NCBI RefSeq assembly: GCF_000949425.1
Contig: NZ_CP010976.1
Coordinates: 1,674,001-1,738,000 of the forward strand
DNA length: 64,000 bases
Origin: Paenibacillus sp. IHBB 10380
Lineage (GTDB): Bacteria > Bacillota > Bacilli > Paenibacillales > Paenibacillaceae
Direction of reading: 5' to 3'
Of this stretch, positions 1 to 64,000 are shown piece after piece (position 1 is the first letter of the stretch; every line of letters starts with the position of its first letter). A program made the translations under genes and the position numbers. The notes beneath the pieces are model-generated. The model had not been told where the DNA came from, did not search any database, and saw nothing but the letters and a program-made list of their open reading frames with translations.

Positions 1-2
1 CG

Positions 3-215
3 ATTGAGGATGGGTTATGTGATATTTGGAAAAATCTTCTCGGTTTGGATCAGGTGAGCGTGACCGAATCATTTACTGATATAGGTGGACATTCATTGCA
101 TATGATGAGAATGCTCTCTTATATTCATCAGGAGTTCCAAGTAGACATTTCCATTAGGGACCTTTTTGTTTACAACACGATCCGTACTTTGGCTCAGTAT
201 ATCTCCTCTGCCGAA
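3..215 (+). other. Carrier domain (PCP) of a module that lies upstream
   Basis: DIGGHSL contains the Ser that takes phosphopantetheine. It diverges more from the other PCPs than they do from each other (TESFTDIGG against RDNFFELGG). The next C domain is LCL type, so the incoming residue aa0 should be L. Confidence 0.85.
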
Positions 216-3200
216 GTGCGCCTGTATGAAGCTATACCGATAGTGGAATCGCGTGACCTTTACCCTGTTTCGTCGGCGCAGAAAAGGATATATCTTCTGG
301 AGAAACTGAGTGGCGCGAATTACAATATGTCCGGAGTGTTCCTAGTTGAAGGAGCACTGGATGTCAAATGCCTTGAAAACGCATTGAAGCATTTAATCCG
401 GCGGCATGATATTCTTCGCACAGCGTTTGTTTGGGGCGATGGCGAACCTATGCAACGCATTGAGGATGAGGTGTCGTTTGAGCTCCATTATCAAGAGGTA
501 ACGGAAGTACAAATACCGGAATTGATGGCTAGATTCGCCCGGCCGTTCGATCTGATGGACCCTCCATTGTTACGAGTCGGTTTGCTAAAACTGGGGGAAC
601 AGCGGTATGCGTTGCTGTTTGATATGCATCATATTGTTTTTGACGGGATATCCATGTCAATATTTATTAATGAGCTTGGGAAGCTTTACGCAGGCGAGGA
701 ACTTGAGCGTTCTTGGATTCAGTACAAAGATTACGCGGTATGGCAGCAAGCAGGGCTTCGCGGGGATTCGTTAAAACGGCAGGAAGCCTACTGGCTTAAT
801 GTTTTTAAGGATGTTCCGCCTGTTCTGATGCTCCCGACAGATAAGCCAAGGTTTGCATCCCAGCGGTTTGAGGGGAGCTCTTTGATCTTTAAGGCTGACA
901 AAGAGATCGCGGAACCGTTGTATCGGCTGGCGGCAGAAACTGAAACGACTTTGTATATGGTTTTACTGGCAGCATATAATGTGTTGTTGTCGAAATATAC
1001 GGGTCAAGACGATATTGTTGTCGGATCGGCTTTTGCAGGAAGATCCCATGCAGAGCTAGAAGGACTGATCGGCATGTTCGTTAACACTGTTGCGCTGCGG
1101 AATCGTCCAGAAGGCCGCAAAGGGTTTCGATTGTTTTTAGGCGAAGTTAAGGAATGTGTACTCATGGCTTACGAAAATCAAGATTATCCTTTCGAGGAAT
1201 TGATTGAGAGACTGAATGTACACAGGGAGGCAAACCGTAATCCGCTTTTCGATACGATGTTGGTATTACAGAACATGGAACACGCGGAATTGAACTTAGG
1301 AGAAGTGACGTTCAGTACGTATCCACATGAGAGCTCCTCGGCGAAATTTGATCTAACTCTAGAAGTACGCGAGGAGAAAGGAGAGCTCGAGTTTCGATTG
1401 GAATACCGAAACTTGTTCCACTCGAAAACGATTGAGCGAATGGCTGTACATTTTCTAAATATTTTGAAAGAAATTGGAAAAGATACAGAGCTACTTCTGT
1501 CGGACATCGAGTTGATGACAGAAGAGGAACGGGAGCAGGTGTTGGTAGCGTTTAACAAGACCGAGGCACCGTACCCGAGGGAGAAGACGATTAGCGAGCT
1601 GTTCGAGGAACAGGCGGAGAAAACTCCTGGGCAAGTAGCAGTGGTGTACGAAGAGCAGGAGTGGACGTACGAAGAGCTGAATGCCAGATCGAACCAAGTG
1701 GCGCGAATGCTGCGCAAGCATGGGGTAGGGGCCGAGACGATCGTGGGCATCATGGTGGAACGTTCGCTGGAAATGATGGCAGGAATCTTGGGCATCCTGA
1801 AGGCAGGAGGAGCGTATTTGCCGATTGACCCGGACTATCCGTCAGAGCGGATTGCGTACATGCTGGAGGATAGCGGAACGAAAATGCTGCTGACGCAGAA
1901 GCGGCTGATGGACCGAGTGGCGTTTGAAGGAAGCATCGTGGCGCTGGATGAGGCAGGCGTATATGCAGAGAAAGAGCGCGGGAATATCGCGGGCGAGCAT
2001 ACGGCTGCTAGTTTGGCGTACGTGATTTATACGTCGGGGTCCACTGGGAAGCCGAAAGGGGTACTGGTGGAGCAGCGGAACGTCGTCCGTCTGGTGAAAA
2101 ACACGAATTACGTGGAGTTTGGCGAAGGAGCCCGCATCCTCCAAACGGGAGCGCTGGTGTTCGATGCGTCTACGTTTGAAATTTGGGGTGCGCTGCTCAA
2201 CGGTTTGCGTCTGTACTTGAGCGCTGAGCACCGTATTTTGGACCCTCAGCATCTGGATCAGAGCATTGAGCAATATGGAATCACGACGATGTGGCTGACC
2301 GCGTCGTTGTTTAATCAAGTGGTGCAAGAGCGGATCGAAACGTTTAGGGGCCTGAAGACGTTGATCGTAGGAGGAGAAGCATTATCTGTCGAGCATGTGA
2401 ACCGGGTAAGAGAAGCGCACGGGGAACTGAAGATCGTGAACGGATATGGACCGACAGAAAATACGACCTTCTCGGCTTCCTATGTGATCGATGGGAAGCA
2501 AGAGGGAACGATTCCGATCGGCAAAGCGATTAACCATTCTAAGGTCTATGTGTTGGATGTAACAAACCGGTTGCAGCCAATCGGAATTGCGGGAGAGCTG
2601 TGCGTGGCCGGAGACGGGTTGGCACGAGGATACTTGAACCGTCCGGAGCTGACGGAGGAGAAGTTTGTAGAGAACCCGTTTGTGCCTGGAGAGAGGATGT
2701 ACCGGACGGGTGACTTGGCCAGATGGCTACCGGACGGGAACCTGGAGTACTTGGGCCGGATTGATGAGCAGGTGAAGATCCGTGGCTTCCGGATTGAGCC
2801 GGACGAGGTGCGCCAGCAATTGATGAAGCATAAAGCGGTGGAAGACGCGGTCGTTGTGGCCCGGAAGAGAGAAGAAGGCGAAGCGTACTTGTGCGCGTAC
2901 GTGGTGACGGAAGAGGAGTTGCCGGTGTCGGCATGGCGCAAGCATGTGGGAGAAAGCTTGCCGGAGTATATGATTCCGTCGTATTTCGTGCGTGTGGAGC
3001 ACCTGCCGCTGACGCCAAACGGGAAGGTGGACCGCAAGGCGCTGCCAGCACCAGAAGGGGTGGTACACACAGGCGTGGAATACGTCGCGCCGCGAAACGA
3101 CGTGGAGTCGAAGCTGGCGGACGTCTGGTCGGAGGTGCTCGGTTTGGAGCGCATAGGAGTCCAGGACAACTTCTTCGAGCTGGGGGGGCACTCGCTGAAA

Positions 3201-6200
3201 GCGATGATGCTGGTGTCGCGGATTCACCAGGAGCTGCAGGTGGAGGTGCCGCTGCGCGAAGTGTTCGGGCACGCGACGATCGAAGCGATGGCGGGCTACT
3301 TGCAGGAAGCAGAGAAGAAATCATATACCCCGATAGAGAGGGTAGAAGCGAGAGCGTTTTATCCGGTGTCACCGGCACAAAAACGGATGTATGTGGTCCA
3401 GCAGTTGGAAGGAGCAGGAGTCAGCTACAATATGCCGACGGTGCTGAAGCTGGAAGGAAAGCTGGACCGGGGACGTCTGGGCACGGCCTTGCAAACGGTG
3501 GTGAACCGGCACGAGGCCTTGCGCACGTCCTTTGACATGGCGGACGGGGAACTGGTGCAGCGGGTACACGCGGAAGTGGAACTGGCCGTAGCGTACGAAG
3601 AAGCGAGCGCTATGGAGATCGAGCATCGGATCGAAACGTTCATCCGTCCGTTTGATCTGAGTCAAGCACCGTTACTCCGGGCAGGAATCATACAGCTAGG
3701 GAAAGAGGAGCATGTGCTGGTGGTGGACATGCATCACATTATCTCCGACGGGGTGTCGATCAACCTATTCCTGCAGGAGTTCATGCAGGCGTATGAAGGA
3801 CGAGAGCTTGGGAAGCCGGGAATCCAGTACAAGGATTATGCCGTATGGCAGCAAGAGCGGATCCGGAAGGGAGACATCGAGAAGCAGGAGCAGTACTGGC
3901 TGGAAGCGTTCGCAGGAGAAGTGCCCGTGCTGGAGCTGCCGACGGATTATCCGCGTCCGGCTATGCAGCAGTTTGAAGGTGCCAGCGTAGGCTGCGCGCT
4001 GGGAGAGGAATACAGCCAGAAGCTGGCGAAGCTGTCGCGCGCGAGAGGAGCGACGCTGTATATGACCCTACTTGCGGCGTATACCGTGCTGCTGTCGAAA
4101 TATACAGGACAAGAAGACATCGTGGTGGGAACGCCGATTGCGGGAAGAGGGCACGCCGACCTCGGTGAAGTGATGGGGATGTTCGTAAATACGTTGGCGC
4201 TGAGGAACCGCCCGCAAGGGGAGAAAACGTTCGTATCGTACCTGGAGGACGTGAAAACGCAGGTGCTGCAGGCATATGAGAACCAGGAATATCCGCTGGA
4301 GGAGTTGGTGGAGAAGCTGGGTGTACGGAGAGATTTGAGCCGGAATCCGCTGTTTGATACGTTGTTCGCGCTGCAAAATGTAGAGATGAAAGAGTTCGGT
4401 CTAGAGGGACTGAAAGTAAGTCCGTACGGTTACGAAGGAAAGATTGCGAAATTTGATGTGAGCATGCAGGCCGTCGAAGGGGAAGGGAAGCTTTACTTCC
4501 ATATGGAGTACGGAATCCGGCTGTTCCGCCCGGAAACGATGGAAAGATGGAGCAGTCATTGGCTGAGGTTGTTAGAGCAGGTGGCGGATCAGCCGGAGAT
4601 CAAGCTGTCGGACATCGTGCTAATGACGAAAGAGGAACGGGAGCAGGTGTTGGTGTCGTTCAACGAAACGGAGGCACTGTACCCAAGGGAGAAGACGATT
4701 AGCGAGCTGTTCGAGGAGCAGGCGGAGAAGACTCCTGGGCAAGTAGCAGTGGTGTATGAAGGGGAGGAGTGGACGTACGAAGAGCTGAATGCAAGGTCGA
4801 ACCAAGTGGCCCGTGTGCTGCGCAAGCACGGGGTAGGAACCGAGACGATCGTGGGCATCATGGTGGAACGCTCGCTGGAGATGATGGCAGGAATCCTGGG
4901 CATCCTGAAGGCAGGAGGCGCGTATTTGCCGATTGATCCGGACTATCCGGCAGAGCGGATTGCGTACATGCTGGAGGATAGCGGGACGAAGGTGCTGTTG
5001 ACGCAGAAGCGGCTGACGGACCGAGTGGTGTTTGACGGAAGCATTGTGGCGTTGGATGAGGCGGGCGTATATGCAGAGGAATATCGCGGGAATATCGCGG
5101 GCGAGCACACGGCTGCTAGTTTGGCGTACGTGATTTATACGTCAGGGTCCACCGGGAAGCCGAAAGGGGTACTGGTAGAGCATCGATCTTTGGTGAATTT
5201 GTCACTATGGCACCAGCAACAGTATGCAGTGACAGCGAAGGATCGAAGCACGAAATTCGCAGGATTCGGGTTTGATGCGTCGGTGTGGGAAATTTTCCCG
5301 TATTTGATTAGCGGCTCCACGATCTATATCGTCAGCGAATGGATTCGCAGCGATGTGAAGCAATTACAGCAGTATATGGAGAGTAACGGGATTACGATTA
5401 GCTTTTTACCGACGTCGATGTGTGAAAAGTTTATGGAAGAAGAAGTCGGCTCCTTACGGTTGTTGTTAACGGGGGGAGATAAGCTACATCACTATAAGAG
5501 GCAGAAGTATGAGATCGTCAATCACTATGGACCAACGGAGAATACGGTAGTAGCCACCAGCTATGTGGTGGAAGAAGGGGCAAGCAATATCCCTATCGGA
5601 AAGCCGCTGCCGAATATGCAAGTGTATGTGCTGGGTGAAGCGAACCAGTTGCAGCCTATCGGAATCGCGGGAGAGCTGTGCATAGCCGGAGACGGGTTGG
5701 CACGAGGGTACTTGAACCGACCGGATCTAACGAAGGAAAAGTTTGTCGAGAACCCGTTTGTGGCTGGAGCGCGGATGTACCGAACAGGGGACTTGGTCAG
5801 ATGGCTGCCGGACGGGAACCTGGAGTACTTGGGCCGGATCGATGAGCAGGTGAAGATCCGTGGCTTCCGGATTGAGCTGGGAGAGGTGCATGAGCAGCTC
5901 ATGAAGCATGAAGCGGTGGAAGACGCGGTCGTCGTAGCGCGGAAGGGAGAAGAAGGCCAATCGTACTTGTGCGCGTACGTGGTGACGGAAGAGGAGTTAC
6001 CGGTGTCGGCATGGCGCAAGCATATGGGCCAAAGCTTGCCGGAGTATATGATTCCGTCGTACTTCGTGCGAATGGAGAAGCTGCCGCTGACGCCAAACGG
6101 GAAGGTGGACCGCAAGGCGCTGCCAGCCCCGGAAGGAACGGTACACACGGGCGTGGAGTATGTCGCGCCGCGAAACGACATGGAGTCGAAGCTGGCGGAC

Positions 6201-9200
6201 ATCTGGTCGGAGGTGCTCGGTTTGGAGCGCATAGGGGTCCGGGACAACTTCTTTGAGTTGGGAGGAGACTCGATCAAGGCGATTCAAATCAGCGCTCGTT
6301 TGCATAAACAACAGTTGAAGCTGGAGATCGCGAACTTGTTCCTGCATCCGACAATTGAAGACGTGAGTCTGTATGTACGGCAGGTGGAAATGAGCATCGA
6401 TCAAGGTCAAGTGAAGGGGCAGGTAGAGCTCACCCCGATTCAGCGATGGTTTTTCGAACAAAACTTCCAAGCGAAGCATCATTGGAACCAGTCGGTGATG
6501 GTATATAGGCAAGAGGGCTTCAACAGCGAGGCACTGAGGGAGGTTTTGCAGGAACTGGTGGCCCACCATGATGCGCTGCGAATGAGGTATGAGGGTGAAG
6601 GAGAAAGCGTCCTTCAAGTTAACGAAGGGATCGAAGGGAACAGAATCGAGCTAAGCGTAGTAGAGATCGTCGGGGATGAAGAGGAAGTGGCAAGGCGGAT
6701 TGAGGCGGAATCGGAGCTCCTTCAAAGCAGCCTGAACCTAGAGTCGGGACCGCTGATGAGAGCTGGATTATTCAAGACCGGCAAAGGGGACCACTTGCTG
6801 CTGGCGGTCCATCATCTGGTGATCGACGGAGTCTCATGGAGAATCCTGCTGGAAGATTTGGCGATCGGGTATGAACAGAAGCTGGCGAATGAGGAAGTGA
6901 GCTTGCCGGAGAAGACGAACTCGTACCAACAGTGGTCCAAGGAACTGAACGAGTATGCCTACAGCAGGAAGCTGCTAAGAGAGAAGCCGTATTGGAAAGC
7001 GGTGGAAGAGGCGGAGATTGCAAGACTGCCGAAGGACATGGAGGCTGAGGCACAAGGGAATACATGGGGAGAGAGCCGGATCGAAATCGTGGAGTTCACG
7101 GAAGAAGAGACGGAGAAGCTGCTGAGAAACGTGCACCAAGCGTACCATACGGAGATGAATGACATCCTGCTGACAGGACTGACACAGGCCGTGGAAGAGT
7201 GGACGGGAGAAGAACGAGTAGGGCTGACGCTGGAGGGACACGGAAGGGAAGAGGTCATCAAGGGAGTGAACGTGAGCCGGACGGTGGGCTGGTTTACGAG
7301 CATGTACCCGGTGGTGTTGGAAATCAAGGGAAGGGAAGAACTGGGGAATCAAATCAAGCAGGTGAAAGAAACGCTGAGAAGGATACCGAATAAGGGGATC
7401 GGATACGGGATTCTGAAATACGTGACGGAGAAGGAAAAAACCCAGGAGCTGGAATTCAAACAAAGACCGGAGATTAGCTTCAACTACTTGGGGCAGTTTG
7501 ACACGGAGATGGGAAGCCGCGTATTTGAAGGGTCTGGGATGCCGACGGGAGGCGAATTTCATCGAGATTCGGAACGAACACACAGGCTGGATGTAGGCGG
7601 TGCCATTGTGGGAGGCAAGCTGCAGATGAGCATTCAGTATCCGGGAAGAGAGTACCGGGAAGAGACGATCAAGGGATTGCTGGAGAGCTATCGAGACCAC
7701 CTGTGCCGGATTATCGAGCATTGTGTACAAAAAGAGGATGCTGAGAGAACACCTAGCGATTTTAGTACGAAAGCGTTGAATCTGGAGAGTTTGGAAGTAG
7801 TTTTGTCCAAGCTGGAGGAAATACGAGACGGGAACGAGATAGAAGACGTATATACGCTGTCCCCGATGCAAGAAGGAATGCTGTTTCATGCCCTAGCGGA
7901 AAGAGGCAGAAGCGATTATTTTGTCCAATTGAGCTTATCGGTCAAGGGTCGGCTTGAAATAGAAGCTTTGACTACGAGTTTCCAGCGGATGGTTGAGAAA
8001 TATTCGATCCTAAGAACGAACTTTTTGTATGAAAAAATAGATCAGCCTTATCAAGTCGTCTGGAAAACGAGAAAGGTGAATGTGTATTACGAGGACATCA
8101 GGGAGCTTGCAGAGGAAGAAAAGGAAGCCCGTTTGCAAGAGTATGAGAACGGGGAGAAGGAAAGAGGATTCGATCTTAGCAAGGATCTTCTGATGAAGGT
8201 GTCGGTGATCCAGACGGGTGAGGACACGTACAGAGTGATCTGGAGTTACCATCACATCATCATGGATGGCTGGTGCACGGGGATCGTTCTGGGAGATTTG
8301 TTCAAGTATTACGTTCAATTGAAAAGCGGTCAGCGCGTGGAGTTGGAAAAAGCGTATCCGTACAGCGATTACATCCAATGGCTGGGGGAGCAGGATCAAG
8401 AAGAGGCGCTGGAGTACTGGGAGAACTACTTGAGGGGGTACGAGGAACAGGCAAGCGTACCGACGCAGCGGAAAGGTGAAGGAAACGGGGAGTATCGGCA
8501 AGAGGAAGTGATCGTGACTGTAGAGGAGAAGGAGAGCAGTCAATTGAACAGGCTCGCTCAAAAATACCAAGTGACGATCAACACGATGGTCCAGTCGATC
8601 TGGGGGATTTTGCTGCAAAGGTACAACCAAGCGAGAGACGTGGTGTTCGGTTCGGTGGTCTCAGGAAGACCTGCGGAAATTGAAGGCGTGGAGAAAATGG
8701 TGGGGTTATTCGTGAATACGATTCCCATCCGAGTATACGCAGAGCCGACGGAGCGATTTGCAGACCTGGTGCAAGGGATGCAGCACAGAGCGTTAGCCTC
8801 GGAGAAATACGATTACGTATCGTTAGCAGATGTGCAGGCGAAGAGCCAGGTGAAGCAAGGGTTGCTGGATCACATTATGGCATTCCAAAATTTCCCTATA
8901 GGTGAAGAACTGAAGAGTCAAACGGACGGGGAAGGGTTAGGCTTCGAGATAGAGGGAGTCGAAGAATTCGAGCAGACGAACTATGACTTTAACATCACAG
9001 TCATTCCGGGGAAACGGCTGACGTTTAAAATGAATTACAATGCAATGGCGTACGAACAGGAGTTTATCCAGAGAATCGGGCAGCATGTGGAGAGAATTAT
9101 CCAGCAGGTAGTGGAGCGTCCGGAGCTGCGGATCCAAGAGCTTGACATCGTGATGGAAGAGGAACGGGAGCAGGTGTTGGTGTCGTTCAATGAAACGGAG

Positions 9201-12200
9201 GCACCGTACCCGAGGGAGAAGACGATTAGCGAGCTGTTCGAGGAACAGGTGGAGAAAACTCCGGAGCAAGTAGCAGTGGTGTACGAAGGGGAGGAGTGGA
9301 CGTACGAAGAGCTGAATGCAAGGTCGAACCAAGTGGCCCGTGTGCTGCGCAAGCACGGGGTAGGAACCGAGACGATCGTGGGCATCATGGTGGAACGTTC
9401 GCTGGAGATGATGGCAGGAATCCTGGGCATCCTGAAGGCAGGAGGAGCGTATTTGCCGATTGACCCGGACTATCCTTCAGAGCGGATTGCGTACATGCTG
9501 GAGGATAGCGGGACGAAGGTGCTGTTGACGCAGAAGCGGCTGACGGACCGAGTGGTGTTTGACGGAAGCATTGTGGCGTTGGATGAGGCGGGCGTATATG
9601 CAGAGGAAGAGCGCGGGAATATCGCGGGCGAGCACACGGCTGCTAGTTTGGCGTACGTGATTTATACGTCAGGGTCCACCGGGAAGCCGAAAGGGGTACT
9701 GGTAGAGCATCGATCTTTGGTGAATTTGTCACTATGGCACCAGCAACAGTATGCAGTGACAGCGAAGGATCGAAGCACGAAATTCGCAGGATCCGGGTTT
9801 GATGCGTCGGTGTGGGAAATTTTCCCGTATTTGATTAGCGGCTCCACGATCTATATCGTCAGCGAATGGATTCGCAGCGATGTGAAGCAATTACAGCAGT
9901 ATATGGAGAGTAACGGGATTACGATTAGCTTTTTACCGACGTCGATGTGTGAAAAGTTTATGGAAGAAGAAGTCGGCTCCTTACGGTTGTTATTAACCGG
10001 GGGAGATAAGCTGCATCACTATAAGAGGCAGAAGTATGAGATCGTCAATCACTATGGACCAACGGAGAATACGGTAGTAGCCACCAGCTATGTAGTGGAA
10101 GAAGGGGCAAGCAATATCCCGATCGGAAAGCCGCTGCCGAATATGCAAGTGTATGTGCTGGGTGAAGCGAACCAGTTGCAGCCTATCGGAATCGCGGGAG
10201 AGCTGTGCATAGCCGGAGACGGGTTGGCACGAGGATATTTGAACCGTCCAGAGCTGACGAAGGAGAAATTTGTCGAGAACCCGTTTGTCCCTGGAGAGCG
10301 GATGTACCGGACGGGGGATTTGGCCAGATGGTTGCCGGATGGGAACCTGGAGTACTTGGGCCGGATTGATGAGCAGGTGAAGATCCGTGGCTTCCGGATT
10401 GAGCTGGGAGAGGTGCACGAGCAGCTCATGAAGCATGAAGCGGTGGAAGACGCGATCGTCGTAGCCCGGAAGGGAGAAGAAGGCGAAGCGTACTTGTGCG
10501 CGTACGTGGTGACGGAAGAGGAGCTGCCGGTGTCGGCATGGCGCAAGCATATGGGCCAAAGCTTGCCGGAGTATATGATTCCGTCGTACTTCGTGCGAAT
10601 GGAGAAGCTGCCGCTGACGCCAAACGGGAAGGTGGACCGCAAGGCGCTGCCAGCCCCGGAAGGAACGGTACACACGGGCGTGGAGTATGTCGCGCCGCGA
10701 AACGACATGGAGTCGAAGCTGGCGGACATCTGGTCGGAGGTGCTCGGTTTGGAGCGTGTGGGCGTCCGGGACAACTTCTTTGAGTTGGGAGGGCACTCGC
10801 TGAAAGCGATGATGCTGGTCTCGCAGATTCATCAGGAACTGCAGGTGGAGGTGCCGCTGCGCGAAGTGTTCGGGCACGCAACGATCGAAGCGATGGCAGG
10901 CTACTTGCAGGAAGCGGAAAAGACAACGCACACCCCGATAGAGCGTGTGGAAGCGAAAGCGTTTTATCCGGTGTCGCCGGCGCAAAAACGGATGTATGTG
11001 GTTCAGCAGCTGGAAGGGGCAGGAGTCAGCTACAATATGCCGACGGTGCTGAAGCTGGAAGGAAAGCTGGACCGGGGCCGTCTGGGCATGGCCTTGCAAA
11101 CGGTGGTGAACCGGCACGAGGCATTGCGCACGTCCTTTGACATGGCTGACGGGGAACTGGTGCAGCGGGTACTCGCGGAAGTGGAACTGGCTGTGGCATG
11201 CGAAGAAGCGAGCGCTATGGAGATCGAGCATTTGATCCAAACGTTCATCCGTCCGTTTGATCTGAGTCAAGCGCCGTTACTGCGGGCAGGCATTTTACAG
11301 CTAGGGGAAGAGGAGCATGTGCTGGTGGTGGACATGCACCACATCATCTCCGACGGGGTGTCGATCAACCTATTCCTACAGGAGTTCATGCAGACGTATG
11401 AAGGAAGAGAGCTTGGGAAGCGAGGAATCCAGTACAAAGATTATGCGGTATGGCAGCAGGAGCGAATCCGCAAGGGAGACATCGAGAAGCAGGAGCAGTA
11501 CTGGCTGGAATCATTCGCAGGAGAAGTGCCGGTGCTGGAACTGCCAATGGATTATCCGCGTCCGGCTGTGCAGCAGTTTGAAGGTGCCAGCGTAGGCTGC
11601 GAGCTGGGAGAGGAGTACAGCCAGAAGCTGGCGAAGCTGTCGCTTGAGAGAGGAGCGACGCTGTATATGACCCTATTGGCGGCATATACCGTGCTGCTGT
11701 CGAAATATACAGGGCAAGAAGACATCGTGGTGGGAACGCCGATTGCGGGAAGAGGACACGCCGACCTCGGTGAAGTGATGGGGATGTTCGTAAATACGTT
11801 GGCGCTGAGGAATCGCCCGCAAGGGGAGAAAACGTTCGTTTCGTACCTGGAGGACGTGAAAACGCAGGTGCTGCAGGCGTATGAGAACCAGGAGTATCCG
11901 CTGGAGGAGTTGGTGGAGAAGCTGGGTGTACGGAGAGATTTGAGCCGGAATCCGCTGTTTGATACGTTGTTCGCGCTGCAAAACGTAGAGATGAAAGAGT
12001 TCGGTCTGGAAGGACTGAAGGTAAGCCCGTACGGATACGAAGGAAAGATTGCGAAATTTGATGTAAGCCTGCAGGCAGTCGAAGGGGAAGGGAAGCTCTA
12101 CTTCCATGTGGAGTACGGAAGCCGGTTGTTCCGCCCGGAAACGATTGAGAGATGGAGCAGCCACTGGCTGAGGCTGTTAGAGCAGGTGGCGGACCAGCCG

Positions 12201-15200
12201 GAGATCAGGCTGTCGGACATCGAGCTGATGACGGAAGAGGAACGGGAGCAGGTGTTGGTGTCGTTCAATGAAACGGAGACGCCATACCCGAGGGAGAAGA
12301 CGATTAGCGAGCTGTTCGAGGAACAGGTAGCAAAGACACCGAAGCAAGTAGCAGTGGTGTACGAAGGACAGGAGTGGACGTACGAAGAGCTGAATGTCAG
12401 ATCGAACCAAGTGGCGCGTATGCTGCGCAAGCACGGGGTAGGGGCCGAGACGATCGTGGGCATCATGGTGGAACGTTCGCTGGAGATGATGGCCGGGATC
12501 TTGGGCATCCTGAAGGCAGGAGGAGCGTATTTGCCGATTGACCCGGATTATCCGGCAGAGCGGATTGCGTACATGCTGGAGGATAGCGGGACGAAGATGC
12601 TGCTGACTCAGGAGCCTTTGACGGACCGGGTGGCGTTTGACGGAAGCATTGTGGCGTTGGATGAGGCGGGCGTATATGCAGAGGAATATCGCGGGAATAT
12701 CGCGGGCGAGCATACGGCTGCTAGTTTGGCGTACGTGATTTATACGTCCGGGTCCACCGGTAAGCCGAAAGGAACCTTGATATCCCATTTCAATATTGCC
12801 AGGGTCGTAAAAGACACCAATTATATTGAAATTACAAGCGATGATACCTTGTTGCAACTATCCAACTATGTGTTTGATGGATCGACATTTGATATATGGG
12901 GTGCGCTGCTAAATGGTGCAAAACTTTTGCTAATCAACAGAGAGAGCGTATTGGACGCAAGTAAACTTTCAACAATCATTCACAAAGAAAACATAACGGT
13001 TGTCTTTATGACTACGGCTCTATTCAATGCACTTATTGATGTCAACCCGGAATGCCTCAGTAGGGTAAGAAAAGTGTTGTTCGGGGGCGAAAAAGTATCG
13101 GGAAGTCATGTGGAGAAAGCAATCAAATATTTGGGCGAAACTAAAATCATACACGTATATGGTCCTACTGAAAGCACAGTGTTTAGTACTTATTATGCGG
13201 TGAACGAAGTCTCGTCTCGGGCGGACAACATTCCGATCGGTAAGGCTATCAGTAATACGAAGCTGTACGTTATGAATAGTAAAAATCAGCTTCAGCCTAT
13301 TGGAATAGCGGGAGAGCTGTGCATAGCCGGAGACGGGTTGGCGCGAGGGTACTTGAACCGACCGAAATTGACGGAGGAGAAGTTTGTGGAGAACCCGTTT
13401 GTGCCAGGAGAGAAGATGTACCGAACGGGGGACTTGGTAAGATGGCTGCCGGACGGGAACCTGGAGTACTTGGGCCGGATTGATGAGCAGGTGAAGATCC
13501 GTGGCTTCCGGATTGAGCCGGACGAGGTGCGCCAGCAATTAATGAAGCATAAAGCGGTGGAAGACGCGGTCGTTGTGGCCCGGAAGAGAGAAGAAGGCGA
13601 AGCGTACTTGTGCGCGTACGTGGTGACGGAAGAGGAGTTGCCGGTGTCGGCATGGCGCAAGCATGTGGGAGAAAGCTTGCCGGAGTATATGATTCCGTCG
13701 TATTTCGTGCGTGTGGAGCACCTGCCGCTGACGCCAAACGGGAAGGTGGACCGCAAGGCGCTGCCAGCACCAGAAGGGGTGGTACACACAGGCGTGGAAT
13801 ACGTCGCGCCGCGAAACGACGTGGAGTCGAAGCTGGCGGACGTCTGGTCGGAGGTGCTCGGTTTGGAGCGCATCGGGGTCCAGGACAACTTCTTCGAGCT
13901 GGGGGGTCACTCGCTGAAAGCGATGATGCTGGTGTCGCGGATTCACCAGGAGCTGCAGGTGGAGGTGCCGCTGCGCGAAGTGTTCGGGCACGCGACGATC
14001 GAAGCGATGGCGGGCTACTTGCAGGAAGCAGAGAAGAAATCATATACCCCGATAGAGAGGGTAGAAGCGAGAGCGTTTTATCCGGTGTCACCGGCACAAA
14101 AACGGATGTATGTGGTCCAGCAGTTGGAAGGAGCAGGAGTCAGCTACAATATGCCGACGGTGCTGAAGCTGGAAGGAAAGCTGGACCGGGGACGTCTGGG
14201 CGCGGCCTTGCAAACGGTGGTGAACCGGCACGAGGCATTGCGCACGTCCTTTGACATGGCGGACGGGGAACTGGTGCAGCAGGTACAAGAGGAAGTGGAA
14301 CTGGCTGTAGCGTACGAAGAAGCGAGCGCTATGGAGATCGAGCATCGGATCCAAACGTTCATCCGTCCGTTTGATCTGAGTCAAGCACCGTTACTCCGGG
14401 CAGGAATCATACAGCTGGGGAAAGAGGAGCATGTGCTGGTGGTGGACATGCATCACATTATCTCTGATGGGGTGTCGATCAACCTATTCCTGCAGGAGTT
14501 CATGCAGACGTATGAAGGACGAGAGCTTGGGGAGCCCGGAATCCAGTACAAGGATTATGCCGTATGGCTACAGGAGCGGATCCAGAAGGGAGAAATCGAG
14601 AAGCAAGAGCAGTACTGGCTGGGGGCGTTCGCAGGAGAAGTGCCTGTACTGGAGCTACCAACGGATTATCCGCGTCCGGCTGTGCAGCAGTTTGAAGGTG
14701 CCAGCGTAGGCTGCGCGCTAGGGGAGGAGTACAGCCAGAAGCTGGTGAAGCTGTCGCGGGATCGAGGAGCGACGCTGTATATGACCCTACTTGCGGCGTA
14801 TACCGTGCTGCTGTCGAAATATACAGGGCAAGAAGACATCGTGGTGGGAACGCCGATTGCGGGAAGAGGGCACGTCGACCTCGGTGAAGTGATGGGGATG
14901 TTCGTAAATACGTTGGCGCTGAGGAATCGCCCGGAAGGGGAGAAAACGTTCGTATCGTACCTGGAGGACGTGAAAACGCAGGTGCTGCAGGCGTATGAGA
15001 ACCAGGAGTATCCGCTGGAGGAGTTGGTGGAGAAGCTGGGTGTACGGAGAGATTTGAGCCGGAATCCGCTGTTTGATACGTTGTTCGCGTTGCAAAACAT
15101 GGAGATGAAAGAGTTCGGTCTGGAAGGGCTGAAGGTAAGTCCGTATGGGTACGAAGGAAAAATTGCGAAATTTGATGTGAGCGTGCAGGCCGTCGAAGGG

Positions 15201-18200
15201 GAAGGGAAGCTCTACTTCCATGTGGAGTACGGAAGCCGGTTGTTCCGCCCGGAAACGATGGAGAGATGGAGCAGCCATTGGTTGAGGTTGTTAGAGCAGG
15301 TGGCGGATCAGCCGGAGATTAAGCTGTCGGACATCGAGCTGATGACGGAAGAGGAACGGGAGCAGGTGCTGGTGTCGTTCAACGAGACGGAAGCGCCGTA
15401 CCCGAGGGAGAAGACGATCAGCGAGCTGTTCGAGGAACAGGTAGCAAAGACACCAAAGCAAGTGGCGGTAGTGTACGAAGGGGAAGAGTGGACGTACGAA
15501 GAGCTGAATGCTAGGTCGAACCAAGTGGCGCGAATGCTGCGCAAGCACGGGGTAGGGTCCGAGACGATCGTGGGCATCATGGTGGAACGTTCGCTGGAGA
15601 TGATGGCCGGCATCTTGGGCATCCTGAAGGCAGGAGGAGCGTATTTGCCGATTGACCCGGACTATCCGTCGGAGCGGATTGCGTACATGCTGGAGGATAG
15701 CGGAACGAAGGTGCTGCTGACCCAGAAGCGGCTGACGGACCGAGTGGCGTTTGACGGAAGCATCGTGGCGCTGGATGAGGCGGGCGTATATGCAGAGGAA
15801 GAGCGCGGGAATATCGCGGGCGAGCATACGGCTGCTAGCTTGGCGTATGTGATTTATACGTCAGGGTCCACCGGGAAGCCGAAAGGGGTATTGGTGGAGC
15901 ATGCGAGTCTAACCAATATGTTGTCAGCGATGCAGCAACGATATCCACTACAAGCAACCGGAGCCTATCTATTAAAGACTGCCTACACGTTTGATGTATC
16001 GATCACGGAGTTGTTCGGATGGATACTAGGGAACGGTCAACTGGTGATAGCCAAGCAAGGCGCGGAAAAGGATTGGGCCAAACTGGAAGAGGTGATCGAT
16101 CGCCATCCAATCACGCACATCAACTTCGTTCCCGCGATGTTGCACCTGGTGATGAACGAGGGTGTAGAACAAGAGAAGGTTAGGAAGCTGGAGTATGTGT
16201 TCGTGGCAGGAGAAGCGTTCCCTAGCGACTTGGCGAACAAGCTGAACGAACTATGGCCGGACGTCAGCGTAGAAAATATGTACGGTCCGACGGAAGCGAC
16301 CATCTATGCGACGCAATATGCCCTGGGGAGGAAGGAAGGAATCCACGTCCCTATCGGAAAGCCGCTGCCGAATACCCAAGTGTATGTGCTGGGTGTAGCA
16401 AACCGGTTGCAGCCTATTGGAATCGCGGGAGAGCTGTGCATAGCCGGAGACGGGTTGGCACGAGGGTACTTGAACCGACCGGATCTAACGAAGGAAAAGT
16501 TTGTGGAGAACCCGTTTGTGGCTGGAGCGCGGATGTACCGAACAGGGGACTTGGTCAGATGGCTGCCGGACGGGAATCTGGAGTACTTGGGCCGGATCGA
16601 TGAGCAGGTAAAGATCCGTGGCTTCCGGATTGAGTTGGGAGAGGTGCGCGAGCAGCTCATGAAGCATGAAGCGGTGGAAGACGCGGTCGTCGTGGCCCGG
16701 AAGGAAGAAGAAGGCCAAGCGTACTTGTGCGCGTACGTGGTAACGGAAGAGGAACTGCCGGTGTCGGCATGGCGCAAGCATATGGGAGAAAGCTTGCCGG
16801 AGTATATGATCCCGTCGTACTTCGTGCGTGTGGAGCACTTGCCACTGACGCCAAACGGGAAGGTGGATCGTAAGGCGTTGCCAGCACCGGAAGGGGCGGT
16901 ACACACGGGTGTGGAGTACATCGCGCCACGAAACGACATGGAGGCGAAGCTGGCGGACGTCTGGTCGGAAGTGCTCGGTTTGGAGCGCATAGGGGTCCGG
17001 GACAACTTCTTTGAGTTGGGAGGAGACTCGATCAAGGCGATTCAAATCAGCGCTCGTTTGCATAAACAACAGTTGAAGCTGGAAATCGCGAACTTGTTCC
17101 TGCATCCGACGATTGAAGACGTGAGTCTGTATGTACGGCAGGTGGAGATGAGCATCGATCAAGGTCAAGTGAAGGGGCAGGTAGAGCTCACTCCGATTCA
17201 GCGATGGTTTTTCGAACAAGACTTCCAAGCGAAGCATCATTGGAACCAGTCGATGATGCTATATAGGCAGGAAGGCTTCAACAGCGAGGCGCTGAGGGAG
17301 GTCTTGCAGGAACTGGTGGCCCATCATGATGCGTTGCGAATGAGGTATGAGGGTGAAGGAGACAACGTCCTTCAAGTTAACGAAGGGACCGAAATCGAGC
17401 TAAGCATAGTAGAGATTGTCGGGAATGAAGAGGAGGTAGCAAGGCGGATCGAGTCGGAGTCGGAGCGTCTCCAAAGCAGCCTGAACCTGGAGTCGGGACC
17501 GCTGATGAGAGCTGGATTATTCAAGACTGGCGAAGGGGACCACTTGCTGCTGGCGGTCCATCATCTGGTGATCGACGGAGTCTCATGGAGAATCCTGCTG
17601 GAAGATTTGGCGATCGGGTATGAACAGAAGCTAGCGAATGAGGAAGTGAGCTTGCCGGAGAAGACGAACTCGTACCAACAGTGGTCCAAGGAACTGAAAG
17701 AGTATGCAAACAGCAGGAAGCTGCTGAGAGAGAAGCCGTATTGGAAAGCGGTGGAAGAGGCGGAGATTGCAAGACTGCCGAAGGACGAGGAGGTTGAAGC
17801 GAAAGGGAATACATGGGCAGAGAGCCGGATCGAGATCGTGGAGTTCACGGAAGAAGAGACGGAGAAGCTGCTGAGAAATGTGCATCAAGCCTACCATACG
17901 GAGATGAATGACATCCTGCTGACGGGATTGGCACAGGCCGTGGAAGAGTGGACGGGAGAAGAACGAGTAGGGCTGACGCTGGAGGGACACGGAAGGGAAG
18001 AGGTCATCAAGGGAGTGAACGTGAGCCGAACGGTAGGCTGGTTTACGAGCATGTACCCGGTGGTGCTGGAAATCAAGGGAAGGGAAGAGCTGGGGAATCA
18101 AATCAAGCAGGTGAAAGAAACGCTGAGAAGGATACCGAATAAAGGGATCGGGTATGGGATTCTAAAATACGTGACGGAGAAGGAAAAGACCCGGGACCTG

Positions 18201-18575
18201 GAATTCAAACAAAGACCGGAGATTAGCTTCAACTACTTGGGGCAGTTTGACGCAGAGATGGGAAGCGGTGTATTTGAAGGCTCCGGGATGCCGATGGGAA
18301 GCGCATTTCATCGAGATTCGGAACGAACATACAAGCTGGACGTGAGCGGCGCCATTGTGGGAGGCAAGCTGCAGATGAGCATCCAGTATCCGGGAAGAGA
18401 GTACCGGGAAGAGACGATCAAGGGATTGCTGGAGAGCTACCGAGACCACCTGTGCCGGATTATCGGGCATTGCGTACAAAAAGAGGATGCTGAGAGAACT
18501 CCTAGCGATTTTAGTGCGAAAGAGTTGAAATGGAAGGACTTTGAAATTGCAGTTCGACTCTTTGGAAAAAATTAA
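3..18575 (+). CDS. Non-ribosomal peptide synthetase, five modules plus upstream carrier domain (5'-truncated by window edge)
   Basis: The reading frame is open from base 3 and already codes for a carrier domain (DIGGHSL), so the true start lies upstream; the TTG at 45 is not a start. About 6190 codons remain. Domain order: PCP - C-A(Val)-PCP - C-A(Leu)-PCP-E - C-A(Leu)-PCP - C-A(Ile)-PCP - C-A(X)-PCP-E. Condensation domains carry HHxxxDG (HHIVFDG, HHIISDG, HHIIMDG), A domains [11 protein letters not shown] and [10 protein letters not shown], and E domains [10 protein letters not shown] and [11 protein letters not shown]. PCPs before E read GGDS and the others GGHS. Inferred product segment: Val-D-Leu-Leu-Ile-D-X, added to a chain passed on from upstream. 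It ends in a docking tail ([12 protein letters not shown]...) for the next synthetase. There is no thioesterase. An internal docking-like linker at 7749-7887 suggests an ancient gene fusion. Confidence 0.97.
240..3310 (+). other. Module 1: LCL C - A(Val) - PCP
   Basis: The C domain (YPVSSAQ, HHIVFDG) is the most divergent LCL domain in the window. A signature: D-A-F-W-I-G-G-T-F plus Lys of NGKVDRK, identical to the classical Val code. Carrier Ser codon at 3192. Motif A8 reads RIEPDEV. Confidence 0.85.
3322..7760 (+). other. Module 2: LCL C - A(Leu) - PCP - E, makes D-Leu
   Basis: A signature D-A-W-F-L-G-H-V-V (canonical Leu has N where this has H). GGDS carrier Ser at 6270. The E domain, about 6425-7745, has [21 protein letters not shown] and NYLGQFD. 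Confidence 0.82.
7635..8285 (+). repeat. Long direct repeat, copy 1 (E end, linker, DCL C start)
   Basis: I see no difference between this stretch and 40493-41143 on reading them side by side. It spans the end of an E domain, the fused docking linker and the start of a DCL domain. Confidence 0.75.
7749..7887 (+). other. Docking-like linker fused inside the synthetase (E to DCL C junction)
   Basis: A donor-like segment ([16 protein letters not shown]) runs directly into an acceptor-like one ([13 protein letters not shown]). Elsewhere in this locus these lie at the end of one protein and the start of the next. This suggests fusion of two former genes. Confidence 0.65.
7840..10915 (+). other. 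Module 3: DCL C - A(Leu) - PCP
   Basis: The C domain starts with the acceptor-like [15 protein letters not shown] and has HHIIMDGWC, the DCL form, matching the preceding E. The Leu-type core nearly repeats module 2; one change (GSGFDAS for GFGFDAS) lies outside the code. Carrier Ser at 10797. Confidence 0.82.
10930..14035 (+). other. Module 4: LCL C - A(Ile) - PCP
   Basis: A signature D-G-F-F-L-G-V-V-F, one residue from the known Ile code D-G-F-F-L-G-V-V-Y. It is the only copy of this core in the window. The core is AT-rich in a GC-richer scaffold. Carrier Ser at 13911. Confidence 0.78.
12772..13288 (+). other. Foreign-looking Ile-type adenylation core
   Basis: Between [10 protein letters not shown] and [11 protein letters not shown] the sequence turns AT-rich with different codon use (ATT, AAA, TTA instead of ATC, AAG, CTG). 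It matches no other A core in the window, while both flanks are standard scaffold. Confidence 0.75.
14041..18575 (+). other. Module 5: LCL C - A(X) - PCP - E, makes D-X
   Basis: A signature D-V-T-N-F-A-M-I-Y, not one I can assign. GGDS carrier Ser at 17028, then a full E domain and a C-terminal docking tail. The upstream PCP-C stretch almost duplicates that of modules 1-2. Confidence 0.78.
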
Positions 18576-18579
18576 AAAC

Positions 18580-18586
18580 GGAGGTG
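18580..18586 (+). promoter_or_regulatory. Ribosome binding site deciding the start of the second synthetase
   Basis: GGAGGTG lies 6 bases before ATG 18593. It contains the alternative in-frame GTG (18584), which rules that GTG out as the main start. It begins 5 bases after the previous stop, so re-initiation or translational coupling is plausible. Confidence 0.8.
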
Positions 18587-18592
18587 AAGCAT

Positions 18593-21500
18593 ATGTTGGG
18601 TCTTAAGCATATCGAAGACATAGGGTTCCTTTCTGCTATGCAGGAGGGAATTTTATTTCACTCGATAGTAGATCATAATTTTAGGGGATATTTGGTTCAA
18701 ATAGGATTTAACATTAACAATACTATTTTTCAAATCGAATTATTCGAGCAAGCTTTTAATTTGGTAATCCAAAAATATAATATCCTAAGATCAGTATTTG
18801 TATTTGAGGAAGTTAGCAAACCCTTACGAATTACTGCAAAAGAAAAAATAGCCCAGATTCATTATGAAAACATAGCCGATCTTGAAGAGGATGAGAGAAG
18901 GCAATATATTAAAGAGTTCCAGAAAAAAGATAGGGAAAAGGGATTCGATCTTAGCAAGGATCTGCTGATGAGGCTGTCGGTGATTCAGACGGGAAAGGAA
19001 ACGTACAGAGTGATCTGGAGTTACCATCACATCATCATGGATGGCTGGTGCACGGGGATCGTTCTGGGAGATTTGTTCAAGTATTACGTTCAATTGAAAA
19101 GCGGTCAGCGCGTGGAGTTGGAAAAAGCGTATCCGTACAGCGATTACATCCAGTGGCTGGGGGAGCAGGATCAAGAAGAGGCGCTGGAGTACTGGGAGAA
19201 CTACTTGAGGGGTTATGAGCAACAGGCAAGCGTACCGGCGCAGCGGAAAGGCGAAGGAAACGGGGAGTATCGGCAAGAGGAAGTGATCGTCACCGTAGGG
19301 GAGAAGGAGAGCGGTCAATTGAACAGGATCGCCCAAACGTACCAAGTGACGATCAATACGATGATTCAGGCGATCTGGGGGATTTTGCTGCAAAGGTACA
19401 ACCAAGCGAGCGACGTGGTGTTCGGTTCGGTAGTCTCGGGAAGACCTGCGGAAATTGAAGGCGTGGAGAAGATGGTGGGGTTATTCGTGAACACGATTCC
19501 CATTCGAGTGTACGCAGAGCCGGAGGAGCGATTTGCAGACCTGGTGCAAGGGATGCAGCACAGAGCGCTAGCCTCGGAGAAATACGACTACGTATCATTA
19601 GCGGATGTGCAGGCGAAGAGCCAGGTGAAGCAAGGATTGCTGGATCACATCATGGTGTTTCAAAATTTCCCTATAGGTGAAGAGCTGAAGAATCAAACGG
19701 ACGGGGAAGGGTTAGGCTTTGAGATAGAGGGAGTCGAAGCGTTCGAGCAGACGAACTATGACTTTAATATCACGGTCATTCCGGGGAAACAGCTGACGTT
19801 TAAAATGAATTACAATGCAAAGGCGCACGATCAGGAGTTTATCCGGAGAATTGGGCAGCATCTGGAGAGAATTATCCAGCAGGTAGTGAAGCATCCGGAG
19901 CTGCGGATTCAAGAGCTTGATATCGTAACAGAAGAGGAACGGGAGCAGGTATTGGTGTCGTTCAACAAGACGGAGGCACCATACCCGAGGGAGAAGACAA
20001 TTAGTGAACTGTTCGAGGAACAGGTGGAGAAAACTCCTGGGCAAGTAGCAGTGGTATACGAAGGGCAGGAGTGGACGTACGAAGAGCTGAATGCCAGATC
20101 GAACCAAGTGGCGCGAATGCTGCGCAAGCACGGGGTAGGGACCGAAACGATCGTGGGCATTATGGTGGAACGCTCGCTGGAGATGATGGCCAGCATCTTG
20201 GGCATCCTGAAGGCAGGAGGAGCGTATTTGCCGATTGACCCGGACTATCCGGTAGAGCGGATTGCGTACATGCTGGAGGATAGCGGGACGAAGGTGCTGC
20301 TGACGCAGAAGCGGCTGACGGACCGAGTGGCATTTGACGGAAGCATCGTGGCGTTGGATGAGGCGGGCGTATATGCAGAGGAAGAGCGCGGGAATATCGC
20401 GGGCGAGCATACGGCCGCTAGTTTGGCGTACGTGATTTATACGTCGGGGTCCACCGGGAAACCGAAAGGGGTACTGGTGGAGCATGCGAGTCTAACCAAC
20501 ATGTTGTCAGCGATGCAGCAACGGTATCCATTACAAGCAACCGGAGCTTATCTATTAAAGACTGCCTATACGTTTGATGTATCGATCACGGAGTTGTTCG
20601 GATGGATACTAGGGAACGGCCAACTGGTGATAGCCAAGCAAGGTGCGGAAAAGGATTGGGCCAAACTGGAAGAGGTGATCGATCGTCATTCAATCACGCA
20701 CATCAACTTCGTTCCCGCGATGTTGCAATTGGTGATGAACGACGGTGTAGAACAAGAGAAGGTTAGGAAGCTGGAGTACGTGTTCGTGGCAGGAGAAGCG
20801 CTCCCTAGCGATTTGGCGAACAAGCTGAACGAATTATGGCCGGACGTCAGCGTGGAAAATATGTACGGTCCGACGGAAGCGACCATCTATGCAACGCAAT
20901 ATGCCCTGGGAAAGAAGGAGGGAGTCCACGTCCCGATCGGAAAGCCGCTGCCGAATACACAAGTGTATGTGCTGAGTGGAGCGAACCGGTTGCAGCCTAT
21001 CGGAATTGCGGGCGAGCTATGCATAGCCGGAGATGGGTTGGCACGAGGGTACTTGAATCGTCCGGAGCTGACGAAGGAGAAGTTTGTGGAGAACCCGTTT
21101 GTACCGGGAGAGAGGATGTACCGGACGGGGGACTTGGCAAGATGGCTTCCAGATGGGAACTTGGAGTACTTGGGCCGGATCGATGAGCAGGTGAAGATCC
21201 GTGGCTTCCGGATTGAGCCGGACGAGGTGCGTCAGCAGCTCATGAAGCATGAAGCGGTGGAAGACGCAATCGTCGTAGCCCGGAAGGAAGAAGAAGGCGA
21301 AGCGTACTTGTGCGCGTATGTGGTGACGGAAGAGGAGTTGCCGGTGTCGGTATGGCGCAAGCATGTGGGAGAAAGCTTGCCGGAGTATATGATTCCGTCC
21401 TATTTCGTGCGTATGGAGCACTTGCCGCTGACGCCAAACGGGAAGGTGGACCGCAAGGCGCTGCCAGCACCGGAAGGAGCGGTACACACGGGCGTGGAGT

Positions 21501-21735
21501 ACGTCGCACCGCGAAACGACGTAGAGGCAAAGCTGGCGGACATCTGGTCGGAAGTGCTCGGCATGGAGCGCATAGGCGTCTGGGACAACTTCTTTGAGCT
21601 GGGGGGACACTCGCTGAAAGCGATGATGCTGGTGTCGCGGATTCACCAGGAGCTGCAGGTGGAGGTGCCGCTGCGCGAAGTGTTCGGGCACGCGACGATC
21701 GCAGCGATAACGGGTTACTTGCAGGAAGCAGAGAA
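18593..21735 (+). other. Module 6: DCL C - A(X) - PCP
   Basis: DCL C with HHIIMDGWC. The A core is of X type ([20 protein letters not shown]). Motif A8 is RIEPDEV. Carrier Ser at 21611. Confidence 0.78.
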
Positions 21736-24700
21736 GAAAGTATATACCGCGATAGAGCGAGTGGAAGCGAGAGCGTTTTATCCAGTGTCGCCGGCACAAA
21801 AACGGGTGTATGTGGTCCAGCAGTTGGAAGGAGCAGGAGTCAGCTACAATATGCCGACGGTGCTGAAGCTGGAAGGAAAGCTGGACCGGGGACGTCTGGG
21901 TGTGGCTTTGCAAACGGTGGTGAACCGGCACGAGGCATTGCGCACGTCCTTTGACATGGCTGACGGGGAACTGGTGCAGCGGGTACACGCGGAAGTGGAA
22001 CTGGCCGTATCGTACGAAGAAGCGAGTGTTGCGGAAATGGAACTGGCCGTAGCGTACGAAGGAGCGAGCGTTGCGGAAATTGAACCGGCCGTATCGTACG
22101 AAGAAGCGAACGTTGCAGAAATGGAACTGGCCGTAGTGTACGAGGAAGCGAGTGTTGCGGAGATCGGGCGTTTGATCGAAACGTTCATCCGTCCGTTTGA
22201 TCTGAGTCAAGCACCGTTACTCCGGGCAGGAATCATACAGCTAGGGAAAGAGGAGCATGTGCTGGTGGTGGACATGCACCATATCATCTCCGACGGGGTG
22301 TCGATCAACCTGTTCCTACAGGAGTTCATGCAGGCGTATGAAGGACGAGAGCTTGGGGAGCCGGGCATCCAGTACAAGGATTATGCGGTATGGCAGCAGG
22401 AGCGGATCCGGAAGGGAGAGATCGAGAAGCAGGAGCAGTACTGGCTGGGAGCGTTCGCAGGAGAAGTGCCGGTGCTGGAGCTGCCAACGGATTATCCGCG
22501 TCCGGCTGTGCAGCAGTTTGAAGGTTCCAGCGTAGGATGCGAGCTGGGAGAGGAGTACAGCCAGAAGCTGGTGAAGCTGTCGCGGGAGCGAGGAGCGACG
22601 CTGTATATGACCTTATTAGCGGCATATACCGTGCTGCTGTCGAAATATACAGGGCAAGAAGACATCGTGGTGGGAACGCTGATTGCGGGAAGAGGACACG
22701 CCGACCTCGGTGAAGTAATGGGGATGTTCGTGAATACGCTGGCGCTGCGAAACCGCCCGGAAGGGGAGAAAACGTTCGTATCGTACCTGGAGGACGTGAA
22801 AGCGCAGGTGCTGCAGGCGTATGAGAACCAGGAGTATCCGCTGGAGGAGCTGGTGGAGAAGCTGGGTGTACGGAGAGATTTGAGCCGGAATCCGCTGTTT
22901 GATACGTTGTTCGCGCTGCAAAACATGGAGATGAAAGAGTTCGGTCTGGAAGGGCTGAAGGTAAGCCCGTACGGATACGAAGGGAAAATTTCGAAATTTG
23001 ATGTAAGCCTGCAGGCCGCCGAAGGGGAAGGAAAGCTCTACTTCCATGTGGAGTACGGAAGCAGGCTGTTCCGCCAAGAAACGATGGAGAGATGGAGCAG
23101 CCATTGGCTGAGGCTGCTAGAGCAAGTGGCGGATCAGCCGGAGATTAAGCTGTCGGACATTGAACTGCTAACAGAAGAGGAACGGGAGCAGGTGCTGGTG
23201 TCGTTTAACAAGACCGAGGCGCCGTACCCGAGGGAGAAAACGATTAGCGAGCTGTTCGAGGAACAGGTAGCAAAGACACCGAAGCAAGTAGCAGTGGTGT
23301 ACGAAGGACAGGAGTGGACGTACGAAGAGCTGAATGCCAGATCGAACCAAGTGGCGCGAATGCTGCGTAAGCACGGGGTAGGGTCCGAGACGATCGTGGG
23401 CATCATGGTGGAACGCTCGCTGGAGATGATGGCAGGCATCTTGGGCATCCTGAAGGCAGGAGGAGCGTATTTGCCGATTGATCCGGACTATCCGTCAGAG
23501 CGGATTGCGTACATGCTGGAGGATAGCAGGACGAAGGTGCTGCTGACCCAGAAGCGGCTGCAGGAGCAATTGACGGATCGAGTGGCGTTTGACGGAAGCA
23601 TTGTGGCGTTGGATGAGGCGGGCATATATGCAGAGGAAGAGCGCGGGAATATCGCGCGCGAGCATACGGCCGCTAGTTTGGCGTACGTGATTTATACGTC
23701 GGGGTCCACCGGGAAACCGAAAGGGGTACTGGTGGAGCATGCGAGTCTAACCAACATATTGTCAGCGATGCAGCAACGGTATCCATTACAAGCAACCGGA
23801 GCTTATCTATTAAAGACTGCCTATACGTTTGATGTATCGATCACGGAGTTGTTCGGATGGATACTAGGGAACGGCCAACTGGTGATAGCCAAGCAAGGTG
23901 CGGAAAAGGATTGGGCCAAACTGGAAGAGGTGATCGATCGTCATTCAATCACGCACATCAACTTCGTTCCCGCGATGTTGCAATTGGTGATGAACGACGG
24001 TGTAGAACAAGAGAAGGTTAGGAAGCTGGAGTACGTGTTCGTGGCAGGAGAAGCGCTCCCTAGCGATTTGGCGAACAAGCTGAACGAATTATGGCCGGAC
24101 GTCAGCGTGGAAAATATGTACGGCCCGACGGAAGCGACCATCTATGCAACGCAATATGCCCTGGGAAGGAAGGAGGGAGTCCACGTCCCGATCGGAAAGC
24201 CGCTGCCGAATACCCAAGTGTATGTGCTGGATGGAGCGAAGCTGTTGCAGCCAATCGGAATCGCGGGCGAGCTGTGCATAGCCGGAGATGGGTTGGCACG
24301 AGGGTACTTGAACCAACCGGAGCTGACGGAGGAGAAGTTTGTAGAGAACCCGTTTGTGCCTGGAGAGCGGATGTACCGAACAGGGGACTTGGTCAGATGG
24401 CTGCCGGACGGGAATCTGGAGTATTTGGGGCGGATCGATGAGCAGGTGAAGATCCGTGGTTTCCGGATTGAGCTGGGAGAAGTACGCGAGCAACTGATGA
24501 AGCATGAAGCGGTGGAAGACGCGGTCGTCGTAGCCCGGAAGGGAGAAGAAGGCGAAGCGTACTTGTGCGCGTACGTGTTAACGGAAGCGGAGCTGCCGGT
24601 GTCGTCCTGGCGCAAGCATATGGGCCAAAGCTTGCCGGAGTATATGATCCCGTCCTACTTCGTACGTATGGAGCAGTTGCCGCTGACGCCAAACGGGAAG

Positions 24701-27700
24701 GTGGACCGCAAGGCGCTGCCAGCACCAGAAGGTGCGGTACACACGGGCGTGGAGTATGTCGCACCGCGAAACGACACGGAGGCGAAGCTGGCGGACATCT
24801 GGTCGGAAGTGCTCGGCATGGAGCGCATAGGCGTCTGGGACAACTTCTTTGAGCTGGGGGGACACTCGCTAAAAGCGATGATGCTGGTGTCGCGGATTCA
24901 CCAGGAGCTGCAGGTGGAGGTGCCGCTGCGCGAAGTGTTCGGGCACGCGACGATCGAAGCGATGGCGGGCTACTTGCAGGAAGCAGAGAAGAAATCATAT
25001 ACCCCGATAGAGCAGGTGGAAGCGAGAGCGTATTATCCGGTGTCGTCGGCACAAAAACGGGTATATGTGGTCCAGCAGCTGGAAGGAGCAGGAGTCAGCT
25101 ATAATATGCCAACGGTGCTGAAGCTGGAAGGAAAGCTGGACCGGGGTCGTCTGGGTGCGGCCTTGCAAACGGTGGTGAACCGGCACGAGGCATTGCGCAC
25201 GTCCTTTGATATGGCTGACGGGGAACTGGTGCAGCGGGTGCACGCGGAAGTAGAACTGGCCGTAGCGTACGAAGAAGCGAGCGTTGAGGAAATCGAGCGT
25301 CTGATCGAAACGTTCATCCGTCCGTTTGATTTGAGTCAAGCACCGTTACTCCGGGCAGGAATCATACAGCTAGGGAAAGAAGAGCATGTACTGGTGGTGG
25401 ACATGCACCATATCATTTCCGACGGGGGATCGATCAACCTCTTCCTACAGGAGTTCATGCAGGCGTATGAAGGAAGAGAGCTTGGGAAGCGAGGAATCCA
25501 GTACAAAGATTATGCGGTATGGCAGCAGGAGCGAATCCGCAAGGGAGACATCGAGAAGCAGGAGCAGTACTGGCTGGAATCATTCGCAGGAGAAGTGCCG
25601 GTGCTGGAACTGCCAACGGATTATCCGCGTCCGGCTGTGCAGCAGTTTGAAGGTGCCAGCGTAGGATGCGAGCTGGGAGAGGAGTACAGCCAGAAGCTGG
25701 CGAAGCTGTCGCTTGAGAGAGGAGCGACACTGTATATGACCCTGCTTGCGGCGTATACCGTGCTGCTGTCGAAATATACAGGGCAAGAAGACATCGTGGT
25801 GGGAACGCCGATTGCGGGAAGAGGACACGCCGACCTCGGTGAAATAATGGGGATGTTCGTAAATACGTTGGCGCTGAGGAACCGCCCGAAAGGGGAGAAA
25901 ACGTTCGTTTCGTACCTGGAGGACGTGAAAACGCAGGTGCTGCAGGCGTATGAGAACCAGGAGTATCCACTGGAGGAGTTGGTGGAGAAACTGGGGGTAC
26001 GGAGAGATTTGAGCCGGAATCCGCTGTTTGATACGTTGTTCGCGCTGCAAAACGTAGAGATGAAGGAGTTCGGTTTGAAAGGGCTGAAGGTAAGTCCGTA
26101 CGGTTACGAAGGAAAAATTGCGAAATTTGATGTGAGCGTGCAGGCCGTCGAAGGGGAAGGGAAACTCTACTTCCAGATGGAGTACGGAAGCCGGTTGTTC
26201 CGCCAAGAAACGATGGAGAGATGGAGCAGCCATTGGTTGAGGTTGTTAGAGCAGGTGGCGGATCAGCCGGAGATTAAGCTGTCTGACATTGAGCTGCTAA
26301 CAGAAGAGGAACGGGAGCAGGTGTTGGTGTCGTTCAACGAAACGGAAGCACTGTACCCAAGGGAGAAGACGATTAGCGAGCTGTTCGAGGAGCAGGCGGA
26401 GAAGACTCCTGGGCAAGTAGCAGTGGTGTATGAAGGGGAGGAGTGGACGTACGAAGAGCTGAATGCAAGGTCGAACCAAGTGGCACGCGTGCTGCGTAAG
26501 CATGGGGTAGGGACCGAGACGATCGTGGGCATCATGGTGGAACGCTCGCTGGAGATGATGGCCGGGATCTTGGGCATCCTGAAGGCAGGAGGAGCGTATT
26601 TGCCGATTGACCCGGACTATCCGGCAGAGCGGATTGCGTACATGCTGGAGGATAGCGGGACGAAGGTGCTGCTGACCCAGAAGCGGCTGACGGACCGGGT
26701 AGCGGCGTTTGAAGGAAGCATCGTGGTGTTGGATGAGGTGGGCGTATATGCAGAGGAAGAGCGCGGGAATATCACGCGAGAGCATACGGCCGCTAGTTTG
26801 GCGTACGTGATTTATACGTCCGGGTCCACCGGGAAGCCGAAAGGAGTCATGGTGGAACAGCGCAATGTTGTCCGGTTACTGTTCAACGACAAAAACTTGT
26901 TTGACTTTGGCGATACGGACACCTGGACGTTGTTCCATTCGTTCTGCTTCGATTTTTCCGTGTGGGAAATGTACGGGGCGTTGTTGTACGGAGGGAAGCT
27001 GATCGTGGTACCTCAACAGACAGTGAAAAATCCACAACAATTCCTTCAATTACTGAAGGATCAACAAGTAACCATACTGAATCAAACGCCGATGTATTTT
27101 TATCAGTTGCTGCATGAAGAAGGAAGAGAGGTTGGAGAGAAGCTAGCCGTAAGGAACGTAATTTTCGGAGGAGAGGCGTTAAGCCCATCCATATTGAAAG
27201 AGTGGAAAAGGAAACAGCCAGATATACGATTGATTAATATGTATGGAACAACAGAAACGACAGTGCATGTTACCTACAAAGAAATCACTGAAGTGGAGAT
27301 TGCTCAAGGGAAGAGCAACATTGGGAAACCGATACCAACCTTGAGGGCTTATATACTGGATAAGCAGCAGCGGATACAACCTATAGGTATACAAGGGGAG
27401 TTGTATGTTGCAGGAAAAGGAGTGGCACGAGGGTATTTAAACCGTCCGGAGCTGACGGAGGAGAAGTTTGTAGAGAACCCGTTTGTGCCTGGAGAGCGGA
27501 TGTACCGGACGGGTGACTTAGCCAGATGGCTGCCGGACGGGAACCTGGAGTACTTGGGTCGGATCGATGAGCAGGTGAAGATCCGTGGCTTCCGGATTGA
27601 GCTGGGAGAGGTGCATGAGCAGCTCATAAAGCATGAAGCGGTGGAAGACGCGGTGGTCGTGGCCCGGAAGGGAGAAGAAGGCCAATCGTACTTGTGCGCG

Positions 27701-29557
27701 TACGTGGTGACGGAAGAGGAGCTGCCGGTGTCGGCATGGCGCAAACATATGGGAGAAAGCTTGCCGGAATATATGATCCCGTCGTACTTCGTACGTGTGG
27801 AGAAGCTGCCGCTGACGCCAAACGGGAAGGTGGACCGCAAGGCGCTGCCAGCCCCGGAAGGGGCGGTACACACGGGTGTGGAGTACGTCGCGCCACGAAA
27901 CGACGTGGAGGCGAAGCTAGCGGACATCTGGTCAGAGGTGCTCGGTCTGGAGCGCATAGGAATCCGGGACAACTTCTTCGAGCTGGGAGGAGACTCGATC
28001 AAGGCGATTCAAATCAGCGCTCGTTTGCATAAACAACAGTTGAAGCTGGAAATCGCGAACTTGTTCCTGCATCCGACGATTGAAGACGTGAGTCTGTATG
28101 TACGGCAGGTAGAGATGAGCATCGATCAAGGTCAAGTGAAGGGGCAGGTGGAGCTCACCCCGATTCAGCGATGGTTTTTCGAACAAGACTTCCAAGCGAA
28201 GCATCATTGGAATCAGTCGATGATGGTATATAGGCAGGAAGGCTTCAACAGCGAGGCGCTGAGGGAGATCTTGCAGGAACTGGTGGCCCACCATGATGCG
28301 CTGCGAATGAGGTATGAGGGCGAAGGAGACAGCGTCGTTCAAGTTAACGCAGGGATCGAAGGGAACGAAATTGAGCTGAGCGTCGTGGAGATCGTCGGGG
28401 ATGCAGAGGAAGCGGCCAGACGGATCGAGTCGGAGTCGGAGCGTCTGCAAAGCAGCTTGAACCTGCAGTCGGGCCCGCTGATGAGAGGCGGCTTATTCAA
28501 GACTAGTGAAGGAGACCACTTGCTGCTGGCGGTCCATCATTTGGTGATCGACGGAGTTTCATGGAGAATCCTGTTCGAAGATTTGGCGATCGGGTATGAA
28601 CAGAAGCTGGCGAATGAGGAAGTGAACTTGCCGGAGAAGACGAACTCGTACCAACAGTGGTCAAAGGAACTGAAAGAGTATGCAAACAGCAGGAAGTTGC
28701 TAAAGGAGAAGCCGTATTGGAAAGCGGTGGAAGAGGCGGAGATTGCAAGACTGCCGAAGGACGAGGAGGTTGAAGCGAAAGGGAATACATGGGGAGAGAG
28801 CCGGATCGAGATCGTGGAGTTCACGGAAGAAGAGACGGAGAAGCTGCTGAGAAACGTGCATCAAGCCTACCATACGGAGATGAATGACATCCTGCTGACG
28901 GGATTGGCACAGGCCGTGGAAGAGTGGACGGGAGAAGGACGAGTAGGGCTGACGCTGGAGGGACACGGAAGGGAAGAGGTCATCAAGGGAGTGAACGTGA
29001 GCCGAACGGTGGGCTGGTTTACGAGCATGTATCCGGTGGTGTTGGAAATCAAGGGAAGGGAAGAACTGGGGAATCAAATCAAGCAGGTGAAAGAAACGCT
29101 GAGAAGGATACCGAATAAGGGGATCGGGTACGGGATTCTGAAATACGTGACGGAGAAGGAAAAAACCCGGGACCTGGAATTCAAACAAAGACCGGAGATT
29201 AGCTTCAACTACTTGGGGCAGTTTGACACGGAGATGAGAAGCGGTGTATTTGAAGGCTCCGGGATGCCGATGGGAAGCACATTTCATCGAGATTCGGAAC
29301 GAGTACACAGGTTGGACATAGGCGGCGCTATTATGGGAGGCAAGTTGCAGATGAGCATCCAGTATCCAGGAAGAGAGTACCGGGAAGAGACGATCAAGGG
29401 ATTGCTGGAGAGCTACCGAGATCACCTGCGCCGGATTATCGAGCATTGTGTACAAAAAGAGGATGCCGAAATGACTCCTAGTGATTTAAAAGATAATGAA
29501 CTTACGTTTGAGGAGTTGGAGTACATACTTGATATGACAAAAAACGTACAAAGATGA
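18593..29557 (+). CDS. Non-ribosomal peptide synthetase, three modules (X - X - D-Thr)
   Basis: The ATG at 18593 is preferred because GGAGGTG (18580-18586) sits 6 bases upstream; the in-frame GTG at 18584 lies inside that site. The gene follows the previous stop by 17 bases, so the two are probably co-transcribed. Order: DCL C - A(X) - PCP(GGHS) - LCL C - A(X) - PCP(GGHS) - LCL C - A(Thr) - PCP(GGDS) - E, one complete L-L-D cassette. The N-terminus ([13 protein letters not shown]) is a COM-type acceptor and the C-terminus ([18 protein letters not shown]) a donor. The first ~110 codons are AT-rich and distinctive; the rest nearly repeats neighbouring genes. Oddities: four 14-residue repeats inside the second C domain, a four-residue insertion (QEQL) in the second A domain, and HHIISDGG for HHIISDGV in the third C domain. 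The catalytic residues are intact. Confidence 0.97.
21745..24990 (+). other. Module 7: LCL C with internal repeat - A(X) - PCP
   Basis: The C domain contains the 4 x 42-bp repeat (21998-22165), but HHIISDG is intact. The X-type core is nearly identical to that of module 6. QEQL is inserted after LLTQKRL. Carrier Ser at 24866. Confidence 0.78.
21998..22165 (+). repeat. Four tandem 42-bp repeats inside a condensation domain
   Basis: Units at 21998-22039, 22040-22081, 22082-22123 and 22124-22165 encode variants of [14 protein letters not shown] (14 residues). Parallel C domains have a single copy here (for example at 25255), so three units, 42 residues, are inserted in frame. The site lies before the HHIISDG motif. 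Confidence 0.9.
25000..29557 (+). other. Module 8: LCL C - A(Thr) - PCP - E, makes D-Thr
   Basis: A signature D-F-W-N-I-G-M-V-H, the standard Thr code, with YGTTE at A5. The C motif reads [12 protein letters not shown] carrier Ser at 27995. The E domain and docking tail follow. Confidence 0.85.
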
Positions 29558-29602
29558 AAGGTTATGTGCCAAAAAGTGATGATTCTTGATTGAATGGATA
29601 AA

Positions 29603-29848
29603 TTAGCGCCGTTTTTTGAGAAGTAATGTATCAGTTTTTAAGATTTTATTTTCCTCTTCCAGATCAAGAATTCGCTTCTGGAGGTCACGTAACGTGTAAG
29701 CGTATTCGCAAGTAGCTCTATTTTCCTGGCTACTTGCGCGCGCTAACATTTTTTTTCTTCTTGAGAGAGTCTTACGGTTTGAGGTTTGAATTTCTTGCCA
29801 TACTTTTTCGTTATGCTGGACCTCGATTTTTTGTTTCCAATACCAAGT
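29603..29848 (-). pseudogene. Minus-strand coding remnant with coiled-coil end, possibly of a mobile element
   Basis: The reverse strand is open for 81 codons between TAG (29849-29851) and TAA (29603-29605). The only ATG is at codon 34. The end is strongly heptad-like (LRDLQKRILDLEEENKILK), as in the C-terminal coiled coils of small transposition proteins such as IS3 OrfA or Tn554 TnpC-like proteins. I cannot identify the family. It is AT-rich, unlike the NRPS genes, and opposite in direction. It could be the 3' end of a lost element, or chance. Confidence 0.3.
29707..29738. repeat. Perfect 10-bp inverted repeat (hairpin)
   Basis: CGCAAGTAGC (29707-29716) and GCTACTTGCG (29729-29738) with a 12-base loop. 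Eight Ts (29749-29756) follow only after a 10-base gap, so it is not a canonical terminator. It lies inside the minus-strand remnant. Confidence 0.5.
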
Positions 29849-29936
29849 CTAGCATCAGTTGCTACCTAGTTTTATGATTACTTATTCAAGAATACAAAGT
29901 GCTATTTAAATATAGAGCATCCCAAGAAAAATTTAT

Positions 29937-29942
29937 GGAGGT
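29937..29942 (+). promoter_or_regulatory. Ribosome binding site of the third synthetase
   Basis: GGAGGT, 11 bases before ATG 29954, slightly longer than the usual spacing. Confidence 0.7.
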
Positions 29943-29953
29943 AATCTAATACG

Positions 29954-32900
29954 ATGAATAAACAGCAAGTTCTGAAGGCTTACCCGCTATCATCGATGCA
30001 AGCCGGCATTCTATTTTCTTCTTTAATGAACAAGAATACAGATGAATATTTTGTACAACTAGAGTTGTCGTTGAACGGAGATTTAAATATACATTTTCTT
30101 GAGAAAAGTTTTAGTTTATTAATTCAAAATCATGATGTGCTTAGAAGCTTCTTTGTATTTGAAAAAATAAAGAAACCGAGACAGGTTATTTTAACTGAGC
30201 GCTCTGCAAAAATTTATTATGAAGATATATCTAATTATGAAGAAAATGAAAAACTATCGTACATCCAAGAATTCAAGAAAAAAGACAGGGAGATGGGATT
30301 CGATCTTAGAAAAGATCTGCTGATGAGGCTGTCAGTGATCCAGACGGGGAAGGAAACGTACAGAGTGATCTGGAGCTACCATCACATCATCATGGATGGC
30401 TGGTGCAATGGGATCGTTCTGGGAGATTTGTTCGGGTATTACGTTCAATTGAACAGCGGTCAGCGCGTGGAGCTGGAAAAAGCGTATCCGTACAGCGATT
30501 ACATCCAATGGCTGGGGGAGCAGGATCAAGAAGAGGCGCTGGAGTACTGGGAGAACTACTTGAGGGGGTACGAGGAACAGGCAAGCGTACCGACGCAGCG
30601 GAAAGGTGAAGGAAACGGGAAGTATCGGCAAGAGGAAATGTTCGTTACCGTAGGGGAAAAGGAGAGCAGTCAATTGAACAGGCTCGCCCAAACGTACCAA
30701 GTGACGATCAATACGATGATTCAGGCGATCTGGGGGATTTTGCTGCAAAGGTACAACCAAGCGAGCGACGTGGTGTTTGGTTCGGTAGTCTCGGGAAGAC
30801 CTGCGGAAATTGAAGGCGTGGAGAAAATGGTGGGGTTATTCGTGAATACGATTCCCATTCGAGTGTACGCAGAGCCGACGGAGCGATTTGCAGACCTGGT
30901 GCAAGGGATGCAGCACAGAGCGTTAGCCTCGGAGAAATACGATTACGTATCGTTAGCGGATGTGCAGGCGAAGAGCCAGGTGAAGCAAGGATTGCTGGAT
31001 CACATCATGGTGTTTCAAAATTTCCCTATAGGTGAAGAGCTGAAGAATCAAACGGACGGGGAAGGGTTAGGCTTTGAGATAGAGGGAGTCGAAGCGTTCG
31101 AGCAGACGAACTATGACTTTAACATCACGGTCATTCCGGGGAAACAGCTGACGTTTAAAATGAATTACAATGCAAAGGCGCACGATCAGGAGTTTATCCG
31201 GAGAATTGGGCAGCATCTGGAGAAAATTATCCAGCAGGTAGTGAAGTATCCGGAGCTGCGGATTCAAGAGCTTGACATCGTAACAGAAGAGGAACGGGAG
31301 CAGGTGCTGGTGTCGTTCAACAAGACGGAGGCACCATACCCGAGAGAGAAGACGATTAGCGAGCTGTTCGAGGAACAGGTGGAGAAAACTCCTGGGCAAG
31401 TAGCAGTGGTGTACGAAGGGGAGGAGTGGACGTACGAAGAGCTGAATGCAAGGTCGAACCAAGTGGCCCGTGTGCTGCGCAAGCACGGGGTAGGAACCGA
31501 GACGATCGTGGGCATCATGGTGGAACGTTCGCTGGAGATGATGGCAGGAATCCTGGGCATCCTGAAGGCAGGAGGAGCGTATTTGCCGATTGACCCGGAC
31601 TATCCTTCAGAGCGGATTGCGTACATGCTGGAGGATAGCGGGACGAAGGTGTTGCTGACGCAGAAGCGGCTGACGGACCGAGTGGTGTTTGACGGAAGCA
31701 TTGTGGCGTTGGATGAGGCGGGCGTATATGCAGAGGAAGAGCGCGGGAATATCGCGGGCGAGCACACGGCTGCTAGTTTGGCGTACGTGATTTATACGTC
31801 AGGGTCCACCGGGAAGCCGAAAGGGGTACTGGTAGAGCATCGATCTTTGGTGAATTTGTCACTATGGCACCAGCAACAGTATGCAGTTACAGCGAAGGAT
31901 CGAAGCACGAAATTCGCAGGATTCGGGTTTGATGCGTCGGTGTGGGAAATTTTCCCGTATTTGATTAGCGGCTCCACGATCTATATCGTCAGCGAATGGA
32001 TTCGCAGCGATGTGAAGCAATTACAGCAGTATATGGAGAGTAACGGGATTACGATTAGCTTTTTACCGACGTCGATGTGTGAAAAGTTTATGGAAGAAGA
32101 AGTCGGCTCCTTACGGTTGTTGTTAACGGGGGGAGATAAGCTACATCAATATAAAAGGCAGAAGTATGAGATCGTCAATCACTATGGACCAACGGAGAAT
32201 ACGGTAGTAGCCACCAGCTATGTAGTGGAAGAAGGGGCAAGAAATATCCCGATCGGAAAGCCGCTGCCGAATATGCAAGTGTATGTGCTGGGTGAAGCGA
32301 ACCAGTTGCAGCCTATCGGAATCGCGGGAGAGCTGTGCATAGCCGGAGACGGGTTGGCACGAGGATATTTGAACCGTCCAGAGCTGACGAAGGAGAAATT
32401 TGTCGAGAACCCGTTTGTGCCGGGAGAGCGGATGTACCGGACGGGGGACTTGGCCAGATGGCTGCTGGATGGGAACCTGGAGTACTTGGGCCGGATTGAT
32501 GAGCAGGTGAAGATCCGTGGCTTCCGGATTGAGCTGGGAGAGGTGCATGAGCAGCTCATGAAGCATGAAGCGGTGGAAGACGCGGTCGTCATAGCCCGGA
32601 AGGGAGAAGAAGGCCAATCGTACTTGTGCGCGTACGTGGTGACGGAAGAGGAGTTACCGGTGTCGGCATGGCGCAAGCATATGGGCCAAAGCTTGCCGGA
32701 GTATATGATCCCGTCGTACTTTGTACGAATGGAGAAGCTGCCGCTGACGCCAAACGGGAAGGTGGACCGCAAGGCGCTGCCAGCCCCGGAAGGAACGGTA
32801 CACACGGGCGTGGAGTATGTCGCGCCGCGAAACGACATGGAGTCGAAGCTGGCGGACATCTGGTCGGAAGTGCTCGGCATGGAGCGCATCGGGGTCCGGG

Positions 32901-33050
32901 ACAACTTCTTTGAGCTAGGAGGACACTCGCTGAAAGCGATGATGCTGGTGTCGCGGATTCACCAGGAGCTGCAGGTGGAGGTGCCGCTGCGCGAAGTGTT
33001 TGGGAACGCGACGATCGAAGCGATGGCGGGCTACCTGCAGGAAGCAGAGA
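29954..33050 (+). other. Module 9: DCL C - A(Leu) - PCP
   Basis: Acceptor-like N-terminus [12 protein letters not shown], then HHIIMDGWC. Leu-type A core (D-A-W-F-L-G-H-V-V). Carrier Ser at 32927. Confidence 0.82.
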
Positions 33051-36000
33051 AGAAAGTATATACCGCGATAGAGCGTGTGGAAGCGAGAGCGTTTTATCCG
33101 CTGTCGCCCGCACAAAAGCGGGTATATGTGGTCCAGCAGCTGGAAGGAGCAGGAGTCAGCTATAATATGTCGACGGTGCTGAAGCTGGAAGGAAAGCTGG
33201 ACCGGGGACGTCTGGGTGAGGCCTTGCAAACGGTGGTGAACCGGCACGAGGCATTGCGCACGTCCTTTGACATGGCTGACGGGGAACTGGTGCAGCGGGT
33301 GCACGCGGAAGTGGAACTGGCCGTAGCGTACGAAGAAGCGAGCGCTATGGAGATCGAGCATTTGATCCAAACGTTCATCCGTCCGTTTGATCTGAGTCAA
33401 GCACCGTTACTCCGGGCGGGAATCATACAGCTGGGGAAAGAGGAGCATGTACTAATGGTGGACATGCACCACATCATCTCTGACGGGGTGTCGATCAATC
33501 TCTTCCTGCAGGAGTTCATGCAGACGTATGAAGGACGAGAGCTTGGGGAGCCCGGAATCCAGTACAAGGATTATGCCGTATGGCTACAGGAGCGGATCCA
33601 GAAGGGAGAAATCGAGAAGCAAGAGCAGTACTGGCTGGGGGCGTTCGCAGGAGAAGTGCCTGTACTGGAGCTACCAACGGATTATCCGCGTCCGGCTGTG
33701 CAGCAGTTTGAAGGTGCCAGCGTAGGCTGCGCGCTAGGGGAGGAGTACAGCCAGAAGCTGGTGAAGCTGTCGCGGGATCGAGGAGCGACGCTGTATATGA
33801 CCCTACTTGCGGCATATACCGTGCTGCTGTCGAAATATACAGGGCAAGAAGACATCGTGGTGGGCACGCCGATTGCGGGAAGAGGGCATGCCGACCTCGG
33901 TGAAGTGATGGGGATGTTCGTAAATACGTTGGCGCTGAGGAACCGCCCGCAAGGGGAGAAAACGTTTGTTTCGTACCTGGAGGACGTGAAAGCGCAGGTG
34001 CTGCAGGCGTATGAGAACCAGGAGTATCCGCTGGAGGAGTTGGTGGAGAAGCTGGGGGTACGGAGAGATTTGAGCCGGAATCCACTGTTTGATACGTTGT
34101 TCGCGTTGCAAAACATGGAGATGAAAGAGTTCGGTCTGGAAGGGCTGAAGGTAAGTCCGTATGGGTACGAAGGAAAAATTGCGAAATTTGATGTGAGCGT
34201 GCAGGCCGTCGAAGGGGAAGGGAAGCTCTACTTCCATGTGGAATACGGAAGCCGGTTGTTCCGCCCGGAAACGATGGAAAGATGGAGCAGTCATTGGCTG
34301 AGGTTGTTAGAGCAGGTGGCGGATCAGCCGGAGATCAAGCTGTCGGACATCGTGCTAATGACGAAAGAGGAACGGGAGCAGGTGTTGGTGTCGTTCAACG
34401 AAACGGAGGCACTGTACCCAAGGGAGAAGACGATTAGCGAGCTGTTCGAGGAACAGGCGGAGAAGACTCCTGGGCAAGTAGCAGTGGTGTATGAAGGGGA
34501 GGAGTGGACGTACGAAGAGCTGAATGCAAGGTCGAACCAAGTGGCCCGTGTGCTGCGCAAGCACGGGGTAGGAACCGAGACGATCGTGGGCATCATGGTG
34601 GAACGCTCGCTGGAGATGATGGCAGGCATCTTGGGCATCCTGAAGGCAGGAGGCGCGTATTTGCCGATTGATCCGGACTATCCGGCAGAGCGGATTGCGT
34701 ACATGCTGGAGGATAGCGGGACGAAGGTGCTGTTGACGCAGAAGCGGCTGACGGACCGAGTGGTGTTTGACGGAAGCATTGTGGCGTTGGATGAGGCGGG
34801 CGTATATGCAGAGGAAGAGCGCGGGAATATCGCGGGCGAGCACACGGCTGCTAGTTTGGCGTACGTGATTTATACGTCAGGGTCCACCGGGAAGCCGAAG
34901 GGGGTACTGGTGGAGCATCGATCTTTGGTGAATTTGTCACTATGGCACCAGCAACAGTATGCAGTTACAGCGAAGGATCGAAGCACGAAATTCGCAGGAT
35001 TCGGGTTTGATGCGTCGGTGTGGGAAATTTTCCCGTATTTGATTAGCGGCTCCACGATCTATATCGTCAGCGAATGGATTCGCAGCGATGTGAAGCAATT
35101 ACAGCAGTATATGGAGAGTAACGGGATTACGATTAGCTTTTTACCGACGTCGATGTGTGAAAAGTTTATGGAAGAAGAAGTCGGCTCCTTACGGTTGTTG
35201 TTAACGGGGGGAGATAAGCTACATCAATATAAAAGGCAGAAGTATGAGATCGTCAATCACTATGGACCAACGGAGAATACGGTAGTAGCCACCAGCTATG
35301 TGGTGGAAGAAGGGGCAAGCAATATCCCTATCGGAAAGCCGCTGCCGAATATGCAAGTGTATGTGCTGGGTGAAGCGAACCAGTTGCAGCCTATCGGAAT
35401 CGCGGGAGAGCTGTGCATAGCCGGAGACGGGTTGGCACGAGGGTACTTGAACCGACCGGATCTAACGAAGGAAAAGTTTGTCGAGAACCCGTTTGTCCCT
35501 GGAGAGCGGATGTACCGGACGGGGGATTTGGCCAGATGGTTGCCGGATGGGAACCTAGAGTACTTGGGCCGGATCGATGAGCAGGTGAAGATCCGTGGCT
35601 TCCGGATTGAGCTGGGAGAGGTGCATGAGCAGCTCATGAAGCATGAAGCGGTGGAAGACGCGGTCGTCGTAGCGCGGAAGGGAGAAGAAGGCCAATCGTA
35701 CTTGTGCGCGTACGTGGTGACGGAAGAGGAGTTACCGGTGTCGGCATGGCGCAAGCATATGGGCCAAAGCTTGCCGGAGTATATGATTCCGTCGTACTTC
35801 GTGCGAATGGAGAAGCTGCCGCTGACGCCAAACGGGAAGGTGGACCGCAAGGCGCTGCCAGCCCCGGAAGGAACGGTACACACGGGTGTGGAGTACGTTG
35901 CACCGCGCAACGACGTGGAGGCGAAGCTGGCGGACGTCTGGTCGGAGGTGCTCGGTTTAGAGCGTGTGGGCGTCCGGGACAACTTCTTTGAGCTGGGGGG

Positions 36001-39000
36001 ACACTCGCTGAAAGCGATGATGCTGGTTTCGCGGATTCATCAGGAATTGCAGGTGGAGGTGCTGCTGCGCGAAGTGTTCAGGCACGCAACGATCGAAGCG
36101 ATGGCAGGCTACTTGCAGGAAGCGGAAAAGACAACGCACACCCCGATAGAGCGGGTGGAAGCGAGAGCGTTTTATCCGGTGTCGCCCGCGCAAAAACGGG
36201 TATATGTGGTCCAGCAACTGGAAGGAGTAGGAGTCAGCTACAATATGCCGATGGTGCTGAAGCTGGAAGGAAAGCTGGACTGGGGGCGTCTGAGCGCGGC
36301 TTTGCAAACGGTGGTGAACCGGCACGAGGCATTGCGCACGTCCTTTGATATGGCGGACGGGGGACTGGTACAGCGGGTACAAGAGGAAGTGGAACTGGCT
36401 GTAGCGTACGAAGAAGCGAGCGCTGTGAAAGTGGAGATCGAGCGTCGGATCGAATCATTCATCCGTCCGTTTGATCTGAGTCAAGCGCCGTTACTGCGGG
36501 CGGGCATTCTACAGCTGGGGGAAGAGGAGCATGTGCTGGTGGTGGACATGCACCATATTATCTCTGATGGGGTGTCGATCAACCTGTTCCTACAGGAGTT
36601 TATGCAGGCGTATGAAGGACGAGAGCTTGGGGAGCCGGGCATCCAGTACAAGGATTATGCGGTATGGCAGCAGGAGCGGATCCGGAAGGGAGAGATCGAG
36701 AAGCAGGAGCAGTACTGGCTGAGCGCGTTCGCAGGAGAAGTGCCGGTGCTGGAGCTGCCGACGGATTATCCGCGTCCGGCTATGCAGCAGTTTGAAGGTG
36801 CCAGCGTAGGCTGCGCACTAGGGGAAGAGTACAGCCAGAAGCTGGTGAAGCTGTCGCGGGAGCGAGGAGCGACGCTGTATATGACCCTACTTGCGGCATA
36901 TACCGTACTGCTGTCGAAATATACAGGGCAAGAAGACATCGTGGTGGGCACGCCGATTGCGGGAAGAGGGCATGCCGACCTGGGTGAAGTGATGGGGATG
37001 TTCGTGAATACGCTGGCGCTGCGAAACCGCCCGGAAGGGGAGAAAACGTTCGTATCGTACCTGGAGGGCGTGAAAGCGCAGGTGCTGCAGGCGTATGAGA
37101 ACCAGGAGTATCCGCTGGAGGAACTGGTGGAGAAGTTGGGGGTACGGAGAGATTTGAGCCGGAATCCGCTGTTTGATACGTTGTTTACGCTGCAAAACGT
37201 AGAGATGAAGGAGTTCGGTCTGGAAGGACTGAAGGTAAGCCCGTACGGATATGAAGGAAAGATTGCGAAATTTGATGTAAGTCTGCAGGCAGTCGAAGGG
37301 GAAGGGAAGCTCTACTTCCAGATGGAGTACGGAAGCCGGTTGTTCCGCCCGGAAACGATGGAGAGATGGAGCAACCACTGGCTGAGGTTGTTAGAGCAGG
37401 TGGCGGACCAGCCGGAGATCAGGTTGTCGGACATCGAGCTGATGACGGAAGAGGAACGGGAGCAGGTGCTGGTGTCGTTCAACGAGGCGGAAGCGCCGTA
37501 CCCGAGGGAGATGGCGATTAGCGAGCTGTTCGAGGAACAGGCAGCAAAGACACCGAAGCAAGTAGCAGTGGTGTACGAAGGACAGGAGTGGACGTATGAA
37601 GAGTTGAATGCCAGATCGAACCAAGTGGCACGGATGCTGCGCAAGCACGGGGTAGGGTCCGAGACGATCGTGGGCATCATGGTGGAACGTTCGCTGGAGA
37701 TGATGGCCGGGATCTTGGGCATTCTGAAGGCAGGGGGAGCGTATTTGCCGATTGACCCGGACTATCCGTCAGAGCGGATTGCGTACATGCTGGAGGATAG
37801 CGGGACGAAGGTGCTGCTGACGCAGAAACGGCTGACGGGCCGAGTGGCATTTGACGGAAGCATCGTGGCGTTGGATGAGGCGGGCGTATATGCAGAGGAA
37901 GAGCGCGGGAATATCGCGCGCGAGCATACGGCCGCTAGTTTGGCGTACGTGATTTATACGTCGGGGTCCACCGGGAAACCGAAAGGGGTACTGGTGGAGC
38001 ATGCGAGTCTAACCAACATGTTGTCAGCGATGCAGCAACGGTATCCATTACAAGCAACCGGAGCTTATCTATTAAAGACTGCCTATACGTTTGATGTATC
38101 GATCACGGAGTTGTTCGGGTGGATACTAGGGAACGGCCAACTGGTAATAGCCAAGCAAGGCGCGGAAAAGGACTGGGCTAAACTGGAAGAGGTGATCGAT
38201 CGCCATCCAATCACGCACATCAACTTCGTTCCCGCGATGCTGCATCTGGTGATGAACGACGGTGTAGAACAAGAGAAGGTCAAGAAACTGGAATACGTGT
38301 TTGTAGCAGGAGAAGCGCTACCTAGCGACTTGGCGAACAAGCTGAACGAGTCATGGCCGGACGTTAAGGTGGAAAATATGTACGGTCCGACGGAAGCGAC
38401 CATCTATGCAACACAATATGCGCTGGGAAGGAAGGAAGGAGTCCACGTCCCGATCGGAAAGCCGCTGCCGAATACCCAAGTGTATGTGCTGGATGGAGCG
38501 AAGCTGTTGCAGCCAATCGGAATCGCGGGCGAGCTGTGCATAGCCGGAGATGGGTTGGCACGAGGGTACTTGAACCAACCGGAGCTGACGGAGGAGAAGT
38601 TTGTAGAGAACCCGTTTGTGGCTGGAGCGCGGATGTACCGAACAGGGGACTTGGTCAGATGGCTGCCGGACGGGAACTTAGAGTACTTGGGGCGGATCGA
38701 CGAACAGGTGAAGATCCGTGGCTTCCGGATTGAGTTGGGAGAGGTGCGCGAGCAGCTTGTGAAGCATGAAGCGGTGGAAGACGCGGTCGTCGTAGCCCGG
38801 AAGGGAGAAGAAGGCGAAGCGTACTTATGCGCGTACGTGGTAACGGAAGAGGAGCTGTCAGTGTCGGTCTGGCGCAAGCACATGGGCCAAAGCTTGCCGG
38901 AGTATATGATCCCGTCGTACTTCGTGCGACTGGAGCAGTTGCCGCTGACGCCAAACGGGAAGGTGGACCGCAAGGCGCTGCCGGCACCGGAAGGGGCGGT

Positions 39001-42000
39001 ACACACAGGCGTGGAGTACGTCGCGCCGCGAAACGACATGGAGGCGAAGCTGGCGGACATCTGGTCGGAGGTGCTCGGTTTGGAGCGCATCGGGGTGCGG
39101 GACAACTTCTTCGAGCTGGGAGGAGACTCGATCAAGGCGATTCAAATCAGCGCCCGTTTGCATAAACAACAGTTGAAGCTGGAAATCGCGAATTTGTTCC
39201 TGCATCCGACGATCGAAGACGTGAGTCTGTATGTACGGCAGGTAGAGACGAGCATCGATCAAGGTCAAGTGAAGGGGCAGGTAGAGCTCACCCCGATTCA
39301 GCGATGGTTTTTCGAACAAGACTTCCAAGCGAAGCATCATTGGAACCAGTCGATGATGGTATATAGGCAAGAAGGCTTCAACAACGAGGCGCTGAGGGAG
39401 GTTTTGCAGGAACTGGTGGCCCATCATGATGCGCTGCGAATGAGGTATGAGGGCGAAGGAGACAGCATCCTTCAAGTTAACGAAGGGATCGAAGGGAACA
39501 GAATCGAGCTAAGCGTAGTAGAGATCGTCGGGGATGAAGAAGAAGTGGCAAGGCGGATTGAGTCGGAGTCGGAGTGTCTGCAAAGCAGCCTGAACCTGCA
39601 GTCGGGCCCGCTGATGAGAGCCGGCTTATTCAAGACTAGTGAGGGAGACCACTTGCTGCTGGTGGTCCATCATCTGGTGATCGACGGAGTCTCATGGAGA
39701 ATTCTGCTGGAAGATTTGGCGCTCGGGTATGAACAGCGTCTGGCGAATGAGGAAGTGAGTTTGCCGGAGAAAACGAACTCGTACCAACAGTGGTCCAAGG
39801 AACTGAACGAGTATGCCAACAGCAGGAAGCTGCTGAGGGAGAAGCCATATTGGAAAGCGGTGGAAGAGGCGGAAATTGCAAGACTGCCGAAGGACAAGGA
39901 GGCTGAGGCACAAGGGAATACATGGGGAGAGAGCCGGATCGAGATCGTGGAGTTCACGGAAGAAGAGACGGAGAAGCTGCTGAGAAACGTGCACCAAGCG
40001 TACCATACGGAGATGAATGACATCCTGCTGACAGGACTGACACAGGCCGTGGAAGAGTGGACGGGAGAAGAACGAGTAGGGCTGACGCTGGAGGGACACG
40101 GAAGGGAAGAGGTCATCAAGGGAGTGAGCGTGAGCCGGACGGTGGGCTGGTTTACGAGCATGTACCCGGTGGTGTTGGAAATCAAGGGAAGGGAAGAACT
40201 GGGGAATCAAATCAAGCAGGTGAAAGAAACGCTGAGAAGGATACCGAATAAGGGGATCAGATACGGGATTCTAAAATACGTGACGGAGAAGGAAAAAACC
40301 CAGGAGCTGGAATTCAAACAAAGACCGGAGATTAGCTTCAACTACTTGGGGCAGTTTGACGCAGAGATGGGAAGCGGTGTATTTGAAGGCTCTGGGATGC
40401 CGATGGGAAGCGCATTTCATCGAGATTCAGAACGAACATACAAGCTGGACGTGAGCGGCGCCATTGTGGGAGGCAAGCTGCAGATGAGCATCCAGTATCC
40501 GGGAAGAGAGTACCGGGAAGAGACGATCAAGGGATTGCTGGAGAGCTATCGAGACCACCTGTGCCGGATTATCGAGCATTGTGTACAAAAAGAGGATGCT
40601 GAGAGAACACCTAGCGATTTTAGTACGAAAGCGTTGAATCTGGAGAGTTTGGAAGTAGTTTTGTCCAAGCTGGAGGAAATACGAGACGGGAACGAGATAG
40701 AAGACGTATATACGCTGTCCCCGATGCAAGAAGGAATGCTGTTTCATGCCCTAGCGGAAAGAGGCAGAAGCGATTATTTTGTCCAATTGAGCTTATCGGT
40801 CAAGGGTCGGCTTGAAATAGAAGCTTTGACTACGAGTTTCCAGCGGATGGTTGAGAAATATTCGATCCTAAGAACGAACTTTTTGTATGAAAAAATAGAT
40901 CAGCCTTATCAAGTCGTCTGGAAAACGAGAAAGGTGAATGTGTATTACGAGGACATCAGGGAGCTTGCAGAGGAAGAAAAGGAAGCCCGTTTGCAAGAGT
41001 ATGAGAACGGGGAGAAGGAAAGAGGATTCGATCTTAGCAAGGATCTTCTGATGAAGGTGTCGGTGATCCAGACGGGTGAGGACACGTACAGAGTGATCTG
41101 GAGTTACCATCACATCATCATGGATGGCTGGTGCACGGGGATCATTCTGGGAGATTTGTTCAAGTATTACGTTCAATTGAAAAGCGGTCAGCGCGTGGAG
41201 TTGGAAAAAGCGTATCCGTACAGCGATTACATCCAGTGGCTGGAGGAGCAGGATCAAGAAGAGGCGCTGGAGTACTGGGAGAACTACTTGAGGGGTTATG
41301 AGCAACAGGCAAGCGTACCGGCGCAGCGGAAAGGCGAAGGAAACGGGGAGTATCGGCAAGAGGAAGTGATCGTCACCGTAGGGGAGAAGGAGAGCGGTCA
41401 ATTGAACAGGATCGCCCAAACGTACCAAGTGACGATCAATACGATGATTCAGGCGATCTGGGGGATTTTGCTGCAAAGGTACAACCAAGCGAGCGACGTG
41501 GTGTTTGGTTCGGTAGTCTCGGGAAGACCTGCGGAAATTGAAGGCGTGGAGAAAATGGTGGGGTTATTCGTGAACACGATTCCCATTCGAGTGTACGCAG
41601 AGCCGACGGAGCGATTTGCAGACCTGGTGCAAGGGATGCAGCACAGAGCGTTAGCCTCGGAGAAATACGATTACGTATCGTTAGCGGATGTGCAGGCGAA
41701 GAGCCAGGTGAAGCAAGGATTGCTGGATCACATCATGGTGTTTCAAAATTTCCCTATAGGTGAAGAGCTGAAGAATCAAACGGACGGGGAAGGGTTAGGC
41801 TTTGAGATAGAGGGAGTCGAAGCGTTCGAGCAGACGAACTATGACTTTAACATCACGGTCATTCCGGGGAAACAGCTGACGTTTAAAATGAATTACAATG
41901 CAAAGGCGCACGATCAGGAGTTTATCCGGAGAATTGGGCAGCATGTGGAGAGAATTATCCAGCAGGTAGTGAAGCATCCGGAGCTGCGGATTCAAGAGCT

Positions 42001-45000
42001 TGATATCGTAACAGAAGAGGAACGGGAGCAGGTATTGGTGTCGTTCAACAAGACGGAGGCACCATACCCGAGGGAGAAGACAATTAGTGAACTGTTCGAG
42101 GAACAGGTGGAGAAAACTCCTGGGCAAGTAGCAGTGGTATACGAAGGGCAGGAGTGGACGTACGAAGAGCTGAATGCCAGATCGAACCAAGTGGCGCGAA
42201 TGCTGCGCAAGAACGGGGTAGGAACCGAGACGATCGTGGGCATCATGGTGGAACGTTCGCTGGAGATGATGGCAGGAATCCTGGGTATCCTGAAGGCAGG
42301 AGGAGCGTATTTGCCGATTGACCCGGACTATCCGGTAGAGCGGATTGCGTACATGCTGGAGGATAGCGGGACGAAGGTGCTGCTGACGCAGAAGCGGCTG
42401 ACGGACCGAGTGGCATTTGAAGGAAGCATCGTGGCGTTGGATGAGGCGGGCGTATATGCAGAGGAAGAGCGCGGGAATATCGCGGGCGAGCATACGGCCG
42501 CTAGTTTGGCGTACGTGATTTATACGTCGGGGTCCACCGGGAAACCGAAAGGGGTACTGGTGGAGCATGCGAGTCTAACCAACATGTTGTCAGCGATGCA
42601 GCAACGGTATCCATTACAAGCAACCGGAGCTTATCTATTAAAGACTGCCTATACGTTTGATGTATCGATCACGGAGTTGTTCGGGTGGATACTAGGGAAC
42701 GGCCAACTGGTAATAGCCAAGCAAGGCGCGGAAAAGGACTGGGCCAAACTGGAAGAGGTGATCGATCGCCATCCAATCACGCACATCAACTTCGTTCCCG
42801 CGATGCTGCATCTGGTGATGAACGACGGTGTAGAACAAGAGAAGGTCAAGAAACTGGAATACGTGTTTGTAGCAGGAGAAGCGCTCCCTAGCGATTTGGC
42901 GAACAAGCTGAACGAGTCATGGCCGGACGTTAAGGTGGAAAATATGTACGGTCCGACGGAAGCGACCATCTATGCAACACAATATGCCCTGGGAAGGAAG
43001 GAAGGAGTCCACGTCCCGATCGGAAAGCCGCTGCCGAATACGCAAGTGTATGTGCTGGGTGGAGCGAACCGGTTGCAGCCTATTGGAATCGCGGGAGAGC
43101 TGTGCATAGCCGGAGACGGGTTGGCACGAGGGTACTTGAACCGACCGGAGCTGACGGAGGAGAAGTTTGTGGAGAACCCGTTTGTGCCGGGAGAGCGGAT
43201 GTACCGAACAGGGGACTTGGTCAGATGGTTGCCGGACGGGAACCTGGAGTACTTGGGCCGGATTGACGAGCAGGTGAAGATCCGTGGCTTCCGGATTGAG
43301 CTGGGAGAGGTACGCGAGCAGCTCGTGAAGCATGAAGCGGTGGAAGACGCGATCGTCGTAGCCCGGAAGGGAGAAGAAGGCGAAGCATACTTGTGCGCGT
43401 ACGTGTTAACGGAAGCGGAGCTGCCAGTGTCGTCCTGGCGCAAGCATATGGGCCAAAGCTTGCCGGAGTATATGATCCCGTCGTACTTCGTGCGTGTGGA
43501 GCACTTGCCACTGACGCCAAACGGGAAGGTGGATCGTAAGGCGCTGCCAGCACCGGAAGGGGCGGTACACACGGGTATGGAGTACGTCGCGCCACGAAAC
43601 GACGTGGAGGCAAAGCTGGCGGACATCTGGTCGGAAGTGCTCGGTCTGGAGCGCATAGGGGTCCGGGACAACTTCTTCGAGCTGGGGGGACACTCGCTGA
43701 AAGCGATGATGCTGGTGTCGCGGATTCACCAGGAGCTGCAGGTGGAGATGCCGCTGCGCGAAGTGTTCGGGAACGCGACGATCGAAGCGATGGCAGGCTA
43801 CTTGCAAGAAGCGGAAAAGACAACGTATACCCCGATAGAGCGTGTGGAAGCGAGAGCGTATTATCCGGTGTCGCCGGCACAAAAACGGGTATATGTGGTC
43901 CAGCAGTTGGAAGGAGCAGGAGTCAGCTACAATATGCCGACGGTGCTGAAGCTGGAAGGAAAGTTGGACCGGGGACGTCTGGGTGAGGCCTTGCAAACGG
44001 TGGTGAACCGGAACGAGGCATTGCGCACGTCCTTTGACATGGCGGACGGGGGACTGGTGCAGCGGGTACACGCGGAAGTAGAACTGGCCGTAGCGTATGA
44101 AGAAGCGAGCGTTGAGGAAATCGAGCGTCTGATCGAAACGTTCATCCGTCCGTTTGATCTGAGTCAAGCGCCGTTACTGCGTGCAGGCATTCTACAGCTA
44201 GGGGAAGAGGAGCATGTGCTGGTGGTGGACATGCATCACATTATCTCCGACGGGGTGTCGATCAACCTATTCCTGCAGGAGTTCATGCAGACGTATGAAG
44301 GAAGAGAGCTTGGAAAGCGAGGAATCCAGTACAAAGATTATGCGGTATGGCAGCAGGAGCGAATCCGCAAGGGAGACATCGAGAAGCAGGAGCAGTACTG
44401 GCTGGAATCATTCGCAGGAGAAGTGCCGGTGCTGGAACTGCCGACGGATTATCCGCGTCCGGCTGTGCAGCAGTTTGAAGGTGCCAGCGTAGGATGCGAG
44501 CTGGGAGAGGAGTACAGCCAGAAGCTGGCGAAGCTGTCGCGGGAGAGAGGAGCGACACTGTATATGACCCTGCTTGCGGCGTATACTGTGCTGCTGTCGA
44601 AATATACAGGGCAAGAAGACATCGTGGTGGGAACGCCGATTGCGGGAAGAGGACACGCCGACCTCGGTGAAATAATGGGGATGTTCGTAAATACGTTGGC
44701 GCTGAGGAACCGCCCGCAAGGGGAGAAAACGTTCGTTTCGTACCTGGAGGATGTGAAAACGCAGGTGCTGCAGGCGTATGAGAACCAGGAGTATCCACTG
44801 GAGGAGTTGGTGGAGAAGCTGGGTGTACGGAGGGACTTGAGCCGGAATCCGCTGTTTGATACGTTGTTTACGCTGCAAAACGTAGAGATGAAGGAGTTCG
44901 GTTTGAAAGGGCTGAAGGTAAGTCCGTACGGTTACGAAGGAAAAATTGCGAAATTTGATGTGAGCGTGCAGGCCGTCGAAGGGGAAGGGAAACTCTACTT

Positions 45001-47284
45001 CCAGATGGAGTACGGAAGCCGGTTGTTCCGCCAAGAAACGATGGAGAGATGGAGCAGCCATTGGTTGAGGTTGTTAGAGCAGGTGGCGGATCAGCCGGAG
45101 ATTAAGCTGTCTGACATTGAGCTGCTAACAGAAGAGGAACGGGAGCAGGTGTTGGTGTCGTTCAACGAAACGGAGGCACTGTACCCAAGGGAGAAGACGA
45201 TTAGCGAGCTGTTCGAGGAGCAGGCGGAGAAGACTCCTGGGCAAGTAGCAGTGGTGTATGAAGGGGAGGAGTGGACGTACGAAGAGCTGAATGCAAGGTC
45301 GAACCAAGTGGCACGCGTGCTGCGTAAGCATGGGGTAGGGACCGAGACGATCGTGGGCATCATGGTGGAACGCTCGCTGGAGATGATGGCCGGGATCTTG
45401 GGCATCCTGAAGGCAGGAGGAGCGTATTTGCCGATTGACCCGGACTATCCGACAGAGCGGATTGCGTACATGCTGGAGGATAGCGGGACGAAGGTGCTGC
45501 TGACCCAGAAGCGGCTGACGGACCGGGTGGCGTTTGAAGGAAGCATCGTGGCGTTGGATGAGGCGGGCGTGTATGCAGAGGAAGAGCGTGGGAATATCGC
45601 GCGCGCGCATACGGCCGCTAGTTTGGCGTACGTGATTTATACGTCGGGGTCCACCGGGAAGCCGAAAGGGGTCATGGTGGAACAGCGCAATGTTGTCCGG
45701 TTACTGTTCAACGACAAAAACTTGTTTGACTTTGGCGATACGGACACCTGGACGTTGTTCCATTCGTTCTGCTTTGATTTTTCCGTGTGGGAAATGTACG
45801 GGGCGTTGTTGTACGGAGGGAAGCTGATCGTGGTACCTCAAAAGACAGTGAAAAATCCACAACAATTCCTTCAATTACTGAAGGATCAACAAGTAACCAT
45901 ATTGAATCAAACGCCAATGTATTTCTATCAGTTGCTGCATGAAGAAGGAAGAGAGGTTGGAGAGAAGCTAGCCGTAAGGAACGTAATTTTCGGAGGAGAG
46001 GCGTTAAGCCCATCCATATTGAAAGAGTGGAAAAGGAAACACCCAGATATACGATTGATTAATATGTATGGAACAACAGAAACGACAGTGCATGTTACCT
46101 ACAAAGAAATCACTGAAGTGGAGATTGCTCAAGGGAAGAGCAACATTGGGAAACCGATACCAACCTTGAGGGCTTATATACTGGATAAGCAGCAGCGGAT
46201 ACAACCTATAGGTATACAAGGGGAGTTGTATGTTGCAGGAGAAGGAGTGGCACGAGGGTATTTGAACCGTCCGGAGCTGACGGAGGAGAAGTTTGTAGAG
46301 AACCCGTTTGTGCATGGAGAACGGATGTACCGGACGGGTGACTTAGCCAGATGGCTGCCGGATGGGAACCTGGAGTACTTGGGTCGGATCGATGAGCAGG
46401 TGAAGATCCGTGGCTTCCGGATTGAGCTGGGAGAGGTGCATGAGCAGCTCATGAAGCATGAAGCGGTGGAAGACGCGGTGGTCGTGGCCCGGAAGGGAGA
46501 AGAAGGCCAATCGTACTTGTGCGCGTACGTGGTGACGGAAGAGGAGCTGCCGGTGTCGGCATGGCGCAAACATATGGGAGAAAGCTTGCCGGAATATATG
46601 ATCCCGTCGTACTTCGTACGTGTGAAGAAGCTGCCGCTGACGCCAAACGGGAAGGTGGACCGCAAGGCGCTGCCAGCCCCGGAAGGGGCGGTACACACGG
46701 GTGTGGAGTACGTCGCGCCACGAAACGACGTGGAGGCGAAGCTGGCGGACATCTGGTCAGAGGTGCTCGGTTTGGAGCGCATAGGAGTCCGGGACAACTT
46801 TTTCGAGCTTGGGGGGCACTCGCTGAAAGCGATGATGCTGGTGTCGCGGATTCACCAGGAGCTGCAGGTGGAGGTGCCGCTGCGCGAAGTGTTCGGGAAC
46901 GGGACGATCGAAGCGATGGCGGGCTACTTGCAGGAAGCAGAGAAGAAATCATATACCGCGATAGAGCGGGTGGAAGCGAGAGCATTTTATCCGGTGTCGC
47001 CGGCACAAAAACGGGTATATGTGGTCCAGCAACTGGAAGGAGCAGGAGTCAGCTACAATATGCCGACGGTGCTGAAGCTGGAAGGAAAGCTGGACCGGGG
47101 CCGTCTGGGCGCGGCCTTGCAAACGGTGGTGAACCGGCACGAGGCCTTGCGTACGTTCTTTGATATGGCGGACGGGGAACTGGTGCAGCGGGTACACGCG
47201 GAAGTGGAACTGGACTGTAGCGTACGAAGAAGCGAGCGCTATGGAGATCGAGCATCGGATCCAAACGCTCATCCGTCCGTTTGA
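29954..47284 (+). CDS. Non-ribosomal peptide synthetase, 5' part of a probable six-module gene
   Basis: Starts at ATG 29954, with GGAGGT at 29937-29942. Intact order: DCL C-A(Leu)-PCP - C-A(Leu)-PCP - C-A(X)-PCP-E - DCL C-A(X)-PCP - C-A(Thr)-PCP - start of an LCL C domain. The frame is lost at 47214, where one extra base follows the codons for AEVEL, and 24 out-of-frame residues lead to TGA at 47282-47284. The downstream frame 47808-51494 continues the same C domain and supplies A(Val)-PCP-E. The two are probably one gene (29954-51494, about 7,180 codons) making Leu-Leu-D-X-X-Thr-D-Val. The N-terminus ([12 protein letters not shown]) is a docking acceptor. A donor-acceptor-like linker inside the protein (40607-40745) marks a fused cassette boundary. 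As read, the protein would lack its last module and could not pass on its chain. Confidence 0.93.
33058..36130 (+). other. Module 10: LCL C - A(Leu) - PCP
   Basis: Leu-type core nearly identical to that of module 9, with the same H at the seventh code position. Carrier Ser at 36005. Confidence 0.82.
36140..40640 (+). other. Module 11: LCL C - A(X) - PCP - E, makes D-X
   Basis: X-type A core. GGDS carrier Ser at 39128. The E domain carries [10 protein letters not shown]. It leads into the docking-like linker at 40607-40745. Confidence 0.78.
40493..41143 (+). repeat. Long direct repeat, copy 2
   Basis: Matches 7635-8285 at an offset of 32858, about three cassette lengths. Confidence 0.75.
40607..40745 (+). 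other. Second docking-like fused linker, copy of 7749-7887
   Basis: Base-for-base the same as 7749-7887 at an offset of 32858. It separates modules 11 and 12 in the same E to DCL C context. Confidence 0.65.
40690..43815 (+). other. Module 12: DCL C - A(X) - PCP
   Basis: The start of the C domain is almost base-identical to that of module 3 (offset 32858). X-type A core. Carrier Ser at 43694. Confidence 0.78.
43825..46940 (+). other. Module 13: LCL C - A(Thr) - PCP
   Basis: Thr signature D-F-W-N-I-G-M-V-H. Carrier Ser at 46820. From the A core to 47213 it is nearly identical to module 15 and its downstream C domain (offset 8066). Confidence 0.85.
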
Positions 47285-47807
47285 TCTGAGTCAAGCACCG
47301 TTACTGCGGGCGGCATCCTACAGCTAGGGGAAGAGGAGCATGTGCTGGTGGTGGACATGCACCATATCATCTCCGACGGGGTGTCGATCAACCTGTTCCT
47401 ACAGGAGTTCATGCAGGCGTATGAAGGACGAGAGTTTGGGGAGCCGGGCATCCAGTACAAGGATTATGCCGGTATGGCAGCAGGAGCGGATCCGGAAGGG
47501 AGAGATCGAGAAGCAGGAGCAGTACTGGCTGGGGGCGTTCGCAGGAGAAGTGCCTGTACTGGAGCTGCCGACGGATTATCCGCGTCCGGTTATGCAGCAG
47601 TTTGAAGGTGCCAGCGTAGGCATGCGCACTAGGGAGAGGAGTACAGCCAGAAGCTGGTAAAGCTGTCGCGGGAGTCGAGGAGCGACGCTGTATATGACCC
47701 TACTTGCGGCGATATACCGTGCTGCTGTCGAAATATACAGGTCAAGAAGACATCGTCGGTGGGAACGCCGATTGCGGGAAGAGGGCACGCCGACCTCGGT
47801 GAAGTGA
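47214..47807 (+). other. Cluster of nine single-base indels interrupting an NRPS condensation domain
   Basis: Compared with the parallel C domain at 55280-55870, there is an extra A at 47214, a missing G near 47312, and extra bases near 47471 (G), 47622 (A), 47632-47635 (G), 47675 (T), 47712 (A), 47758 (G) and 47806 (A). The net change is +7, exactly the frame difference between 29954-47284 and 47808-51494, so the list accounts for the split. All remaining sequence reads as normal C domain, including HHIISDG. Eight insertions to one deletion, few in long homopolymers and none elsewhere in this gene, looks like an unpolished error-prone read patch rather than decay. That is inference. Confidence 0.85.
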
Positions 47808-50800
47808 ATGGGGATGTTCGTAAATACGTTGGCGCTGAGGAACCGCCCGCAAGGGGAGAAAACGTTCGTTTCGTACCTGGAGGACGTGAAAACGCAGGTG
47901 CTGCAGGCATATGAGAACCAGGAATATCCGCTGGAGGAGTTGGTGGAGAAGCTGGGTGTACGGAGAGATTTGAGCCGGAATCCACTGTTTGATACGTTGT
48001 TCGCGTTGCAAAACATGGAGATGAAAGAGTTCGGTCTGGAAGGGCTGAAGGTAAGTCCGTATGGGTACGAAGGAAAAATTGCGAAATTTGATGTGAGCGT
48101 GCAGGCCGTCGAAGGGGAAGGGAAGCTCTACTTCCATGTGGAATACGGAAGCCGGTTGTTCCGCCCGGAAACGATGGAGAGATGGAGCAGCCATTGGTTG
48201 AGGTTGTTAGAGCAGGTGGCGGATCAGCCGGAGATTAAGCTGTCGGACATCGAGCTGATGACGGAAGAGGAACGGGAGCAGGTGCTGGTGTCGTTCAACG
48301 AGACGGAAGCGCCGTACCCGAGGGAGAAGACGATCAGCGAGCTGTTCGAGGAACAGGTAGCAAAGACACCAAAGCAAGTGGCGGTAGTGTACGAAGGGGA
48401 GGAGTGGACGTACGAAGAGCTGAATGCAAGGTCGAACCAAGTGGCCCGTGTGCTGCGCAAGCACGGGGTAGGAAACGAGACGATCGTGGGCATCATGGTG
48501 GAACGTTCGCTGGAGATGATGGCAGGAATCCTGGGCATCCTGAAGGCAGGAGGAGCGTATTTGCCGATTGACCCGGACTATCCGGCAGAGCGGATTGCGT
48601 ACATGCTGGAGGATAGCGGGACGAAGGTGCTGTTGACGCAGAAGCGGCTGACGGACCGAGTGGTGTTTGACGGAAGCATTGTGGCGCTGGATGAGGCGGG
48701 CGTATATGCAGAGGAAGAGCGCGGGAATATCGCGGGCGAGCACACGGCTGCTAGTTTGGCGTACGTGATTTATACGTCAGGGTCCACCGGGAAGCCGAAA
48801 GGGGTATTGGTGGAGCAGCGGAACGTCGTCCGTCTGGTGAAAAACACGAATTACGTGGAGTTTGGCGAGGGAGATCGTATCCTCCAAACGGGAGCGCTGG
48901 TGTTCGATGCGTCTACGTTTGAAATTTGGGGTGCGCTGCTCAACGGTTTGCGTCTGTACTTGAGCGCTGAGCACCGTATTTTGGACCCTCAGCATCTGGG
49001 TCAGAGTATTGAGCAATATGGAATCACGACGATGTGGCTGACCGCGTCGTTGTTTAATCAAGTGGTGCAAGAGCGGATCGAAACGTTTAGGGGCCTGAAG
49101 ACGTTGATCGTAGGAGGAGAAGCATTATCTGTCGAGCATGTGAACCGGGTAAGAGAAGCGCACGGGGAACTGAAGATCGTGAACGGATATGGACCGACAG
49201 AAAATACGACCTTCTCGGCTTCCTATGTGATCGATGGGAAGCAAGGGGGAACGATTCCGATCGGGAAAGCGATTAACCACTCTAAGGTCTATGTATTGGA
49301 TGGAGCGAACCGGTTGCAGCCAATCGGAATCGCGGGAGAGCTGTGCGTGGCCGGAGACGGGTTGGCACGAGGATACTTGAACCGTCCGGAGCTGACGGAG
49401 GAGAAGTTTGTGGAGAACCCGTTTGTGCCTGGAGAGCGGATGTACCGGACGGGTGACTTAGCCAGATGGCTGCCGGACGGGAACCTGGAGTACTTGGGGC
49501 GGATCGACGAGCAGGTGAAGATCCGTGGCTTCCGAATTGAGCCGGACGAGGTGCGCCAGCAGCTCATGAAGCATGAAGCAGTGGAAGACGCGGTCGTCGT
49601 GTCCCGGAAGGGAGAAGAGGGCGAAGCGTACTTGTGCGCGTACGTGGTGACGGAAGAGGAGCTGCCGGTATCGGCATGGCGCAAACATATGGGAGAAAGT
49701 TTGCCGGAGTATATGATCCCGTCGTACTTCGTGCGACTGGAGAAGCTGCCGCTGACGCCAAACGGGAAGGTGGACCGCAAGGCGCTGCCAGCACCGGAAG
49801 GGGCGGTACACACAGGCGTGGAGTACGTCGCGCCGCGAAACGACATGGAGGCGAAGCTGGCGAACGTCTGGTCGGAGGTGCTCGGTTTAGAGCACATAGG
49901 GGTCCGGGACAACTTCTTTGAGTTGGGAGGAGACTCGATCAAGGCGATTCAAATCAGCGCTCGTTTGCATAAACAACAGTTGAAGCTGGAGATCGCGAAC
50001 TTGTTCCTGCATCCGACAATTGAAGACGTGAGTCTGTATGTACGGCAGGTGGAAATGAGCATCGATCAAGGTCAAGTGAAGGGGCAGGTAGAGCTCACCC
50101 CGATTCAGCGATGGTTTTTCGAACAAGACTTCCAAGCGAAGCATCATTGGAACCAGTCGGTGATGGTATATAGGCAAGAGGGCTTCAACAGCGAGGCACT
50201 GAGGGAGGTCTTGCAGGAACTGGTGGCCCACCATGATGCGCTGCGAATGAGGTATGAGGGCGAAGGAGACAGCATCCTTCAAGTTAACGAAGGGATCGAA
50301 GGGAACGGAATCGAGCTAAGCGTAGTAGAGATCGTTGGGGATGAAGAAGAAGTGGCAAGGCGGATCGAGTCGGAGTCGGAGTGTCTGCAAAGCAGGCTGA
50401 ACCTGCAGTCGGGCCCGCTGATGAGAGCCGGCTTATTCAAGACTAGTGAGGGAGACCACTTGCTGCTGGCGGTCCATCATCTGGTGATCGACGGAGTCTC
50501 ATGGAGAATTCTGCTGGAAGATTTGGCGCTCGGGTATGAACAGCGTCTGGCGAATGAGGAAGTGAGTTTGCCGGAGAAAACGAACTCGTACCAACAGTGG
50601 TCCAAGGAACTGAACGAGTATGCCAACAGCAGAAAGCTGCTGAGGGAGAAGCCATATTGGAAAGCGGTGGAAGAGGCGGAAATTGCAAGACTGCCGAAGG
50701 ACATGGAGGCTAAGGCACAAGGGAATACATGGGGAGAGAGCCGGATCGAAATCGTGGAGTTCACGGAAGAAGAGACGGAGAAGCTGCTGAGAAACGTGCA

Positions 50801-51494
50801 CCAAGCGTACCATACGGAGATGAATGACATCCTGCTGACAGGACTGACACAGGCCGTGGAAGAGTGGACGGGAGAAGAACGAGTAGGGCTGACGCTGGAG
50901 GGACACGGAAGGGAAGAGGTCATCAAGGGAGTGAACGTGAACCGGACGGTGGGCTGGTTTACGAGCATGTACCCGGTGGTGTTGGAAATCAAGGGAAGGG
51001 AAGAACTGGGGAATCAAATCAAGCAGGTGAAAGAAACGCTGAGAAGGATACCGAATAAGGGGATCGGATACGGGATTCTGAAATACGTGACGGAGAAGGA
51101 AAAAACCCAGGAGCTGGAATTCAAACAAAGACCGGAGATTAGCTTCAACTACTTGGGGCAGTTTGATGCTGAGATGGAGAGCGGCGTATTGGAAGGCTCC
51201 GGGATGCCGATGGGAAGCGCGTTTCATCGAGATTCGGAACGAGCACATAAGCTGGATGTAGGTGGAGCCATTATGGGAGGCAAGCTGCAGATGAGCATCC
51301 AGTATCCGGGAAGCGAGTACCGGGAAGAGACGATCAAGGGATTGCTGGAGAGCTACCGAGACCACCTGCGACGGATTATCGAGCATTGTGTACAAAAAGA
51401 GGATACTGAGAGAACACCTAGCGATTTTAGTGCGAAAGCATTGAGTCTGGGGAGTCTGGAACTCATTTATTCTATGGTTGAGGAAATGGAATAG
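47808..51494 (+). CDS. Non-ribosomal peptide synthetase, 3' part: end of C domain, A(Val), PCP, E
   Basis: The frame opens at an ATG that is an internal Met of the conserved C-domain segment [11 protein letters not shown]. It has no ribosome binding site, and the protein starts in mid-domain, so this is not an independent gene. It continues the gene that starts at 29954, after nine indels. Contents: the C-terminal ~60% of an LCL C domain, an A domain with signature D-A-F-W-I-G-G-T-F (the classical valine code), a PCP of GGDS type and a full E domain ([21 protein letters not shown]). It ends in a docking tail ([20 protein letters not shown]). The module would add D-Val. The A domain uses RIEPDEV where most others here have RIELGEV. 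Confidence 0.92.
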   Translation: MGMFVNTLALRNRPQGEKTFVSYLEDVKTQVLQAYENQEYPLEELVEKLGVRRDLSRNPLFDTLFALQNMEMKEFGLEGLKVSPYGYEGKIAKFDVSVQAVEGEGKLYFHVEYGSRLFRPETMERWSSHWLRLLEQVADQPEIKLSDIELMTEEEREQVLVSFNETEAPYPREKTISELFEEQVAKTPKQVAVVYEGEEWTYEELNARSNQVARVLRKHGVGNETIVGIMVERSLEMMAGILGILKAGGAYLPIDPDYPAERIAYMLEDSGTKVLLTQKRLTDRVVFDGSIVALDEAGVYAEEERGNIAGEHTAASLAYVIYTSGSTGKPKGVLVEQRNVVRLVKNTNYVEFGEGDRILQTGALVFDASTFEIWGALLNGLRLYLSAEHRILDPQHLGQSIEQYGITTMWLTASLFNQVVQERIETFRGLKTLIVGGEALSVEHVNRVREAHGELKIVNGYGPTENTTFSASYVIDGKQGGTIPIGKAINHSKVYVLDGANRLQPIGIAGELCVAGDGLARGYLNRPELTEEKFVENPFVPGERMYRTGDLARWLPDGNLEYLGRIDEQVKIRGFRIEPDEVRQQLMKHEAVEDAVVVSRKGEEGEAYLCAYVVTEEELPVSAWRKHMGESLPEYMIPSYFVRLEKLPLTPNGKVDRKALPAPEGAVHTGVEYVAPRNDMEAKLANVWSEVLGLEHIGVRDNFFELGGDSIKAIQISARLHKQQLKLEIANLFLHPTIEDVSLYVRQVEMSIDQGQVKGQVELTPIQRWFFEQDFQAKHHWNQSVMVYRQEGFNSEALREVLQELVAHHDALRMRYEGEGDSILQVNEGIEGNGIELSVVEIVGDEEEVARRIESESECLQSRLNLQSGPLMRAGLFKTSEGDHLLLAVHHLVIDGVSWRILLEDLALGYEQRLANEEVSLPEKTNSYQQWSKELNEYANSRKLLREKPYWKAVEEAEIARLPKDMEAKAQGNTWGESRIEIVEFTEEETEKLLRNVHQAYHTEMNDILLTGLTQAVEEWTGEERVGLTLEGHGREEVIKGVNVNRTVGWFTSMYPVVLEIKGREELGNQIKQVKETLRRIPNKGIGYGILKYVTEKEKTQELEFKQRPEISFNYLGQFDAEMESGVLEGSGMPMGSAFHRDSERAHKLDVGGAIMGGKLQMSIQYPGSEYREETIKGLLESYRDHLRRIIEHCVQKEDTERTPSDFSAKALSLGSLELIYSMVEEME

Positions 51495-51542
51495 ACAATA
51501 TAATTGTCTCTAGTTAAGGTTCGTTTTCTACAGCTTTAAATG

Positions 51543-51585
51543 GCCGGCATTTTTGTTTTGGAAATTCCAACTCTAAAATGCCGGC
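51543..51585. terminator. Nested inverted repeat, possible terminator or processing hairpin
   Basis: The outer arms GCCGGCATTTT (51543-51553) and AAAATGCCGGC (51575-51585) are perfectly complementary. They enclose the palindrome TTGGAAATTCCAA (51558-51570). It lies 48 bases after the stop at 51494. No T run follows the right arm, so it may be a hairpin or element end rather than an intrinsic terminator. Confidence 0.4.
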
Positions 51586-51842
51586 TTCATTACCGTCACT
51601 CTCACTCCATAACTAGATAGCGGCTGAACACGATGGCGGCATTGCTTGTACAGCGGATCGAACAGATGGCTCTAGGTTGTTCTTAATTCCTATGTTCATA
51701 GAAGGCTGTCACCTTCAAAACAAAAAAAGATTAAATTGGAGCACGGTTGTTAGAGAATTTGAAAATAACAGATAGGTTAAGTAATTTGCTGGGATCGATC
51801 TAGTTCATTTTGATCGTACGATTGGAAAAAGCAAAAATATTC

Positions 51843-51847
51843 GGGGG
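51843..51847 (+). promoter_or_regulatory. Weak ribosome binding site of the fourth synthetase
   Basis: GGGGG, 8 bases before ATG 51856. It is the poorest match to the anti-Shine-Dalgarno among the visible starts. Confidence 0.45.
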
Positions 51848-51855
51848 TTGTCATA

Positions 51856-54800
51856 ATGTCAAAACTAAAGCGTAGTGATATAAAAGACATATACTTTTTG
51901 TCCTCGACGCAACAAGGAATGCTATTTCATGCTCTAAGAGAAAAGGATAGAAGCGATTATTTTGTCCAGACGAGCTTATCGGTCAAGGGTCAGCTTGAAC
52001 TGGAAGATCTTACCACGAGTTTCCAGTGTATTATTGAGAAATATTCGATCCTAAGAACGAACTTTTTGTATGAAAAAATAGATCAGCCCTATCAAGTCGT
52101 ATGGAAAACGAGAAAGGCGAATGTGCATTACGAAGACATCAGGGAGCTCGCAGAGAAAGAGAAGGAAGCCCGTGTACAAGAGTATGAGAGCCGGGACAGG
52201 GAGATGGGATTCGATCTTAGAAAAGATCTGCTGATGAGGCTGTCGGTGATCCAGACGGGTGAGGACACGTACAGAGTGATCTGGAGCTACCATCACATCA
52301 TCATGGATGGCTGGTGCAATGGGATCGTTCTGGGAGATTTGTTCAAATATTACGTTCAATTGAAAAGCGGCCAGCGCGTGGAGCTGGAAAAAGCATATCC
52401 GTACAGCGATTACATCCAGTGGCTGGGGGAGCAGGATCAAGAAGAGGCGTTGGAGTATTGGGAGAACTACTTGAGGGGGTACGAGCAGCAGGCCAGCGTA
52501 CCGATGCAACGGAAAGGCGAAGGAAACAGGGAGTACCGGCAAGAGGAAATGTTCGTCACCGTAGGGGAAAAGGAGAGCGGTCAATTGAACAGGCTCGCCC
52601 AAACGTACCAGGTGACGATCAACACGATGATCCAGGCGATCTGGGGGATTTTGCTGCAAAGGTACAATCAAGCGAGCGATGTGGTGTTTGGTGCGGTGGT
52701 CTCAGGAAGACCTGCGGAAATTGAAGGTGTGGAGAAGATGGTGGGGTTATTCGTGAACACGATTCCCGTCCGAGTTTGCGCAGAGCCGGCGGAGCGATTT
52801 GCAGACCTGGTGAAAGGGATGCAGCACAGAGCGTTAGCCTCGGAGAAATACGACTACGTATCGTTGGCGGATGTGCAGGCGAAGAGCCAGGTGAAGCAAG
52901 GGCTGCTGGATCACCTCATAACGTTTCAAAATTTCCCTATTGGTGAAGAGCTTAAGAATCAAACGGGCGGTGAAGGATTAGGCTTCGAGATAGAGGGAGT
53001 CGAAGCGTTCGAGCAGACGAACTATGACTTTAACATCACGGTCATTCCGGGGAACCAGCTGACGTTTAAAATGAATTACAATGCAAAGGCGTATGATCAG
53101 GAGTTTATCCGGAGAATCGGGCAGCATGTGGAGAGAATCATCCAGCAGATCGTGGAGCATCCGGAGCTGCGGATCCAAGAGATTGACATCGTAACGGAAG
53201 AGGAACGGGAGCAGGTGCTGGTGTCGTTCAACGAGACCGAGGCGCCGTACCCGAGGGAGAAGACGATCAGCGAGTTGTTCGAGGAACAGGTAGCAAAGAC
53301 TCCTGGGCAAGTAGCAGTGGTGTATGAAGGGGAGGAGTGGACGTACGAAGAGCTGAATGCAAGGTCGAACCAAGTGGCACGCGTGCTGCGTAAGCATGGG
53401 GTAGGGACCGAGACGATCGTGGGCATCATGGTGGAACGCTCGCTGGAGATGATGGCCGGGGTCTTGGGCATCCTGAAGGCAGGAGGAGCGTATTTGCCGA
53501 TTGACCCGGACTACCCGACAGAGCGGATTGCGTACATGCTGGAGGATAGCGGGACGAAGGTGCTGCTGACCCAGAAGCGGCTGACGGACCGGGTGGCGTT
53601 TGAAGGAAGCATCGTGGCGTTGGATGAGGCGGGCGTGTATGCAGAGGAAGAGAGTGGGAATATCGCGCGCGAGCATACGGCCGCTAGTTTGGCGTACGTG
53701 ATTTATACGTCCGGGTCCACCGGGAAGCCGAAAGGGGTCATGGTGGAACAGCGCAATGTTGTCCGGTTACTGTTCAACGACAAAAACTTGTTTGACTTTG
53801 GCGATACGGACACCTGGACGTTGTTCCATTCGTTCTGCTTCGATTTTTCCGTGTGGGAAATGTACGGGGCGTTGTTGTACGGAGGGAAGCTGATCGTGGT
53901 ACCTCAACAGACAGTGAAAAATCCACAACAATTCCTTCAATTACTGAAGGATCAACAAGTAACCATACTGAATCAAACGCCGATGTATTTTTATCAGTTG
54001 CTGCATGAAGAAGGAAGAGAGGTTGGAGAGAAGCTAGCCGTAAGGAACGTAATTTTCGGAGGAGAGGCGTTAAGCCCATCCATATTGAAAGAGTGGAAAA
54101 GGAAACAGCCAGATATACGATTGATTAATATGTATGGAACAACAGAAACGACAGTGCATGTTACCTACAAAGAAATCACTGAAGTGGAGATTGCTCAAGG
54201 GAAGAGCAACATTGGGAAACCGATACCAACCTTGAGGGCTTATATACTGGATAAGCAGCAGCGGATACAACCTATAGGTATACAAGGGGAGTTGTATGTT
54301 GCAGGAGAAGGAGTGGCACGAGGGTATTTGAACCGTCCGGAGCTGACGGAGGAGAAGTTTGTAGAGGACCCGTTTGTGCCTGGAGAGCGGATGTACCGGA
54401 CGGGTGACTTAGCCAGATGGCTGCCGGACGGGAACCTGGAGTACTTGGGCCGGATCGATGAGCAGGTAAAGATCCGTGGCTTCCGGATTGAGTTGGGAGA
54501 GGTGCACGAGCAGCTCATGAAGCATGAAGCGGTGGAAGACGCGGTGGTCGTGGCCCGGAAGGGAGAAGAAGGCCAAACGTACTTGTGCGCGTACGTGGTG
54601 ACGGAAGAGGAGCTGCCGGTGTCGGCATGGCGCAAACATATGGGAGAAAGTTTGCCGGAATATATGATCCCGTCGTACTTCGTACGTGTGAAGAAGCTGC
54701 CGCTGACGCCAAACGGGAAGGTGGACCGCAAGGCGCTGCCAGCCCCGGAAGGGGCGGTACACACGGGTGTGGAGTACGTCGCGCCACGAAACGACGTGGA

Positions 54801-55015
54801 GGCGAAGCTGGCGGACATCTGGTCAGAGGTGCTCGGTTTGGAGCGCATAGGAGTCCGGGACAACTTTTTCGAGCTTGGGGGGCACTCGCTGAAAGCGATG
54901 ATGCTGGTGTCGCGGATTCACCAGGAGCTGCAGGTGGAGGTGCCGCTGCGCGAAGTGTTCGGGAACGGGACGATCGAAGCGATGGCGGGCTACTTGCAGG
55001 AAGCAGAGAAGAAAT
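51856..55015 (+). other. Module 15: DCL C - A(Thr) - PCP
   Basis: HHIIMDGWC, Thr signature D-F-W-N-I-G-M-V-H and YGTTE. Carrier Ser at 54886. Confidence 0.85.
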
Positions 55016-58000
55016 CATATACCGCGATAGAGCGGGTGGAAGCGAGAGCATTTTATCCGGTGTCGCCGGCACAAAAACGGGTATATGTGGTCCAGCAACT
55101 GGAAGGAGCAGGAGTCAGCTACAATATGCCGACGGTGCTGAAACTGGAAGGAAAGCTGGACCGGGGCCGTCTGGGCGCGGCCTTGCAAACGGTGGTGAAC
55201 CGGCACGAGGCCTTGCGCACGTTCTTTGATATGGCTGACGGGGAACTGGTGCAGCGGGTACACGCGGAAGTAGAACTGGCTGTAGCGTACGAAGAAGCGA
55301 GCGTTGCGGAAATCGAGCGTCTGATCGAAACGTTAATCCGTCCGTTTGATCTGAGTCAAGCACCGTTACTGCGGGCGGGCATCCTACAGCTAGGGGAAGA
55401 GGAGCATGTGCTGGTGGTGGACATGCACCATATCATCTCCGACGGGGTGTCGATCAACCTGTTCCTGCAGGAGTTCATGCAGGCGTATGAAGGACGAGAG
55501 CTTGGGGAGCCCGGGATCCAGTATAAGGATTATGCGGTATGGTTGCAGGAGCGGATCCAGAAGGGAGAGATCGAGAAGCAGGAGCAGTACTGGCTGGGGG
55601 CGTTCGCAGGAGAAGTGCCGGTGCTGGAACTGCCGACGGATTATCCGCGTCCGGCTATGCAGCAGTTTGAAGGTGCCAGCGTAGGATGCGCGCTGGGAGA
55701 GGAGTATAGCTGGAAGCTGGCGAAGCTGTCTCGGGAGCGAGGAGCGACACTGTATATGACCCTACTTGCGGCGTATACCGTGCTGCTGTCGAAATATACA
55801 GGTCAAGAAGACATCGTCGTGGGAACGCCGATTGCGGGAAGAGGGCACGCCGACCTCGGTGAAGTAATGGGGATGTTCGTAAATACGTTGGCGCTGAGGA
55901 ACCGCCCGCAAGGGGAGAAAACGTTCGTATCGTACCTGGAGGACGTGAAAACGCAGGTGCTGCAGGCGTATGAGAACCAGGAGTATCCACTGGAGGAGTT
56001 GGTGGAGAAGCTGGGGGTACGGAGAGATTTGAGCCGGAATCCGCTGTTTGATACGTTGTTCGCGTTGCAAAACGTGGAGATGAAGGAGTTCGGTCTGGAA
56101 GGGCTGAAGGTAAGTGCGTACGGGCACGAAGGAAAGATTGCGAAATTTGATGTGAGCGTGCAGGCCGTCGAAGGGGAAGGGAAACTCTACTTCCAGATGG
56201 AGTACGGAAGCCGGTTGTTCCGCCAAGAAACGATGGAGAGATGGAGCAGCCATTGGCTGAAGCTGTTAGAGCAAGTAGCGGATCAGCCGGAGATTAAGCT
56301 GTCGGACATTGAACTGCTAACAGAAGAGGAACGGGAGCAGGTATTGGTAGCGTTTAACAAGGCCGAGGCACCGTACCCGAGGGAGAAGACGATTAGCGAG
56401 CTGTTCGGGGAGCAGGCGGAGAAAACTCCTGGGCAAGTGGCAGTGGTGTACGAAGAGCAGGAGTGGACGTACGAAGAGCTGAATGCAAGGTCGAACCAAG
56501 TGGCGCGCATGCTGCGTAAGCACGGGGTAGGGGCCGAGACGATTGTGGGCATCATGGTGGAACGTTCGCTGGAGATGATGGTAGGAATCCTGGGCATCCT
56601 GAAGGCAGGAGGAGCGTATTTGCCGATTGACCCGGACTATCCGGTAGAGCGGATTGCGTACATGCTGGAGGATAGCGGGACGAAGGTGTTGCTGACGCAG
56701 AAGCGGCTGACGGACCGAGTGGTGTTTGACGGAAGCATTGTGGCGTTGGATGAGGCGGGCGTATATGCAGAGGAAGAGCGCGGGAATATCGCGGGCGAGC
56801 ACACGGCTGCTAGTTTGGCGTACGTGATTTATACGTCAGGGTCCACCGGGAAGCCGAAAGGGGTACTGGTAGAGCATCGATCTTTGGTGAATTTGTCACT
56901 ATGGCACCAGCAACAGTATGCAGTGACAGCGAAGGATCGAAGCACGAAATTCGCAGGATTCGGGTTTGATGCGTCGGCGTGGGAAATTTTCCCGTATTTG
57001 ATTAGCGGCTCCACGATCCATATCGTCAGCGAATGGATTCGCAGCGATGTGAAGCAATTGCAGCAGTATATGGAGAGTAACGGGATTACGATTAGCTTTT
57101 TACCGACGTCGATGTGTGAAAAGTTTATGGAAGAAGAAGTCGGCTCCTTACGGTTGTTGTTAACGGGGGGAGATAAGCTACATCACTATAAGAGGCAGAA
57201 GTATGAGATCGTCAATCACTATGGACCAACGGAGAATACGGTAGTAGCCACCAGCTATGTGGTGGAAGAAGGGGCAAGCAATATCCCTATCGGAAAGCCG
57301 CTGCCGAATATGCAAGTGTATGTGCTGGGTGAAGCGAACCAGTTGCAGCCTATCGGAATCGCGGGAGAGCTGTGCATAGCCGGAGACGGGCTGGCGCGAG
57401 GATATTTGAACCGTCCAGAGCTGACGAAGGAGAAATTTGTCGAGAACCCGTTTGTCCCTGGAGAGCGGATGTACCGGACGGGGGACTTGGCCAGATGGCT
57501 GCTGGATGGGAACCTGGAGTACTTGGGCCGGATTGATGAGCAGGTGAAGATCCGTGGCTTCCGGATTGAGCTGGGAGAGGTGCATGAGCAGCTCATGAAG
57601 CATGAAGCGGTGGAAGACGCGGTCGTCGTAGCGCGGAAGGGAGAAGAAGGCCAATCGTACTTGTGCGCGTACGTGGTGACGGAAGAGGAGCTGCCGGTGT
57701 CGACATGGCGCAAGCATATGGGCCAAAGCTTGCCGGAGTATATGATTCCGTCGTACTTCGTGCGAATGGAGAAGCTGCCGCTGACGCCAAACGGGAAGGT
57801 GGACCGCAAGGCGCTGCCGGCACCGGAAGGGGCGGTACACACAGGCGTGGAGTACATCGCGTCACGAAACGACATGGAGGCGAAGCTGACGGACATCTGG
57901 TCGGAGGTGCTCGGTTTAGAGCGCATAGGGGTCCGGGACAACTTCTTTGAGTTGGGAGGAGACTCGATCAAGGCGATTCAAATCAGCGCTCGTTTGCATA

Positions 58001-59523
58001 AACAACAGTTGAAGCTGGAGATCGCGAACTTGTTCCTGCATCCGACAATTGAAGACGTGAGTCTGTATGTACAGCAGGTGGAAATGAGCATCGATCAAGG
58101 TCAAGTGAAGGGGCAGGTAGAGCTCACCCCGATTCAGCGATGGTTTTTCGAACAAGACTTTCAAGCGAAGCATCATTGGAACCAGTCGATGATGCTATAT
58201 AGGCAGGAAGGCTTCAACAACGAGGCGCTGAGGGAGGTTTTGCAGGAACTGGTGGCCCATCATGATGCGCTGCGAATGAGGTATGAGGGCGAAGGAGACA
58301 GCATCGTTCAAGTTAACGCAGGGATCGAAGGGAACGAAATCGAGCTGAGCGTCGTGGAGATCGTCGGGGATGCAGAGGAAGCGGCCAGACGGATCGAGAC
58401 GGAGTCGGAGCGTCTGCAAAGCAGCCTGAACCTGCAGTCGGGCCCGCTGATGAGAGCCGGATTATTCAAGACTAGTGAGGGAGACCACTTGCTGCTGGCG
58501 GTCCATCATCTGGTGGTCGACGGAGTCTCATGGAGAATTCTGCTGGAAGATTTGGCGCTCGGGTATGAACAGCGTCTGGCGAATGAGGAAGTGAGTTTGC
58601 CGGAGAAAACGAACTCGTACCAACAGTGGTCCAAGGAACTGAACGAGTATGCCAACAGCAGGAAGCTGCTGAGGGAGAAGCCATATTGGAAAGCGGTGGA
58701 AGAGGCGGAGATTGCAAGACTGCCGAAGGACGAGGAGGTTGAAGCGAAAGGGAATACATGGGGAGAGAGCCGAATCGAAATCGTGGAGTTCACGGAAGAA
58801 GAGACGGAGAAGCTGTTGAGAAACGTGCATCAAGCGTACCATACGGAGATGAATGACATCCTGCTGACGGGATTGGCACTGGCCGTGGAAGAGTGGACGG
58901 GAGAAGAACGAGTAGGGCTGACGCTGGAAGGACACGGAAGGGAAGAGATCATCAAGGGAGTGAACGTGAGCCGGACGGTGGGTTGGTTTACGAGCATGTA
59001 CCCGGTGGTGTTGGAAATCCAGGGAAGGAAAGAACTGGGGAATCAAATCAAGCAGGTGAAAGAAACGCTGAGAAGGATACCGAATAAGGGGATCGGATAC
59101 GGGATTCTAAAATACGTGACGGAGAAGGAAAGAACCCAGGAGCTGGAATTCAAACAAAGACCGGAGATTAGCTTCAACTACTTGGGGCAGTTTGACGCGG
59201 AGATGGGAAGCGGCGTATTTGAAGGCTCCGGGATGCCGACGGGAAGCGCATTTCATCGAGATTCGGAACGAGTACACAGGTTGGACATAGGCGGCGCCAT
59301 TATGGGAGGCAAGCTGCGGATGAGCATCCAGTATTCGGGAGGAGAGTACCGGGAAGAGACGATCAAGGGATTGCTGGAGAGTTACCGAGACCACCTGTGC
59401 CGGATTATCGAGCATTGTGTACAAAAAGAGGATGCCGAAATGACTCCTAGTGATTTGGGAATCAAAGAGTTAACGATTGATGATCTTCAAAAGATTACAG
59501 ACAAAGTCAACTTGCTCATTTAG
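51856..59523 (+). CDS. Non-ribosomal peptide synthetase, two modules (Thr - D-Leu)
   Basis: ATG at 51856 with a G-rich, rather weak Shine-Dalgarno (GGGGG, 51843-51847). 2555 codons. Order: DCL C - A(Thr) - PCP(GGHS) - LCL C - A(Leu) - PCP(GGDS) - E. The first A domain has signature D-F-W-N-I-G-M-V-H, the accepted threonine code, with the YGTTE variant of motif A5. The second has D-A-W-F-L-G-H-V-V, one residue from the common leucine code. The N-terminus ([16 protein letters not shown]) is a docking acceptor, very like the internal linkers of the two larger proteins. The C-terminus ([18 protein letters not shown]) is a donor. It is the only multi-module unit here with two rather than three modules. 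The Thr module and the following C domain almost repeat 45660-47213. Confidence 0.97.
55020..59523 (+). other. Module 16: LCL C - A(Leu) - PCP - E, makes D-Leu
   Basis: Leu-type signature, with FDASAWEIF where the other copies have FDASVWEIF (outside the code). GGDS carrier Ser at 57964. The E motif reads [10 protein letters not shown]. Confidence 0.82.
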
Positions 59524-59609
59524 TTCAGTACTAAGTTTAGTGCTTAAATATTCAAGTATTTTGCGCATATTGGCATATTCCAATATGGGTCTTCTAATTA
59601 TCTCCATAT

Positions 59610-59640
59610 GAGGTTGGCCATCTAAAAACTGGCTGACCTC
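59610..59640 (+). terminator. Possible terminator after the fourth synthetase gene
   Basis: GAGGT..GCCA pairs with TGGC..ACCTC around a 9-base AT-rich loop, with a 2x2 internal mismatch. TATTTATT follows. It lies about 87 bases after the stop. The tail is only moderately T-rich. Confidence 0.4.
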
Positions 59641-59784
59641 TATTTATTAATGAGATTATAAGACAGAACGTTCAAGAATTAAGGACAAAGATCCCGTTAC
59701 ACAAACTGTTCGCAATGGCGAGCGAAGTTATGAGTGGCAAGAAGGATTGGGATTATCGGTTTGATATAAAAGAAGAGGGTGACG

Positions 59785-60061
59785 ATGAACCCTGTAATTG
59801 CTCTGGTCTGGATGTGTCAGAAGGTGCAAACCACGCCCAAGCCTTTCTTGAGAAGAACAAGCCGTACGGCAAAACATTCGGTTTACTCATACAATTGAAG
59901 GGTTGCTAACTCTATTAGGACATTTTGAAATCGTTAGAAGTGGAGGTGCTTTGCGTCCTGCTATTATTCTAGAGACCACTGGTCATTATCATTTTCCGAT
60001 TGTGGAAGTAGCTGACAAACATAATTATAGGCTATATCTTCGTAGCGGGCAGATTGTCTAG
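59785..60061 (+). pseudogene. IS110-family transposase, N-terminal relic with two frameshifts
   Basis: From ATG 59785, three frames pieced together read MNPVIAL / GLDVSEG...AQAFLEKNKPYGKTFG / LLTLLGHFEI...RPAIILETTGHYHFPIVE, the typical start of an IS110 (DEDD) transposase, including the first Asp (LDVSEG) and the ETTGHYH segment. One base is missing near 59800 and one near 59903, and the frame ends at TAG 60059-60061. Only about 90 of the usual roughly 400 residues remain, with no recombinase C-terminus. It is a dead fragment of an insertion into the NRPS locus. Confidence 0.7.
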
Positions 60062-60283
60062 GCAGATAATGAGATACCCTGAAATACCGTAGTTTTTGCC
60101 TATTTAACGCACTGAACCAGAACTTGTCCGATTCGTTTTGTCGATCCACATGCGGCACGGCCTTTGTTCCCATCCAAATTGATGCCAATGTACCATCAGC
60201 CGAAGGTGTGACGTATACAACGCTGCTAGTGGTGAACTAAATGTTATGCTTATGGGTCAAAAAACAGGGTCATTAATTCTTAT

Positions 60284-60290
60284 AGAGGAG
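60284..60290 (+). promoter_or_regulatory. Ribosome binding site of the fifth synthetase
   Basis: AGAGGAG, 8 bases before ATG 60299. Confidence 0.7.
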
Positions 60291-60298
60291 CACATTAG

Positions 60299-63200
60299 AT
60301 GAAAAAAAACATAAAATTGATTCAAAAGTTAAGCCCCCTTCAGGAAGGAATGTTGTTCCACTACTTGTTAGATGGGAATTCAACTACTTATTTTGAACAA
60401 ATCGACTTCACTTTTGCAGGTGAAATGAGAATAGATTTATTTGAGGAAAGTTTAAATATTTTATTGAAAAAATATGATGTGTTCAGAACTATATTTATGA
60501 TTGAAGAATTAAAGAGACCTTTGCAAATCGTTTTAACTGAACGCCCTGCAAAAATTGATTATGAAGATATATCTAACTATGAAGAAAATGAAAAACTATC
60601 GTATATCAAAGAATTCAAGAAAAAAGACAGGGAAAAGGGATTCGATCTTAGAAAGGATCTTCTGATGAGGCTGTCGGTGATCCAAACGGGGAAGGAAACG
60701 TATAGAGTCATCTGGAGCTATCATCACATCATTATGGATGGCTGGTGCACAGGAATCGTTCTGGGAGATTTGTTCAAGTATTACGTTCAATTGAAAAGCG
60801 GTCAGCGTGTGGAGTTGGAAAAAGCGTATCCGTACAGCGATTACATCCAATGGCTGGGGGAGCAGGATCAAGAAGAGGCGTTGGAGTACTGGGAGAACTA
60901 CTTGAGGGGGTACGAGCAGCAGGCAAGCGTACCGGCGCAGCGGAAAGGCGAAGGAAACAGGGAGTATCGGCAAGAGGAAATGATTGTCACCGTAGGGGAG
61001 AAGGAGAGCGGCCAATTGAACAGGCTCGCCCAAAAATACCAAGTGACGATCAACACGATGATCCAGGCGATCTGGGGGATCTTGCTGCAAAGGTACAACC
61101 AAGCGAACGACGTGGTGTTTGGTTCGGTGGTCTCAGGAAGACCTGCGGAAATTGAAGGCGTGGAGAAAATGGTCGGGTTATTCGTGAATACGATTCCCAT
61201 CCGAGTACACGCAGAGCCGACGGAACGATTTGCAGACCTGGTGCAAGGGATGCAGCACAGAGCGCTAGCCTCGGAGAAATACGACTACGTATCATTAGCG
61301 GATGTGCAGGCGAGGAGCCAGGTGAAGCAAGGGTTGCTGGATCACATTATGACGTTCCAAAATTTCCCCATTGATGAAGAGCTGAGGAATCAATCGGGAG
61401 GGGAAGGGCTAGAGTTAGGCTTCAAGATAGAGGGAGTCGAAGCGTTCGAGCAAACGAACTACGACTTTAACATCACGGTTGTTCCGGGGAAACAGTTGAC
61501 GTTTAAAATGAATTACAATGCAAAGGCGCACGATCAGGAGTTTATCTGGAGAATCGGGCAGCATGTGGAGAGAATCATCCAGCAGGTAGTGGAGAATCCA
61601 GGGTTGCGGATACAAGAGATTGACATCGTAACAGAAGAGGAACGGGAGCAGGTGTTGGTGTCGTTCAACGAAACCAAGGAGCCGTACCCGAGGGAGAAGA
61701 CGATTAGCGAGCTGTTTGAGGAACAGGTGGAGAAAACTCCTGGGCAAGTAGCAGTGGTGTACGAAGGGCAGGAGTGGACGTACGAAGAGCTGAACGCCAG
61801 ATCGAACCAAGTGGCGCGTGTGCTGCGCAAGCACGGGGTAGGGGCCGAGACGATCGTGGGCATCATGGTGGAACGTTCGCTGGAGATGATGGCAGGAATC
61901 CTGGGCATCCTGAAGGCAGGAGGAGCGTATTTGCCGATTGACCCGGATTATCCGGCAGAGCGGATTGCGTACATGCTGGAGGATAGCGGGACGAAGGTGC
62001 TGCTGACTCAGGAGCGTTTGACGGACCGGGTGGTGTTTGACGGAAGCATTGTGGCGTTGGATGAGGCGGGCGTATATGCAGAGGAAGAGCGCGGAAATAT
62101 CGCGGGCGAGCATACGGCTGCTAGTTTGGCGTACGTGATTTATACGTCAGGGTCCACCGGGAAGCCGAAAGGGGTACTGGTAGAGCATCGATCTTTGGTG
62201 AATTTGTCACTATGGCACCAGCAACAGTATGCAGTGACAGCGAAGGATCGAAGCACGAAATTCGCAGGATTCGGGTTTGATGCGTCGGTGTGGGAAATTT
62301 TCCCGTATTTGATTAGCGGCTCCACGATCTATATCGTCAGCGAATGGATTCGCAGCGATGTGAAGCAATTGCAGCAGTATATGGAGAGTAACGGGATTAC
62401 GATTAGCTTTTTACCGACGTCGATGTGTGAAAAGTTTATGGAAGAAGAAGTCGGCTCCTTACGGTTGTTGTTAACGGGGGGAGATAAGCTACATCAATAT
62501 AAAAGGCAGAAGTATGAGATCGTCAATCACTATGGACCAACGGAGAATACGGTAGTAGCCACCAGCTATGTAGTGGAAGAAGGGGCAAGAAATATCCCTA
62601 TCGGAAAGCCGCTGCCGAATATGCAAGTGTATGTGCTGGGTGAAGCGAACCAGTTGCAGCCTATCGGAATCGCGGGAGAGCTGTGCATAGCCGGAGACGG
62701 GCTGGCACGAGGATATTTGAACCGTCCAGAGCTGACGAAGGAGAAATTTGTCGAGAACCCGTTTGTGCCGGGAGAGCGGATGTACCGGACGGGGGACTTG
62801 GCCAGATGGCTGCTGGATGGGAACCTGGAGTACTTGGGCCGGATTGATGAGCAGGTGAAGATCCGTGGCTTCCGGATTGAGCTGGGAGAGGTGCATGAGC
62901 AGCTCATGAAGCATGAAGCGGTGGAAGACGCGGTCGTCATAGCCCGGAAGGGAGAAGAAGGCCAATCGTACTTGTGCGCGTACGTGGTGACGGAAGAGGA
63001 GTTACCGGTGTCGGCATGGCGCAAGCATATGGGCCAAAGCTTGCCGGAGTATATGATCCCGTCGTACTTTGTACGAATGGAGAAGCTGCCGCTGACGCCA
63101 AACGGGAAGGTGGACCGCAAGGCGCTGCCAGCCCCGGAAGGGGCGGTACACACGGGTGTGGAGTACGTCGCGCCACGAAACGACGTGGAGGCGAAGCTGG

Positions 63201-63410
63201 CGGACATCTGGTCGGAGGTGCTCGGTTTGGAGCGCATAGGAGTCCGGGACAACTTCTTCGAGCTTGGGGGGCACTCGCTGAAAGCGATGATGCTGGTGTC
63301 GCGAATTCACCAGGAGCTACAGGTGGAGGTGCCGCTGCGCGAAGTGTTCAGGCACGCAACGATCGAAGCGATGGCAGGCTACTTGCAGGAAGCGGAAAAG
63401 ACAACGCACA
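60299..63410 (+). other. Module 17: DCL C - A(Leu) - PCP
   Basis: HHIIMDGWC; Leu-type signature D-A-W-F-L-G-H-V-V; GGHS carrier Ser at 63285. The following C domain, from about 63415, is LCL, so this Leu should stay L. Confidence 0.82.
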
Positions 63411-64000
63411 CCCCGATAGAGAGGGTGGAAGCGAGAGCGTTTTATCCGGTGTCGCCCGCGCAAAAACGGGTATATGTGGTCCAGCAACTGGAAGGAGCAG
63501 GAGTCAGCTACAATATGCCGATGGTGCTGAAGCTGAAAGGAAAGCTGGACCGGGGTCGTCTGGGTGCGGCCTTGCAAACGGTGGTGAACCGGAACGAGGC
63601 CTTGCGCACGTTCTTTGATATGGCTGACGGGGAACTGGTGCAGCGGGTACACGCGGAAGTAGAACTGGCCGTAGCGTACGAAGAAGCGAGCGTTGAGGAA
63701 ATCGAGCGTCTGATCGAAACGTTCATCCGTCCGTTTGATTTGAGTCAAGCACCGTTACTCCGGGCAGGAATCATACAGCTAGGGAAAGAGGAGCATGTGC
63801 TGGTGGTGGACATGCATCACATTATCTCCGACGGGGTGTCGATTAACCTCTTCATGCAGGAGTTCATGCAGGCGTATGAAGGAAGAGAGCTTGGGGAGCG
63901 AGGAATCCAGTACAAGGATTATGCGGTATGGCAGCAGGAGCGAATCCAGAAGGGAGACATCGAGAAGCAGGAGCAGTACTGGCTGGGAGCGTTCGCAGGA
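60299..64000 (+). CDS. Non-ribosomal peptide synthetase, first module Leu plus start of the second (3'-truncated by window edge)
   Basis: ATG at 60299, with AGAGGAG at 60284-60290. The frame stays open to the last base (1234 codons). Order: DCL C (HHIIMDGWC) - A(Leu, D-A-W-F-L-G-H-V-V) - PCP (GGHS, Ser codon 63285) - LCL C cut at the window edge after HHIISDG. The N-terminus (KLSPLQEGMLFHYL) is a docking acceptor, and the DCL type fits acceptance of the D-Leu-ended chain from 51856-59523. The first ~110 codons are AT-rich and partly shared with the start of the gene at 29954 (both contain [16 protein letters not shown]); the rest matches the common scaffold. At least one more module must follow. 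Confidence 0.96.
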   Translation, partial: MKKNIKLIQKLSPLQEGMLFHYLLDGNSTTYFEQIDFTFAGEMRIDLFEESLNILLKKYDVFRTIFMIEELKRPLQIVLTERPAKIDYEDISNYEENEKLSYIKEFKKKDREKGFDLRKDLLMRLSVIQTGKETYRVIWSYHHIIMDGWCTGIVLGDLFKYYVQLKSGQRVELEKAYPYSDYIQWLGEQDQEEALEYWENYLRGYEQQASVPAQRKGEGNREYRQEEMIVTVGEKESGQLNRLAQKYQVTINTMIQAIWGILLQRYNQANDVVFGSVVSGRPAEIEGVEKMVGLFVNTIPIRVHAEPTERFADLVQGMQHRALASEKYDYVSLADVQARSQVKQGLLDHIMTFQNFPIDEELRNQSGGEGLELGFKIEGVEAFEQTNYDFNITVVPGKQLTFKMNYNAKAHDQEFIWRIGQHVERIIQQVVENPGLRIQEIDIVTEEEREQVLVSFNETKEPYPREKTISELFEEQVEKTPGQVAVVYEGQEWTYEELNARSNQVARVLRKHGVGAETIVGIMVERSLEMMAGILGILKAGGAYLPIDPDYPAERIAYMLEDSGTKVLLTQERLTDRVVFDGSIVALDEAGVYAEEERGNIAGEHTAASLAYVIYTSGSTGKPKGVLVEHRSLVNLSLWHQQQYAVTAKDRSTKFAGFGFDASVWEIFPYLISGSTIYIVSEWIRSDVKQLQQYMESNGITISFLPTSMCEKFMEEEVGSLRLLLTGGDKLHQYKRQKYEIVNHYGPTENTVVATSYVVEEGARNIPIGKPLPNMQVYVLGEANQLQPIGIAGELCIAGDGLARGYLNRPELTKEKFVENPFVPGERMYRTGDLARWLLDGNLEYLGRIDEQVKIRGFRIELGEVHEQLMKHEAVEDAVVIARKGEEGQSYLCAYVVTEEELPVSAWRKHMGQSLPEYMIPSYFVRMEKLPLTPNGKVDRKALPAPEGAVHTGVEYVAPRNDVEAKLADIWSEVLGLERIGVRDNFFELGGHSLKAMMLVSRIHQELQVEVPLREVFRHATIEAMAGYLQEAEKTTHTPIERVEARAFYPVSPAQKRVYVVQQLEGAGVSYNMPMVLKLKGKLDRGRLGAALQTVVNRNEALRTFFDMADGELVQRVHAEVELAVAYEEASVEEIERLIETFIRPFDLSQAPLLRAGIIQLGKEEHVLVVDMHHIISDGVSINLFMQEFMQAYEGRELGERGIQYKDYAVWQQERIQKGDIEKQEQYWLGAFAG

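Follow-up and report, generated by a model that had tools for sequence, protein, structure and literature searches.

The window analysed here, a stretch of 64,000 nucleotides from Paenibacillus sp. IHBB 10380, lies in the middle of a longer system, a real cassette-built synthetase predicted from its domains to give L-L-D triads and probably a 25-module NRPS making a long linear lipopeptide, with a starter, an L-L-D frame, reductase release and LoaP control. In the genome the cluster extends over about 96.5 kb (roughly 97,000 bases) at 1.648-1.745 Mb and comprises an acyl starter with a ketoreductase (KR), 25 elongation modules, a terminal reductase, an exporter and a LoaP antiterminator. NRPS gene 2 (10779 aa when entire, genome positions 1660236-1692575) reaches into the window from upstream, where two further L-L-D cassettes both begin outside it, and gene 7 (3531 aa when entire, 1734299-1744894) runs out of it, with a terminal reductase at its end beyond the window. 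The features of the window are collected in Table 1.

Table 1. Synthetase genes, cassettes, E domains and repeats in the window (positions counted from its first letter; substrates are predictions).
Feature	Position	Strand	Remarks
NRPS gene 2, 3' part	3..18575	+	module 6 carrier followed by modules 7-11 (numbered along the full product)
NRPS gene 3	18584..29557	+	3657 aa; one L-L-D cassette, residues 12-14
NRPS gene 4	29954..47284	+	5776 aa as read; stops within a C domain
NRPS ORF 5	47808..51494	+	1228 aa as read; remainder of the C domain and, after it, the module 20 A-T-E
NRPS gene 6	51856..59523	+	2555 aa; L-D cassette of two modules, residues 21-22
NRPS gene 7, 5' part	60299..64000	+	residues 23-25, no E
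Complete L-L-D cassette	7842..18527	+	residues 9-11 (Leu, Ile, D-X predicted)
Complete L-L-D cassette	18620..29503	+	residues 12-14 (X, X, D-Thr predicted)
Complete L-L-D cassette	29975..40636	+	residues 15-17 (Leu, Leu, D-X predicted)
L-L-D cassette with broken third C domain	40700..51443	+	residues 18-20 (X, Thr, D-Val predicted)
Frame-broken part of module 20 C domain	47200..47810	+	nine one-base length differences from siblings in 0.6 kb
E domain, after residue 8	6414..7778	+	
E domain, after residue 11	17172..18527	+	TIGR01720 166 bits, cut-off 74
E domain, after residue 14	28139..29503	+	
E domain, after residue 17	39272..40636	+	
E domain, after residue 20	50079..51443	+	
E domain, after residue 22	58108..59472	+	two modules past the preceding E
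651-bp exact repeat, copy 1	7635..8285	+	spans the E/DCL junction
651-bp exact repeat, copy 2	40493..41143	+	
42-bp in-frame tandem repeat	21989..22161	+	4.1 copies, within module 13 C domain

The cassettes follow the order C-A-T, C-A-T, C-A-T-E, with a D-accepting C (DCL) domain after each E domain; in the window the DCL domains start at 7842, 18620, 29975, 40700, 51883 and 60326, and gene 4 holds the cassette of residues 15-17 plus modules 18-19. In the 25-module product E domains come after residues 2, 5, 8, 11, 14, 17, 20 and 22, and the genome-wide frame consists of an L-D head, six consecutive L-L-D cassettes (one of them with a frame-broken C domain), a further L-D and an L-L-L tail without E. 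An earlier sequence-only reading had placed E domains after residues 2, 5, 8, 11 and 14 of its own numbering, as the domain order confirmed, and had put a D residue at every third position; the latter holds through residue 14, but a sixth E domain follows residue 16 of that numbering, and a strict L-L-D period over the whole product had to be given up, since the period fails at residue 22 (of 25) and no E occurs in the tail. The four cassettes that it drew from 7840 to 51494 were all found (7842-51494), although the last is the one with the broken C domain, and its cassette length of about 10.7-11 kb compares with DCL-to-DCL spacings of 10778, 11355, 10725 and 11183 bp for cassettes 1-4. Its rule for the carriers was borne out throughout the window, GGDS being present in all six carriers before an E domain and GGHS in the 12 others. 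The predicted substrates do not repeat from cassette to cassette; the stereochemical frame alone does.

To examine the C and E subtypes, 85 domains of four clusters, labelled by position only, were placed in one tree, from which one row of our own cluster that contained stops and all C hits shorter than 1000 bases were left out. All 19 C domains following an E formed a single clade (support 100/98), which includes the six such domains of the window, in agreement with the earlier C-type rule, and our own domains were placed as expected (E 8/8, DCL 8/8, readable LCL 14/14). Two of the 20 E domains named by the position rule (G240_40952 and G633_39800) fell among the LCL domains; they are array-final C domains, with no A domain found afterwards, that the rule had mislabelled. 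One window domain of each type was also compared with the PDB, where we take the C domains of BacC, TycB1 and SrfA-C to be DCL and that of TycC to be LCL. The DCL domain matched BacC, TycB1 and SrfA-C with 423, 415 and 384 bits and TycC with 105, the LCL domain matched TycC with 457 bits and BacC, TycB1 and SrfA-C with 132, 87 and 89, and the E domain reached 431-461 bits with the E domains of GrsA, TycA, TycB and BacC. The subtype assignments hold both in the tree and, for one domain per type, against solved structures, and they support the reading that the repeated DCL/LCL/LCL-E cassettes should give L-L-D triads. The C domain of module 2, which outside the window pairs with its counterpart in the relative G531 at 100/100 and adjoins the DCL clade, matched McyA best in the PDB (187 bits), then the D-accepting BacC (136) and AmbE (126). 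It is probably of the modifying type, dehydrating Thr to dehydrobutyrine (Dhb); a dual C/E role is possible as well, given BacC as second-best match and the position beside the DCL clade.

As read from the alignments, the A domains form a two-layer mosaic, in which exchangeable A cores are set into a nearly uniform scaffold. Cores of the same predicted substrate are 97.3% identical (n = 40 pairs) and those of different substrates 43.5% (n = 213), the flanks being 88% and 83% identical even between different substrates, and the drop in identity extends from A3 to just past A5. The code DVTNFA.IY (type X), with Ala or Gly as candidate substrates, occurs in seven of the 25 A domains; the closest PDB match of an X-type domain was LgrA module 2, scored as a single domain (535 bits), with GrsA and TycA at 447, and a Leu-type domain matched TycA with 511 bits and LgrA module 1 alone with 485. 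One A domain carries the code DVEQIGCVD, without an assigned substrate, and its residue may be charged; presumably there is no Glu or Asp code among the 25 modules, this one being without assignment. Another code was corrected by full alignment to DAWFLGHV from DAWSLGHV, read by eye. A narrow search of the open-licence literature did not find the codes DVTNFAMI, DVTNFAII and DVEQIGCV, nor the superseded DAWSLGHV; another of the six strings did turn up there. Exchange of A cores that retains the C-A linker and the A-sub/T interface is described for NRPS evolution, and the recombination treated there runs across clusters and species (PMC8097286; PMC7486941), whereas here many products of such swaps would stand side by side within one assembly line, with flanks 83-88% identical on average.

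The scaffold itself appears to have been homogenised. A 651-bp exact repeat lies at the offset of 32858 bp at which the earlier reading had noticed near-identical stretches, and many further exact repeats measure 200-570 bp; exact repeats of 200-650 bp are not due to chance. A self-comparison of genes 2-7, counting shared 20-mer pairs in 100-bp offset bins without a shuffled control, gave 10.7 kb as top offset (6556 pairs), as expected for cassettes, but 3.1, 18.8 and 8.0 kb came next (3949, 3907 and 3841 pairs), the first of these corresponding to one module, so that the likeness of the repeats tracks domain type as much as cassettes. In the tree, 13 of 14 LCL, 7 of 8 DCL and 7 of 8 E domains fell into own-cluster clades, and the median DNA identity of LCL domains is 92.5% within our cluster (12 of 15 domains compared), against 57.3% in G531 and 51.9% in both G240 and G633. 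GC3 rises as near-identical copies become more numerous (0.42, 0.54, 0.61, 0.68 and 0.71 in 240-bp windows of genes 2-7; Spearman 0.71, 341 windows), as it would if GC-biased gene conversion had homogenised the repeats and lifted their G+C. At fourfold sites, however, G alone increases and C does not: the share of G is about 0.2 in those E and DCL domains that are unique, and 0.5-0.65 in the C and E domains that have been homogenised. A strand-symmetric bias ought to lift both bases. Moreover, GC4 is higher in Val cores (three copies) than in Thr cores (four alike copies), the correlation is weak when best-paralogue identity replaces copy number (Spearman 0.17), and a founder effect from G-rich modules accounts equally well for the pattern. 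Strand-symmetric GC-biased conversion as the cause of the high repeat G+C is thus weakened, since G alone rises, and we give it little credence. The frame would have arisen by module duplication and concerted evolution, with residue identity set by A cores swapped into the nearly uniform scaffold; on such an origin, chirality and sequence can vary independently, and their separate encoding would be an unusually clean case.

The interruption of the open frame at 47.2-47.8 kb, which falls in cassette 4 within its third C domain (about 46.98-48.28 kb), would leave the assembly line dead after residue 19 if it were real, and the whole cluster might then be a decaying pseudogene array whose repeats are relics without a product. 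We regard this as very unlikely: the break consists of a burst of one-base length differences and shows an ordinary load of private substitutions (13, no excess, as against 1-19 in 12 of the 14 compared siblings), which resembles a local consensus error, elsewhere in the cluster the C, A and carrier matches are all without internal stop, and every one of the 32 listed C and E domains keeps the HHxxxDG motif. To judge from its siblings, the frame break is probably a sequence or assembly error. The same burst hints at a weak consensus, and exact repeats of up to 651 bp are difficult for short reads, so near-identical cassettes might have been collapsed or multiplied and their number be wrong. 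Yet the cassettes can be told apart because the order of the A cores along the line is non-periodic, the genome is assembled into 2 contigs with 100% completeness, and G531 holds a comparable, shorter array with diverged copies, which makes a wrong cassette number improbable.

Beyond the frame, the loading module of gene 1 is an AMP ligase-KR-T, whose ligase matches fatty acyl ligase models below their curated cut-offs and whose specificity code has the Asp235 position occupied by G instead of Asp. A scan of genome contigs with the starter protein found no relative. An alignment-based scan kept 78 loci, most of them AMP ligase-KR-T starters of cyanobacteria; it shows that such starters are widespread but did not reach the nearest relatives. 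Module 1 has a Thr code and is followed by the putative modifying-type C domain. At the other end, gene 7 carries a terminal reductase (NAD_binding_4, 156 bits, cut-off 20) and no thioesterase among its 9 Pfam families, and the 10 Pfam families found in gene 1 include no formyltransferase. The LoaP protein (NF033641, 200 bits against a cut-off of 125) is encoded with the very long operon that it adjoins, and a UCCG-loop hairpin is predicted about 0.2 kb upstream of gene 1 (z -2.8). LoaP controls the polyketide operons dfn and mln of Bacillus velezensis, in which a UNCG-loop hairpin in the leader and terminators in leader and genes are described (PMC12691694); the gene position is alike here and the predicted hairpin may correspond, but no terminator-like site was seen in the operon leader.

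We propose that the fatty-acyl-type ligase, KR and carrier would load an acyl, probably hydroxyacyl, starter, that module 1 would add Thr, probably dehydrated to Dhb by module 2, and that modules 1-22 would elongate the chain under the frame L-D, six times L-L-D, L-D. Each E domain would flip the residue attached to its GGDS carrier, which would then be taken up by the D-accepting C domain that follows; modules 23-25 would add L residues, and the reductase would release the chain as the aldehyde or alcohol of Asn. LoaP, acting on the leader hairpin, probably permits read-through of the operon, and an ABC transporter would export the product, predicted to be linear, largely hydrophobic, fatty-acid-capped and about 25 residues long, at an estimated mass of roughly 2.5 kDa, with an N-terminal Dhb and a reduced C-terminal Asn.

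The surfactin synthetase has two L-L-D units, each made of three modules of which the last carries E. It begins with a starter C domain, without a loading module, and ends with a thioesterase that cyclises the product to a lactone. Its frame unit is shared with our cluster, which could be a merely enlarged surfactin-type synthetase, with three-module L-L-D genes multiplied and nothing else new. Surfactin from Bacillus (srfA) is described as a heptapeptide of chiral sequence LLDLLDL (PMC5662584), which contradicts the earlier statement that no Bacillales peptide has L-L-D periodicity. The close similarity of the window DCL to SrfA-C and the size of about 3600 aa of gene 3 and, in G531, of four out of six NRPS genes point the same way. 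Mere enlargement is nevertheless unlikely, because the present line has six L-L-D units with head and tail, starts from an AMP ligase-KR-T and not, as in surfactin, from a starter C domain alone, terminates in a reductase rather than a thioesterase, and has 25 modules with no known Glu or Asp code and one code without assignment. Membership of the surfactin family was rejected on the reductase without thioesterase and on the loading module; the cluster appears rather to extend the L-L-D pattern of surfactin to a longer line.

Linear gramicidin, an uncharged hydrophobic peptide with L-D alternation and a formylated start, is made by a reductase-terminated synthetase (lgrA-D). Our cluster shares the reductase and the affinity of the X-type A domain to LgrA module 2, but the missing formyltransferase in gene 1 and the different E order exclude it from that family. 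Syringopeptin is a hydrophobic, Dhb-rich lipopeptide of 22 or 25 residues, made with dual C/E domains and released as a lactone. Its synthetase (Pseudomonas), unlike our cluster, has no E-domain period of three. Among synthetases whose modules were recently duplicated and evolved in concert, it has been cited as an extreme case (PMC4256081). The bogorol, brevibacillin and brevilaterin lipopeptides of Brevibacillus are described as linear, with a terminal reductase and C-terminal valinol, Dhb as residue 1 in bogorol and brevibacillin, and, for bogorol, a line of 13 modules in which E follows 3, 7 and 11 (PMC9581180). The terminal reductase is common to both, but these lipopeptides have no period of three and contain several Orn and Lys, whereas our predictions are mostly neutral; bogorol-type membership was rejected on the 25 modules and the E positions given above.

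A shorter relative of the cluster, with 18 modules, occurs within the same bacterial family; G531 shares the head, the L-L-D cassettes and the reductase end. Narrow searches of the open-licence literature did not find an extended L-L-D backbone as a described product, and L-L-D combined with lipopeptide terms gave no match. Since the same core serves L and D positions, as the Leu core does in modules 8 (D) and 9 (L) and the X core in modules 4 and 11, the lineage could rewrite the sequence without touching stereochemistry and lengthen the product by L-L-D triads. Tentatively, and with less than even confidence, the line may combine a fixed period-three chirality frame with a few freely exchangeable A cores, and its product would be a new class of mostly neutral N-acyl peptides of about 25 residues with a C-terminal alcohol and an L-L-D repeat, folding in a membrane into a channel or pore that differs from gramicidin's L-D helix.

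If this reading is right, the system would be a natural test bed for an old question of synthetase engineering, that of free exchange of A cores while C domains gate nothing but stereochemistry. Evolution would appear to have swapped A cores many times in one line, with closely readable junctions, and a family of long linear lipopeptides with members of 18 and 25 residues would be predicted.

The genome has two contigs; the window is taken from the one of 5.77 Mb, at bases 1674001-1738000. Pfam condensation (C), adenylation (A) and carrier (T) domains were located by search across the whole genome, and the NRPS cluster was found to span about 96.5 kb, with one starter and 25 A domains for elongation. 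As read, it comprises seven open frames of 3925, 10779, 3657, 5776, 1228, 2555 and 3531 aa (genes 1-7), plus a 106-aa frame inside a broken stretch of module 20. Gene 1 encodes an AMP ligase, which matched fatty acyl ligase models at scores below their curated cut-offs, a KR, a carrier, a C-A-T and a C-A-T-E module; its last C-like domain matched TIGR01720 (81.5 bits, cut-off 74). Gene 2 carries three L-L-D cassettes (three modules ending in E), gene 3 one, and genes 4 and 5 together two, followed by a two-module L-D cassette in gene 6 and by gene 7, with three modules without E and NAD_binding_4 as terminal reductase. Therefore, E domains follow residues 2, 5, 8, 11, 14, 17, 20 and 22. The sequence-only reading had described four successive DCL/LCL/LCL-E cassettes (DCL and LCL, C domains accepting D and L residues), an observation that is sound. 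The E domains that it placed after residues 2, 5, 8, 11 and 14 are present, but its numbering starts at what is residue 7 here, and it missed a further E in the window, after its residue 16. The mechanism that it proposed for D residues at every third place is right; the strictness is not, given the L-D cassette of gene 6 and the lack of E in gene 7. Elsewhere in the genome there are at least five further multi-module NRPS regions, and C-domain matches in the whole genome number 87, fragments included.

Positions of the features described in the text
Feature	Window	Genome
NRPS cluster		1648337-1744894
Four successive cassettes	7840-51494	
Module-20 C domain	about 46.98-48.28 kb	
Break in module 20	47200-47810	
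42-bp tandem repeats, first C domain	21989-22161	
42-bp tandem repeats, second C domain		about 1663650-1663790
S-layer-homology frames and transposase remnant		1646158-1648337
Predicted leader hairpin		1648110-1648154
ABC transporter pair		1745151-1747177
LoaP gene		1747326-1747928
Further NRPS regions		300-329k, 1441-1467k, 2198-2220k, 2564-2580k, 2686-2719k

The HHxxxDGxSW motif is present in all eight E domains of the cluster and HHxxxDG in 32 of 32 listed C and E domains, a list outside which the broken module-20 domain lies. The carrier typing proposed earlier was confirmed in the window, with GGDS in six of six carriers before E and GGHS in the remaining 12; both carriers before E outside the window are also GGDS. 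The module 1 carrier is GGDS although no E follows; next to it comes the atypical C domain of module 2. The last carrier, ahead of the reductase, is GGNS. Compared with solved structures, whose D- or L-accepting nature is assumed here, one window DCL scored 423 with BacC E-C, 415 with TycB1 and 384 with SrfA-C, against just 105 for the TycC LCL (2jgp). The scores of one window LCL were 457 for 2jgp but 132, 87 and 89 for BacC, TycB1 and SrfA-C, respectively; one window E domain scored 431-461 with the E domains of GrsA, TycB, TycA and BacC. A tree was built of 85 domains, taken from four clusters and labelled solely by their position. All 19 after-E domains grouped together (100/98). Of the 20 domains labelled E by their position, 18 formed a clade of their own (100/100), and the other two are mislabelled array ends. 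The subtypes called earlier were borne out by this phylogeny: 8/8 E, 8/8 DCL and 14/14 readable LCL domains of the cluster were placed as expected.

The module-20 C domain, 96% identical to its closest sibling, contains nine one-base length differences inside 0.6 kb, which split the gene. Its 13 private substitutions are inside the range (1-19) of 12 of its 14 siblings, the outliers having 59 and 453. The break is probably a local consensus error, and genes 4 and 5 would then probably be one gene with six modules.

The module-2 C domains of this cluster and of the one in G531, a genome of the same family, branch next to the DCL clade as a pair of their own (100/100). The best match of the former was McyA (187 bits), followed by BacC (136) and AmbE (126); McyA and AmbE are presumably C domains tied to dehydrated residues. 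These matches, together with the Thr code of module 1, suggest dehydrobutyrine (Dhb) at residue 1, and the domain may have a dual C/E role. All A domains were aligned to read their specificity codes, and substrates were predicted by comparison with known codes.

Specificity codes of the elongation A domains and their predicted substrates
Code	Modules	Prediction
DFWNIGMVH	1, 14, 19, 21, 24	Thr
DVTNFA[MI]IY	2, 4, 11, 12, 13, 17, 18	X
DGFFLGVVF	3, 10	Ile
DAFWIGGTF	5, 7, 20	Val
DVEQIGCVD	6	?
DAWFLGHVV	8, 9, 15, 16, 22, 23	Leu-like
DLTKIGEIG	25	Asn

X would be either Ala or Gly. The nearest PDB A domain is LgrA module 2 (535 bits), which we take to be Gly-specific. Gly is disfavoured, since five of the six clusters or cluster starts compared (this one, G531, G642, G633 and G690) have X, with small changes, at position 2 ahead of E, where G240 has a Leu code, and E domains are idle on Gly. 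The predicted chain, in which ? marks the unassigned code of module 6, is acyl-Dhb-D-X-Ile-X-D-Val-?-Val-D-Leu-Leu-Ile-D-X-X-X-D-Thr-Leu-Leu-D-X-X-Thr-D-Val-Thr-D-Leu-Leu-Thr-Asn-al or -ol. The substrate order has no period of three; what repeats is the frame, not the substrates.

Downstream of the cluster there are an ABC transporter pair and a gene for the antiterminator LoaP (NF033641, 200 bits, cut-off 125), and a LoaP-like frame, judged by eye, is directly ahead of the G531 cluster. According to an excerpt of PMC12691694, two long operons have a leader with a UNCG hairpin to which LoaP binds. For the gene 1 leader a hairpin is predicted whose loop, UCCG, is a tetraloop of this type. Against a reading of LoaP antitermination, neither the leader nor the gaps ahead of genes 4 and 6 yielded a terminator-like site; the gap before gene 7 has one on the minus strand only. 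Just upstream of gene 1 are cut S-layer-homology frames and, by eye, an apparent transposase remnant.

No close homologue of the starter protein was found among 100 genus, 398 class and 394 family genomes (overlapping sets, own genome included; E no higher than 1e-150 in the class and family scans). Identity of the best-scoring match from other genomes was 43% (genus), 40% (class) and 43% (family); partial matches covering less than half of the query reached 46-47%, and the best protein matches 46% (P0002; P0006 of Bacillus sp. DX3.1). The gene 1 layout with modifying C domain and E occurs in four of the 120 proteins listed (P0001, P0006, P0018 and P0021, own included). G531 carries a complete relative with 18 modules in six genes, in the order starter, module 1, module 2-E, L-L-L-D, three L-L-D, L-L-L and reductase, and the same cluster start lies at a contig end in G642. 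The starter type is in common with G240, G633 and G690 (first modules only in G690), but there LCL replaces the modifying C domain, and the frames of G240 and G633 differ from L-L-D. Taken together, the two arrays mark the L-L-D frame as characteristic of a small group, strict in neither member. The sequence-only reading knew of no Bacillales peptide of this periodicity; surfactin is a heptapeptide of chiral sequence LLDLLDL (PMC5662584, in part), and that negative is therefore wrong. The mechanism of the earlier interpretation is right, its uniqueness and strictness wrong. The locus is a long form of an already known type; new are its length of six cassettes, the chemistry by which the chain is loaded and released, and a predicted 25-mer that is mostly neutral. 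With bogorol, brevibacillin and brevilaterin, as partly covered by PMC9581180, the cluster has reductive release in common, and with the first two the predicted Dhb, but their frame is unlike this one.

G+C content is 52.7% across genes 2-7 vs. 40.2% in gene 1 and upstream, and the third-position G+C of gene 1 is host-like (0.38). GC3 rises with the number of near-identical copies from 0.42 to 0.71 (Spearman 0.71; 240-bp windows, genome 1660236-1744894), a rise to which, on the coding strand, G alone contributes; the simplest reading would be a founder effect. Two otherwise near-identical C domains carry in-frame 42-bp tandem repeats before the HHxxxDG motif (translated unit of 14 residues, approximate in sequence).

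DNA identity of the A domains was measured in three parts for modules 3-25 (23 of 25), leaving out modules 1 and 2 of the distinct gene 1. The core was 97.3% identical in same-substrate pairs (40) vs. 43.5% in different-substrate pairs (213), the N-terminal part 94.7% vs. 87.8% and the C-terminal part 94.5% vs. 82.8%. In a 15-codon profile of 21 domains, from which modules 6 and 25 were also left out because their cores are unique, different-substrate pairs were, beyond the first residues of the A domain, 90-96% identical up to motif A3. Right after A3 the identity dropped to 35-53%, a level that held until about 25 residues beyond A5; it was 65-72% across the following 30 residues and then 86-96% as far as the carrier. 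At the profile ends (C-domain tail and carrier) identity was 63-77% in same- and different-substrate pairs alike, since C and carrier types differ there. Judging by the codes, the same cores are used at both L and D places. The median DNA identity among LCL domains was 92.5% in this cluster (12 of 15 compared) vs. 57.3% in G531 and 51.9% in both G240 and G633. Concerted evolution (PMC4256081, in part) and A-core swapping (PMC8097286 and PMC7486941, in part) are already known in NRPS, and the locus shows both in unusually pure form. Its interest lies in a chirality frame that is separate from the substrate cores.
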